From Tieghemostelium lacteum (taxonomy: Eukaryota; Evosea; Eumycetozoa; Dictyosteliales; Raperosteliaceae), in NCBI GenBank assembly GCA_001606155.1, contig LODT01000025.1:124001-188000 (forward strand): DNA of 64,000 bases, read 5' to 3'. Below the pieces are notes generated by a model, which was given only the letters and a program-made list of their open reading frames with translations, searched no databases and was not told where the DNA came from. The translations under genes were made by a program, and so were the position numbers. This document shows positions 1 to 64,000 of the stretch, in pieces. Each line of letters starts with the position of its first letter. The first letter of the stretch is position 1.

Positions 1-1
1 T

Positions 2-193
2 AAAGTAGCCGATCTCAAAAAGGATATAGTCTATGTCTTTTGGGCTAAAAACAAGACTCCAGCCTACTTTAAAAACCATGATTTGTTAGCTGAAGTTAAA
101 ACTCAAGTTAACAAAAAGATTGTTGAACATAAAGCTCTTCCAAAGACTGCTGTAAGATCAGCTCCTCTAAAAACAACTCCAGCTGGTAAATAA
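2..193 (+). CDS. 3' end of an unidentified gene (partial)
   Basis: An open frame runs from the left window edge to a TAA at 191-193 and gives the last 63 residues of a protein. The tail is lysine-rich and ends in the residues TTPAGK. I recognise no family from it. It is followed directly by an AT-rich 3' region with AATAAA at about 242-247, which fits a real gene end. The gene converges with the membrane protein gene that ends at 282. Function cannot be assigned from this fragment. Confidence 0.6.
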   Translation, partial: KVADLKKDIVYVFWAKNKTPAYFKNHDLLAEVKTQVNKKIVEHKALPKTAVRSAPLKTTPAGK

Positions 194-281
194 ATGTGTT
201 TGATCAAACCCCCAAACCACCATTTAATAGATTCTATTATCAATAAATAAAGGGTATTTGATGTCTGTTTTTTTTGAGTAT

Positions 282-1255
282 TTATTGGGTTGGAGGTTGT
301 TCTAATTCATAGGATTCTACATCTATTTCATGTTGTTTTTGTTGTTTTTGTTGTTGTTGTTTTTGGTGTCTATCTGTATAATTTTTTAATATAAATGTCA
401 TACAACCCATTAGAATTACATTTAATAATTGAAATATTACATTTACTAGTTGTACCCAATAACCATTTCCTAGGTTATAACTACCTAGATTTTCGTATCC
501 AATTTTAAAAGCATGACCAATGCTATTGCTACTTGGTAAATTAACTGCATATGTATTATTAGATTCTGTTGGTTCTTTAATTGGTTTATAATATTCAATT
601 TTATGTATTAAATCACCACTACAAAATCCAGGTTTAAAAACTATAGAATCGCCAGAATCCAAACTATTCTCATAAAATAATTGATTTGATTTAAATAAAA
701 CTTTAGTAAAATAACTTTCATCACCACAAAATTGATTTTCTATTCAAATAATTTAATTAATAATTTGATAATTATTTTAAAAATTGATAATATTTACCTT
801 TTTGAATATTGTTTGAAAATGTTAAGAAATATAGAATTGATAGTAATGAAAATATAAAATTTAATATAATTACAGCTTGTAATATCCATAATAATGTTCT
901 ATTATTATTCTTAACTTTAAATTTTATAGATAATACAAGAGTTACACAAGAATACAGTAATCCAATTCCTAAAAACAGTGCTGTTGGTACCATTGTTTTA
1001 TTTAATGGTCCATATTTAAATTTTAAAATTTCTGATGTTTCAGACTAATTTTTAAAAATTAGATCTTGTGTTTATGAAATAGATACATGTTTTTAATCTA
1101 CTTACAATTTTATAAGTAGCCTCTGCTACACTAAAATATAGTTTATTTTCACCCATGGATGATGAAATACTATCACTCCATTGAAACCATGGTGTTGAGA
1201 AACTGAGAATATATAATGCCACTGAAATCACAGATATTATAATGATTGGTGTCAT
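282..1255 (-). CDS. four-pass membrane protein, copy 1
   Basis: Three exons on the minus strand: 1255-1106, 1044-798 and 739-282, giving 284 aa. The first intron starts GTAAGTAG and ends ATTAG; the second starts GTAAATA and ends GAATAG. The product has four hydrophobic segments: one at the N-terminus (from MTPIIIISV), a second starting VPTALFLGIG, a third around IFSLLSILYFLTF, and a fourth before the Gln-rich tail (WVQLVNVIFQ). A loop with FCG and FKPGFCSG lies between segments 3 and 4. It is clearly paralogous to the gene at 3535-4477: the first exon is the same length (150 bases) and the first intron is in the same place, while the second intron is absent from the paralogue. The topology recalls claudin/tetraspanin-like proteins, but I cannot name the family. 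Confidence 0.85.
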
Positions 1256-1590
1256 TTTATATAAATTCCTATTTTATTTAATTTACATGTATGTTTTGAA
1301 AATAAGTGTATAAAGTGAAGAAAGGTGAAAACAATTGTATCAAAGTTTATGTTTATGATAGAACACCAATTGCAGGTTACATTATACTACCTAAGACATC
1401 TTTCTAAATCATTTTTGAATTTTTTTTTGTTTTTTTTATTTTTTTTTATAAAAATCATCAATTCTGAGGGTTACAATTCTTTGAAATAATCCAAAACCCA
1501 AACAGTAATTGACTTTTACCAAAATTATAAATTTTTATAAAACAATCATAATGCAATAATGTTAATTTATTACAACACCTCAGTAGTTAT
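1256..1590. other. intergenic, AT-rich
   Basis: This is the upstream region of membrane protein copy 1. It contains long T runs near 1424-1448. I see no gene-like open frame in it. Confidence 0.6.
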
Positions 1591-1725
1591 CTAATATAGT
1601 AGCTCAGCTGGGTCATGTAATCTTCGCAATCTAAGGACAGGTGCAATTTCTGTAAACTCCATTTCTATTATAACAATTAGTATTTTAGAATAACAAAAAA
1701 GATTCTCGAAATACTTACCATCCAT
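1591..1725 (-). CDS. candidate two-exon microprotein of 26 aa
   Basis: Minus strand. A 7-base first exon (1725-1719, ATG GAT G) is followed by a textbook donor GTAAGTATTT and an acceptor ending ATAATAG. Exon 2 (1664-1591) continues the frame through residues such as EFTEIAPVLRLRRLHDPAEL to a TAG. The local composition is clearly less AT-rich than the surrounding DNA. I do not recognise the product. It could be a very small conserved protein, the end of a longer transcript, or chance. It lies alone between two minus-strand genes. Confidence 0.35.
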   Translation of the reverse strand: MDGKYFENLFCYSKILIVIIEMEFTEIAPVLRLRRLHDPAELLY

Positions 1726-1924
1726 TTTCTTTTATAACAACACGAATAACTAATATTATCAGAAAATATATATATAAAATCAAATAATTTATTTATTTTT
1801 TAAATCATTATTTGATGTGGTAAACACACTCATTCACAATTTTACATAAAATACAAATTTTCAAATTTAGTAATTTTATACATGTGTGTGAATTATAAAT
1901 TTATTTTATGCATACCATTTAGGG
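1726..1924. other. intergenic, AT-rich
   Basis: This spacer lies between the candidate microprotein and the 3' end of the F-box/LRR-type gene. No further feature was seen. Confidence 0.5.
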
Positions 1925-3427
1925 TTATTGATTATCATTTAATAACTCCCTAATTGGTTTAAATAGAGTATTATTAGAATGTGCACCTAAACTTAGATGT
2001 TTTAAATGTATATTATTTTGGATAGCTATATAAAATCTTTCTAATTTTTTTAAAAGTTCTTTAGATTGCCATTGAAATTGAGGAAAATCAGGTATCTCAA
2101 TATAATAGTAATCTATATATCCATTTTGTTCTAATAGTTTTGAATAGTATTTAAAATATTCAATTACATCTTCGTCATCATAAACCCATTCAATATAGGT
2201 TAATGTTATTTTGAATAATGACCTATTATTAATCAGATGCTTACTTAGATCACACATTGAGTAATGTGTGCTACCTTTTAGTTCTCTAAGATTTGGTAAC
2301 TTATCTATTAAACTATATAATAATTCTGGATTCATTTCTTTATGAATTTCCAGAATTACAAGGTGTATCAAGGGTGGTTCTATTTTGGTTGGTATGAGTT
2401 TAGAATGAATGACAAGATGCTTAATATTCTCATTAACTAGTAATCTATTAAAAACTGAAAGATCTAATGATTTGAAACGATATATTAACTTTTGAATATT
2501 TGGGTGAAGTTCTATTAAAGTATCTGGTGATCCATTGTCAGATGTACATTCAATTTCTTTTAAATTGGATGGTTTATCCCAAAAAATAAATGGATTATAG
2601 GATTTTGATGCAAATACCTCTAGAGTATCATTGCAAATACTCCAATAAACACATGCCAATGAAAGCCTTAAATCAATTTCTAATCTCTTGATTGTTTTGT
2701 TTTTGTTTAGCAAATCTATTAAAAGACTCTCTTTGGTTTGACCACCACATATCACCACAGTGTGTATAGACTGATTAACAATAATTGCACAAAATAAGTC
2801 ATCAAGCTTTACATCTACAAATTTATCAAATTGAAATCTTAATGATTTCAAATTACAAATTGATGATTTAATATACCTTGTAATCATTGGTACCATATGA
2901 TGATCATCAACCTCTAATGCACTTAAATTCCTAAAATTCATTAAAATATCACTTCCATAATATCTCTTTAAATCATTATAACCACACTTCATAGATGTAA
3001 CAATATCAAACACTGTCGAAAAGTTTTCTATTGGTACTACTAGATTTCTAGTTATTAATGATACTTCTTTTACTTGATCACTTCTGTTAGGTGCCATTGA
3101 AAATGTGCTTAACTCTCTAATAGTTCCATTATTAAATGTACCTATTTTATCATAGTATCTATATAAATCTTCCATTTCTTTTGTCATTAAATGTATATTT
3201 ACATTTAAACCACATTTATTAGGTAACTTTATATACCTCACTAAATCATCTCTTTTCTTGATATCTACATTCCTGTTTATCCTTTCATGTATAATTTCAT
3301 TCCAATAATGACATACAAGTGATAATATCTTTCTAACTATAAGAAACCTATAGAAATTAGAGTAACTTTGTAATATAATAATTGATACTATATCACATTG
3401 TAAATATTTTGGAATTACACTCTTCAT
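1925..3427 (-). CDS. F-box/LRR-type repeat protein
   Basis: A single uninterrupted frame of 500 aa. The N-terminus (about residues 5-50: IPKYLQCDIVSIIILQ, then VRKILSLVCHYWNEII) has the spacing of the degenerate F-box seen in dictyostelid F-box/LRR and FNIP families: an initial I-P, then a helix ending L-V-C-x-x-W. The rest is a series of Leu/Ile-rich strands (for example FRNLSALEVDD, LKSLRFQFD, IKRLEIDLRL, LRELKGST, LKHLSLGAHS) consistent with irregular leucine-rich repeats. Proteins of this kind are known as substrate receptors of SCF ubiquitin ligases and form very large families in these amoebae. The specific substrate is unknown. The F-box call is by pattern and moderately sure; the LRR-like nature is surer. 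Confidence 0.75.
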   Translation of the reverse strand: MKSVIPKYLQCDIVSIIILQSYSNFYRFLIVRKILSLVCHYWNEIIHERINRNVDIKKRDDLVRYIKLPNKCGLNVNIHLMTKEMEDLYRYYDKIGTFNNGTIRELSTFSMAPNRSDQVKEVSLITRNLVVPIENFSTVFDIVTSMKCGYNDLKRYYGSDILMNFRNLSALEVDDHHMVPMITRYIKSSICNLKSLRFQFDKFVDVKLDDLFCAIIVNQSIHTVVICGGQTKESLLIDLLNKNKTIKRLEIDLRLSLACVYWSICNDTLEVFASKSYNPFIFWDKPSNLKEIECTSDNGSPDTLIELHPNIQKLIYRFKSLDLSVFNRLLVNENIKHLVIHSKLIPTKIEPPLIHLVILEIHKEMNPELLYSLIDKLPNLRELKGSTHYSMCDLSKHLINNRSLFKITLTYIEWVYDDEDVIEYFKYYSKLLEQNGYIDYYYIEIPDFPQFQWQSKELLKKLERFYIAIQNNIHLKHLSLGAHSNNTLFKPIRELLNDNQ

Positions 3428-3534
3428 CTATCGTATAAAAAAAAAAAAAATTCATTGCAATTTATAAATACACCTGATTATATTTTATTATAATTTAATA
3501 TTATTTTTGTTACATTATTGTAATTTTTAAATTA

Positions 3535-4477
3535 TTAAACAGCTGCAGGTGGAGAATAATCTTTTGTTTTAATTTCTAATTCCACTGGTTTAACTTTTTC
3601 TCTTGATTCAGCATCTAGTTTTTTCTTTCCAATATTATATAGACATATACAACATACTAAAATACACTGAATTAATTGAAAGATTACAATGACCAAGCAA
3701 AGCCAATATCCAGGACCCATATTATAGGTACCAAGGTTAAGGTAGCCTATAATTGGTAAATGACTTGATGAGGAAGCTGCTTCAACTCCAGCTTTCAAAT
3801 CAGAGTAGTACTCATATTCATCACTCCAAGCACCAGTTTCATACTGTGAATTGTGTTTAGTTTGAATTAAACTTCCACTACAAAATCCTGGTTTAAAATG
3901 AACTTTGGTGATATCAGTGGAATCTAAACTATTTTCTTCTAATTCTGCGTTGGCATCAAAGAGCACTTGTTGAAACATGGTATTTTCACCACAAAACTGT
4001 TCTTCTTTTCTAACATTTTTTTCAAAGGATAAGAAATAGAGAATGGACAATAGAGAGAATAACAGTCCCAAAAAGATTGTTGATGTTATCAATCTAGCAA
4101 TAATAGTTTTCTCTTTTTTACCTTTAAGAAATCGGAGTGAACATGAAGAGCCTAGTGTAAATATACACATGAGTAAACCCATTGCTAAAAAAACCGCAGT
4201 TGTAATCATGGTTTCTTTAAGTTCTTTATATTCAAAATGAATAAGCTCTAATGTAGATGCCTAAGAATAAAAATCTATTAGCATCTATATATGATTGTCA
4301 AATTTGTATTTCATATATAAGACATACTACACGATAGGTGGCTTCTGTAAATTTAAAATCTAGGTTATTATCGCCTAATGATACTAAAATTTTTTCATTC
4401 CACCAATACCAAGCTGTTGAAAAGCTTGCAAGATAAAGGGCAAAGGTAATGAATGAGAAAACTATTATTGGTACCAT
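3535..4477 (-). CDS. four-pass membrane protein, copy 2
   Basis: Two exons on the minus strand, 4477-4328 and 4260-3535, giving 291 aa. The intron starts GTATGTC and ends TTCTTAG. Four hydrophobic segments match those of the copy at 282-1255: an N-terminal one starting VPIIVFSFITFALYL, then ITTAVFLAMGLL, IFLGLLFSLLSILYFLSF and WLCLVIVIFQLIQCILVCC. The extracellular-type loop again has the Cys pair in QFCGE and FKPGFCSG. Exon 1 is exactly 150 bases in both copies and the first intron is conserved, but this copy lacks the second intron. The two copies flank the F-box/LRR-type gene on the same strand, so they are a dispersed tandem duplication. Function unknown. Confidence 0.85.
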
Positions 4478-4804
4478 TCTTTGTATAATGATTATTACAT
4501 GATCAAGTAAGAGGAAAGAAAGAAGAGAAACAAAAAAATGATCTTTAGTTATTTTGTTTTTTTTAATAATTATCTAATCCTTGATAAAAGTGGACGTTTC
4601 AATGAATTTTAAAAATATCCATCAAACTCTTCGGAGATTGCAAATTCCTAAACATTGTACAATTTGGTGTAATTGTGTTGATGACATAATTTTAAAATTG
4701 ATACAATCTAATCTTTATTATTATATACAATATTTCTATGATTTGTTTGGTTATTATTATTATTATTATTTTTTTTTTTGTTTTTATTAAACAGAGATGC
4801 GTTA
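4478..4804. other. intergenic, about 330 bases
   Basis: This is the promoter side of membrane protein copy 2 and the 3' side of the helical-repeat gene. A plus-strand frame at 4581-4790 is open but ends in a run of Tyr/Phe codons made by simple TAT/TTT repeats, so I do not call it a gene. Confidence 0.6.
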
Positions 4805-6119
4805 TTATGGTGAGTATTTTAATGATTTAAATTCTTCCTCTGTTAAGTTCATTTTGGAAAGATAATAGATTTCATCAAACTCTTGTATACCAGCTTCAAG
4901 GAATGGTTTTAAATTGGTGAGAGTAGTATCCTTATTGAGAGACTGATAGGCTTTAAGAATATTATTATCAAAGAGTTTATAGAGAATATTGTAATCTGAT
5001 GAACCAAAATTGACCAAATATATATTAAAACAAGTGACACAATCCAATTTCACCATAGTAGTCTCTTTGTCATTGTTTAGTGTGAAATTGATAACCTGTA
5101 AAAATGTATCCAACAATTGATTTTCAGTGATAATTTCATTCTCAAAGTGATTGATAAATGTACCGATAGTCTTGAACATGTAAATCTTTGTACCGACACC
5201 CACCAAACTGAAATTCAGTATCACCAATTTACACAAACGCATTGTCAAATTGAGTAACTCCATATTAAAGGAATCCTCTTGTGTCTTAAAATTATCATAG
5301 ATTCTGTAAATATACTCTAATTCCCTGGTATTGTCTACTTTGTTTTCTGATTGTTCTTTTGCTTGAACTCTCTTTTCCAATATATCCAAATGATTTTTAA
5401 ACAGTTCATTAAACTTATAAAATGACAATAATGATGCGTCTTTAATGTCTTTTCTTTGTGAAATAGTTTGTAGACAATGTAAAATCACTTCAGAATCTCT
5501 CCAATTGATTATATAGTCAACCTGTAAAAGTTTTCACATTAATGATACAATTCCTTATAAGTGATTATTTAATAGGGGTATTACATACAATTTCTTTCAT
5601 TGGTACAGAGGTACCTTTAAATATCAGATTAATATATCTCTTTAGAGGTAATTTAAAAGATTTCTTTGTTGTCATGAATCTATTAACTTCATAAAAGAAA
5701 CCCATTTGTATCAGAAATGTATTGAGTTCAGCGTCATGGTTGATCAGATTCAATAGAATGTTCATTGAGTTTTGTGAACAACTTTGATCATAATGATTGA
5801 GTAATGAAATCATATAGGCATAAAAATCATTATTATCAATATACTCTCCCAATTGCTGCCAAGGTTCTTTTATAGTCAAACTATTTAGAATAATTAAAAT
5901 TCTATTGGTAATAGTAAGATCTTTATTATTGTTATTACTGTACATCAGTGATAATAATCTATCAAAAACACCTTGTCTCTTTAAATTATTCATCAATATG
6001 CTGTTTGCTGAATCTGTACTCTTTTCATTTTGCTCTGATATTGTGATTAACCTCTGTAATCCATCTTTAATTGAATTATAATCCCTAGATTTCAAATTAT
6101 TTAAAAATTGTTGTTCCAT
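4805..6119 (-). CDS. ARM/HEAT-like helical repeat protein
   Basis: Two exons on the minus strand, 6119-5589 (177 codons) and 5521-4805, giving 415 aa. The intron starts GTATGT and ends TTTTACAG and lies between complete codons. I chose the start at 6119 (MEQQFLNNLKSRDYNS) because the in-frame sequence upstream is low-complexity and collides with the divergent gene at 6212. The protein is almost all amphipathic helices with Leu/Ile-rich repeats of about 40 residues (LLSLMYSNNN, ILIILNSLTI, MNILLNLINHD, FLIQMGFFYEV), like armadillo folds. It faintly recalls the proteasome chaperone PSMD5 in size and fold, but no diagnostic motif is visible and I do not assign it. It shares a 92-base divergent promoter with the TFIIIC subunit gene. 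Confidence 0.8.
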
Positions 6120-6211
6120 ATTTGTATACAAATAAATTATTATCAAAAAATAAAATAAAAAAAAAAGAAAAAAAAATTTCATGTTGTAAGTGGGCTTCAA
6201 TTTCAAATAAA

Positions 6212-7100
6212 ATGAAAAAAAGTAATAAAAACAAAGATGAAGAAGAAGATTTAAATAATGTAGATGTAGATGTAGATTCTGGAGAAGAATCAAATAACGT
6301 TTCATCATCAGATTCTGAATTAGTTGATGAAGTTGAAAATATATATGATGTTGATGAACAAGTTTCAGATTCATCAGAAGACAGTGAAGATGAAGAACTC
6401 TATCTCATCTCATCTGATGAAGATGACCAAGACAAAAACTATAATTACACTATAAATGATACTGATTTAGATGAAGATGAAATTATACTACCTGATGATA
6501 AATTAATTCTCATTGAAATTCATGGTGAAGATCCAGGATTTCTCTATGATAAAGATTATTCAATAACTGTATGCATTTACTCATAATTCTATCACCATAT
6601 GTAAACCATACTTATTTTCTTATAATTACTGTATTTAGGGTATTGAAACTTCAAAACCAATAATGAAAATTGGTAATATATTCTATCAAGGTGAATATTC
6701 AGATACCTATGGTACACAAATGTTTTTTAAAAATATACCCAAAAAGAGGTCAAATAAGAGTATAATAGATTCTACAAAATCTGAACCAACAAATGATAAT
6801 AATAACAATAATAATATAAATGATGAATTACAATCAAAAATTGAAAATAACGAAAATAATAATAATAATAATGTAGATAATAGTAATCAAGATAAAGATA
6901 AAGAAACAACATCAAATACAACAACATCAAGAAATAATGAAAAGATAGAACAATTGGTCTATGTAAACAAAACTACACAAAAACTGACATTTTATAAAAT
7001 GGAGATTTCAAATAAGCCACAACATAGATACTTTCAAATGCATAAAGATTATCATACAATGGAAGTTGAGATTAATAAGAATCTCACTGTTGATAAATAA
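6212..7100 (+). CDS. gtf3c6: TFIIIC small subunit, GTF3C6/TFC6-like
   Basis: Two exons, 6212-6568 and 6639-7100, giving 272 aa. The intron starts GTATGC and ends TATTTAG. An acidic Asp/Glu/Ser-rich N-terminus (residues 1-100) precedes the conserved beta-barrel half-domain: LILIEIHGEDPGFLYD, then GIETSKPIMKIGNIFYQG and EYSDTYGTQMFF, which match the core of human GTF3C6 (in particular the G-E-Y-x-D-T-x-G-T motif). An Asn-rich, poorly conserved insert (about residues 165-220) splits the last strands (LVYVNKTTQKLTFYKM). The family's subunit pairs with the tau95-type subunit in TFIIIC, the factor that binds internal promoters of tRNA genes for RNA polymerase III. An in-frame ATG at 6122 is rejected as start because it lies in the shared promoter. 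Confidence 0.85.
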
Positions 7101-7192
7101 AATTGTCATTGTCTGTACATGTGTGAAGCTTGATATTTTTTTGTTTTTATATTTCTATACATTGGTGGGGGTGGCTTGGTGTTGTTTTATTA

Positions 7193-8242
7193 TTATATTT
7201 GATCTAGAGTAGATTCATTTTCGGGTTTATACAATACAGTGGTTACAAACTTTGTTTTATATCTATGAGTAACACCTAGAATGGTTACTTTATCTTTTCT
7301 AGGTAGAGAATAGAGATGATTAAGCATCACATGATGTGGGAGAGGTAAAAGTGTTGGATCTTCAGTAGATGGTTGTGTATTTAAAAGCGCTCGACGTAAA
7401 TGTGGGGGTAGTGATGGTGGTGGAATCTTTTGAAATTCCTCTTCTGGTATACTTTTACTGTAGGATCCTGGTGGTGTAGAACTAAGTTTAAAGGTATTCA
7501 AATCATTTGCAGTGTCTTTTGATTTGACTTCTACAAAATTTAGAAGATTTCCTTTGATATCTGCTGCTACAGGTTGTTCGGTACTATGCAGCCATTTACC
7601 ATCTACAATATACTTGTATTGGTGAACACCTGGTGGTAGATTATATATTAATGTAAAGTCTTTTTCAGAGTGACTTAGAGGAAGTTTCTCTTTCCAGTTA
7701 TTAAAAGAACCAGAGATGTACACCTCTTTTCCTCCACCAGTCCATGTAAAGACTGTTGGGACTGCTGCAGGTGTCTCTGGTGACAATGGCATATTCATAC
7801 CCACCAGAGGTGAAGATGGAGGTGACATGAGTACATTAAATGACTCTGGACCACCTCTACCTTTTGCACCTCCTTGTCCACCTGATGTCATCTGTGGTAT
7901 CAGTTTTGGTGTATTTGTTCCATAAGGTGATGATTTTCCACTTAAACTTGTTGGTGTACCTCCAGGTTGTTTATATGTATTACTATTAATCGGTTGTTTT
8001 ATATTCAGCGATACAGCACCTCCACCACCACCACCACCACCACCTTTTATAGTGGAAGTTGAGGACTGTATTGGTATACTTCTTCCACCTGTCTGTTGCT
8101 GTTGTTTCTGTTGGTGTATCTGTAACTGTTGTTGAATATATCTCTGTTGTTGTTGATCGTTTACATTTGATGCATTTTGTTTTTGTTGTGATTGTTGTTG
8201 TGATTGTTGTTGTTGCTGTTCAGTAGAAGATGTAATACCCAT
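7193..8242 (-). CDS. prkab: AMP-activated protein kinase beta subunit
   Basis: A single exon of 349 aa. It starts MGITSS, a good N-myristoylation context as in other AMPK beta subunits, followed by a Gln-rich and Gly-rich low-complexity stretch (about residues 8-80). Residues 162-240 are the glycogen-binding CBM48 domain: FTWTGGGKEVYISGSFNNW, then PPGVHQYKYIVDGKW, with the carbohydrate-contacting Trp residues present. The C-terminal 80 residues are the alpha/gamma-binding ASC domain: PPHLRRALLN, then LPLPHHVMLNHLYSL and RYKTKFVTTVLYKP. The protein scaffolds the energy-sensing kinase. Both domains look complete, so it should be functional. The Gln tract is coded mostly by CAA, as is common in dictyostelids. 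Confidence 0.97.
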   Translation of the reverse strand: MGITSSTEQQQQQSQQQSQQKQNASNVNDQQQQRYIQQQLQIHQQKQQQQTGGRSIPIQSSTSTIKGGGGGGGGGAVSLNIKQPINSNTYKQPGGTPTSLSGKSSPYGTNTPKLIPQMTSGGQGGAKGRGGPESFNVLMSPPSSPLVGMNMPLSPETPAAVPTVFTWTGGGKEVYISGSFNNWKEKLPLSHSEKDFTLIYNLPPGVHQYKYIVDGKWLHSTEQPVAADIKGNLLNFVEVKSKDTANDLNTFKLSSTPPGSYSKSIPEEEFQKIPPPSLPPHLRRALLNTQPSTEDPTLLPLPHHVMLNHLYSLPRKDKVTILGVTHRYKTKFVTTVLYKPENESTLDQI

Positions 8243-8717
8243 CTCTTCAATTGAAATAAAATAAAATAATTATCTATCTATCAAAACAGATAAAGGGTCT
8301 TTCAAATAAAATATCAAAAAAAAAAAAAAAATTTAATAAAGTATAAAAACTAGTATTATTTTATTCATTTATTTTAAATACTGGGTGTATTGTTATAATT
8401 TCAATTCCCGATTTATGAACAAATATTTCAAATAACATTTAAATTGAAAAATTTCCATTGATCATTTTATAAAGTTAAATTTTTAAATTTTACATTAGTT
8501 TGCACAATTAAAAAGTGTAATATAATTTTCGAATTGAAATCTGTGATTCAAAATAATAATCATTATGATTCGTTTGGTCAAACCAAAAAAAGAAATCAAA
8601 GTACAGTAAAATCGAGATCTATGAGAAATTTATGTATACATGTATTAATGTATCATATTGGTGGTCGATTTAAAACAGTAAAAGGAACCGAGATACATGT
8701 GTATTAAACAAGCGTGA

Positions 8718-8745
8718 TGGGTGTAGTGTGATGTTTGTGTGATGG
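8718..8745 (+). promoter_or_regulatory. GT-rich box, possible GBF-type element
   Basis: This is a run of TG/GT-rich bases containing GATGGGTGTAGTGTGATG. In dictyostelids GT-rich or CA-rich boxes are bound by the G-box binding factor, which switches on post-aggregation genes. The match is by eye only. Confidence 0.3.
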
Positions 8746-9015
8746 ATATCTATAATATACCATCAGTCCATTAGAATTATGACAACTATAATATATATGG
8801 TGACTATTCGATTATTTTATAGTCTATTCGACCAAAATATAACCAAGATTAAAAGATAACCAACCCACACTATATCACATTTTCCTTTCCCTACTATCCC
8901 CACATTAACCACACCAAACAATCCATCAGAGCTCTGAGAGAATGAAAAGAAAATGAATAGTGGGACATAAAAAAAAAAGTGTACAAAAAGGGGTTAACAA
9001 TTATAGTAATAGTCT

Positions 9016-9038
9016 CACACAAACACCCCCACACCCTC
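9016..9038 (+). promoter_or_regulatory. CA-rich box, possible GBF-type element
   Basis: A CA/C-rich stretch containing AAACACCCCCACACCCTC, the complement of the GT-rich box type, lies about 600 bases upstream of the SPRY gene. A further ACCCACAC-type motif lies near 8865. It resembles CA-rich developmental elements known from dictyostelids. No experimental support can be read from sequence. Confidence 0.3.
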
Positions 9039-9636
9039 ATTTCTCCACTCCATAACCAATCTTGTTTTTATAAAAATGAAAAATTTATTATAATTGTTTG
9101 GTGAAAATAAGAAAAAAAAAAAAAACAAAACAAATATACAGATTAGACATATAATAAAACCTCCAGTCGTGTCAAATTAACAGAAAGTAAAAAATTCACA
9201 AGGTATGTTATTTTTAATTAAAAAATCGATTAATAGATAGTCTTTATAAACACAGATTATTTTTAAAATTCTATAATCAACAACAACAATAACAACAAGA
9301 ACAAAAAATATTATTTTTATGTTTAATATTATATTTAATGTTTGTTGTTGTTGTTATTTTTATTTAGCCAATTGAATTGAACTTTTGTTTTTCTTCTTTT
9401 GTGTCCAAATTCCTCACTTCCTACACCAATCCACTATATTAATATTTATATCTAAAAATTTGTTTATTTTTTCCATTTTTTTGTACAGCACAGTGTTGTA
9501 TTTATCTTTATACCTTTTGTTGTTATTTTTATTTGTTTTTAAATTTATTTAAACATCAATATTTATTTATTTATAAATATTTATTTACACACCAACCACA
9601 TTGATAAAAGGGATTGATTATCCAAAATTAGAAAGA

Positions 9637-10523
9637 ATGAAATTAATATTAAGATATATTATTATAGGTTTTTTGATTTTTATTTATAATTTTCAATTTG
9701 GATATTCTTTACAATTTAAAATGTCTGGAACAAGTACTACAAATTCAAATCAATATAGTCAAAATATTCAAGGTATAGATTCCCATTCCTCCTCATTTTT
9801 ACTTGTTTTTTTAATTTTAAAAATATAACACAACAACACCACACTCGATTTAGTTATTATCAAAATTAGGAGATTTACTAAATATTCAATTTTATTTGTG
9901 ATTCTAATATTGTTTTATAATTTTATTAATAATGGTTAGAATTAAAATTACAATGGGATTCATCAAAGGTTATAGATAAAACTCAATTTTCAAAATCTGA
10001 TAATCCAGGTCTCTCTCTATCGAATAATGATCAGACAGTTACCAGAGAGGAGAGATTCAGAGGTGATGATTTTCCTCCTATTAGAATATTGTCCAAGAGT
10101 GGTCTAACAGACTGTGGAATACAGGGTAACATTTCCATGGATTGGAGTGTTCGAGTTGACGAATCACATGGTTTCTTGGAGGTTGGACTCTACAATACCA
10201 AATCGAATCAATGTTATCTCTACAAATCCTCTGGAAGTCAAGTTCAATTTGAAAACATTCAACAAGATGAATCATCACTAGACTACCAAACAAGTGATTT
10301 TGGTGAAGCTTTTAGCAATGGTGATTATATAACAACTAGAGTTGAATTCATATTTCCAAGTGCACATTCTGATCAGAATATACCATATTTAAATATCCAC
10401 TATCTAAAGAATGGTAGATATCTAGGTAGTCCTTTTCAACAAATTTCACCAATCTATAATTTCTATCCAATGGTTGGTCTAAACGATAATGGTGATCAAG
10501 TAACCTTGATTTTCAATCCATAA
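9637..10523 (+). CDS. SPRY-domain-like protein
   Basis: Two exons, 9637-9772 and 9940-10523, giving 239 aa; the intron starts GTATAG and ends GGTTAG. From about residue 75 the protein reads as a SPRY/B30.2 beta-sandwich: DWSVRVDESHGFLEVGLYN, then FSNGDYITTRVEFIF, IHYLKNGRYLGSPF and a closing YPMVGLNDNGDQVTLIF. SPRY domains are protein-interaction folds. The first codons (from MKLILRYIIIGF) form a hydrophobic segment that would act as a signal peptide or anchor; a start at the in-frame ATG at 9721 (MSGTSTTNSN) would give a cytosolic protein of 211 aa instead. I cannot decide between the two from sequence. Most family members are cytosolic. Confidence 0.8.
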
Positions 10524-11790
10524 TATTTCATACCAACACTTCAAAATCTTTTGTAGAAAATTGTTTTTTTATTCAATGATCAATTTAATTAAATTCCTTT
10601 GTAGATTTAAGACCAAGTAAACAAAAATGTTAAATATTCTTATATATATTTTAATTTGGCTTTTTCTTGTTGAATTTTTTACTTTAAAACATTGTAGCTC
10701 TTTTACTAAAATAAGTTTGAATTGAGTCTTAATTTCAAAAATAAAGGCTTAAAAATATTCTCGATCTTTAATTTTAAGAATTGAAATCTCCATCAAATAG
10801 AACTCGTTATCTAAGAATAAAAACCATCTTCTATTCTAATGAGTAAATATTCTAATATATCTTTAATAATATTTTTAGGTAGTAATGTTGGTTTTACAAA
10901 TGTTGTTGTCATTTTAATTCAAAATATCTCTAGACTAATTCTACACAAAAGGCCGCAGGAGGAAATCTTTAGAAGTGTTTTAATTGAAAAAAAGTTTAAA
11001 ATTGTGACTGATAACATATCCAATTACAAATTCAACTTACTCAATATCTTAAGGATCATTGAATTTCTCATATAAATCAATTTTTAAATAAATAATAATA
11101 ATAATTATTCCTTCTTGTACAAGAGTAGTCTTTCTTTTTAATTTCATTTCTTTTTTTTTCTTTACTAAAATCCCTGAGTTCTATCTGTTGAACTATATGT
11201 CATACTACAATATTAGCCTGTAATATTTTATGTGCTGATTAAAGATAATGATTATATTTATATGAATAATGAAATAAAGTGTTGTAATGTAATTAAGATT
11301 GTATAATATATATGATTATAGTTCTTATTTAAAACACATGTCTTGTTTATTAGGATTGTTTAAGTATTTATAGTTTTCTTAGAGATTAATGTTGAAATTC
11401 ATAGAGCCTCAGAGGTACTCATTCCATTGGAATTCACCAAATAGCAATTATGGTAGTCTTTCAAATATTAAACATCAAGAGCATGTTTGAAAATGGAAAT
11501 TCTGATCAGAATTTTCCAATCCATAATTAAAAAAGGTAAAGTATTACTTATGAATTAGTTATTTTAATAAACTAAAAGGATATCGAATCACCCTCTTACA
11601 ATTTTTCGAATATAGAATACCAATGAACATTAGAAATCCTTTTATAAAAGTAATTGGCTATATAAGCCTTTCATATTAGTTAATTTACATAGTAATTTCG
11701 TATATATCTTGCTGAATTTTCATGAAAACTTTAGTCTTAATTAAGGATTGAATAATATATAAATAGGAAGAAGAAAAGAAGTAAAATATC
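10524..11790. other. intergenic, about 1.27 kb
   Basis: No convincing gene. A plus-strand frame at 10839-11075 is open for 78 codons but has no recognisable domain and no good context. Near 11400-11520 there are short patches that read like coding sequence but are broken; they could be an old gene relic. Confidence 0.5.
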
Positions 11791-11807
11791 ATTCAATTTT
11801 ATTGAAT
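11791..11807. other. 3'-flank palindrome of lyase copy 1
   Basis: A perfect 7-base inverted repeat, ATTCAAT, with a TTT loop, lies 18 bases past the stop codon of the minus-strand lyase gene. The same element sits at the same place in copy 2. It may be a 3'UTR hairpin. Confidence 0.5.
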
Positions 11808-11824
11808 GGCTTTTTGATTTTTAA

Positions 11825-12698
11825 TTAGGATATATCAATATCTAAAATACAGATATCATCATGATAAATGAATCGAGTTGGTATATCACCTTTTTCTAAT
11901 GATTGAGCAGCACGATATAAACCCCATTTACTATAACCAATTTTAGATTCTGGATTATCAGGTAAATAGGTATGATAGTTTTTATACTCTTTAATTAGTT
12001 TATAATCTTTTTCAATGGAAGGGATTCTCATGTAGATTATAATTAAACCAGTTGGAGAGTCTCTCCAAGCCACATCAATTCTAAAATCAAACCATTGGTT
12101 ACTAAAGGTTCTAAAATCATCCAATAGCAACACTGTTTCATTATTATTAGGCATTCTGAAAACTAATGAATTTCTTTTTGCAGCTATTAAATATGCAGGG
12201 TTACCTCCACCTCCTAATTTACCTTGAAATATAATATCACCAGATTCACTCATACCGGGTTTCCATTCTTGCCAATCTTTTAATAACAATGAAACTTCAT
12301 ATCTTCTATTATCACCTCTAAAAAATCTTCCTTCTGGTATGTTGGCTGTTTTACTTTCACTTCTATAATGATTACCCGAAAAATATCCAGGGTCTCCTAA
12401 AGTCACTTTATGACCAATTGCATACATTCCATTTCTTCCAGGAGAAACCATAAATGCAGCATCACTAGCTAAAATTGAAATAAATGTTTATATTTTTATA
12501 AATTCAAGAGTTATAAAGTTCTTACATACCATTTGAACCTGTGGCTTCTAATTTTGGAATACCATCATCTAATTTTCCAGTTTCATAATTTACATACACC
12601 AAAATTTTCTTTACTGTTATAGTAGTAGCATCACCTATATTAATAACAAAAAGAATACAAAAAACTATAATGAATAAAATAAATTTCTTCAATTTCAT
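11825..12698 (-). CDS. secreted polysaccharide lyase (heparinase-I-like), copy 1
   Basis: Two exons on the minus strand, 12698-12530 and 12468-11825, giving 270 aa; the intron starts GTATGTAAG and ends AATTTTAG. The N-terminus (from MKLKKFILFIIVFCILF) is a signal peptide. The body has the signature of the heparin-lyase-I/glucuronan-lyase beta-jelly-roll family: RGDNRRYEVSLLL, then IIFQGKLGGGGNPAY, WFDFRIDVAWRDSPTG, SKIGYSKWGLYR and a closing YHDDICILDI. Such enzymes cleave acidic polysaccharides by beta-elimination. Substrate is unknown here; bacterial food or the amoeba's own matrix are both possible. It may have come from bacteria long ago, since the family is mostly microbial, but the intron and base composition are host-like. 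Nearly identical to the copy at 13938-14797. Confidence 0.85.
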
Positions 12699-12960
12699 TT
12701 AATAATATAATAAATACAATGTCTCAATTATTTTGTATTTTTAATAATTTAACTTTTCAAAGCATGTAAATTGGTCTGTATTCATTTTTTAATAATAATT
12801 AAAACACTTGCCACCAACATATAAAAAATAACAAAATTTATTGGTGTTGGTGGTGTTTAAAATTGATGAATGAAGTGGTGAATAAACACATTCAAAATAT
12901 CTATTTTTATAAAAAAAAATTTTCTTATTGTAAAGGGTAGGTTAAATGAAACAATGAGTC

Positions 12961-13044
12961 TTACAATTTCTGTATTTTCATTGTTATATTATACAATTCA
13001 AAAAAATGTATTAGTAATAATAACTTTATTGTTGATATTCAAAC
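12961..13044. other. AT-rich spacer
   Basis: Short junction between the duplicated lyase segment and the ComC-like relic. No feature seen. Confidence 0.4.
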
Positions 13045-13465
13045 CTTAGGGGGTACCGAATAGGATTATTAATAACACTTAATATTTAAATATAAAAAAG
13101 AACGCACACTTCCAAATTCAATGGCAATACCAAACTGTATATGGAATAGTTTAAATTCATTACCTTTAATTTACCCTCTAAAAATTGATTTTATAAACTA
13201 AGCACTACCCAGCGATCTTGGTTCATTTTTTCATACTTTGACAAATTGTAATTATATTTGAACATTTTAAGATAAGTTTACGATAATCACAACAATTTCA
13301 AACAACTCTTTTAACTCATACAAATATAAAATCAGTGACTATTGGTGATTCAAATTTTGAAGATTACGTAAATTTTCCATCTTTTATACCATCTCCATAT
13401 CTGATCTAAAAATTAATTAAACCTAATATCGATATATGACAATCAAAACCTATATAACTGAATCA
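13045..13465 (+). pseudogene. relic of ComC-like gene exons 3-4
   Basis: About 400 bases align with exons 3 and 4, and the intron between them, of gene A (about 15543-15985). Shared tracts include ACTTCCAAATTCAATGGCAA and GATCTTGGTTCATTTTTTC. The frame is broken by indels and stops, for example where the second LRR repeat reads through ATAAACTAAGC. Because intron sequence is retained, the relic is a DNA-level duplicate, not a retrocopy. Exons 1-2 and everything after exon 4 are missing. Confidence 0.8.
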
Positions 13466-13639
13466 AGCAAAGGAGTTGTTTTATAACCTCTTTAGAAGAT
13501 CTCTGTGAGATAGGAATATTCTCATATATAGTGGTTTGTTGGATTCTAGTTTGATTCCAAAGCCATTAAATACACCAATTTTGGCATATAACCATCTATA
13601 GACTATTTTCAAATTGTTTGATACTGGTATGATTTGGAT

Positions 13640-13850
13640 TTCATAAAATACTATTCTGATATGGGTAACTTATTTTTGAACCTGTAATTATATTTCCACA
13701 AAATTCAAATTCTTTGGTGAATTGGTGTTATAAAGAATTTAGAGTTACACCTTTCCAAAAGTATTAGATGTTAGGATTATTGATTGGAAATCATTATAGT
13801 AGTACTAGTGAGATTAGCTTGGCAATATGTTTATTTTGGCGAAATGACTA
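13640..13850 (-). pseudogene. inverted relic of a D/E-type ComC-like gene
   Basis: Read on the minus strand, this piece matches gene E around 34680-34850: GATTTCCAATCAATAATCC against GATTTCCAACCAATCATCC, followed by a recognisable WKG segment and the TGGAAAT stretch. It is the region just after the first EGF-like module. The frame is destroyed. It shows that part of a long-form gene once lay here in the opposite orientation. Confidence 0.65.
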
Positions 13851-13903
13851 TTGGTAATGAAATTACATTATTTTCAATAATAAGAAAAAAAAAGAAAAAT
13901 ATC

Positions 13904-13920
13904 ATTCAATTTTATTGAAT
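13904..13920. other. 3'-flank palindrome of lyase copy 2
   Basis: ATTCAAT-TTT-ATTGAAT, identical to the element at 11791-11807, lies 18 bases past the lyase stop codon. Confidence 0.5.
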
Positions 13921-13937
13921 GGCTTTTTGATTTTTAA

Positions 13938-14797
13938 TTAAGATATATCAATATCTAAAATACAGATATCATCATGATAAATGATTCGAGTAGGTATATC
14001 ACCTTTTTCTAATGATTGATCAGCACGATATAAACCCCATTTACTATAACCAATTTTAGATTCTGGATTATCAGGTAAATAGGTATGATAGTTTTTATAC
14101 TCTTTAATTAGTTTATAATCTTTTTCAATGGAAGGGATTCTCATGTAGATTATATAAAAACCAGTTGGAGAGTCTCTCCAAGCCACATCAATTCTAAAAT
14201 CAAACCATTGGTTTTTAAATTGTCTAAAATCTTTCAATAGCAACAATTGCTCATTATTATTAGGCATTCTGAACATCAATGAATTTCTTTTTGCAGCTAT
14301 ATAATAGGCAGGGTTACCTCCACCTCCTAATTTACCTTGAAATATAATATCACCAGATTCACTCATACCGGGTTTCCATTCTTGCCAATCTTTTAATAAC
14401 AATGAAACTTCATATCTTCTATTATCACCTCTAACAAATCTTCCTTCTGGCATTCCAGGAGTTGCACTCTCACTTCTATAATGATTATTAGAAAAATATC
14501 CAGGGTCTCCTAAAGTCACTTTATGACCAATTGCATACATTCCATTTCTTCCAGGAGAAACCATAAATGCAGCATCACTAGCTAAAATTGAAATAAATGT
14601 TTATATTTTTATAAATAAAAACAATAGTTAAAAACGTCTTACATACCATTTGCAGCTGTGGCTTCTAAACTTGGAATACCATCATCTAATTTTCCACTTT
14701 CATAATTTACATACACCAAAGTTTTCTTTACTGTTATAGTATCACCTAAATCAATAACAAAAAGTATACAAAAAATGAATATAATAAATCTCTTCAT
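13938..14797 (-). CDS. secreted polysaccharide lyase (heparinase-I-like), copy 2
   Basis: Two exons on the minus strand, 14797-14647 and 14581-13938, giving 264 aa; the intron has the same position and donor (GTATGTAAG) as copy 1. The signal peptide (from MKRFIIFIFCILF) is six residues shorter overall. The catalytic-domain signatures are intact: RRYEVSLLLKDWQEW, FQGKLGGGGNPAY, WFDFRIDVAWRDSPTG and YSKWGLYRADQSLEKG. Differences from copy 1 cluster in two places: residues after DPGYF (NNHYRSESATPGMPEG) and the strand NNEQLLLLKDFRQF. That clustering may mean a changed substrate cleft. It is divergent from ComC-like gene A, with a 387-base shared upstream region. Confidence 0.85.
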
Positions 14798-15184
14798 TTA
14801 ATAATATAATAAATACAATGTCTCAATTATTTTGTATTTATAATTTAACTTTTCAATGCATGTAAATTGGTCTGTATTCATTTTTTAATAATCATTAAAA
14901 AATAACAAAATATATTGGTGTTGGTGGGGTTTAACTTGATGAATGAAGTGGTGAATTAACATTTTCAAATCTATCTTTTATAAAAAAGTTTTCTGTTATA
15001 TTTTACAATATTATCTAAAACTTAGATTATATTTTATAAATATACAATTATATTTAAAATTTCAGTTTTTAATTTTTTTGCAAGGATTTGTGTAAAGCCC
15101 AAAAGACACGATGAATTTTACAATCAGCCCAACCCGATTAAGTTTTTTTTTTATTTTTATTTTCCTTGATTGTATATTGTTGTC
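14798..15184. promoter_or_regulatory. bidirectional upstream region, lyase 2 / gene A
   Basis: 387 bases between divergent start codons. The lyase-proximal part is duplicated upstream of lyase 1. The gene-A-proximal part holds a less AT-rich block (about 15090-15140, AAGCCCAAAAGACACGATG) followed by a T run, a layout also seen before genes B, G and GAPDH. No defined motif is claimed. Confidence 0.4.
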
Positions 15185-18100
15185 ATGAAATCTATTGCAA
15201 TAGTTTATATATCTGTACTTTTCCTATTGTTTGTTGATTTCTCTAGTGGGGTATTAAATCCTAATCAAGGTAAATAGCAGGATGATATAGAGGAACTTAG
15301 AGAAGTAGGTTAGATATTAATATCTAAACATTATAGCAACCGCAATATCAAATTTAAAAACTGAATATTCACAAACTTGGGATCTAAGCAATATATGTTT
15401 AAGTAATCCAGTTGATATTGTTTGTGATTCAACTGAAACTGTTATAGTTGAATTAGTAATTACATTTACGGGTTCATATACCCTATCGAATTCAATATAT
15501 GCATTAGTGAATTTAACTTCATTGTAGGTACACAAACCGTTTGAGTAACCGATTAGGATTATTAATATAAATATAAATATAAAATAGAACACTTCCAAAT
15601 TCAATGGCAATACCAAACAGTATATGGAATAGTTTGAATTCATTACCTTTCCTTAACACTCTAAAAATTGATTTTATAAACACAACACTACCCAGTGATC
15701 TTGGTTCATTTTTTCCAAATTCATTGACAAAATTGTATGTGTATTTGTAACTATTGATCATTTTAGGATAATGGCATTACATATTAATAGATCTTTAATA
15801 ATTGTAGTATTGTATCACGATCATCACAACAATTTCCAACAACACTTTTCACTAATACTAAACTAAAATCAGTGTCTATTGGTGCTTCAAATTTTGAAGA
15901 TTATGTAAATTATCCATCTAGTATTCCATCTCCATCACTTGTAGAGGAAATGTAGGTTAATTATACAATCTAAAAATTCATTAAAACTAATATTTATAAA
16001 ACTCATATAGAACAGTTACAAATTATGGTTCATTTAATATGGTTGGAACTAATTTTAATAATTTAAAGAAAATGTATGACCTATTTCTAAAAATGTATAA
16101 TAATGATTAATGCTAATACCAAAAATTGATTTTTATTGAATACAGTGATATAACACATAAATTGCAGCAGATTACATATGATAGTTATCATACATTTACA
16201 GCACTTGAAATTCTAGTTATGACAATTAGTTCTATACCTTCATTACCTCCATCACAATTTCCAAATAGTTTATTTAACTTGACAAATTTAAGATCATTAA
16301 CAATTACAGATCAAACATTAATGGTTGGTCCACCAGTATTAGATTTCTCAAGATTACCATATTTGAATTTGATGTATGTTCTCTATACAAAATGATTATT
16401 ATATAGACTCTAAACTAACTATCATCATTATTATAAACTAGATATTTAAGTGGATTGGGAGGTGTTTTAAGTAATATTGTGTACCCAGGTATAATAATAT
16501 CACCAAGAGTTTTGAATAAAGTTGATCTATCAATATACTATGCAAATATATATCCATCAAAATTCAATTGGTCAGTTTATAAAACTGTGTATGTATATAC
16601 TATTAATCAAAACCTTAACGTTAGTAACTTAAATACTTATTTATATATATATATACTATTTATAGATCATTAGCATCTGATACATTTGAAGATGCACTTC
16701 CAGAACAAGATTATTCAAATATTGATAATTTCTATATTGTAAATAATTATGATAAACCATTACCAAATGCATTATGTCAAGTAAAGAATGGTATAACTGT
16801 ATCCAATACTGCAATTACCACTGTACCTGATTGTTTTATATGTGATTGGGGTGGAAGTACCAATGTATTCCTTAATAATTTAAATTTACCTGTCTATGTT
16901 CAAGTCTGTCGTATGTATATTTTATAGTATTGAAATTTAATGAATATATGTATATTAATTTTGATATTATAGCATCATTTTCAATTACAAATAATACACG
17001 TTTGATTGATACTGCTGGTGGTACAATGATTATTGATGGTGTGAATTTAGGTTATGTTGTGTATAAGTCTAATGGTGATCCTTTTGGAAATCAGAAGGTA
17101 TTGATAGGAAATTCAAAATTGACAATGGAAATTCCTTCTGGAACTGGAAAGGGTTATGCACAGCTGGCTAAATTTCATTATGCTGCTAATAATTCAGTAC
17201 CTTTTCTTGCGTTGAATTATGCGTACTATCCACCATTACCTAATGCATTTCAGGCTACTGGTGTGAAATCTGTGAATATTGTTGGAAAGTATTTTGGTGA
17301 TAATGCAGCTTTGGTAGATGTAATGGTGGCTGGTGAAGATGTAACTTTGACTAGTGTTTCTCAAACCTCTATTGAGTTGCCTGATGGTGTTGTGCATTAT
17401 ACTAAAGATCTTGTTTTAAGTGTAAGGGTTACTGTTAATACTCAAGAGACTTTAAAAGTAATTACACCACATGGATATAACCCACTAATGAATAGTCCAT
17501 TACCAGTTTTATATTCAACTGGTGGTTTGGTTGAGTTCTCTGGTCAGTATCTAACCTATGATACCACCATAATGAACATGACCGTAAACGGTTTACTATT
17601 TTCAAATAATATTACAGACTCAACAAGTACTGTATTGATAATTAAATATGACCCAATACCTTCTGGATCTTATAACTTTGTATACAATCAAAATGGATAT
17701 CAATTGATTGATACTATTACAGTTAAAGACCCTCCAAGTTCAGGTAGTCCATGTAAAGGTACTCCAGTTTGTGGAGGACCTCAACAAGGTCAATGTATAA
17801 ACAGTCATTGTGAATGTTTAAATGGTTGGTTAGGTGAACAATGTGATTCAAAACCAACTGTAATCCCACCTCCACTTGAACCTGACACCCAACAACCAAA
17901 TTTCAACACCTCAACTGAAGAAATAGCTCTTCATGTATCAATTCAATCAATAAGAGAATTAAGTTTTGATGGTACACAACTCAGAGAACAACCAATCGAA
18001 CAATGGAAATTCTCTCAAAACTCAACAGATGAAAAGAAAAGATACACCTATGAAGCAACTCTCTTTACAAATTGTAAAATACAAGTTACAGTTGATTATT

Positions 18101-18735
18101 TCTTAAAAGACAGTATTGTATCATTTGCAGGTCAGAATTCAACTAAATTAGCTGGATCAATTAAATATAGTGCAAAGATCACTGATTGGCCATTCACTCA
18201 GAAAACCAATCAACTTCAATTGATATTCTCATCAATTATTCAAGATCAATCATCATCCTCTTCATCATGTTCATACAAGGCAATTGAATATGAAGACAAC
18301 CAAATCAAAGATTCAATTAAAAAAGTTAACATTCAAGTGAATGGAAACACATTTTCAACTGAATTCAGTGGATTGGCAGTTATTGATGGAATCAACAGAA
18401 AAATCAAGAATAGTTTAGTTCCAACATCAGAAGAAGATACCAACACACAATCAACATCATTAGTTGGTATCACAACACCTTATCATAACGAATATATTAT
18501 CATTGATCCTGATTTCAGTCTTTTGGTATCTTATGTTCCACCAGAAGACAAAGAAGGTTCTGTATGTTCAACATCCAAATCCAAACTCACTACAGCAGAA
18601 TTAGCAGGTATCATTGTTGCATCTGCTGTTGTAGGTTTAGTTATCATTGCTACCATTATTTATTTTACACTCTCTAAAAACCTTAAAGCTAAATTACTTC
18701 TGTATTCCATTAAATCCAAAGTCACAATGAAATAA
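15185..18735 (+). CDS. gene A: ComC-like LRR-IPT/TIG-EGF membrane protein
   Basis: Nine exons: 15185-15269, 15337-15523, 15588-15734, 15808-15951, 16011-16073, 16146-16373, 16442-16588, 16666-16910 and 16973-18735, giving 1002 aa. The signal peptide (from MKSIAIVYISVLFLLF) leads into irregular leucine-rich repeats (residues about 30-400) closed by a Cys cap (CFICDWGG). IPT/TIG-type beta domains follow (about 420-665, including PVLYSTGGLVEFSGQYLTYD), then an EGF-like module (about 674-709, CECLNGWLGEQC), the ComC-type beta domain (about 720-950) and one membrane helix (about 957-980) with a short basic tail. Introns inside the LRR half are all phase 2. The architecture is that of dictyostelid ComC/Tgr-like surface proteins, used in cell-cell signalling and recognition. 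Its 3' half is nearly identical to gene B. Confidence 0.85.
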
Positions 18736-18901
18736 AACTTTTTTTTGAAATTTTAAAAATATCTTGTGTTATAAATGAAAAAAATAGAATCGATCAGAGG
18801 GATATAAGGGGGGTCAGATGAAGGGACAAATCGAATTTGTTATCTCCAATCCATTTTTTTTTTGTTTTATAAATATATTTTAAGATAGAAAGAAAGAGAG
18901 A
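18736..18901. promoter_or_regulatory. short upstream region of gene B
   Basis: 166 bases. It holds a G-rich block (near 18796-18825, containing ATAAGGGGGGTCAG) and then a T run, before the gene B start codon. Only its composition stands out. Confidence 0.3.
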
Positions 18902-21900
18902 ATGAATAGAATAAACTTTGGAATTATAAGTACACTGTTGATTTTATTAAATTTCACTAATGTTTCCTATGGTGTATTAGATACTATTCAGTGTAAGTAA
19001 TCATAAATAGTGTACTACAAAATCAATAACATATTTATTAACTATAAAATTATAGCATTGGCATTGGACGCTTTAAAGAATGAATATGAACAAATTTGGG
19101 ATTTATCAAATCCTTGTTATCTAAACCCTGCTACTATAACATGTGATACAACTCAAAGTGTTGTAACTTATCTTACATTTGATGAACCAACCAATGCACA
19201 CACACTTACCAATACATCAATTTTTGCATTGGTAAATTTAACATATTTGTAGGTGGAGACATAAAGATAAAAACAATAACAACAGATATACTAATAGATT
19301 TATTAAATAGATCAATACCATATAGAATGTTTGTTGGTGATGAAGTTTGGAATCAGTTATATGCTTTAACACATCTTGAAACATTTCAAATTAATTATAT
19401 AAATTATGCAGTTCCAGCTAATGTCGGAACTTATTTTCCAGCATCTCTCTACAATTTGTATGAATAACTTTTACAACTATATAGATATTATTAAATATTA
19501 ACACAATGAATAGTTATGTAGGTAGCTCATCAGTAATGTTTCCAGAAACTATTTTTACCAAAACTCACATTAAAGAGATATCCATTGGTAATAACAATGG
19601 TGAAGAATATTCAGTATATCCAACAATAATATCATCACCTTCAGTTTTAGAACAAATGTATGTTGTGATAGTCAAAAGATAAACTACATAACCAACTACT
19701 AACTATGTTTCTATATTACCACAGAACTGTTGTAACCTATGGATCATTCAATTTAAGTGGAACTAATTTTAATAGTTTAAAGAGAATGTAGGTTTAATAC
19801 AAAAATATAAAATAGTTCTCATGAACTTAATGTAAACTAATGATTTGAATATTTAGAATAATGACACACAAGAGTCAGGCTACCTATAATCTTTATAATA
19901 CATTTCCAGTTATTGAAAATATAGAAATAACAATAGATGCATCAGTATGGGGTAATGCTTTTTTCCCTACTAGTGTACTTCAAATTCCTACACTAAAAAC
20001 ACTAAAAATCAATGACTTAGATAAATTTCAAAGTTCAGTAAATGTATTAAATTTCACATTAAGTCCACTTTTAGATGATTTGTAAGTCAATTTATACAGT
20101 AGAAAAATATCTACAATTCTAATTCATAGCTATATATTAGATATCTTGATAAAATAGGATCTATAGTACCTTCACTTGTATATCCAGGAATTGTAGTTTC
20201 ACCTCAATCTAAAGTTAGCCTTAGTATTTATAATACTGCTTTAGATTTAATAAATTATGCATTTGCTGATTTCTATACAATGTATGTTTAAATAGATGGA
20301 CGTTGGTTATAATATAGGTTAATTAATTAATAATGATATGTATACTATTAGAAATTTAAAGTCAATTACATATACTGGTTCATTTCAGGAACCTGATATG
20401 AGTAAGGTAGTAAAATTTATTATGGAAGATGGTGACTATGCACTAGATATACCATATTCATTTTGTCAAATTCAAAATGGTATAATGTTAACTAATACAC
20501 CTGTAACAGGTTTACCAACATGTTTTATTTGTGACTGGGGTGGTGGTACTAGTACTTTTAATGGAAACACTGCATTACCTGCTTATTCTCAAACATGTCG
20601 TATGTATTTATAATTTAGTTTAGAAATTGAGAAAATGGTAAATATTTACAATTGATATTATTATAATTGGTATAGCATCACAATTAATTACAGGTAATAC
20701 TAGATTAATTGATACTGCTGGTGGAAAAATGCATATTGAGGGTGTAGATTTGGGATATCATATTTATAATCAGTTTGGTACTCAATACGCAACTGATATA
20801 GAATTGGCAAATTTTAACTTATCATTTCTAGTTATGGGTGGAACTGGAAAGAATCTTACTCAATTTATTAAATTACATTTTGATGCTGATAATTCAGTAC
20901 CAACTATTTCGTTGCCTTATAGTTATTATCCACCATTGTTGAGTGGGTTTCAGTCTATAGGTCCAAAATCAGTTAGAATTGTTGGAAAGTATTTTGGTAG
21001 TAGTGTTGGGTTGGTGGGTGTGGAGTTTGCTGGATATTCTGTGTTGGCAAGTACAGTTACTCAGACTGGTATTGATATGGTTGCTGGTAGTGTACCTTAT
21101 ACTAAAGACCTTACTTTAAGTGTAAAGGTTATAGTGGACGATCAAACTACTGTAACGGTACTTACACCACATGGATACAACCCAATTATGAGTAGTCCAT
21201 TACCAGTGTTATTTTCAACTGGTGGTTTGGCTGAATTCTCTGGTCAGTATCTAACCTATGATACCACCATAATGAACATGACCGTAAACGGTTTACTATT
21301 TTCAAATAATATTACAGATTCAACAAGTACTGTATTGATAATTAAATATGATCCAATCCCATCTGGATCTTATAACTTTGTATACAATCAAAATGGATAT
21401 CAATTGGTTGATACTATTACAGTTAAAGACCCTCCAAGTTCAGGTAGTCCATGTAAAGGTACTCCAGTTTGTGGAGGACCTCAACAAGGTCAATGTATAA
21501 ACAGTCATTGTGAATGTTTAAATGGTTGGTTAGGTGAACAATGTGATTCAAAACCAATTGCAATTCCACCTCCACTTGAACCTGATACTACCCAACCTTC
21601 TTTCATCGCCTCTAAAGATGATATAGCACTTCATGTATCAATTCAATCAATAAGAGAATTAAGTTTTGATGGTACACAACTCAGAGAACAACCAATCGAA
21701 CAATGGACATTCTCTCAAAATACCACAGATGAAAAGAAAAGATATATCTATGACTCTAAACTCTTTATTGATTGTACAATTCAAGTTACAGTAGATTATT
21801 TCTTAAAAGACAGTATTGTATCATTTGCAGGTCAGAATTCAACTAAATTAGCTGGATCAATTAAATATAGTGCGAATATTACAAATTGGCCATTTACTCA

Positions 21901-22453
21901 GAAAACCAATCAACTTCAATTGATATTCTCATCAATTATTCAAGATCAATCATCATCCTCTTCATCATGTTCATACAAGGCAATTGAATATGAAGACAAC
22001 CAAACCAAAGATTCAATTAAAAAAGTTAACATTCAAGTGAATGGAAACACATTTTCAACTGAATTCAGTGGATTGGCAGTTATTGATGGAATCAACAGAA
22101 AAATCAAGAATAGTTTAGTTCCAACATCAGAAGAAGATACCAATACACAATCAACATCATTAGTTGGTATCACAACACCTTATCATAACGAATATATTAT
22201 CATTGATCCTGATTTCAGTCTTTTGGTATCTTATGTTCCACCAGAAGACAAAGAAGGTTCTGTCTGTTCAACTCCATCCAAATCCAAACTCACTACAGCA
22301 CAATTAGCAGGTATCATTGTTGCATCTGCTGTTGTAGGTTTAGTTATCATTGCTACCATTATCTATATTTCATTATCTAAAAACCTTAAAGCAAAGATAT
22401 TCTTCTATTCCATGAAATCAAGAGTCTCTATGAAATCTCTATCGAAACTATAA
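18902..22453 (+). CDS. gene B: ComC-like LRR-IPT/TIG-EGF membrane protein
   Basis: Nine exons: 18902-18992, 19056-19248, 19311-19457, 19514-19657, 19726-19788, 19857-20081, 20141-20281, 20352-20599 and 20676-22453, giving 1009 aa. Same order as gene A: signal peptide (from MNRINFGIISTLLILL), LRRs, cap CFICDWGGGT, IPT/TIG domains, EGF-like module at about residue 675, ComC-type domain, membrane helix, basic tail. Exons 3, 4 and 5 have exactly the lengths of gene A (147, 144, 63 bases). Exon 3 start was fixed by alignment (LSIPYRMFVGDEVW against gene A LTLPNSMAIPNSIW). The LRR half differs from gene A in most residues, whereas from about 21240 onward long stretches are almost base-identical. 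The product is probably an intact receptor or adhesion protein. Confidence 0.85.
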
Positions 22454-23059
22454 ATTTTGTAATATTAAATAAACTTTCAATGATATAAATTAATTAGATT
22501 GTATCTTACCTTTTGATTATTATCTTTTAGTTTGGCATCAGTTGATCTTGCAATGTTGATTATCTAAAACTAATCAACCCAGCAAGATCATCCGAACCAA
22601 AAATTACTGATACAAACAAAAGTAGGAGCATTAATTATTTTTATTTCAGAGATTGTTTTACACATAATAGTTAATTATCTCTATTGATATACTTCCTACA
22701 AAGGAGCTATACTTACACTAGGAACCTACATGATATATCATTAATGCTAAAATCAGATACCGATGAAGTCGAATATATGCTGGAAGCCATAACTGGGTAC
22801 CTTAATGAATCAGATTATATACAAGAGCCAAAGGGGATTGGAAAAGACACCATCCCTCGTGCCATTTTTTTAATGATCTTCTTTTGGTATTGGATTATAT
22901 AATAATCCCAATGGTTTGAATTACTTGTCTAAATTTACAAAATTTAATCCAAAATTATTAATTAATTTGAATTTGAAAATAATAGAAAATATCTACTTGA
23001 TTTTTATAAAAAATGAAAGATGTCAAAGATCAAATGTTTGTTTTTTTTCTTTTCAAATT
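22454..23059. other. intergenic, about 600 bases, with hairpin and short open frame
   Basis: It holds the hairpin annotated separately. A stretch around 22690-22890 has less AT-rich, coding-like sequence (SDTDEVEYMLEAITGYL, then PKGIGKDTIPRAIFL) that ends without clear gene structure. I do not recognise it; it may be a relic of an unrelated gene. Confidence 0.5.
22543..22590. ncRNA. candidate hairpin RNA
   Basis: Arms TGATCTTGC...TTGATT (22543-22561) and AATCAA...GCAAGATCA (22572-22590) pair over 15 of 19 positions around a 10-base loop. The segment is less AT-rich than its surroundings. It could be a small-RNA precursor or the 3' hairpin of gene B. The structure is seen in sequence; that it is transcribed is not shown. 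Confidence 0.3.
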
Positions 23060-26000
23060 ATGTTCCTAATAATGTGTAAATACAACATTCTTTTATTGTT
23101 ACTTATAATAAATGGTATTTATTGTCAATTAAATATCACCCAATGTAAGTTTGAAAAAACTAATATTTCTCCAAAGTAAAATTTAGAAACTCACATCAAC
23201 ATACACAAACCCAAAATAGACAATGCATTGGTGAATATTAGTAATATTCTTTCAATGAATTGGGTATTAGATATCAATAATGTTTGTAATTTTAATGCTG
23301 GTATGGAATGTGAAAACAATGTGGTAACAAGAATTTATATTACAACTGTATCACCACCTCAACAAATACCAGATGAGTTATTCATTTTAGAAAATTTAAC
23401 ATCAATGTACATATCTACTATTAAATATCCTATAAATATAACATGTTATATTAATTAAAACTATAATATACAGAGAAATTGTTGGATTAACATTAGGTAC
23501 ATCATTTTGGGATAATATATCACAGAAACTACAATCAATAGGATTTATCTATATAAGTGAGGTAACTGAACCATTACCTACAAACCTTGGTATGATTTTA
23601 CCAAGATCACTAACAAACATGTATGTCTACAACTGATCAATGTACCAACTGTCACACTAATATTTTGATATTCATAGGAGGTTATTGAAAACCAACTACT
23701 CAATACCAGTTTCACTATTTACTCATGGTAATTTTGATGAATTAACATTAGCAACTGATAATTCTGATGATTTTGATGTATTTCCACATTTTATACCTAC
23801 TCCAAATACTGCTTTAGTTAGATTGTATGTAGTGTGTAATTTGATATTTTAAACATAGTAAATAACACTAAAACTCCCTTTATTTAATGTAGAATTATAA
23901 AAGCATATCCGTCATTTGTATTGGCAGGTAATAATTTTACAGTATTATCAGATCTAACAATTGAATTTGCAGGACCTACAAATACAATGACATATAATGC
24001 ATTTGATAGTTTTCCAGCATTGACTATACTGAGGTTAGCATTCAATGCAGAGATACCTACATTTGATATTAAATCATCAATATTTAATATACCTAAACTC
24101 ATAGCACTTCAAATGCTTGATAACCAAAGGGTAATATTACCATCACAGACTTTAAATTTCACAAATTCACCAAACATTTCAACTTTGTAAGTTAAAATCT
24201 ATTTTAGATTTGTGATTAGAATAACTTTGATACTAATGTGTATTTAATCATGGGTATGTAACAGTGATATTCAATCATCAACTATGCTTGACCAGTTAGT
24301 GTATCCTGGTTTTATATTGGTAAATCAAATGGATGGTTTATATGCTACTGGTGGATCTGTAGTGGATTTATCTAAATTTAATGTATTTTTATTTAAGGAT
24401 ATTACATTCTATCAGTCAACTATAGTTGGCGATTTTCCAGATGGTAATTACTCGCAATCTAATAAGATTGAGATTCAAGATGGATATAATGGTGTAATTC
24501 CAAATTCATTTTGTTTACTACCTGGAGGTGTACAATTAGTTAGAACTGGTATAACATCAGTTCCTACATGTTTTCAATGTGATTGGGGTACTGAAAATGT
24601 AAATTTATTTATTGACAATAGTGGTTTACCGGTATATACTCCAAATTGTCGTAAGTAATCTGAATGTATAAAACTACATTAGAGTATAAAAATTAACTAT
24701 GAAATTTTATTAAAAGCCAATTTAGATGTAGTTTCAAATACTGGAAAGATAAATACTTTTAATGGTGTAATGATTATTGAAGGTACAGATTTAGGTTGGA
24801 TTGTTTATAGTGAGACTGGAGTGGCATTGAATACTAGTGTAATGGTTGGTAATGAAAAATTGAAGATACCAATACCTGAAGGAACTGGTAGATTTAAGAA
24901 TATAGTTGTGAAGTTTCATTTTGTTGCTGATGCTGCGACAGCACCTTTTACATTGGATTTTGATTATCAAGGACCTACTATAAGTTCAATAGCTGGAAGT
25001 GAGAGTAAGTTGGTACTGTTTGGTGAGAATTTTGGTGTGAATAAGTCGGTGATAACATTGATTGCTGCTGGAAGACAATTGGGTGTTAATTCAGTTACAC
25101 ATGGTAGAATGGAATCTGATCCTGGGTTTATAATGTATGATTCAAATATAACATTAAGTGTACAGGTGTTGGTTGATGGTCAAGAGTATTACCAGACCTT
25201 TGATGCTGGACAACCAGTACTGTATCAACCTTTACCTGTTCTATATTCCACTGGTGGCTATGTTGAATTTTATGGTGAATATCTAACTTTTGATACAACA
25301 TTGATGAATATGACAATGGGTGATCAAGTACTTTCTAATCAGATTCAACAGTCTACTAGTACATTTTATCTGATTAAGTATGACCCAATACCTGTTGGAC
25401 AGTATCCATTGGTATTTAATCAACTTGGGTATCAGTTGTCTACTGTGGTCACAGTTAGAGATGCTGATAGTATACCATGTAAAGGTACACCTATTTGTGG
25501 TGGTCCTAGTAAAGGTATATGTATTGATAACAAATGTGAATGTGTATCACCATGGAGAGGAGAAATATGTGATTCAACTCCAATTATAATTCCACCTCTT
25601 GACCCTAACACCAGTGAACCTTCAGTAAATTCAACTGATGGTAAAATTGCTTTGTATATTACTATTTTGTCAATAAGAGAACTGGATTACAATGGAGCTG
25701 AAGTACGAGAAGAACATATAAATCAATGGATATTCTCACAAAATGCAACTGGAATTGAAAAGAAAAGTTATGTATATGAAACCAGTCTCTTTTTAAATTG
25801 TAAAGTTACAGTGACAGTCGACTATTTTAATCAAGATTCCAAGGTATCATTTGCCAATGTAAATTCTACAAAATTGGCTGGATCTATAAAGTATAGTGTT
25901 ACTATATCTCATTGGCCATTCCTTATGAAAACCAATCAACTTCAATTGGTATTCTCAACCTCTATTGAAGACACAGAGGATTCAGATGACACATGTTCAT

Positions 26001-26464
26001 ATAAGGCTATAGAGTATGAAGATGATAATCAAAAAAAAAATGTTAGAATTGTTGATATTCAAGTAGGTGACAGAACACTCTCTTCCACATTTTCAGATTT
26101 GGCAGTAATAGATGGTGTAGTTAGAAAAATTAAAAATGTATTGGTAACTCTATCTAATGATGACGAAGATGCCAATTCAGAATCACAATCCTATATAGGT
26201 ATCACTACACCATATCATAGTAACTATATAACTATAGACCCAGATTTCAATCTCATGATTTCCTATGTTGAACCACAAGATAAAGAAGGTTCAGTTTGTG
26301 CATCTCCCAAATCAGGATTAACCAAAGCACAGTTGGCAGGTATCATTCTAGCTTCAGTTGTTGTATTTATAGGTATCATCATTGCCATCGCATATATATA
26401 TATATCAAAATCTTTAAAAACTAAAATATTCCTATATAAAATAAAATCAAAATTATCCCTTTAA
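23060..26464 (+). CDS. gene C: ComC-like LRR-IPT/TIG-EGF membrane protein, fewer introns
   Basis: Seven exons: 23060-23144, 23220-23406, 23474-23620, 23678-23824, 23893-24186, 24265-24650 and 24717-26464, giving 997 aa. Signal peptide (from MFLIMCKYNILLLLL; a start at the in-frame ATG at 23072 is possible), LRRs, cap CFQCDWGTEN, IPT/TIG domains, EGF-like module at about residue 667 (CECVSPWRGEIC), ComC-type domain, helix and basic tail. Relative to A, B and E, the introns between exons 5/6 and 7/8 are absent and the coding sequence runs straight through. Its 3' half is clearly related to A/B but not homogenised with them. It converges with the next gene with only 14 bases between stop codons. 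Confidence 0.85.
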
Positions 26465-26478
26465 CTTTAATATTAAAT

Positions 26479-27540
26479 TCATTCAGAGGCAATAAAGAAG
26501 TTACCGTAACCGTAATTTGGTAAAGAGCCAATAGTGATGGTCTTGGTAACACCATTGTGAGTATTTAATAAGGTGATACTATTATCTAAGTAATTTGGTT
26601 CAGTCTTGCAAAAGATGATGAACTGGTTGAAGGTAAATGGGGCATTATTAAATAAAAAGTTGTTGTTGTGATAATACAAAGTACCTTGTCCATTATTTAA
26701 ATCGAGTTTGTAGACCATGATGTAACCGTCATTATCACTGATACCGTAGAGAGAGTTATCAGAGGTTTGTGAAAGAAAATTGAAAGCTCCAGGTTGTAAA
26801 TTGGTAATTGGGTAAGCTGCTTGTGTACCGCTTCTAAAGGTTGCAATGGTGTAGATGACTGGTTGGAAATTGGTGTTATTGTATAAATTGGCAAAAAATA
26901 TGTTAGTATTGGCATTGTATAATCCGTTGACACTGCCAAAAGCTTCACCGTTAATTGAGATTGATGAGAATTCTTGAGTTTCAAAATTCCAAATCAAGAT
27001 GGAGACATTGTTACTGACATAACCGATATTGTAAAGAGTGTTACTGGTTTCATCATATCCAAAAGATACAGAATAGAAAGTAATAATTTCCGTATTATAT
27101 TGCATAGTTTGGAGATAGTCATATCTGGAAGTTTCCAAATCCATAAAAACAATATTCATTGAGAAGTAGTCACCAACAACCATGATAACAGAAGTATCAT
27201 TTACTTGAAGGATAGTATAAGGAGTTCTCACATCTTTAGGAATTGGGTAGTATTCAGTGGTATTAGTGGAAAAAGAATATTTTGTGATATTGTATGAATG
27301 GAATAAATTTAGACTGAAAATACCCCACAATGTATTTGGTGCTGAGTTTGGTGATGGAGTTGAGGTTGGAGCTGGATTTGATGTTGGTTTTGATGTCCAA
27401 GTTGGATATGGTGTTGGTGGTTGTGAAGAAGAGTCATCGCTTGATCCCCAAGAACCACTAGATGAGCTTACTTGTTGACATTTAACGATTAGTACTACTA
27501 ATGCCAAAAATACTAATAACAATTTAATTGAAGATTTCAT
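26479..27540 (-). CDS. secreted protein with probable beta-propeller body
   Basis: A single exon of 353 aa on the minus strand. It starts with a clear signal peptide (MKSSIKLLLVFLALVVLIVK) followed by a Ser/Pro/Thr-rich linker (about residues 24-70). The remaining 280 residues are beta-rich repeats with recurring patterns such as SVSFGYDETSNTLYNIGYV, VNGLYNANTNIFFANLY and DNSLYGISDNDGYIMVYKL, as in propeller blades. I recognise no specific family; dictyostelids have several secreted proteins of this look. It is the only minus-strand gene inside the ComC-like block and its stop lies 14 bases from that of gene C. Confidence 0.8.
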   Translation of the reverse strand: MKSSIKLLLVFLALVVLIVKCQQVSSSSGSWGSSDDSSSQPPTPYPTWTSKPTSNPAPTSTPSPNSAPNTLWGIFSLNLFHSYNITKYSFSTNTTEYYPIPKDVRTPYTILQVNDTSVIMVVGDYFSMNIVFMDLETSRYDYLQTMQYNTEIITFYSVSFGYDETSNTLYNIGYVSNNVSILIWNFETQEFSSISINGEAFGSVNGLYNANTNIFFANLYNNTNFQPVIYTIATFRSGTQAAYPITNLQPGAFNFLSQTSDNSLYGISDNDGYIMVYKLDLNNGQGTLYYHNNNFLFNNAPFTFNQFIIFCKTEPNYLDNSITLLNTHNGVTKTITIGSLPNYGYGNFFIASE

Positions 27541-27929
27541 TATTTATTTTTTTCTCTATTAAATTAATGATGACGACTAATTAAATGATATCAAAGGTTT
27601 TTATAAAAGTACTTGAAAAATTAGAAGGTTTTAGATATTTAGATATTTTAAATAAAAACTTTATTTTTTGTAAAACCAAGAAAATCTAAATATCTAGTTA
27701 AATTGAAGAATAACTACGCATTCAAGAATTTATGACCTTTAAACAGAAACAAAGTAAAATTTACCCGTTGCGAGATATGGGTACGATATTGTAATCTTTC
27801 TGATGCTTATTATATGGTATTAAAAATAGTTGCAGTAAATGAGAACTCATCACCTGTTTATGAATTAAAATTGATTTCTTTAAAATTTAAAATTCCTTTT
27901 TTTGATTTACTTGTGAATTGCTATCTAAT
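27541..27929. other. spacer before gene D relic
   Basis: Upstream region of the secreted protein gene. An imperfect inverted repeat (TAGATATTTAGAT near 27633 against ATCTAAATATCTA near 27688) is visible. From about 27750 a plus-strand frame without ATG is open for some 60 codons; it does not match exons 1-2 of the paralogues and I do not call it. Confidence 0.4.
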
Positions 27930-30900
27930 TTTTGGTTGGATTAAGTATATTGCAATATCTACAAACAATGGTTGTAAATAAGATATCAGAGATGATGCCT
28001 ACAAATGTTGGTGTTAATTTTCCAACTTCTTTAATAGATTTGTAAATATTATTAAAATATTATATGTTCCTGGATCTAGAATTTGTTTTTTTAACATTTA
28101 TTTAAAACGATCTATAAATCAGCATATCCATTTCCAGATACTCTTTTTACAGCTTCAAAATTAGAAAAGAAAGGCTGGCTTTGGATAATACAGTGGATTA
28201 AAGTGTATTTCCAGTTTCACTATCAGGTCCATCATCCATACAATACCTGTTAGTACTATACTTTCAAATTAATCTACAATCCAATTTATTAATTTTAATA
28301 TCTTCATACATAGTTATAAAGTATCATATGGATCATTTAATTTGGATGGTTCCCAATTTCCAAATATTACATCATTGTAAGTTGTAAATATTAAAATCAA
28401 ATTGATTTAGAAATTTAATGTATTAATTAAATCATTTAGATTATTAATGTTTAATGGTGCATCAAATCCTATGTTATATAATTTATATAATACATGGAGT
28501 GCTACAACACTTAATATTCAATATGATTCATCAGTACCACTGTCTTCATTTCCAAATAGTATACTCTCAATGACATCTCTTCAATATCTAACATTTTCAG
28601 CATCTAATAGACTGATAGCTGATAGTTCAACTCTAACTATAAATTTGGCATTTCTACACTCTCTATCAGTTCTGTAAGTTTTCAAAATTTAAAATTATCT
28701 TATTAAATCTTCATATTAACAATATATTAAAATATAGACAAATAGATTCATTCCCACTAGGAGATATGAATTATCCTATATTTACATTTGCCTCAGCATC
28801 AAAAGTTACTGGTTTGATAATTAATTGTGTTTTAGATTTTCAAGATTTAAATTTATTTGCATTTTATTCATTGTATGTATATAATGGTTATAGACTCTAT
28901 AGAGTTGATTACACATTTTTACTTACTTTTAAAATATTATAGATATATGACTTCATGTGTATTTATGAGTAATTTACCTACTGGAAACTACTCAACAATG
29001 AATGTAGTATCTATCACTGATTCAATAAGTTACACTGGACCTATACCAGAATCAGCATGTGCTGCTAACCAGTTAGCTGTATCAGGTTCAGGTATTACAT
29101 CTTTACCATCATGTGTAATATGTGAATGGGGTAACCCTGCTATAATTAATCAATTTAATAATAATCCATCTTTAATTCAAAATTTAAATGGTGTTGTTAG
29201 ATCATGTCGTAAGTATTATAAATGATAAACTAAGTGGTATTTATAAAACTAACGTTTGATAATTTTTTAAAATGCAGCTAATTTTGATATAACATCAACA
29301 ACACCTACTATTCCAACTATTGGTGGAAAAATGGATGTAAAGGGTGTGGATTTAGGTTGGTTAATTTATAATGATCAGAATGTAGAATATCCATCAGCTC
29401 AGTTAGTTATAGCTAATGAGTATTTTAAAGTACCTATACCACCAGGTTCAGGTATTGATAAAACTGTTGCTTTTAAATTTCATTATGCAGCTAATCCATC
29501 TACACCTGTGATTGTTGTTACTTTTAGTTATTCACCACCAACTTTAACAAGTATGCAACCAAGTGGTCAGAATATAGTTAAATTTGGTGAAAATTTCTGT
29601 ACCGATTCATCATTGATACAAGTGTATTTTGCTGGTATATTAACTGAATTGGATATTGTAGATTATTCATATATAACTACTAAAACCAATGTGTTACCTT
29701 ACGAATACAATTTGATTGTAAATGTAAAAGTTGTAATTGATGGTCAGTCTGTTGAACAAGTATTTAAACCTACTGATGTATTTGCAACAGTTCTAAACCA
29801 AACATTCCCAGTTTTATATTCTGGTGGTGGTTATGCAGAATTTACTGGTGTTTATCTTACCTATGATACAACAATAATGAACCTGACTATAAATGGAATT
29901 CTATTCTCATCGAATATTGTTGAATCTAGTAGTACTAAATATATAATTAAATACGATCCTATACCAGTTGGATCCTATCCATTGTTATTCAATCAATTAG
30001 ATTATCAATTATCAGGTACAATTCAAGTTACCAGTCAACCACCATGTCAAGTTGTTCATGGATACTGTTATGGGTCTATAGTTAAATGTTATCCACCATA
30101 TATAGGTCCTGATTGTAGCTCAATACCCGCTAATCTCACTAGAATTCCATTTAATACTTCTCAACCTGTCATTCAAACACCCAACACTTTTCAAACTGTT
30201 TGGAAAGGTGAGGTTTACAACTTTAAATTCTCAATATCTCCTAAATCTCTTCAAGAACTGGATTCTAGTGGAAACCTAGTTGCTAACTATCTACCAACAG
30301 TAATTACAACACAGAATCTGACTGAACCATATTCATCACTATTCTCCTACCAAGGTGCACCTCAAAATGGAAATACTGCTGATGTTTATAATATAATTCG
30401 ATGGTATCCTGAATATTACACCGATACAAATGCATTGAATGAAAATGTTGTAGAACTACCAAGTTCCTATAGATACCAAAATGCTTTGACTCATTATAAC
30501 TTTGTTTCACCATCTAATTTGGAATGTTCCAATTCAATTTTGAAATGGTTAATCCTACAACTTCCCTATGTTCTAGAGTTGTATCTGGACTTGAACCAAC
30601 TCAAATTGATGTTGATTACATGAAATTGAAAATCAACTATTTGAATTTCTATACTAGAATCTATAAGAACACAGTAGTGGGTACTGAATTAGACCAGCCA
30701 TTAAACTATACAATCTCTACAATTTCTCAACTATCACAATCCATCAACCAAGAATTTACAGCATTTATACAACCTTGGGCTTCGGGTACCTTTGTCTATG
30801 AATTTGACTTTACAGTTTTATTTGATGAAACTTCAGCATCATCTGAACAAACTGCAATATGTAACAATTTCACACCAGCTCCTACAACACCATCGGTTAA

Positions 30901-31921
30901 ACCATGTCCTGGTACACCAGCTTGTGGAGGGCCTTCTCAAGGTACATGTGTAAACAGTCAATGTCATTGCACTCCACCTTGGAAAGGGTACCAATGTGAT
31001 TCTAAAGATGATACACTACCTCCAATTGACAATCCTGATACTTCAAAACCAACAATCACACAAACTAAAGATGATATTGCAGTTCATATCTCTATTGTAT
31101 CCATCAGAGAACTAGATTTCAGTGGTAGTTTAGTGAGAGAAGAGTCACTATCAAACTGGGTATTCTCTCAAGACAAATCAGACAAAAAGCAAACATTCCA
31201 ATATCAAAACTCTCCATTTGGAACCAGTATCGATAACACTAAAATTCATGTAACAGTTGATTATTTCTATAAAGATTCACAAGTTGAATTTGCAGGTCAA
31301 AGTTTCTCAAAATCAACAGGATCATATAAATACAGTGCAAATATAACCAATTGGCCATTTTTAAAGAAAACAAATCAACTTCAGATTGTATTCTTATCAG
31401 GTGCAAGTGATAATCAAGATTCTGATAATTCATGCACTGTAAAGAATATTGCATATTCTCAAGATGTGAATGGAGATCTTGAAGATAACGTTGAAATTGT
31501 TTACATTCAAGTGAATGGTCAAACATTTCAAAACAAATTCATCAATTTGGCAATTGTCGATGGAATGATTCGCCAGATTAATAATATACAATTACCAACT
31601 ACAGAAGATGACAGTAACACACAATCCAATTCACTTGTTGGTGTTCTGACACCTTATCATGAAAACTTTGTTGTCATCGATCCTGATTTCAGTTTACTTG
31701 TATCCACTGTTCCTGCTGATGAAAAAGAAGGTTCAATATGTTCATCCAATTCCAAATCATCAGGATTAACCAAATCTCAATTGGCAGGTATCATTGTTGC
31801 TTCTGCTATTGTATTTATATGTATCATTGTATTATTATCCTATTTTGTTCTTGCTAAAAACCTAAGAGCAAAGATTCTTTTCCACGACATCAAATCGAAA
31901 ATCACATTAAAAAGTCGTTAA
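27930..31921 (+). pseudogene. gene D: ComC-like long-form pseudogene
   Basis: Remains of a gene like E. Exons 1-2 are not found. Exon 3 survives only as its end (to 28041: MMPTNVGVNFPTSLID). Exon 4 (from about 28123) carries a frame change and a stop. Later exons look good: exon 5 (to about 28378), exon 6 (28440-28675), exon 7 (28739-28873), exon 8 (28943-29206) with cap CVICEWG, and exon 9 from 29279. Within exon 9 the frame shifts by one near 30530: reading stops at 30623, and the other frame, open from 30524, continues to 31921 through EGF (CHCTPPWKGYQC), ComC-type domain and membrane helix. Unless the assembly is wrong in several places, this gene makes no full product. Its 3' part is almost identical to gene E. 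Confidence 0.8.
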
Positions 31922-32044
31922 AAAATTAAGAAAAAGAAAAATAAAAATAAAATCAGTATTTTCTTTGAAGGTCCAAATTAATTAGAAAAGAAAGTCCATG
32001 CGAGATTTTTTTTTTTATTTTTCAAAAAGCACAAAGAAATCGAA

Positions 32045-35000
32045 ATGATCTCAATTCGACACATTGTTATCATATTAATTTCATTAGGTTTCATTTCTAA
32101 AAGTTCCCACGCACTAATACAAAATCAATGTAGGTTAACTAGATCTTATGATTTAAAATTACAAACAAATAATTGTTAACAATGGTTTTTGAAAATCACT
32201 AGATGACGCATTGGTTTCAATAAATACAGCACTAGGACAAAATTGGAATTTTGATACATCAAATGTATGCACGCAGGTTAATTTTAAATGTGATTCTACC
32301 AATACAGTTATAGTTTTAATGAATTTAGTAGATCCTGGTGTAGTATCTTTACCAATGCCAAGTGCAGTCTATCTATTACAAAATTTGACAACATTGTAAG
32401 ATATATATCTAAAAATGCATAGTTATCAAATTTAGTACCAACACTTTAAATTTAATTTTTAGAAATGTTCCAGTTCATATAAACATAGGTTCAGATTTTT
32501 GGAATGGAATTTCTTCTTTTAATTTTCTGACATATTTATATGTCACAGAGTTAACAGAGGCATTACCAGATAATATAGGATTAATTCTACCACGATCCCT
32601 TGAGACACTGTATTTATAGAATCTTTTTTATTTTAAAACATAAAATTATAAATTATTAACATTATTATACAGTCATATACTAGTATCAATATATTCCATT
32701 CCAGAAAGTTTTTTCTCCAAATCGAATTTAAAATCAGTAACATTATTAACCTTAAATACCGCAGAATATTATGTATTACCAACAACTTTATCACAACCAT
32801 CTCCATTAGAAGAAATGTATGTAAATTCATTAATTATACTTTAACATTGCTTTTACTAATTATTTTTAAAATATAGGTATACTGTATCATTTGGATCTTT
32901 TATGCAAGGCACCCAATTTCCAAATTTGACACTTTTGTAGGTAATTTTTTTTTATTTTGATATTTAATGATTTTAAATGTATTTAGCTAATTGAAATGTA
33001 TAATAGGGGTATTCGACATAAAGGTTCAACTAATCCAATGTCATACAATTCATACAATACATGGCAAGCTACAAGTCTAACTATATATAACGGAGAGGTA
33101 CCAATGCATACATTCCCTACCAGCATTCTTTCAATGCCAAAACTACAATTTTTATTTTATGATACCGGTAATAGATTATTAGGATCGAATTTCATTTTGA
33201 ATTTCTCAAATGTAATGACACTTATTGACCTGTATGTATTGAAAAACAACCTTAATATCTAATAATAATGTCAATCTAATAATTTTTTCTACAGAAAACT
33301 TTATTCATTCCCAATATCAGTTATGTCATATCCAGCATTTTCATTTTATAATCGACCTAGTGTATTTATTTCAAATAGTACTATAACTTTTTCTATTTTA
33401 AATATGTTCAGTTTTAGTTCTGTGTAGGTATTTTTAATACTAAAACCATTTTATATTTTTAAATATATAAATTAACCTAAGCTTATTAACAATATATATA
33501 TATATATATATAACTAGTTATTTTGACAAGTGTGTATTTTTAAATAATTTACCAAATGGAAACTATTCCTCTTTATATAGTTTAACAATTGCAGATTCAC
33601 CAGCATTTACTCAAAATATTCTAGATTCAACTTGTCAATTAAAAGATTCTTTATCAATTACAGGTACAGGTATTACATCTCTACCATCATGTTTCATTTG
33701 CGAGTGGAACACTCTTAAATCTAGTTTTACCAATAATCCTTCATTACCAGCCTATACTCAATCATGTCGTAAGTATTCAAATCATATTTCTTAAAATTAA
33801 TAGGAATATTAATTTTTAATCTACTTAGCTGGTTTTCAAATTTTAAATAATACAAATGATATACCTACCAATGGTGGTAAAATGGATATTAATGGTTTGA
33901 ATTTAGGTTGGAATATTTATAATCAATACAATTTTGAGTTAATAAACAGTCAATTATTGGTTGGTAATGAAAAATTCACTATTGAAATAGGTCCTGGATC
34001 AGGTGTTGGTAAAGTTACAAGTGTTAAATTCCATTCTGAAGCAAATCCACATGGACCTGTTTATGAACTATCTTACAAATACCAGGCACCACAAGTTTAT
34101 AATGCATTTGAACAAAATGGAAATGCTCTATTTATAAATGGTACTAATTTCTTTGATGATTCATCTAAAATTCAAGTTTACATTGCTGGTAAACTTGTTG
34201 GTACTGATGGACTTACCTATTTTAGTATTATAACTAAAGTAAACACTGTGAAATATGGTCAAGATCTTATTGTATCGCTTAAGGTGGTTGTTGATGGTCA
34301 ATCTACACAAACGATTGTGGCACCTGCTCAACCATTTTCAACAGTTCTAGATCAAACATTCCCAACTTTGTACTCTGGTGGTGGTTATGCTATTTTCACT
34401 GGTGAATATCTTAGTTATGATACTACCATTATGAATCTAACTGTAAATGGTATAATGTTCTCATTGAATATTGTTGAATCTAATAGTACCCAATATTTAA
34501 TTAAATATGATCCTATTCCACCTGGATCCTATCCATTGGAATTCAATCAATTAGGCTATCATCTATCAGGTACTATTCAAGTTAATAATTCACAAACTTG
34601 TCCAGTTGTACATGGATATTGTTTAGGGCCTAAACCAGTTTGTTATTCACCATATACTGGACCTGATTGTAGTTCACTACCAGCTAATCTGACTAGAATT
34701 CCTTTTAATGATTTCCAACCAATCATCCAAACATCGAATACTTTTCAAACTGTTTGGAAAGGTGAAGTTTATAACTTTAAATTCTTTTTAGCACCAAAAT
34801 CCATCCAAGAAATTGATTCTAGTGGAAATGTAGTTGGTAACTATTTACCAGTTGGGTCCTACACTCTCAAGAAATTCCCAGATTCTAGCAGTTATACAAG
34901 TCCAAAAATGAATAGTACAACATTTGTTAATGCATACGAATGGTTTCAATGGTTTGGTATTACTCGTACATCAACTGGAGACGATACTCCACTTGTACCA

Positions 35001-36419
35001 TCAACCTATTTTTACACCATGTCTACCACTACATTAAATACTAACCATTTTGAATACAAATACCAAATCACATTTGAAATGGTAAACCCCACAATTCAAC
35101 TATGTTCAAGAGTTGAAACAGGACCACTTCCAACTCAAGATGATGTAGATTACATGAAACTAAAACTGAACTATTTGAATTTATATACTAGAATATATAA
35201 ACACACTGCTGTAGATGTTAATCAGGTTGCATTGAACTATACAACCAAAACAGTTTCTCAACAAGCGCAATCAATCAACCAAGAAATAACTATAACATCA
35301 CCAAATTCCGAATTGTTTAGTTTTGATTTGGATTTTACAGTTTTATTTGACGAGAAATCAGCATCTTCTGAAGCATCTCCAATATGTAATAATTTCACAC
35401 CACCTCCAACAACTCCATCTGATAAACCATGTCCTGGAACACCTCAATGTGGTGGAGCATCTCAAGGTATTTGTAATAGTGGTCAATGTCAATGCATTGC
35501 ACCATGGAAAGGGTATCAATGTGATTCCAAAGGTGGTACATTACCACCTACTGACCCTGACCCTAATAATCCAAACCTCAACCAGACTACAAATGATCTT
35601 GCCGTCCACATCTCTATTGTATCCATCAGAGAACTAGATTACAATGGTGTACTAGTAAAAGAACAACCACTCTCCAATTGGACTTATAAGAAATATCCAC
35701 CAACTACAGAGAAACAAACCTTCCATTATCATGTAGCACCATTTGCAAACAATAATGAAACTGTAATCTCTGTAACAGTTGATTATTTCTATAAAGATTC
35801 ACAAGTTGAATTTGCAGGTCAAAGTTTCTCAAAATCAACAGGATCATATAAATACAGTGCAAATATAACCAATTGGCCATTTTTAAAGAAAACAAATCAA
35901 CTTCAGATTGTATTCTTATCAGGTGCAAGTGATAATCAAGATTCTGATAATTCATGTACTGTAAAGAATATTGCATATTCTCAAGATGCTGATCTTGAAG
36001 ATGATGTTGAAACTGTTTATATCCAAGTTAATGGTCAAACATTTCAAAACAAATTCATCAATTTGGCAATTGTTGATGGAATGATTCGTCAAATTAGAAA
36101 CATTCAGTTACCGGATACAGAAGATGACAGTAACACACAATCCAATTCACTTGTTGGTGTTCTGACACCTTATCATGAAAACTTTGTTGTCATCGATCCT
36201 GATTTCAGTTTACTTGTTTCCACTGTTCCTGCTGATGAAAAAGAAGGTTCAATATGCTCAAAATCAAAATCTAAGTTCACCAAAGGTCAATTGGCAGGTA
36301 TAATAGTCGGAAGTGTTGCAGGCTTCATAGTTCTTGCTGTCATTCTAGGTTATATCCTGTCCAAAAATGTAACTGTAAAAGTACTCTTACATAAGACTCA
36401 CATCATTAAAATGAAATAA
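32045..36419 (+). CDS. gene E: ComC-like LRR-IPT/TIG-EGF membrane protein, long form
   Basis: Nine exons: 32045-32129, 32203-32395, 32463-32609, 32673-32816, 32877-32936, 33007-33231, 33295-33423, 33518-33768 and 33829-36419, giving 1274 aa. Signal peptide (from MISIRHIVIILISLGF), LRRs, cap CFICEWN, IPT/TIG domains, a short EGF-like module (about 665-690, CYSPYTGPDC), an extra beta domain of about 240 residues starting at the TVWKGEVYNFKF segment, a second EGF-like module (about 945-980, CQCIAPWKGYQC), the ComC-type domain and a membrane helix near 1230-1252. The extra domain and second EGF make it longer than A-C; F and G share this layout. Exon lengths 3 and 4 (147 and 144 bases) equal those of A and B. 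It is probably the intact partner of pseudogene D. Confidence 0.85.
33491..33512. repeat. (AT)n microsatellite in gene E intron 7
   Basis: About ten AT dinucleotides lie immediately before the splice acceptor of exon 8. The length is likely polymorphic. Confidence 0.6.
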
Positions 36420-36558
36420 CTTTGGTTTTTTCAGATTTTTTGTAGAATATTTTGATAAATTTCAAACGCTGGTTTCCAATAAAAAAAACGAAAGTTGACC
36501 AGATTTCTTAAAATTTATATAATTTATTTATTTTAGTGTATCTTTTATTCAAGTTTAC

Positions 36559-38916
36559 ATGTTTACATTTTTTATTTATTTAATTTTATTTATAAATTTA
36601 ATACAAATAATTTCTAGTAGTGTAGTAATTACTAGTTGGGAACCAGGTCCTGTTACTTCAAAAATTTCAGGAACTGGGTTCAATAGTGATGTAAATTCTA
36701 TAGTTAAGGTTGGAGGTGTGATTGCATCTGTAATTAATGTAACTGATACCACTATAAATCTTCAATTTAATGGAATGATTTACAGCACGAATGATACCTC
36801 ATTTTCAATATCTATTGTATTATCAAATGGTCAGAGTAATTCTGTGATACTTTATGGTCCAGCATACACAATTACAAAGTATCCCAAGGTTTACAAATCA
36901 GGAGGTTATATGAAAATAGTTGGAACTTATTTATCCTTTGATCCCAATGTAATTTCATTTGTGGTTAATGGTAATAATTTAACTTTATATTCGGGATCAT
37001 CTACAGAATTGATATTCAAATATGGTGAATTACCAACAGGATCTGTATCATCTATGTTTACACAAGGTGGAATTGCTAAAGATCAAGTATTGGTGGTTTC
37101 AAGTATCCCACAATGTACAGGTTTGTCACCATACAATGGTATATGTCTTGATGGTGTATCAGTATGTTTAAATGCATGGACTGGACCAACATGTCAATCA
37201 TTATCAGCAAATTTTACACAACCATCTTGGGGTCCAAATCCTAATATATCAACTCAAAACTATATAAACTCTGATTTTAATTTGGATACTCTTCCAGTGA
37301 GGTACTCTAAATATCTAGTTGGAATACAAGAATTAAATAATTTAAATCTTGTATTGAGATATTTTGAATTTTCAAATTGGATATACACGAATATATCATC
37401 TACCAAGACTATTTATTATATTGAAGGGTTTCAAACTGAAAATCCAACATCTAATATATCAGTAATAGTTGAATACTACCCATCACCCACTAGTAAATAT
37501 ATTCAATCTACATTATCATATATAGTCCAAGTCAATGGATACACTCTTAATAGTACTACTAATCATTTAGGATTAGTTTATGGAAGTAATTTTGAAACTT
37601 CACAAACTGTTGGTATTTGCAGTTCATCAAATATTCAAATTCTTCAATCTGACAAAAGTTTTTATTACTCTCAGTTGAAGCTTAACTATGTGAGTTTATA
37701 CAATAGATTCTCAATGAAATATATATCAGGTGGAATTGAATTCAATGGTGCATCTTTTAGTCATGATGCACTTCAACAAACAGCCTATTCCATAGTTGAA
37801 ATAGCTATATCATTATTTCCACAAAATGTAAATTCATTTGAATATAATTTCGATTTCAATGTGCTTTACAATATAGATTCCGCAAGTGGTGATTCGAATA
37901 AAATCTGTATACCTAAACCACCTGTAATTGTACCTTGTAAAGGTACACCTGAATGCGGTGGCTCTGATCATGGTCTATGCAAATCTGGTAAATGTGAATG
38001 TATATTACCCTGGGCTGGTGAAATGTGCGATTCAGTTAGAGGACCTATACCAGACCCAGAACCAAATCCAACTCAACCAAGTATCAATTCAACAACTGAT
38101 GATCAAGTTCAACTTCATATTTCTATTGTATCCATAAGAGAATTGGATTACAATGGAAATGAAATTAGAAATGTTCCTTTAGGAAACTGGACTTTAAAAC
38201 AATCAAAAACTGATCAAAAGCAAACCTATTTCTATCAAACTTCGTTGTTTGATGGAAACAGCGAAGTTAAAGTAACAATTGACTATTTCTATAAAGATAC
38301 CGTTGTATCATTTGCAAATCAAAATTCAACGAAATTAGCTGGTTCTATAAAATGTAGTGCAAATATAACAACATGGCCATTCACTCTAAAAACCAATCAA
38401 CTTCAAATCCTCTTTGCATCATCAATTAAAGATCAGAATGAATCATCAGAATCATGTTCCTATAAATCCATTGAATACAATCAACAAGACGGTGTTGAAA
38501 ATGTATTCATTCAAATCAATGACAAAACATTTTCAATTAAATTCTCTGAATTATCAGTTGTAGATGGTGTTGTAAGAGTCATTAAAAATCAAGTTGTTCC
38601 GAACACCATTCAAGATACCAATACAGAAACTTCTTCGTTAATAGGTGTAAATACACCCTATCACAACTATTATGCAGTTTTAGATCCTGATTTCAATCTG
38701 TTAGTAAGCTATGTTTCACCAGATGAAAAAGAAGGTTCAATATGTTCATCAAATTCCAAATATGCATCAGGATTAACTAAAGCTCAATTAGCAGGTATTA
38801 TTGCAGCCTCCTCCTTCGCAGGTATATGTTGTATTTTAATACTTGGATATTTCCTATCAAAAAATGTATCAGTAAAAGTCTTTCTTCATAAAACTCACAT
38901 AATAAAAATGAAATAA
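36559..38916 (+). CDS. gene F: intron-free ComC-like IPT-EGF protein without LRRs
   Basis: A single exon of 785 aa. The signal peptide (from MFTFFIYLILFINLIQI) is followed directly by two IPT/TIG-like domains (about 22-190; VYKSGGYMKIVGTYLSFDP marks the second), an EGF-like module (about 192-220, CLNAWTGPTC), the extra beta domain shared with D/E (about 225-455), the second EGF-like module (about 459-495, CECILPWAGEMC), the ComC-type domain (about 510-735) and a membrane helix (about 740-762) with a basic tail ending KTHIIKMK, as gene E also does. The LRR half of A-E is absent. It is 139 bases downstream of gene E on the same strand. Confidence 0.87.
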   Translation: MFTFFIYLILFINLIQIISSSVVITSWEPGPVTSKISGTGFNSDVNSIVKVGGVIASVINVTDTTINLQFNGMIYSTNDTSFSISIVLSNGQSNSVILYGPAYTITKYPKVYKSGGYMKIVGTYLSFDPNVISFVVNGNNLTLYSGSSTELIFKYGELPTGSVSSMFTQGGIAKDQVLVVSSIPQCTGLSPYNGICLDGVSVCLNAWTGPTCQSLSANFTQPSWGPNPNISTQNYINSDFNLDTLPVRYSKYLVGIQELNNLNLVLRYFEFSNWIYTNISSTKTIYYIEGFQTENPTSNISVIVEYYPSPTSKYIQSTLSYIVQVNGYTLNSTTNHLGLVYGSNFETSQTVGICSSSNIQILQSDKSFYYSQLKLNYVSLYNRFSMKYISGGIEFNGASFSHDALQQTAYSIVEIAISLFPQNVNSFEYNFDFNVLYNIDSASGDSNKICIPKPPVIVPCKGTPECGGSDHGLCKSGKCECILPWAGEMCDSVRGPIPDPEPNPTQPSINSTTDDQVQLHISIVSIRELDYNGNEIRNVPLGNWTLKQSKTDQKQTYFYQTSLFDGNSEVKVTIDYFYKDTVVSFANQNSTKLAGSIKCSANITTWPFTLKTNQLQILFASSIKDQNESSESCSYKSIEYNQQDGVENVFIQINDKTFSIKFSELSVVDGVVRVIKNQVVPNTIQDTNTETSSLIGVNTPYHNYYAVLDPDFNLLVSYVSPDEKEGSICSSNSKYASGLTKAQLAGIIAASSFAGICCILILGYFLSKNVSVKVFLHKTHIIKMK

Positions 38917-39037
38917 TAAAGTGGAATTTCATAGATGGTCCGAGATTCCCAGAACCACGAAAAAAAATAAAATATCTTTTCGAAAAACTCATATTAAAAA
39001 AAAAAGTAATCATAATATAAAATCGCAGTATCTCAAA

Positions 39038-41434
39038 ATGAAGATTTATATCCTGATTTTGATATTTTTTTGTATATTATGTTCAAATGCGCAAATCACT
39101 ATATCATTGTGGTCACCAGGAAAAATATTTAGTACAATTACAGGAAATGGTTTTAATAGTAATAGTAGCGCTCTCGTTAAAGTTGGTGGTATTGTGGCAC
39201 CTGTTCAATCTGCAACAGACACTGAAATAATATTAAATTTTGATGGTAGAAAATATGTGATGAATGACACCTCATTCTCTATAATAATTGATATAGGTAT
39301 TTATGCTCTCTCTCAAGTATTTTCAGGTCCCCCATATCAGATTACAACATTTCCACCTATCTATACGCAAGGTGGATATGTTAAACTTATTGGTAATTAT
39401 TTGTCTTTTGATCCTAGTTTAATTTCCTTTTCTATAAATGGTCAAGTTACAACACTTTATTCTGGAACTTCAACTTATTTGATATTTTTGTATAGTGCCA
39501 CACCCGCTGGTTATGTTACATCTAATTTTATACAAAATGGTGTGTATAAGTCACAGACACTGTCAGTGCTTGACCAGGTGCCTTGTGGAGGTATATCATC
39601 AGCTTTTGCCATTTGTGTCAATGGAAATTTGATATGTCTAGATCAAAGAACTGGACCTTTATGTGAATCCATCTCAGCTAATTTCACTCAATCAACTTGG
39701 TCAAATACACTTCCAACTATAAATTCAACTGTGGTTACTAGTAACTTTAATGGTAACCAATTACCAGTTAAATACACTTTGATACCTACTTCAATTTCAG
39801 AATGGACACTAGAGTCAGTTCTTGTTAGAACTTATAATTTGAATAGTTTAGTATGGACTGTCAGTCCTATAAATGCACTAGCTAATTACTACCTAAACAG
39901 TGATTTCCAAGGACCCGGTTCACCATCATCTATTGGTATTCTATTAACCTATACGGCAGTGGACGCTGATGCTACCTATGGTACAACACCAGTAAATTTA
40001 CAACAGGCTACAATGACAACTACAATTACCATCAACAACTACAGTTACTTGAATACCTCAAATTATATAGTAATACAATTTACTACTACATTTGATTCTC
40101 CAGGTAGTACAAATATTTGTGGTTCTGTATTATATGGGGAGCTTCCAACATCTGTGGACACCTTCCAATATTCACAACAACAATTTAACTATGTCAGTTT
40201 GTTTAGTAGATTTTTTAAGAAGTTTTTGAATAAGGATTCCGTTGAAAGTGGTCTATCGTTTATCAATCAAGAACATGATCCAACTACTCCCAATACAATC
40301 AAAAAATATACCAATATATATTTCCCACCAAATACAACTATATTGACATATTTTATGGATTCTATTATTCTTTATAATTGGGTATCTGCAAGTACAGCTG
40401 CTTCTGCAGTTTGTAAGAATGAAAGTATCCCAACTCCACCAGTAAATGTACCTTGTAAAGGTACACCTGAATGCGGTGGTTCTGATCATGGACAATGTGT
40501 ATCTGGTAAATGTGAATGTGTATCACCATGGACTGGTGAAACTTGTGATTCAGTTCGAGGTCCCATTCCAGAACCAGAACCAAATCCAACCCAACCAACC
40601 ATCAATTCAACTGATGATAAAATTCAACTTCATATATCTATTGTATCCATAAGAGAATTGGGTTTCAATGGAAATGAAATTAGAAATGTTCCAATTGGAA
40701 ATTGGACTTTAACACAATCTAAATCCGTTGAAAAGATTTCATATATATATGAAACTTCACTGTTTAGTAATAGCTGTAAAATTTTAGTAAATGTTGATTA
40801 TTTCTATAAAGATACCGTTGTATCATTTGCAAATCAAAATTCAACTAAATTAGCTGGTTCAATTAAATATAGTGCAAATATAACAACATGGCCATTCACT
40901 CTAAAAACCAATCAACTTCAAGTCCTCTTTGCATCATCAATTAAAGATCAAGATGAATCATCAGAATCATGTTCCTATAAATCCATTGAATACAATCAAC
41001 AAGACGGCGTTGAAAATGTATTCATTCAAGTAAATGACAGAACATTTACAACTAAATTCTCAAACCTTTCTGTAGTAGACGGTGTTGTAAGACTCATTAA
41101 AAACCAATTATTACCAAATTTCATAAACGACAGTAACACTCAATCCAATGTATTAGTAGGTGTAAATACACCATATCACAATTACTATGTTTTAATAGAT
41201 CCAGATTTCAATCTGTTAGTCAGCTATGTTTCACCAGATGAAAAAGAAGGTTCTATATGTGGCACTTCATCTTCAAAATCCAAACTCACCAAAGCACAAA
41301 TAGCAGGTATCATTGTTGGCAGTGTTGTAGCATTCCTTTGTATTGTAATTATACTAGTTTATTTCCTAACCAAAAGTCTAACATTTAAAATACTACTTCA
41401 TAAAACTAAAATATTAAAAATGCCAAATAAATAA
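39038..41434 (+). CDS. gene G: intron-free ComC-like IPT-EGF protein without LRRs
   Basis: A single exon of 798 aa. I set the start at 39038 (MKIYILILIFFCILCSNA), a clean signal peptide; the in-frame ATG at 38921 would add 39 polar, Lys-rich residues before it and lies only 5 bases from the stop of gene F. Layout as gene F: two IPT/TIG-like domains, EGF-like module (CLDQRTGPLC), extra beta domain, second EGF-like module at about residue 471 (CECVSPWTGETC), ComC-type domain, membrane helix near 754-776, basic tail. The region 40795-41000 is nearly base-identical to gene F 38280-38490, while the 5' halves differ strongly. Probably a surface receptor or adhesion protein. Confidence 0.87.
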   Translation: MKIYILILIFFCILCSNAQITISLWSPGKIFSTITGNGFNSNSSALVKVGGIVAPVQSATDTEIILNFDGRKYVMNDTSFSIIIDIGIYALSQVFSGPPYQITTFPPIYTQGGYVKLIGNYLSFDPSLISFSINGQVTTLYSGTSTYLIFLYSATPAGYVTSNFIQNGVYKSQTLSVLDQVPCGGISSAFAICVNGNLICLDQRTGPLCESISANFTQSTWSNTLPTINSTVVTSNFNGNQLPVKYTLIPTSISEWTLESVLVRTYNLNSLVWTVSPINALANYYLNSDFQGPGSPSSIGILLTYTAVDADATYGTTPVNLQQATMTTTITINNYSYLNTSNYIVIQFTTTFDSPGSTNICGSVLYGELPTSVDTFQYSQQQFNYVSLFSRFFKKFLNKDSVESGLSFINQEHDPTTPNTIKKYTNIYFPPNTTILTYFMDSIILYNWVSASTAASAVCKNESIPTPPVNVPCKGTPECGGSDHGQCVSGKCECVSPWTGETCDSVRGPIPEPEPNPTQPTINSTDDKIQLHISIVSIRELGFNGNEIRNVPIGNWTLTQSKSVEKISYIYETSLFSNSCKILVNVDYFYKDTVVSFANQNSTKLAGSIKYSANITTWPFTLKTNQLQVLFASSIKDQDESSESCSYKSIEYNQQDGVENVFIQVNDRTFTTKFSNLSVVDGVVRLIKNQLLPNFINDSNTQSNVLVGVNTPYHNYYVLIDPDFNLLVSYVSPDEKEGSICGTSSSKSKLTKAQIAGIIVGSVVAFLCIVIILVYFLTKSLTFKILLHKTKILKMPNK

Positions 41435-42891
<1,457 letters not shown>

Positions 42892-43083
42892 ACACCTTTA
42901 TTTCAAAACTTCACAATTTTTGTAAATTGTATAAAAAAAAAACCTTCAAAATAGTTGTAGAATTACCCTTTGTTTCATTGAAATTATGAAATGAACTGCC
43001 TCGTCACACATCTAAAGACTCCATAAAATCACATTTTTTAATTTATTTTTTTTTTTTATTGAATCATTGAGATCTTTAACAAA

Positions 43084-44403
43084 ATGAAATTTCAAAGTTT
43101 ATTTGTACTATTAAATATTATATTAGTTGTTTGTGCATCTGGAGGAGGATTTTACGAAAACAATCCAGATGTTATAACATTAAATTCAAAAGATTTTGCA
43201 GAGACTGTATTTGGAAATAATCATATTTGGTTAGTTGAGTTTTATGCTCCATGGTGTAGGTATAGAATGTATATGAATATCTATATACACTTTTACTGAT
43301 TACTGAACATAAACACAGGTGGACATTGTAAGAGTTTGAAACCAGAGTATGAAAAAGCAGCTGCAAATCTTAAAGGACTTGTAAAAGTTGCTGCCATCAA
43401 TTGTGATGTTGAAAAGGAAGCTTGTGGATATTTTGATATTAAAGGATTCCCAACTATAAAGTTATTCCCAGCTGAACAGATGCCAGCTCCCAAGTTAGGT
43501 AAAGATGCAATTCAGAAGGTTCCCATTGACTATCAAGGCCAGAGAACCGCTGGAGAATTGGTTAAATTTGCATTGGGTAAATTGAAGACCTATGTAAAGA
43601 AAGTCACACCAGACACCTTGGAAGAGTTCTTGTCTAAACCAGGTGCTAAAGCTTTGTTATTTAGTAATTTGGAAAAGACATCTAACCTCTATAAAGGACT
43701 TTCATCAGATTTCCAAAAATCACTTCCATTAGGTGAATATAACAAACCATCAGATGAGATTAAACAACGTTTTGGATTTGAAAAGGTACCTGAACTATAC
43801 GTATTTCCAAATGAAGACAGCACCAATTTCATTAAATATGATGGTAAATTGGATTATCCTTCAATCTATTCATTTTTGGAGCAATTCCAAAGCGTTGATG
43901 CAAAATCAACTAAAAAAGCACCCCAATCTAAAACCAATCAGAAACCTGTAGAAACTGAACCAGAATATGACCATGCTCTACAAGTTGTAAATTCAGATCA
44001 ATTTGATAAACTTTGTCTCAAGGGTGTACTTTGTTCAGTATCTCTCTTTGATTTGCAATCTGAAGACGACAAGGAATCCAATCAACAAAAGATTGAATCT
44101 CTAAATCAACTAGCTAAAGAATTTAAAGGTCGTATTAAAATACTCTATTTGGATGGATCCTCTCAAAATCAGTTTATTGAACAACTTGATCTTTCAGGTC
44201 TACCAAACATGTTTGTTTTCAATCCTTCCAAACAAAGACTAACCAACTATCTAGGATCCTTCAGTAAAGAGTCTCTAAAAGAGTTTTATGATGATGTTCT
44301 AAATGGTATAAAGAAATCTTATCCACTTAAAGGTACTTTACCAAAATTCATTGATGCACCATCTAATCCAAAACCAACTTCTAAAAAACATGATGAACTT
44401 TAA
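43084..44403 (+). CDS. protein disulfide isomerase, ER-retained (PDIA6-like)
   Basis: Two exons, 43084-43255 and 43319-44403, giving 418 aa. The intron (GTAGGT...ACACAG) splits the first active-site Cys codon; splicing TGG T to GT GGA CAT TGT restores W-C-G-H-C at residues 57-61. A signal peptide (from MKFQSLFVLLNIILVV) precedes a thioredoxin domain with VEFYAPW before and GFPTIKLFP (cis-Pro) after the active site. The second and third thioredoxin-like folds (VPELYVFPN, LPNMFVFNP) lack Cys pairs. The C-terminus is KKHDEL, the ER retrieval signal. It catalyses disulfide formation and exchange in secretory proteins. The single CXXC distinguishes it from PDIA6/P5, which has two. Confidence 0.93.
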
Positions 44404-44522
44404 ATTTTAAGTACCCCCACCACACTTTAAATATATAAATCTATAAATAAATATATCTAATCGATATCAATGTATATCTAAATCTATATATCGTAATCTA
44501 TAAATAGGTATATCTCTGTAAT

Positions 44523-45092
44523 TTATTTTTCTTCTAATTCAACTAATACACCATTCATTGATTTTGGATGTAAGAATACTACAGGTTTACCATGAGCACC
44601 AATCTTTGGTTTTGGGTCAATAATACGAATATTCTCGTCCAAAAGTGTTTTTACAGCATGATTAATATCGTCAACTTCAATACAAACATGATGAATACCA
44701 CCTGATGTATTCTTTTTTAAAAAGTTTTGAATTGGACTATTCTCTCCAATTGGATGTAATAATTCAATTTTAGTATTACCTAAATCTACGAAAACTGTTG
44801 TGACACCATGTTCAACTTGATCCTAATGTGTTTGATTGTATTAGATACTATCTCACTTGTATATTTACAATCCAAAAGTAAGTATACATACAACTGGTTC
44901 ACTAACTTTAGCACCTAGAACATTTCTATATAAATCACATGACTCTTTTAAATTTGGAGTTGCAATAGCAACATGGTTCAATCTACCAATTCCAACTTTA
45001 CCTAGAATATTAGCAACTCCACTCTTGGAAGTACTGGTTGTATAATATCTACTATTATTGGATAATAAATTTAAAGATTTTTTTAAAAACAT
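44523..45092 (-). CDS. mcee: methylmalonyl-CoA epimerase, mitochondrial
   Basis: Two exons on the minus strand, 45092-44892 and 44822-44523, giving 166 aa. The intron starts GTATGTATAC and ends CACATTAG between complete codons. The N-terminus (about 30 residues, with Lys, Arg and Ser and no acidic residues) looks like a mitochondrial targeting peptide. The vicinal-oxygen-chelate fold shows GRLNHVAIATPN, then TKIELLHPIGENSPI and GGIHHVCIEVDDI; the His in LNHVAIA and HHVCIEV and the Glu in KIELL are the usual metal ligands. The C-terminus (LHPKSMNGVLVELEEK) is typical. It interconverts the methylmalonyl-CoA epimers in propionate and odd-chain fatty acid breakdown, leading to succinyl-CoA. Confidence 0.95.
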
Positions 45093-45459
45093 TGAATTTA
45101 CTGGTTAGTTCACAAAACTCTCACCAAATTAAATATGAAAAAAAATAAAAAAAAATAAAAACTAATAAATAATATTATGTTAGTTTAGATAAAATAAATT
45201 AAACATGAAAAAACCCACAAATATACAAAATATAGCTCAAATATATTTATTAGTATACAAATGAAATTTAATAAATTAAATTTTTTTCTTTAGGTTAAGA
45301 TATACCAATTGGAAATTCAATTAAGGTTTTATGACACTAAAATTTCATCATCCGAATAATTGGGATTTTGATCACACAAAATAATAAAAAAAAAAAAAAA
45401 ACTTTTTTTTTTGAATTTAGCTTCATCGTATATATTTTTTGAAATATAAATTTATAACA
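45093..45459. promoter_or_regulatory. bidirectional promoter, epimerase / citrate synthase
   Basis: 367 bases between divergent start codons of two mitochondrial-enzyme genes. It is very AT-rich with A tracts (45385-45401) and a T run. No specific site is identified. Confidence 0.4.
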
Positions 45460-47159
45460 ATGTTCACATCACTCAGACGTTTAAATAACTTAAATCAAGT
45501 ATGAAAATTCAATATCTCAATGTTAAACCTTTTGAAAACAATATTAACACTAAAAATTTTAAAAACAAACCTGTATAATAAACTCTATGTAGTTTGTTAG
45601 ATACTATTCATCTGAACCAGTATGTACCATTTAAATATAGGTAAATTAGACAAATTTAAATTCTAATACATATACAAATGTTTATAAACAGACTTTAAAA
45701 CAAAGATTGATTCAAATTATTCCAGCAAAAGTTGAACAAGTTAAACAATTAAAAACTGAACATGGTGACAAAATCATTGGTACTTGTACTGTCGCTCAAG
45801 TATGTTTTTGTTTAGATATGATTTTATAATAGTACTAGGATGAGAACACTAATATTAATAATACACACTATTCAGGCTTATGGTGGTATGAGATCTGTTA
45901 AATCATTGGTTACTGAAACCTCATCATTGGATCCAGAAGAAGGTATCCGTTTCCGTGGATTTACCATCCCAGAATGTCAAGCTAAATTACCAAAAGCCCC
46001 AGGTGGTGAAGAACCATTACCAGAAGGTATCCTCTGGCTTTTAATGACTGGTGAAATCCCATCAGAATCTCAAGTCAAACAATTATCTAAAGATTTGGCT
46101 GCTCGTTCTGGTTTACCACAATTTGTTACTGAAATGATTCAAAAATTCCCAAAAACTATGCATCCAATGTCTCAATTAAGTGCTGCAGTGTAAGTACTTC
46201 ACTCTCCAAAAAAATTTTTTTTTTTTTCCTTCCTGGGTTTACTCATATTTATATGATATTTTTAAAATTTTAGATTAGCATTACAATCAGGTAGTAAATT
46301 CACTCAAGCTTACCAAAAAGGTATTAAAAAAGATCAATATTGGGATGCCACATTCGAGGATTCATTAGATTTGATTGCCAAATTACCAGAAGTTGCAGCA
46401 TTGATCTACAGAAATACATTTAAAGACGGTAAAGTTTCACACAAAGTTGATGAGAATTTAGATTGGTCAGCCAACTTTAATCGTATGTTGGGATTCAACA
46501 GTAAGGAATTTGATGAATTGATGAGACTTTACTTGACCATTCACACTGATCACGAAGGTGGTAATGTATCAGCTCATACTACTCATTTGGTTGGTAGTGC
46601 TCTTTCTGATCCATACCTTTCATTTACCGCCGGTATGTGTGGTTTGGCTGGTCCACTCCATGGTTTGGCCAATCAAGAAGTACTTACATGGACTCTAGAC
46701 TTGCAAAAGAAATTGAATAACCAACAGGTTAGCAATGAGAAGCTTGCTGAAGTTGTTTGGGAGGGCTTGAATGCTGGTCGTGTCGTTCCAGGTTTCGGTC
46801 ATGCTGTATTGAGAAAGACTGATCCACGTTACACTTGCCAACGTGAGTTTGCCCTCAAACATCTTCCAAATGACCCACTCTTCAAATTGGTCTCTCAAAT
46901 CTACGAAGTTGTTCCAGATGTTCTTACCAAACAAGGAAAGACTAAAAACCCATATCCAAATGTTGATGCCCACTCTGGTTGTCTATTACAATACTACCAA
47001 CTCAAAGAACACGAATACTACACTGTCTTATTTGGTGTTTCTCGTGCTATTGGTGTACTTTCAAGTTTAGTATGGGACCGTATTTTATCTCACCCAATTG
47101 AACGTCCAAAATCTGTTACCAGTGAATGGATCGCTAAATTCTGTCAAGAATCAAAGTAA
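45460..47159 (+). CDS. citrate synthase, mitochondrial
   Basis: Four exons, 45460-45498, 45692-45799, 45876-46189 and 46274-47159, giving 448 aa. The short first exon ([13 protein letters not shown]) and the start of exon 2 supply an Arg/Ser/Leu-rich mitochondrial presequence. Family signatures are intact: [14 protein letters not shown], then HTDHEGGN (active-site His about residue 247), [34 protein letters not shown] (active-site His about 330) and [12 protein letters not shown]. It condenses acetyl-CoA and oxaloacetate to citrate, the first step of the Krebs cycle. The lack of a peroxisomal C-terminal tripeptide (it ends QESK) supports the mitochondrial form rather than the peroxisomal one also known in dictyostelids. 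Confidence 0.97.
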
Positions 47160-47287
47160 ATAAATAACCTTTAAATATTTGATTTAATTAATTTCCATTT
47201 TTGGAAAATTTAAAAAATAATTTGATTTAATTAAATTAATTTGAACTTGATGGAAGGGGTATTTTATTTATACAAATACAAAAGTGA

Positions 47288-47956
47288 TTAATAGTTGGGT
47301 AGAGGTCTTTTAATGACTTTAAATTCCATATCTTCTACACCTGTAATACCAGCTTTAATAGTTTGACCTGGTTTAACTGGACCTACACCTTGAGGTGTAC
47401 CAGTAAGGATTAAATCACCCTCTTCAAGAGTCATGATAGAACTTACATATTGAATAAGGAAAGGAATCTTAAAGATCATATCTTTAGTGGAGCCCTTTTG
47501 TTTCATCTCACCATCTACAGAACACCACAATTCGACATCGAATGGATTTGGTATTTTTTCTTTTGGTATAAATCCACTGACGGGACAATAGGTATCATAA
47601 CCTTTTGCAACTGACCATGGCAGACCTTTAGCTTTTGCCTTGTTTTGTAGATCTCTACTGGTCATATCCAATGCCAACGTATATCCACCTACAAAATCCA
47701 TTGCATTCTTTTCATGTATATCCCTACCTTTCTTTGAAATTACAATACCTAATTCAACTTCATGATGTACATCTGCTTCTGCACTATTTGGAATCTCAAT
47801 AGCACCATTAACAGTACCTTTCAATAAATAACTACTAGTAGGTTTCAAAAAAAAGAATGGTTCAGTTGGTACATCATTTCCTAATTCCTTAGCATGTGAT
47901 GCATAATTTCTACCAATTGCAACAATCTTTTTACCTGTTTCCCAAAATCTTTTCAT
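47288..47956 (-). CDS. fahd1: FAHD1-like acylpyruvase / oxaloacetate decarboxylase
   Basis: A single exon of 222 aa, the usual length of the short FAH-domain proteins. Signatures: KIVAIGRNYASHAKELGN, then EPFFFLKPTSSYL, the metal-binding cluster ADVHHEVELGIVI (Glu residues), VGGYTLALDMTSRDLQ and LEEGDLILTGTPQGVGPV. The animal FAHD1 enzyme acts in mitochondria on acylpyruvates and oxaloacetate with Mg2+; I infer the same here. A link to the neighbouring citrate synthase, which uses oxaloacetate, is possible but gene order in these genomes rarely reflects pathways. The N-terminus is short and gives no strong targeting peptide. Confidence 0.95.
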   Translation of the reverse strand: MKRFWETGKKIVAIGRNYASHAKELGNDVPTEPFFFLKPTSSYLLKGTVNGAIEIPNSAEADVHHEVELGIVISKKGRDIHEKNAMDFVGGYTLALDMTSRDLQNKAKAKGLPWSVAKGYDTYCPVSGFIPKEKIPNPFDVELWCSVDGEMKQKGSTKDMIFKIPFLIQYVSSIMTLEEGDLILTGTPQGVGPVKPGQTIKAGITGVEDMEFKVIKRPLPNY

Positions 47957-48447
47957 TCTTCTTCTTCTTCTTTAATCAGATTATGATTTTATAAAAATTC
48001 TAAAAAAATAAAAAAAATCTAATTTACCACATCAACCTCACAGTGTGAACAACTCTTTCTTAAATTATACGAATTCCAAATTTAATACTAATTTAAATTC
48101 ATATTTTTATATTAAATGAATCTAAGATTTTGTTCGCAGATATAATGTTAATATCATTATGAAAACTAGTATTTTATACCCCTTCTAGAATTTAAGGTTT
48201 TACTCGTTGATTGTAAAATTTCAATGGAAATATAAGGGTAGATTTCGACACTGGACACAAAATTCAACTCATTTCCACCGGTGACGACATAAGCCAAAGG
48301 TTTTTTGTCTAATCAAGAAAAAAAATCAAAAATATCTTGGTTGGAAATGAATAAAATTTTATTATAAAACATACCTAAATGACGACTTTAGTTTTTTAAA
48401 TTCATTTTCAAAATTTAATTAAATATTTATAATACACAGCTACAATA
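47957..48447. other. intergenic, about 490 bases
   Basis: Divergent upstream region of FAHD1 and the secreted protein gene. A less AT-rich block lies near 48235-48310 (GGTGACGACATAAGCC). No gene is seen. Confidence 0.5.
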
Positions 48448-49305
48448 ATGAAATATCTAATCACAATTTTAGTTATTCTCTCTTGTCTATTACTTACCAA
48501 TGCTCACAAGCCACCAAAGTATATGAATTATGTTCCATACAATGGTGTAAATTGCACAGGTCCAATCACAGGTCATGGTACTAGTTATCTATTAAATACT
48601 TGGTATGTTAATTCAGATAAATAGATTTTCAAATAGTTATGTTATATTAACAGGAATTTTTGTTTTTGTAAAAATAGTATACCATTTGAATCTTATGCTT
48701 TAAAGTATGTTCTTAATGGTAGTAATATTGAATCTTATTATTATTTGACTCAGAATTGTACTGGTACTGAATATGGTCCTTCTACCAGTGCTGTTGATGC
48801 TTGCTATAGATTTAGACAAGGTACCTCTGCCAACCCATACTTTTACTCTTATTTGTCTGTCAGTCGTAAAGCTATCAAACCACCAAAGAATCAATTAACC
48901 TTGTATTTGAAATCTTATCCAGAGAGTGACGATTCCTGTGATGGTGATTTCAATTGGTCAAAATATGTTACCAATGGTACCACATGGTTTATCTACACTA
49001 ATCTAACTGAGACTCTCTACTGTGACAGTAATAATAAACCAATTGAATTGATTTGTAATACCACTACAAGTCTATGTGATGCCACTGTCAAATACGCAAC
49101 TTGTGACCCATTCCCTCAACAATTGGCAAACTTAATCACCAAATGTAAAGGTCCAAATCCACAATACTCTTCATCTTCTGATTCTGATTCCGATCTTGAA
49201 AACCTCCTAGATGACCTTGTAGACGAAAAAATAACCTATGATTTCGTATCACATCTACCAAATGGTTTACATCACCCACTTGCAAGTGTTCCAAAAATAA
49301 ATTAA
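48448..49305 (+). CDS. secreted Cys-containing protein, unknown function
   Basis: Two exons, 48448-48602 and 48678-49305, giving 260 aa. The intron starts GTATGTTA and ends AAAATAG and restores a Cys codon (NTCIPFES). The signal peptide (from MKYLITILVILSCLLL) is followed by a beta-rich domain with about eleven Cys and many N-glycosylation sites (NCTG, NWSK, NGTT, NLTE, NTTT). A Ser/Asp-rich linker (about 205-225) and a polar tail follow. The arrangement resembles small secreted proteins repeated in dictyostelid genomes, but I cannot name it. No membrane helix or GPI signal is visible at the end. Confidence 0.8.
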
Positions 49306-49523
49306 TTTCATTTTCCATTTTTTACTATTTCAATATAGTAAAAATATTACAATCAAAATTTCCAGTAATCGCTATCCCTATTATTTTGAAATTATTATAC
49401 ACTATATAATTTGATATTTCTTTTACTTTGTAAACCTTTTTGGTTTATAAAAAAAAAATGTGTTTTTATTTTTTAATTTTGTAAGTTTGTTGATAAGACA
49501 GGGGTGAACAAAATAATTGAATC

Positions 49524-50571
49524 ATGGAAAAAAGGATTTATACATACAATTCACCTTGGATAATTTATGGTCTAAGTTGGAGTACAAGAATTAATCAACC
49601 ATTTAGAATAGCAATTGGATCATTTCTAGAAGATTACACAAACAGAGTTGATGTTATTCAATTGAATGAGGAAACTGATCAATTTGAAGTATTATGTGGT
49701 TTCGAGCATCCCTATCCACCAACAAAATGCATGTGGATACCAGATAAAAACTGTACTAGACCTGATCTATTGGCTACTACAGGTGATTATCTTAGAATAT
49801 GGGAAATTAATAACCAAAGATCCATTAAACTAAAGACATTATTAACCAATGTTAGTGTTAAATACTATATATTATATATTTATATAAAAGATTGCTCTGT
49901 GCTAATATCATTAATATTTATAGAATAAGAATAGTGAATTTTGTGCACCACTTTCAAGTTTTGATTGGAATGAAACAGATCCTTCATTGTTGGCAACTTC
50001 TTCTATTGATACTACATGTACAATTTGGAATATAGAGACAGGACAGTCAAAGACACAGTTAATTGCACATGATAAAGAGGTATTTGATGTGGCATTTGCA
50101 AGAGGTTCAGATTTATTTGCATCTGTAGGTGCTGATGGATCATTAAGAATGTTTGATTTACGTAATCTTGAGCATTCTACTATTATATACGAGACACCAA
50201 ATTTCACACCTTTATTAAGATTATGTTGGAATAAACAGGATCCAAATTATTTGGCAACTATTCAACAAGATAGTAGTAAGGTTATTATATTGGATATAAG
50301 AGTACCTTCAGTACCTGCTGCCGAACTCTCTTTCCATAAATCAGCAGTCAATGGTATTGCATGGGCACCTCATTCCTCATGTCACATTTGTACAGTCTCA
50401 GATGACAAACAAGCTCTCATTTGGGATCTTGCAAGTATGCCTAAACCTATCGATGATCCTCTTCTAACTTATTCAGCACAGGCTGAAATTAATCAACTAA
50501 ATTGGTCTTCTAGTCAACCAGATTGGATTGCCATTGCATTTGGTCCAGATTTACAAATTCTAAAAGTCTAA
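49524..50571 (+). CDS. WD40 protein, DCAF7/WDR68 family
   Basis: Two exons, 49524-49850 and 49924-50571, giving 324 aa; the intron starts GTTAGT and ends TTTATAG between codons. The protein is close to DCAF7 (HAN11, plant TTG1/LWD kin) along its whole length: it begins with a Y-x-x-PW-x-x-Y-x-x-xWS segment (residues 7-19) and has [65 protein letters not shown] and [18 protein letters not shown]. It folds as a seven-blade propeller and scaffolds DYRK-type kinases and CUL4-DDB1 in animals. The strong conservation suggests normal function. Confidence 0.95.
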
Positions 50572-50889
50572 ATTACCCCCTCATCCCACCTTTCACATGT
50601 GTATATATATTATTATAGTAGTATATATAACCACTTTATTGTACAAACCTAAAAAAATAATTACCAATAATTCCAACAATTTCAAATAATATTCTTTTAC
50701 ATTCTATACTTTCTAATAGAGACCTACAGTTCCATTATCAAAAAACTATAGTCTATTCATCGAATTTTCCATTTATGGTAAATTCAATTAAAAAAAAAAA
50801 AAACAAAAAAAATTTTTTCTAATAGATTATTGGTATTTCCTAGATTCGCCATTTATCAAAAGAAATAGAGAAATTATATATATATACAT
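50572..50889. other. intergenic, about 320 bases
   Basis: 3' end of the DCAF7-like gene and promoter of the GPC1 gene. Simple AT repeats and A tracts (50790-50812); no gene seen. Confidence 0.5.
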
Positions 50890-52220
50890 ATGGAACCATT
50901 ATTACCAAGTACCACAATCAATTTCAACCGAAGATATTCAGTTGATTCAACAGGTATTGATTTTAAACACAGAGTATCAGAGAATAGAATCATTAAAAAA
51001 CTAAAAGTTTTGGAATATGTAAATGAAAAGAGAGATGAATTTCAAACTAAAATTATAAAAGATGGTCAAGCTTCAAGTCTAATTAGAACTAAAGATAAAT
51101 TTGCATTTGTATTAGGTATGTTCATAGATCTATATATAAAGTACTTCTAAATATCAAATTATTAACATTTTTTATTTAATATATATATATAGGTGTATTA
51201 AATTTATGTATTATATCATTTTTGGCAGGTAAATTTCCATTGATGATATCGTATTTGTATACCACAGAGTTTGCAATATTATTCCTAATCAGAGTAATAT
51301 TATATAAAAAGAAAAATTATCATTATTTTCTATTTGACTTTTGTTACTACGCCAATATATTGTTATTGTTTTATTTGTATGTTTACAAGAGTCCTAGTTT
51401 ATTTATCTTGACATATTGTATTAGTAATGGTCCTTTGATTGTTGCTGTCATTCCTTATAGAAATTCAATGGTATTTCATTCACTGGACAAAGCAACATCA
51501 GTATTCATTCATATTCTTCCGTCAGTAGTTACCTACTCACTTCGATGGAATTCTCCAGAGATTCTAGCAACTGTTGACAAACAAGATATAGGTATAGGTT
51601 GGAGACAATTCTTTTTCTATCCCATACTGTTTTATGTACTCTGGCAATGTGTTTATCTAGTCTATGTATATCAAATGAGAAAAGATGTTGTCAGAGAAAA
51701 AGGTTATATCACAAGTCTAGAACTTCTCAGTAGAATACCAAAAAATAAGAAACCATCTTTTATCACCAAACTCCTAAATTCAGCAGGTCAACAAAATGCC
51801 AAAATTCTATTGATATTCTTTCAGTTTTTGTATACATGTTTGACACTTATACCATGTAGATTGCTATACAATCGACAGATACTTCACAGTGTCTATATAG
51901 TGCTTATTCTGCTAGTTAGTATATGGAATGGTGCAAATTTCTATGTTACTGTATTTTCAAATAACTATGTAAAAGAGATGAAAGATAGAGAGGAAAGATG
52001 GAAGAGAATCATTGTCTCTTCATTTGGAACTACAAATCCACATGGTACCAATAGTGCAGGTGGATCTGCAACCAACTCACCAGTATTACAATCATCAACA
52101 GAATCCATATCTCCAACTAACAGTCCTAAACCTACAAATTTCCATCTCATCAATAGTCAAGGTAATATCAAAGAGATACCAAATGAATCAATGTTAACTG
52201 ATCCTAAAATCTTAGAATAA
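50890..52220 (+). CDS. gpc1: glycerophosphocholine acyltransferase, GPC1 family
   Basis: Two exons, 50890-51115 and 51193-52220, giving 417 aa; the intron starts GTATGTTC and ends TATATAG. After a basic helix (KKLKVLEYVNEKRDEFQ) there are about eight membrane segments. Family motifs (formerly DUF2838) are clear: YYLFDFCYYAN-like (here HYFLFDFCYYANILL), YCISNGPLIVAVIPYRNS, LDKATSVFIHILPSVVTYSLRW (in parts) and WQCVYLVYVYQMR. Yeast Gpc1 acylates glycerophosphocholine with acyl-CoA to make lysophosphatidylcholine, part of phosphatidylcholine remodelling. The Ser/Thr/Asn-rich tail (from about residue 355) is low complexity. Stop codon is 19 bases from that of the converging UBE3D-like gene. Confidence 0.92.
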
Positions 52221-52239
52221 ACAAGATCATATTTTTTTA

Positions 52240-53589
52240 TTAAATTTTTAATCTTAGTATACCAATTTTAAAATTAATTTTAGATTGTTCTAAATGTTTT
52301 CTGTGGTTTGGAAATATATTGTTACTTGAGTTTAGAAGATCTATTACAACTTTACAGTCTTCTGGAGGTAGATATAAATGTTTAATTTGATAGTTGGATT
52401 CCCATTCTCTTACTATATCTCTATCATTTTTATCATCTTGTATTTGGTGATAGAGTACTTTTAGAATAGGTTTAAATTCATCGGTATTGGTATTAACTGA
52501 AGAGTCATTTGAATAATAGTTTGAATAGAATAAAGTTTCCCAGTGAATAAGTGATATTATAGCAAATACTTGTTTACTGTGTAAACAAGTCAATGAGAAT
52601 TTAAAAGTGATAGATGATCTACTAGCCAAGAGAATTTGTGTTGATATATATGTCTCTAGAGTATATAGGTCATAGAGATTAGACACATTCGATAAAGAAT
52701 AGTTTTTAAATGATTGTGGAGGTGATAATGTTGTTGTAATTGCATGTTTAAATAATCTATAGTTATATGACAGATTCTCTTGAACTTGATTTAAACCAAC
52801 TGTACTATAACACATTTTACATTGAACTATATTCCATTCTTGATTTAAATAATCAGGACCTACTAAAACCTTTTCTTTACTTTTACTACCTATTACTAAA
52901 TCCTCTGTATTTACATTATCATTATGCACCAATACAAATCTATCACCGATGAAATAGTAGTCTACCAATGCATTAATATCACCAGTTGGGAATCCATTGA
53001 AACTTGTTACACCTGTACATCCACATAACCAAACATCCATCATTTCAACCCAGTTACTCGACGGTAGTAACTTTATTATATACTTTTTATCTTTATTAAC
53101 CGAGTCCTTAAGTAACCTATTCAAACATTGTCTACAATACACACTGTTATCACCACTGTCAGTGGTATTTAAATGTTGTTTTAAGGTATCTGTATTGTCT
53201 AGTGCTGTTAGATGATGATCATCAATTACATCGTCTAATAAAGTTGCTGAACTACTTTGTAAAGGATCAGATAGATCGATTAAAAGTGTTGCTTTGATTT
53301 CTAGTGAATAGGAATCAGTAGAGTTTACATCTTGTTGACAATGTAGAGTATTTTGGTTTATTCTGCAGTGTAGAGGTAATGGTATATCAAGTTTATGTAT
53401 CTCTTGTTGTAAGTTAAATATTTTTATATGAATACTATTACTATTAGCTCTAACATCGTATCTAACATTCTTTTTATTCTCTATTAGATTTTGGATATTA
53501 ACAATAACTAAAAGAGTCTTTATATTTTTTAGTTTTTCTAAATAAAATATTATCTTTTTGTTATTGTAATTTTCATTTGCATGAGACAT
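52240..53589 (-). CDS. UBE3D-like E3 ubiquitin ligase (HECT_2 family)
   Basis: A single exon of 449 aa on the minus strand. The HECT_2/E2-binding family signatures are present in order: a Cys pair in YCRQCLNRLL, then LLPSSNWVEMMDVWLCGC, DYYFIGDRFVLVHND, a second Cys pair in QCKMCYSTVG, and YNYRLFKHAIT followed by Leu-rich strands to the end. In animals UBE3D (UBE2CBP) binds UBE2C and similar E2 enzymes. The residues are spaced by Asn/Asp-rich inserts, which is usual in dictyostelids. It is head-to-head with the ATAD5-like gene (108 bases between start codons), so the two may share a promoter; ATAD5 biology also involves ubiquitin (UAF1-USP1), though this is only a suggestive coincidence. Confidence 0.88.
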   Translation of the reverse strand: MSHANENYNNKKIIFYLEKLKNIKTLLVIVNIQNLIENKKNVRYDVRANSNSIHIKIFNLQQEIHKLDIPLPLHCRINQNTLHCQQDVNSTDSYSLEIKATLLIDLSDPLQSSSATLLDDVIDDHHLTALDNTDTLKQHLNTTDSGDNSVYCRQCLNRLLKDSVNKDKKYIIKLLPSSNWVEMMDVWLCGCTGVTSFNGFPTGDINALVDYYFIGDRFVLVHNDNVNTEDLVIGSKSKEKVLVGPDYLNQEWNIVQCKMCYSTVGLNQVQENLSYNYRLFKHAITTTLSPPQSFKNYSLSNVSNLYDLYTLETYISTQILLASRSSITFKFSLTCLHSKQVFAIISLIHWETLFYSNYYSNDSSVNTNTDEFKPILKVLYHQIQDDKNDRDIVREWESNYQIKHLYLPPEDCKVVIDLLNSSNNIFPNHRKHLEQSKINFKIGILRLKI

Positions 53590-53697
53590 ACTGTGTATTT
53601 ACTAATCGGTGCGCCTTTTTTTTTTAATTAATTTTTTAGTTTTCTAATAATTACACAATTAAATGAACTTTTATTTGTTTAAAGTAAAACTATAATA

Positions 53698-56118
53698 ATG
53701 GATGAGTCAAAGAATAATAAAAGGAAAAAAGAACCAAAGGCTCAAAAGACAAATAAAAGCAAAACTGAAAAGAAAAAGATAAAATTAGAAAATGATAAAC
53801 CACCAACTATAACTACAAGATCAAATAGTAAAATCAACAAAGTAACATCACCTAGTTTATTAAGTTATCTAGAACCTGTTATTAGTATAGATAGTTCAGA
53901 TGTCAGTAGTAACGAGAATGGAAATACTGACAAAAGTTACAATAGTGACAGTGATTGTAGTTCTTCTAAAGACAGTCCACCAAAACCACTTCACCCATTC
54001 TTTAGTAAACAACAAGACCAGGTCAAGAAAAAGAAACAAAGAGATATAAACCAGAAAACTCTACAAGATAAACTACAGAACAACTCAAATGTAGCTGAAA
54101 TGTTTCTAAGTAAGGAAGAAAAAGATAAATTGGCATTTGAAAAGAGTCAACATCAATTCAGACTTGACATTATAAAATCACATGAAGATCATGCCAAAAT
54201 GAATGCTGGTAAACCTATTCATCCATTCTTTTTATCTACACCTTCTTCCAATTCCAGTACTATTTCAAATGGTAAAAATAGTAATGGTACAAGTAAAAGT
54301 CCAATTGATTTAGATGATTATGAAACACCTTCCTCACAGGCACTATGTAATCAAAAGACATTTATATTACCAGAGTTCCCGAATGAACCTTATTTATGTC
54401 ATGTTAATTGGGTTAATAGTGGATTTGATGAAATTGTACATCAAAATGGTATTATTGATGTAGATGATAGTGATAGAGAAAAGGTGTCTTTGATATCTGA
54501 GAATAGGAATGATATTAAATGGCAGCCAAAGATTGAAAAGTATAGTAAAGAAGAGAAGTTAAAGAGAGTTTTTAATGATTATCATAGGTTATTGGATTAT
54601 GATAAGAATTTGGTATTTTCAATATTTGAAGATGAATTTAAAACTTTTGAAAATACATATAATAAGAAGAATAGTGGTAATAGTAATAGTAGTTTAATAT
54701 GTAAATATTATAGTCCTGAAAACAATGTTTTTGTAGACAATCAAGAGATTATAGAATATTTTGATAAATGGTTGGGTAAATGGAAAACTAAGCAAGATAA
54801 TAGAAAACTAAAAGACTCTCAAAAAAAGAAGAAGAAAATGAGTAAGAAAGTAAAGTCTTCATCGTCACTGGTTAACTCATTGTTGATTATAGGTGACATT
54901 GGGGCTGGTAAGACTAGTTTGGTGTATTCCAAGACTGAAGAATATGGCTTTACAGTATTGGAATCAAATTCCAGTTACAAGAGATCAGGAAAATGTGTAC
55001 AGGAAATGTATGGTGAAGCTACTCAATCTAGAAACCTGTCAACACAGGATAAAGATACTTTAGTACTCTTTGATGAGATTGATATCATCTATGAAGAAGA
55101 CAAAGGATTTTTCAGTGCACTCACTCAACTGATCTCCAATTCTAAGATACCTCTGGTTATGACATGTAATCAGTTAACTACATCTATTGAACAGTTGGTT
55201 TTGGACAGTGGTTTGATTTCATTGTATATGAAGAAACCTGTGTTTACAGTAGACCTATTTGTGTATTTGTCTTTTGTGATGGTTAGTGAGGACATCAATC
55301 CTTTACCATCCTCAGAGGATTTAATGAATTTCATTCATTTGAATAACAATGATCTGAGAAAGTGTCTGAATTCTCTGGATTTTTATAGAAAATCTCAGAA
55401 TCCTATAGTACCAAATGCATTCGGGTTGGCATATTGGGAGTTTTCAAATCATATTGATCAGATGTTAGGGAATTTATTTGAATTTCAAAATGGTGATGAT
55501 TTGTATTTTAATAATTACCTCCAACAGAATAGTGATATGGATATAGACCAGATTGCATCGATGCTTGATACCATGTCTCTATGTAATGTAATTGTAAATA
55601 GACCTTTGAATATTAGGTCTATTAATGATAATGAAAATTATCAACCAATTTTAGATAGTGGTGATAGAGAACAGTGTCTATTGGAGCAGAATGGTAGTAT
55701 ACAAATACCAGATCAATGGATATACAATAACTATCATAACTACTATACATCCAATGACCAGAATTCTATAAGATTTAAAGTGGCAGTTGAAATATCTAAT
55801 CTCAATATTAAAGAATTTAATTGTTCATTTAGTATACAAGAGAACCAGATATTAAAGTATTTCAGTAGTGTTGATAGTATCATTATTAACAATCCACAAT
55901 CATTAACACCTATTGAATCTAATACACAACGAAACCTTTTGGATAGATTTGCCATGGCATCACGATCACTTATCAATCAACAAGAGATACTCCATTTTGT
56001 AAATATATTTTGTTTGAATGAACAAGAAAGAAAATCGACCAATGCAAAAAGAAATAATAGGTTTTATCATTACCTCAATCTCAGTGAAGAAGAAATCAAT
56101 TTATTTATAAAAGAATAA
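53698..56118 (+). CDS. ATAD5/Elg1-like PCNA unloader, AAA+ ATPase
   Basis: A single exon of 806 aa. The Lys/Ser-rich N-terminus (1-150) carries two near-copies of a K-P-[LI]-H-P-F-F motif (KPLHPFFSK and KPIHPFFLS). The AAA+ core has Walker A GDIGAGKTS (about 399-407), the ESNSSYKRSGK segment, Walker B LVLFDEIDII (about 455-464) and sensor-1 PLVMTCNQ. The C-terminal half matches the RFC-like collar region (LRKCLNSLDFY and helices). ATAD5/Elg1 replaces Rfc1 in an RFC-like complex that removes PCNA from DNA after replication. The lack of a clamp-loader BRCT domain and the presence of the HPFF motifs fit ATAD5 rather than RFC1 or CTF18. Shorter than the animal protein. Confidence 0.92.
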   Translation: MDESKNNKRKKEPKAQKTNKSKTEKKKIKLENDKPPTITTRSNSKINKVTSPSLLSYLEPVISIDSSDVSSNENGNTDKSYNSDSDCSSSKDSPPKPLHPFFSKQQDQVKKKKQRDINQKTLQDKLQNNSNVAEMFLSKEEKDKLAFEKSQHQFRLDIIKSHEDHAKMNAGKPIHPFFLSTPSSNSSTISNGKNSNGTSKSPIDLDDYETPSSQALCNQKTFILPEFPNEPYLCHVNWVNSGFDEIVHQNGIIDVDDSDREKVSLISENRNDIKWQPKIEKYSKEEKLKRVFNDYHRLLDYDKNLVFSIFEDEFKTFENTYNKKNSGNSNSSLICKYYSPENNVFVDNQEIIEYFDKWLGKWKTKQDNRKLKDSQKKKKKMSKKVKSSSSLVNSLLIIGDIGAGKTSLVYSKTEEYGFTVLESNSSYKRSGKCVQEMYGEATQSRNLSTQDKDTLVLFDEIDIIYEEDKGFFSALTQLISNSKIPLVMTCNQLTTSIEQLVLDSGLISLYMKKPVFTVDLFVYLSFVMVSEDINPLPSSEDLMNFIHLNNNDLRKCLNSLDFYRKSQNPIVPNAFGLAYWEFSNHIDQMLGNLFEFQNGDDLYFNNYLQQNSDMDIDQIASMLDTMSLCNVIVNRPLNIRSINDNENYQPILDSGDREQCLLEQNGSIQIPDQWIYNNYHNYYTSNDQNSIRFKVAVEISNLNIKEFNCSFSIQENQILKYFSSVDSIIINNPQSLTPIESNTQRNLLDRFAMASRSLINQQEILHFVNIFCLNEQERKSTNAKRNNRFYHYLNLSEEEINLFIKE

Positions 56119-57123
56119 AATACAGATCTTTTCAATGAACTAAATTTAAATTGTGAATATTATTTTTTTATCAATAAATAACAGATATCATTTGAAACCA
56201 AATAAAAGCATACATATATGTTGTATTCACAAGAATTCTGAAGATTATATAAAGATTGGAAGTTGATATATATATTTAAATGATTTTTCAATAATATTAT
56301 ATTTAGATTGAACAAATATAAAAAACTTGAATCTACGGATTTATTTCAATCTATTCTTTTGGCTGACTAATTTTATATATTAATAAAACTACCCACAATT
56401 AAAACTTTTAATTAACTAGATTCTTGTTAACATTTGAAGAATCAAATCAATAAAACAGAATTCAAGAACATTGTAAAACTAATTTTCATATTCAAAATGT
56501 ACTTTAAATCACTCTAATAAATTACAATAAAAAAAGTAAAATCAATCGTTTCTCTATTTCATTTTTTGAATTCTTTATTGATTGGGTCATTTGTTTGGTT
56601 TATTAAAGCTACAGTTTTTAGAAATTGTCTATAAATAATCAATTAGTAACCAGTTTATATATTAACGGTAATTGAAAATATAAATATACAATCAGACTAG
56701 GATTTTATTCTCGCCAAAACGATCTGAATAGCAAATATTCATTTTTTTAATCTAATCATCATTGTGTATATATTATTCAGTGTTTAATGTGTATCTACAT
56801 ACATTTATGCAAAATTAACGAATAAAAAAAAAATTACATTTTTGATTTCCTATTATTTTTTATTTTCGCCCAATCTGCAAATACATAATATTTACATAAA
56901 AATTCATTTCTATTCTAAATTTAAATTATTAATTGGATGATTTAAAATTATGGAATTTTGAGTCATATTTATGTCATGACTATCAGCATTTTGTTTTTTA
57001 AAAGTGAATTAAAAAAAAAACTAATCAGAAATTCATTGAGATTTCAAGTGTCAACTTACAAAAAATTTAATTTATTTTTTTTCTTTATAATTTTTATATA
57101 TATATTTGTAAAGTATCATTATA
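56119..57123. other. intergenic, about 1 kb
   Basis: AT-rich with no gene-like frame. An ACCCACAA-type octamer near 56390 resembles the upstream element of dictyostelid small RNA genes (DUSE), but I see no recognisable RNA within 100 bases downstream. Confidence 0.5.
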
Positions 57124-60100
57124 ATGAACTCAAATAATTCAGAGACTATAAAGGAATTAAATAATATATTATTTAGATTTGCTCTGATTGATGGAGAGAG
57201 TTCTTATGAAAAGTTTTTAGATTCGTATTGTAGTGTAATTTTAGAGAAATTAAATCAACCAGATGAAGATATAAAGAAAAAGGTGTTAGAAGTACTCAGT
57301 CAGATTAATAAGAGATCATTGGTTATTAGTAATGTACAGTTCCCTGTTGACAAGTTACTGGAGCTCTATCATTTAGAGTCTACTGGAATGTTGACAAAGA
57401 ACTTTACCATCATCTATATTGAAAAAGGGTTTAAGACATTAAAGAGTGCTGATAGACAACAATTCCTCAATAGAATAGTACAGAATATACATAAGGTGCC
57501 TCTACCGCACCAGGATATATTCTGTCATATTGTGTTATCCATTTTGGTGTCCATGGGTGGTGGATATAACTATCCCAAATCTCAAGCAGATTTAGAAAAA
57601 CAGTTTCCTTGGAAACAGTCTGTAGAGGATTGTCAAGTACTTTTAGGTTTCTTTTTGGAATTTATGATGATTCCTCAGACTCAGATGCTAAAGACTGCAG
57701 AGGGTACTCTACAGATTCCTCAATGTCTAAGTCACCAAAGCCTACAAAGAGTCATGGGTAAAAATGCTGATAAATATGACTTTAAAGCTGTTTTAGAAAG
57801 GAAATTAGCTATAGTTGGGTTGTTGTCAAGTGGAGTGTTCCAAGATACTGATGTTCTAGTACACTATATCATTGGATCTGTTGATACCTACCAACAAGTT
57901 CAAGACCGTTCTGATGAATCTTTAAAAAGACTACCCAAGATAAACTATGAAAACACACAACTTATCGATAGATTATATCAATTGTTTATGGGTACTCCTG
58001 AGAATCAGACTTCAGTAGCACCAGAACAAAGAAAGAAACCAGCATCATCACAACTTAAAGAGAAGATATTTCATTACTTTTGTAAGAGTTTGTTAGCAGC
58101 TAATAAGTTTCCTTTGACATTACAAATCATCTTTGAAGGTGTATACGGTCATGAATCAACTATGAAACTCAAACAATCTGCCATGGCATTTGTTCAATGG
58201 GTCTTTAGACATGCCGCTCAAAATCACATTCAAGCAATGGGATCTATCATTCTAAGTGGTCTACTTAAACTTTTGAATGAATTAGAAGAATTTCAAGGTA
58301 AAGATGTAAATGAACTAAAGGCATTTACCTATACTTCCTTAGGTCTCTTATGTAAAAGATCCAATGATCTCTTTAGAAACGATCTCACACTCATAGACAG
58401 TCTCATGAAAAAAGTTTCAAAAGAAGAACCAGTAGTTTCAGCTGCAATCCAAGATTCTCTAACTATGATTCGTGAAGCATTTGTATCTTCAACACCTGAA
58501 ATATCATCATCCTTAATGACCATTCTTTTATCCTATATCTATGATGTCAGTATATTCATACACCTAATCCAATTTTAACTTCAAGATTATACTAATTTAT
58601 TTAAAATTTTGATATATAGAGAGATGATCAAATTAAAAAAGTTATAATTAAATGGTCACAACATTGTTTTGAATTTTGTAATGTAAAATCTAGATTTATA
58701 AGTTTGATTTTGTCTGGTGATACCAATCCTAATACTAGAGATGAAGCAAAGAGAGGTTTGGAACCTTATTTACATCAAGGTAATATGTTGATACCTGGTG
58801 ACTCTTTTAAACAGATGTATCCTGATTTTAATGATCTATTGAAATATCTAATTGATGAACGTGAAAAGTTACCAAATGTACAGAAAAAGATATCTATAAT
58901 TGGGTACTCTCCAATGGCTTATGATAACATGTTGATTCATTTAAGAGATTGTTTGAAGAAGACTGCTTTTCATAAGAAACTTACTGTGAAACAGTATCTC
59001 TTACAATTACCTTTGGAGACTGTCAAACAGTATAGGGACTTTATAATGTCGGGGTTGGAGAGTAAAGTAGGTGACGATATTCACTATGTATGTGCTATAT
59101 CATTGCTTCAGGTGTTAGGAGCATGTCCAGTTCTTTTAGACGATTTACAAGGTCGTTTGGTATTCTTTGAAAACCTGTTACGTTCAAGTGTTAAATTGGA
59201 ACTTAAAGAGATGTTTTGTAAGATTATTGCTTTGATTAGTTATCTATTAGATAGTGATAAGTTGGAGTTACTATGGTCGAATACATTCAAGAAACTTCAA
59301 GAGACAACAGATGTTTTGGAGATCTATGGTGGAATGTTTGAACTTGCTTTGGTTGTAACTAATTACCATAAACATTGTTTTGAAAATAGTGGAATGGATA
59401 GTAAAGTGAATTCAGTATTTCAAAAGAACTCTACATCCATTAATGACTATATTCAATTACTGATGAGTAAGTTCATTGATCATACTACACAGAGTGTGAA
59501 GGTTGGTGCTATTCAGTGTCTTGGTTTAATTGGGTGCTATCAAGAGTTGAATGTCTCCAAAGCTGAAGATAAAACAAGAGTGATAACTAAACTCTTGGAA
59601 TTTGTAAAAATTACAGGATCAGATAGAACAATTCCCGAAGCTGCTATTCAATCACTTGGGTACTTGAGTTTAGGTGATCCTTCTGATCAGGTCAAGAGTA
59701 AGATTATTGATTCGCTCTTTGAATTGATTAATAACAAGAATGAAGAACTACAGTTTACTATTGGTGATATACTGTGCATGATTGTAGGTGGTAGACAAAT
59801 GATTAGTCAATTGTCACCATTCTCTCCATTTTCTCAGGAGCAACAAACTGTAGAGAAAAATGAAGAAAAGGCATATAATATATTGTCAACACCTTCCCAA
59901 GAGGTTAAAGATAAAACCAATCCTGAGGATATTGAAAAACTAATTCAGAGAATATTGAAAAACTATTTTACAGACAGACAATCACCAGTTATAAGATGTT
60001 CAGCTGGTATATGGATGGTATGTCTATTAAAGAACTTTGGTAAACTTGTACAGAATCTGTTACCTGAGATTCAAAATGGTTTGATTTCATTGTTATCTGA

Positions 60101-62621
60101 TAACAATGAGATGACACAGGAGATTGCTTCTAAAGGTATTACACTGGTCTACGAGTCTAGTGAGAATAAGGAATTTAGAGAATTTCTTGTTAGTAATCTC
60201 AGTAAGACACTCTCTGGAAAACCAGCTCAGAAGGCACCTGGAAGTTCTGAACTCTTACCTGAAGGTGCAATCAATAAGACTGGTCAAGTAATGACATTTA
60301 AAGAGTTGAATAGTGTTGCTAATGATCTTGGTAAACCTGAGATGATTTATAAGTTAATGAACCTTTCAAGTCATCATCAGATTTGGAATTCTAAAAAGGG
60401 GGCATCCTTTGCTATTGTGTCGCTTGCTAGTCAGGCTAAAGAGGAGCTTGAACCTCTTTTACCATATTTAATTCCAAAGATATACAGGTTCCTCTATGAC
60501 CCAAGTCCAAAGATTTCTCAGAGTATGAAAAATATTATGAACTCTTTAGTTGGCACACAAAGCTCTCAAAAGGATATAATGGCAAAGTATTTCCAACCTA
60601 TCATCAAGGATGTACTTTCAGGACTTTCTAATAATAGTTGGAGAGTTAGAGAAGCATCTTGTGGTGCAATTCCAGATATTGTCTCCAATGCCTCTGTAGA
60701 TGATTTGTTACCTCATATGGAAGAGTTGTTTTATCTAAATTTCAGAACTCTCGATGATATAAAGGAATCCGTTAGAAAGGCATCGGAAATATCCATTAAA
60801 TCACTTGGTTCTATGAGTGCTAGACTTTGTGATCCTACCTATACTACAAAGAGTAAAGCTGAAAAAATTCTATCTATTCTATTACCATTTTTCCTAAAAG
60901 GAGGTATAGGTAATGACAGTAACGATGTTAAACAATTTAGTATTCAACAGTTGGTAAAAATCAGTAAATCTGCAAAAGATCTATTAGTTCCACATATTCC
61001 ACAAATGGTACAGGTACTCTTGGAATCATTGTCATCTTTGGAGCCTGCTGGTATAAACTATGCAAGTCAACATTCAGAATCATTAAATTTGACAAAGGAT
61101 CAAATTGAGAGTTTGAGAATTGAAATTTCAAAATCAACACCTCTCAATGATATTCTGGAACAATGTCAAAAGTATATAGATGACAGTAATATACAAGCTG
61201 TCTTGGCAAATATAATGAATTTACTTCAATTTGGTGTTGGTACTACTACTAGAGTTGGTACCTACAAGTTCCTTTCCAATCTATTTCAAGTCAAGAACTA
61301 TCCTATTGTAAAGAATCTCTCAGAACAACAGATGAGTAAATTAATATCTACTTTACTTCCATCTATAAAGGATCAAGCAACAGTTGCTAGAAACAATGCA
61401 ATTTCAAGTTTAAGTTTTCTGTTAAAAGCATCTCCTCAGAAACTTAGAAAACAAGTGATTCTAGATAAGATTATGACACTTGGTAACGATGTAACTGATC
61501 AAACTCAACTTGAACATGTACTTGAGATACAAGGTATTGTTTTTAGAGAACTCTATAAACATTCTTGTGAATTACAGTTCCTGAATAAGGACATCATCCC
61601 CTTCTTGTACTTTTACAAGAGTCATCCCAAAAAAGAAATATCGGATTTGTATAAAATAATTTGGGATGATAATTCCATAGGTTCAATTAAACTGTATTGT
61701 GATGAAGTTATACAATTGATAACTAAGCAATTGGGATCTAATTCATGGTCTACAAAAGAACAGGCAGCTCTTTGTCTATCTCATTTAACTGAGGATATAA
61801 AGTCAATGATTGACAATCACCTACCTGTGATACTGTCACTTCTAAGCCAAGGTCTAAAAGGTAGAACCTATCCAGGTAAAGATAGTCTACTTCAAAGTCT
61901 TGCTACTGTCGCCACAGTTTGTTCTCAAAAGATTCTTGAACATCCTTCTCAAGCTAGAGAATTGACATTGATCATGTTCCAAGAGTGTAAAAAGAATAAT
62001 TTGGATTACAAGAGAAAGGCAATTCCATCTCTAACCACTATGATTAAAGCTCTGAAACCTATTGATATCTATCAAGATATAAAAGAGGAGTTCTATCCAA
62101 CTATGTTCCCTTCTGAATCCGATTCCACAGATTCAATGAAAGTTGATGGTGAAGATCAAGATGAAGATCCAAAATCCAAACCACTTCGTCTGTTAATTAA
62201 AAACTCTCTATGGAGTCTAATTGGTGAGGCTTATGCTTCTTCAAGTAAAGACACAAAATTACAAAACTCTGATATACTAGATAGACTTCTATCACAATAT
62301 AGATCATGTGTTTGGAATGAACAAGTATCAATTCTACAATCAATTAAAGTCATCTTACAATCATGTTCTATTGATAAAATCACTCTAATCACTGATAAAT
62401 CACAAGAGCTCTTGTATTCATGTATGCAAGAGTCAATTGAACAATCCAAATACACTGTTGTTAAAAAAGCAGCTCTAGATTTAATTGAAGAACTTTTCCT
62501 CCTCCAACTAGTTTCCAAAGACACTTTAATATCAAAATTCAAAACCAATTTAGATATTCTTACCAAACTGGAACCAACTTTAAGTTTACAATCCGAAAAA
62601 ATTCTAAATCTTCTAAAATAA
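57124..62621 (+). CDS. ecm29: proteasome adaptor and scaffold ECM29
   Basis: Two exons, 57124-58545 and 58620-62621, giving 1807 aa, close to the family's usual length (about 1850). The intron starts GTCAGT and ends ATATAG, between codons. The N-terminus has the ECM29 signature: LNNILFRFALIDGESSYEK, then KKVLEVLSQINKR, PVDKLLELYH and KNFTIIYIEKGF. The rest is HEAT repeats (for example IQCLGLIGCYQE, AAIQSLGYLSLGD, WRVREASCGAIPDIV, AALCLSHLTEDIK). ECM29 binds both the 20S core and 19S cap of the 26S proteasome, and is linked to quality control and proteasome localisation. A short acidic insert (about residue 1635-1660) contains SESDSTDSMKVDGEDQDED. No disruption is visible, so the gene should be functional. 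Confidence 0.95.
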
Positions 62622-62705
62622 AATAATTATATACATATTGATATATATCTTAAATAATCGATATATAAATTTATTTAATATACATGTAAATAAGTTGGAA
62701 TTAAG

Positions 62706-63350
62706 TTACATAAACATATATAGTACACCCAGGAGTCCTAAAGATACAGAAGTGATTTTAGATCCAGATGACAGAGTTGAGTCTTCATCGATTAATTGTG
62801 GTGTTTCTGTAGGTGTTTCAGTTGGTGGTGGTGTGGTTTCATTGGGAGTTGGAGTTGGAGTTGGAGGAAGTGTTGGTACTGGTTTACAGGTTACAAAGGG
62901 AAATTCAATATTAGGTCCTGGAGTAGTTGGAGGTGGAGTAGTTGTATCAGTCCCATTTGAAGGTGGATTGGTAGCATTGGAAGGAATTGGAATTGGGGCT
63001 AGAACTTGGTCTCTATTGTATAGAACAAAATCTGAGAAGTTACCTACTGGAGTGATAATGTTGTATGTGTATGTAAAGGTATTAGAATTGAGACTTGCTG
63101 AACTTACATACACAACCACTACTGATGTATTGGAAAGTGATTTAATTGATAACTGATTTTTGTTGGGTGCTTGAAGGGTATATTCAATTTGAAACTTTAA
63201 TTCAAATTTACATTGATTAGTTTCATTTGCAGTTTTTATATTTGATTTAATTGTTATAGATTTTGCAAATGCTGTTGGTGTTTGACTATACACCAGATTA
63301 GTAAAACTTAAAATTACAATAAATAATAAAAGTACATTAAATGATTGCAT
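62706..63350 (-). CDS. secreted, probably GPI-anchored Thr/Pro-rich protein
   Basis: A single exon of 214 aa on the minus strand. It has a signal peptide (MQSFNVLLLFIVILSF), a beta-type domain of about 90 residues with a single Cys (NQCKFELKFQIEYTL, SNTSVVVVYVSSASL), a Pro/Thr-rich stalk with TPTP and TETP repeats (about 120-185), and a C-terminus of SSGS followed by a hydrophobic end (KITSVSLGLLGVLYMFM). The last feature fits a GPI attachment signal with Ser as the anchor site. The stalk would be heavily O-glycosylated. Such proteins are common on dictyostelid cell surfaces; I know no specific function for this one. Confidence 0.82.
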   Translation of the reverse strand: MQSFNVLLLFIVILSFTNLVYSQTPTAFAKSITIKSNIKTANETNQCKFELKFQIEYTLQAPNKNQLSIKSLSNTSVVVVYVSSASLNSNTFTYTYNIITPVGNFSDFVLYNRDQVLAPIPIPSNATNPPSNGTDTTTPPPTTPGPNIEFPFVTCKPVPTLPPTPTPTPNETTPPPTETPTETPQLIDEDSTLSSGSKITSVSLGLLGVLYMFM

Positions 63351-64000
63351 ATTGGGTATTTATATCTTATAATAATTAAATTATATTATTTGTAAATTAT
63401 TTAATATTTGAGTAGAATGAATTGAAATTGTTGAATATTTCTATCTTATTTATAGATTAGGTAAGATGTGAGACATTATTCAAAAGTCTTATTTTTAGAA
63501 GTACAGGAAAGAAATTGTTTTATAATAATTATTTTTAGGATAATAGAAACCAAATAGCTAAGCCCAATACCATTTTGAATTGTGTTCTTTTAATATTGGG
63601 GAAAGTTGCTATTTTGAGATGTGTTCATTTTACAATTTTTCATTTTAGTGAATTTAAGACAACAAAAAGTTTATCACCACTTGAATTTAGAGTGTTGATT
63701 GTGTGTTGAAACGTATTTAGATAAAAAAAAACCATTTCTAACATCAATTTATATAACTATGTATTTTTCCAAGACAAGATTTAAACCAGATTATTCTTAA
63801 ATTTGATTTACATAGTGTGAGACAAAGTATACTTACATAATTTATAATTTTGTAAATTTTCTTAGAGTACCTTACTACATTGTGGTATTCTCCTTTTACT
63901 ATTAATTGTTGTAACTTTTCTTGAATTGAAGTTTCAGTAACTTCTAATTTATCTTATATTTTTATTTGTAAGAATCCTTAATTGTGATTGACATGTAGAA
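63351..64000. other. right edge of window, possible minus-strand exon
   Basis: Mostly AT-rich. On the minus strand, about 63950-63837 reads as an open frame (LEVTETSIQEKLQQLIV, then GEYHNVVRYSKKIYKI) and ends at a good donor GTAAGTATAC (63836-63827). It may be an exon of a gene that starts beyond the window. Between 63560 and 63640 two short similar units (TTTTGAATTGTGTTC and TTTTGAGATGTGTTC) form an imperfect direct repeat. Confidence 0.35.

Follow-up and report, generated by a model that had tools for sequence, protein, structure and literature searches.

The window analysed here, a stretch of 64,000 nucleotides from a contig of Tieghemostelium lacteum, contained between positions 15185 and 41434 a tandem array of seven gene units (A to G), all on the + strand and ordered head to tail. 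Six units were intact and one, D, was a pseudogene. The exon models used throughout are sequence-based predictions; under these models the six intact units had full open reading frames. Gene A (15185..18735 (+), 9 exons, 1002 aa), defined by the exon model, Pfam and an LRR profile, was composed of a predicted signal peptide, an LRR head (LRR exons 15337-16910), three IPT repeats, an EGF-like domain, a ComC SSD, a transmembrane (TM) helix and a short basic tail. Genes B (18902..22453 (+), 9 exons, 1009 aa; LRR exons 19056-20599) and C (23072..26464 (+), 7 exons, 993 aa; LRR exons 23220-24650), both defined by the exon model and Pfam, had the layout of gene A. Gene C had two introns fewer than A, B and E; an alternative start was seen 12 bases earlier, at 23060.

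Gene E (32045..36419 (+), 9 exons, 1274 aa; LRR exons 32203-33768), also from the exon model and Pfam, carried the LRR head, three IPT repeats, two consecutive EGF-SSD modules and the TM helix. Genes F (36559..38916 (+), 785 aa) and G (39038..41434 (+), 798 aa) were single-exon genes, defined by the exon model and by Pfam on segments, with a signal peptide, two IPT repeats, two EGF-SSD modules and a TM helix, and without LRR. The GC content of the array coding sequence was 31.6%, compared to 34-39% in four flanking open frames. Transcript GC values given for four species are 28.1, 35.7, 35.6 and 31.2% (PMC5282741), and the comparison did not point to any one species. The tRNA scan and the Rfam search at gathering scores returned no matches.

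A preliminary description of this DNA had claimed seven same-strand units of ComC design, five of them with an LRR domain, in two domain layouts. The units were present where they had been placed, and the LRR count was right, with a head in A, B, C and E, a decayed one in D and none in F and G. The number of layouts had to be corrected to three: LRR-IPT-EGF-SSD (A-C), LRR-IPT-(EGF-SSD)x2 (D and E) and IPT-(EGF-SSD)x2 (F and G). The ComC design was borne out by Pfam, as the ComC_SSD domain (PF22933) was detected in all seven units with 51.2-62.3 bits (cut-off 24). The scores were 55.4-62.3 bits in A-E; F and G gave their 51.2 and 52.9 bits only in a separate scan of the C-terminal segment. The adjoining EGF-like domain DUF7949 was above the Pfam cut-off in all seven units as well. 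The IPT/TIG domain reached its cut-off in E and barely in F; it stayed below in A, C, D and G, and B was not listed.

A signal peptide and a single membrane helix were read by eye in the six intact genes. Helices were placed at 540-567 of the last exon of A and at 753-779 of G in low-confidence AlphaFold models, predicted with six sequences, whose mean pLDDT was 48.7 and 45.9 (the latter for G). A fold search with the G model at this pLDDT put Met and plexin extracellular regions on top (E 7e-6), with low TM-scores and the matching part unspecified. For three proteins no NCBIfam match was found at E<=0.01. Searches of prokaryotic genomes and viral contigs based on the exon-9 alignment yielded 16 and 43 pattern matches, none of them confirmed; each search used two short peptide patterns and could miss distant relatives.

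The head was coded by 5-7 exons in A, B, C and E. Intron phases were 1,2,2,2,2,2,2,1 in A, B and E and 1,2,2,2,2,1 in C, with one phase-1 intron directly following the signal peptide and the other directly preceding the first IPT repeat. The head is an exon module between phase-1 introns. In none of the four single heads did LxxLxL-like motifs outnumber those in shuffled sequences, and with the Pfam LRR models the head scored below every cut-off; it is the profile match that carries the LRR assignment. At E<=1 a profile built from the heads of A, B, C and E matched 27 PDB sequences. The top seven of these, with E from 1.4e-8 to 1.5e-6, were named plant-type receptor kinases or SERKs. One of the best matches, 9uob_A, is presumably a plant protein. 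The array genes would thus have an LRR head in common with the ectodomains of plant LRR receptor kinases (SERK, At5g25930, At4g26540), and the match to At5g25930 took in the W...C...C N-cap region. Unlike the plant proteins, the array genes have no kinase and place the LRR before IPT-EGF-SSD. The likeness appears to lie in the type of repeat and in the cap, and does not imply descent.

Unit D (27905..31921 (+)) retained decayed LRR exons, IPT and a first EGF/SSD down to ~30500; a frame break was placed between 30500 and 30527, and an EGF-SSD-TM open frame followed at 30518-31918. What was left of its head resembled exons 3 and 4; judged by eye, the exon-4-like part contained both a change of frame and a stop, and no match to exons 1-2 of E was found in D. 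Upstream of gene A we observed a duplicated flank with two polysaccharide-lyase-like copies, 89.6% identical, at 11762..12925 (-) and 13876..14994 (-), where Pfam located PF14099 in the exons 11828-12487 and 13941-14600, respectively. Between the lyase copies lay an A-type relic (12995..13429 (+)) of LRR exons 3-4 with neighbouring sequence. It was 74% identical to 15489-15935 at the nucleotide level, with another 26 bp at 92%, and at the amino acid level 83% identical to A residues 92-133 and 71% to A residues 144-185. A D/E-type relic, an inverted fragment of a first EGF/SSD-like module (13686..13819 (-)), was 73% identical to 34682-34835 on the opposite strand and matched E residues 704-720. 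The preliminary description had counted relics within the array; two do exist, but both are situated outside it, at 12995-13429 and 13686-13819. With the duplicated lyase, they extend the family past 15185-41434. Intact copies, pseudogene D and the relics together agree with the birth-and-death family proposed there.

Besides gain and loss of copies, the array showed signs of exchange between neighbours. Genes A and B shared 150 identical bp (17708..17857 (+) and 21408-21557), from the end of the last IPT repeat into EGF. Between pseudogene D and the intact gene E, 186 bp inside the SSD were identical (31249..31434 (+) and 35771-35956), and the identity in the two windows preceding this tract was 0.56. 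Genes F and G had 55 identical bp inside the SSD (38438..38492 (+) and 40953-41007). For these three pairs the longest shared runs exceeded those in shuffles (p<=0.0005), while C/G, D/F and C/F, whose runs were short (11-15 sites), reached p<0.05, all values being uncorrected for the 21 pairs compared. In none of the six pairs formed by the intact heads of A, B, C and E did the longest shared run exceed shuffles. Gene E combined a membrane/tail segment like that of F and G with an SSD like that of D (0 of 10,000 shuffles).

The divergence of A and B along the gene was in line with divergent outer and similar inner halves: dS was 0.97 in LRR, 0.53 in IPT1-2, 0.12 in IPT3, 0.16 in EGF, 0.12 in SSD and 0.27 in TM/tail. 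At A residue 562 a change point was found where the third-base mismatch fell from 0.40 to 0.08 (0 of 500 shuffles as extreme). The likeness of neighbouring inner halves reflects recent exchange and not constraint alone, since silent sites are near-identical too; this rules out protein constraint as the only cause of stalk likeness. A recent duplication of the whole gene is disfavoured for A/B by the change point within the gene and by unlike 3' flanks, as one 18-bp match was the sole similarity among the 3' flanks. There is good support for a birth-and-death process with segmental exchange.

Whole-head dN/dS was 0.54-0.83, below 1 in all six pairs of A, B, C and E; comparisons that involve F or G do not enter these figures, because their 'LRR' rows align signal-peptide residues. 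The ratio was 0.66-1.06 in IPT1-2 and 0.21-0.36 in SSD. We also looked for a hypervariable LRR face. At putative exposed (concave) positions the identity was 0.263, compared to 0.285 in the other non-hydrophobic columns, and 23% of random column draws had an identity as low; no such face was found. Across the four heads, 52 of 408 columns were invariant, six cysteines included.

The reading that we favour, and hold to be somewhat better than an even bet, is that of an expanded cluster of ComC-type IPT-EGF adhesion receptors, shaped by birth-and-death and stalk exchange, with a candidate role in adhesion or recognition. As read from the sequence, each intact gene would present an ectodomain whose distal part (LRR head plus IPT in A, B, C and E, IPT alone in F and G) stands on a stalk of EGF and ComC-SSD, anchored by one membrane helix and followed by a short basic tail in which no signalling domain was recognised. 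Tandem duplication would generate the copies, and between neighbours segmental conversion or unequal exchange, which the above tests support, would keep stalks alike as heads diverge. The heads may bind a partner on another cell; the array could then provide aggregating cells with several specificities for adhesion or recognition, all carried on one common type of stalk. Receptors for recognition or adhesion would be expected to show such diverged tips on stalks copied in part between neighbours, and for D. discoideum comC the phenotype listed is aberrant aggregation (PMC2873529).

Rather unlikely, in our view, is that the genes are redundant ComC paralogues under relaxed constraint, with loosely held heads and stalks alike by chance exchange. 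The dN/dS values of the heads and those of IPT1-2, which rise to 1.06, would fit, as would one dead unit and the lack of a site-level excess on the putative LRR face; however, six of seven units kept full open frames despite deep divergence, and the invariant head columns with their cysteines also count against this reading. We give a low chance to a kin- or self-recognition locus with heads polymorphic between isolates, sorting cells at aggregation as a counterpart of TgrB1/TgrC1. Both D. purpureum and P. violaceum are reported to discriminate kin (PMC3041686). Against it count the missing divergent shared-promoter pair, the LRR face without excess variability and the head dN/dS below 1, although the last holds for tgrB1/C1 too (PMC12324515); moreover, other dictyostelid IPT/TIG proteins, 55, 76 and 110 per genome in the three species of Table 4 in PMC4931340, could serve.

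Recognition of prey or substrate, with LRR-headed receptors that serve in the phagocytosis of bacteria and have diversified with diet, likewise seems improbable. LRR heads and a lineage-specific expansion might suit an innate receptor set, COMC is reported to be expressed in solitary Physarum amoebae (PMC8865844), and comC appears with negative values, in columns of unchecked meaning, among the tabulated D. discoideum genes that respond to Pseudomonas aeruginosa (PMC2474670); the aggregation phenotype listed for comC argues the other way. A long shot is that dictyostelids without tgrB1/tgrC1 recognise self and non-self through LRR-headed ComC proteins, in outline like antigen receptors, with exchangeable variable heads, a stalk homogenised by conversion and dead copies such as D joining the exchange. 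Kin discrimination is described for several dictyostelids (PMC3041686), but PMC12324515 gives one-to-one orthologues of the known recognition pair only in the discoideum clade. Compact, and with heads that have diverged over stalks that recombine, the array is a concrete candidate within reach of isolate sequencing and cluster deletion. Even if its role were in adhesion or feeding only, the array would still show how an expanded receptor family of slime moulds evolves.

With TgrB1/TgrC1 (Tiger) of D. discoideum the array proteins would share the design of single-pass surface proteins with IPT/TIG repeats, and both loci duplicate, recombine and hold pseudogenes. In contrast, the array adds ComC SSD, EGF and LRR modules. 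The tgrB1/tgrC1 pairs were called by divergent shared-promoter pairing (PMC12324515); we looked for such pairs among the seven units and found all of them on one strand, head to tail. With D. discoideum ComC the common elements are the supersandwich domain (by Pfam name), the EGF-like domain and, as predicted for the array, the signal peptide and the TM anchor; Table 3 of PMC4931340 gives comC with EGF domains and S+T. The dictyostelid IPT/TIG and EGF-like group OG5_153020, to which the array may belong by its domain names, is expanded outside D. discoideum, with 9 members in Ddis, 43 in Asub, 35 in Ppal and 50 in Dfas (Table 2 of PMC4334915). Compared by description, the array differs from ComC and this group in the LRR head of five of its seven units (one decayed) and in the two EGF-SSD modules of four units. 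What is new is thus best read as an LRR-headed variant with stalk recombination within the known dictyostelid ComC-type family.

The window has a GC content of 29%, as AT-rich eukaryotic DNA, and the ComC_SSD and CfaA_B_C domains encoded in it suggest a dictyostelid source. Seven same-strand units, A to G, occupy 15185-41434 (+) between a pair of polysaccharide-lyase-like genes and the GAPDH gene: A at 15185-18735, B at 18902-22453, C at 23072-26464, D at 27905-31921, E at 32045-36419, F at 36559-38916, and G at 39038-41434. The exon models, made with a codon-plus-splice-site model checked against three-frame translations, are predictions, with the first exon of C picked by hand; their introns were short (mean 68 bp, n=30). 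Full-length proteins were predicted from six units (A, B, C, E, F, and G). Unit D is dead: exons 1-2 of E had no counterpart in D, the exon-4-like stretch carried a frame change and a stop, and a frame break fell within 30500-30527. The preliminary description of a tandem array with intact genes and one pseudogene was thus borne out.

Proteins A, B, and C shared a layout of signal peptide, LRR head, three IPT-like domains, EGF, ComC supersandwich domain (SSD), membrane helix, and short basic tail. E had a second EGF-SSD-like module, as did D in decayed form; F and G, intronless and without the head and the first IPT, had two EGF-SSD modules each. Signal peptides, tails, and the number of IPT domains (three or two) were assigned by us from the alignment. 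ComC_SSD (PF22933) scored above the Pfam cut-off in all seven units, in F and G only in separate scans of the C-terminal segments; the first SSD-like copy was unscored by Pfam, and TIG reached the Pfam cut-off in E and F only. Cross-matches between the first and second modules (F 184-393 and 471-613, E-values 7e-5 and 3e-5) support an origin of the modules by internal duplication.

Pfam detected LRR in one of the four heads, at a sub-threshold score. A profile built from the four intact heads (A, B, C, and E) and searched against PDB matched LRR ectodomains, the best 7 of 27 at E-values of 1.4e-8 to 1.5e-6. Plant-type receptor kinases and SERKs were at the top, LRRC8 channels came next, and the At5g25930 match took in the W...C...C cap. 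Of the 14 intervals between hydrophobic LxxLxL columns, 8 measured 22-28 columns; motif counts in single head sequences showed no excess over shuffles (p 0.18-0.42). The head spans exons 2-8 in A, B, and E (intron phases 1,2,2,2,2,2,2,1), and C has two introns fewer at matching positions (23893-24650), by either loss in C or gain in A, B, and E. Given this exon layout and these phases, the head is a phase-1-bounded module separate from the signal peptide and the IPT part, an arrangement characteristic of an exon-shuffling unit.

Between A and B, dS was 0.97 in the LRR part, 0.53 in IPT1-2, 0.12 in IPT3, 0.16 in EGF, 0.12 in SSD, and 0.27 in the TM/tail. The likelihood change point was A residue 562 (0 of 500 shuffles as extreme), with third-base mismatch of 0.40 before it (n=257) and 0.08 after it (n=401). 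Longest identical runs at variable sites of the EGF-to-tail alignment were compared with 2000 shuffles for the 21 pairs of the seven units, uncorrected. Runs in A/B, D/E, and F/G exceeded the shuffles (p<=0.0005), while short runs of 11-15 sites in C/G (p 0.0015), D/F (0.004), and C/F (0.04) were given no weight because the test was uncorrected. Exact shared stretches measured 150 bp in A/B, 186 bp in D/E, and 55 bp in F/G. Around the D/E tract, identity was 0.56 in the two preceding windows and 0.87-0.96 in those following; a second near-identical stretch lay at 31604-31738, beyond which identity was 0.53-0.58. The SSD of E is closest to D (0.86), while the segment covering its membrane helix and tail resembles F (0.65) and G (0.69) more than D (0.57), a contrast matched by 0 of 10,000 shuffles. 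Such identical runs appeared in none of the six pairs of intact heads (A, B, C, and E), weak runs appeared in IPT1-2 (A/B p 0.04, B/E 0.02, C/E 0.002), and the 3' flanks (120-170 bp) had a single common match, of 18 bp in D/G. Together, the run tests, tracts, and flanks indicate that conversion or unequal exchange works mainly on the stalk (EGF plus SSD), with pseudogene D participating.

For the six pairs of A, B, C, and E, dN/dS (NG86) was 0.54-0.83 in the whole head, 0.66-1.06 in IPT1-2 (>1 in B/C only), 0.18-0.45 in IPT3, and 0.21-0.36 in SSD, ratios that are rough because, except in the A/B tract, synonymous changes are almost saturated. In these predicted coding sequences the ratios show a less constrained distal half and no sign of positive selection. 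The putative concave LRR face was not more variable than other non-hydrophobic columns (identity 0.263 vs 0.285; 23% of random draws equally low), a comparison of four sequences only that counts against a sharply hypervariable face.

The lyase-like genes (PF14099; 11762-12925 and 13876-14994) are duplicates with 89.6% identity over 1168 columns and an identical stretch of 134 bp, suggesting a recent duplication or exchange. The interval separating them holds remains of LRR exons 3-4 of A (74% nt) together with a piece of a D/E-type gene in inverted orientation (73%); the simplest account is that the lyase and an A-type gene were duplicated together and the extra copy was then lost. An unrelated gene between C and D (26482-27543, -), convergent with C and with stop codons about 14 bp apart, encodes 354 aa with a signal-peptide-like start and an S/P/T-rich N-terminal region; Pfam gave nothing above cut-off for it, and NCBIfam gave no match. 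Near the array, 48637-49302 (+) encodes a CfaA_B_C (counting-factor-associated) domain, a family that, like ComC_SSD, we take to be dictyostelid. ECM29-like proteasome-adaptor sequence runs across two adjacent open frames at 57112-62618 (+), and next to the AMPK-beta gene lie four open frames (1925-3424, 3538-4260, 4805-5530, and 5568-6404, -) that had no Pfam match at thresholds of 0.01 and 0.001.

The array is a fresh form of a known dictyostelid type. It probably belongs to a family characterised in PMC4334915 as IPT/TIG, EGF-like, and C-type-lectin proteins, which has 9 members in D. discoideum; the counts for three further species are 43, 35, and 50. An LRR-headed ComC array was described in none of the literature matches listed, most subscription papers being outside that scope. 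The structure and the mode of evolution have good support, and the most probable role is adhesion or recognition where cells touch; the chances for this statement as a whole are a little better than even. Kin recognition in particular, toward which the preliminary description had pointed by comparison with TgrB1/TgrC1, seems an improbable role for the array.

Among the known genes, comC is entered under aberrant aggregation in PMC2873529. The sources conflict on tgr orthology: comC and tgrB1 are group-4 genes and tgrC1 is confined to D. discoideum in PMC4931340, tgrM and tgrN are the only clear D. purpureum orthologues in PMC12324515, and a D. purpureum tgrC1 orthologue was given earlier in PMC3188802. 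The tgrBC locus is reported to display duplication, pseudogenes, recombination, and dN/dS below 1 (PMC12324515), and TgrB1 and TgrC1 to be single-pass proteins, the TgrC1 tail being short (PMC11088635, PMC4404348).
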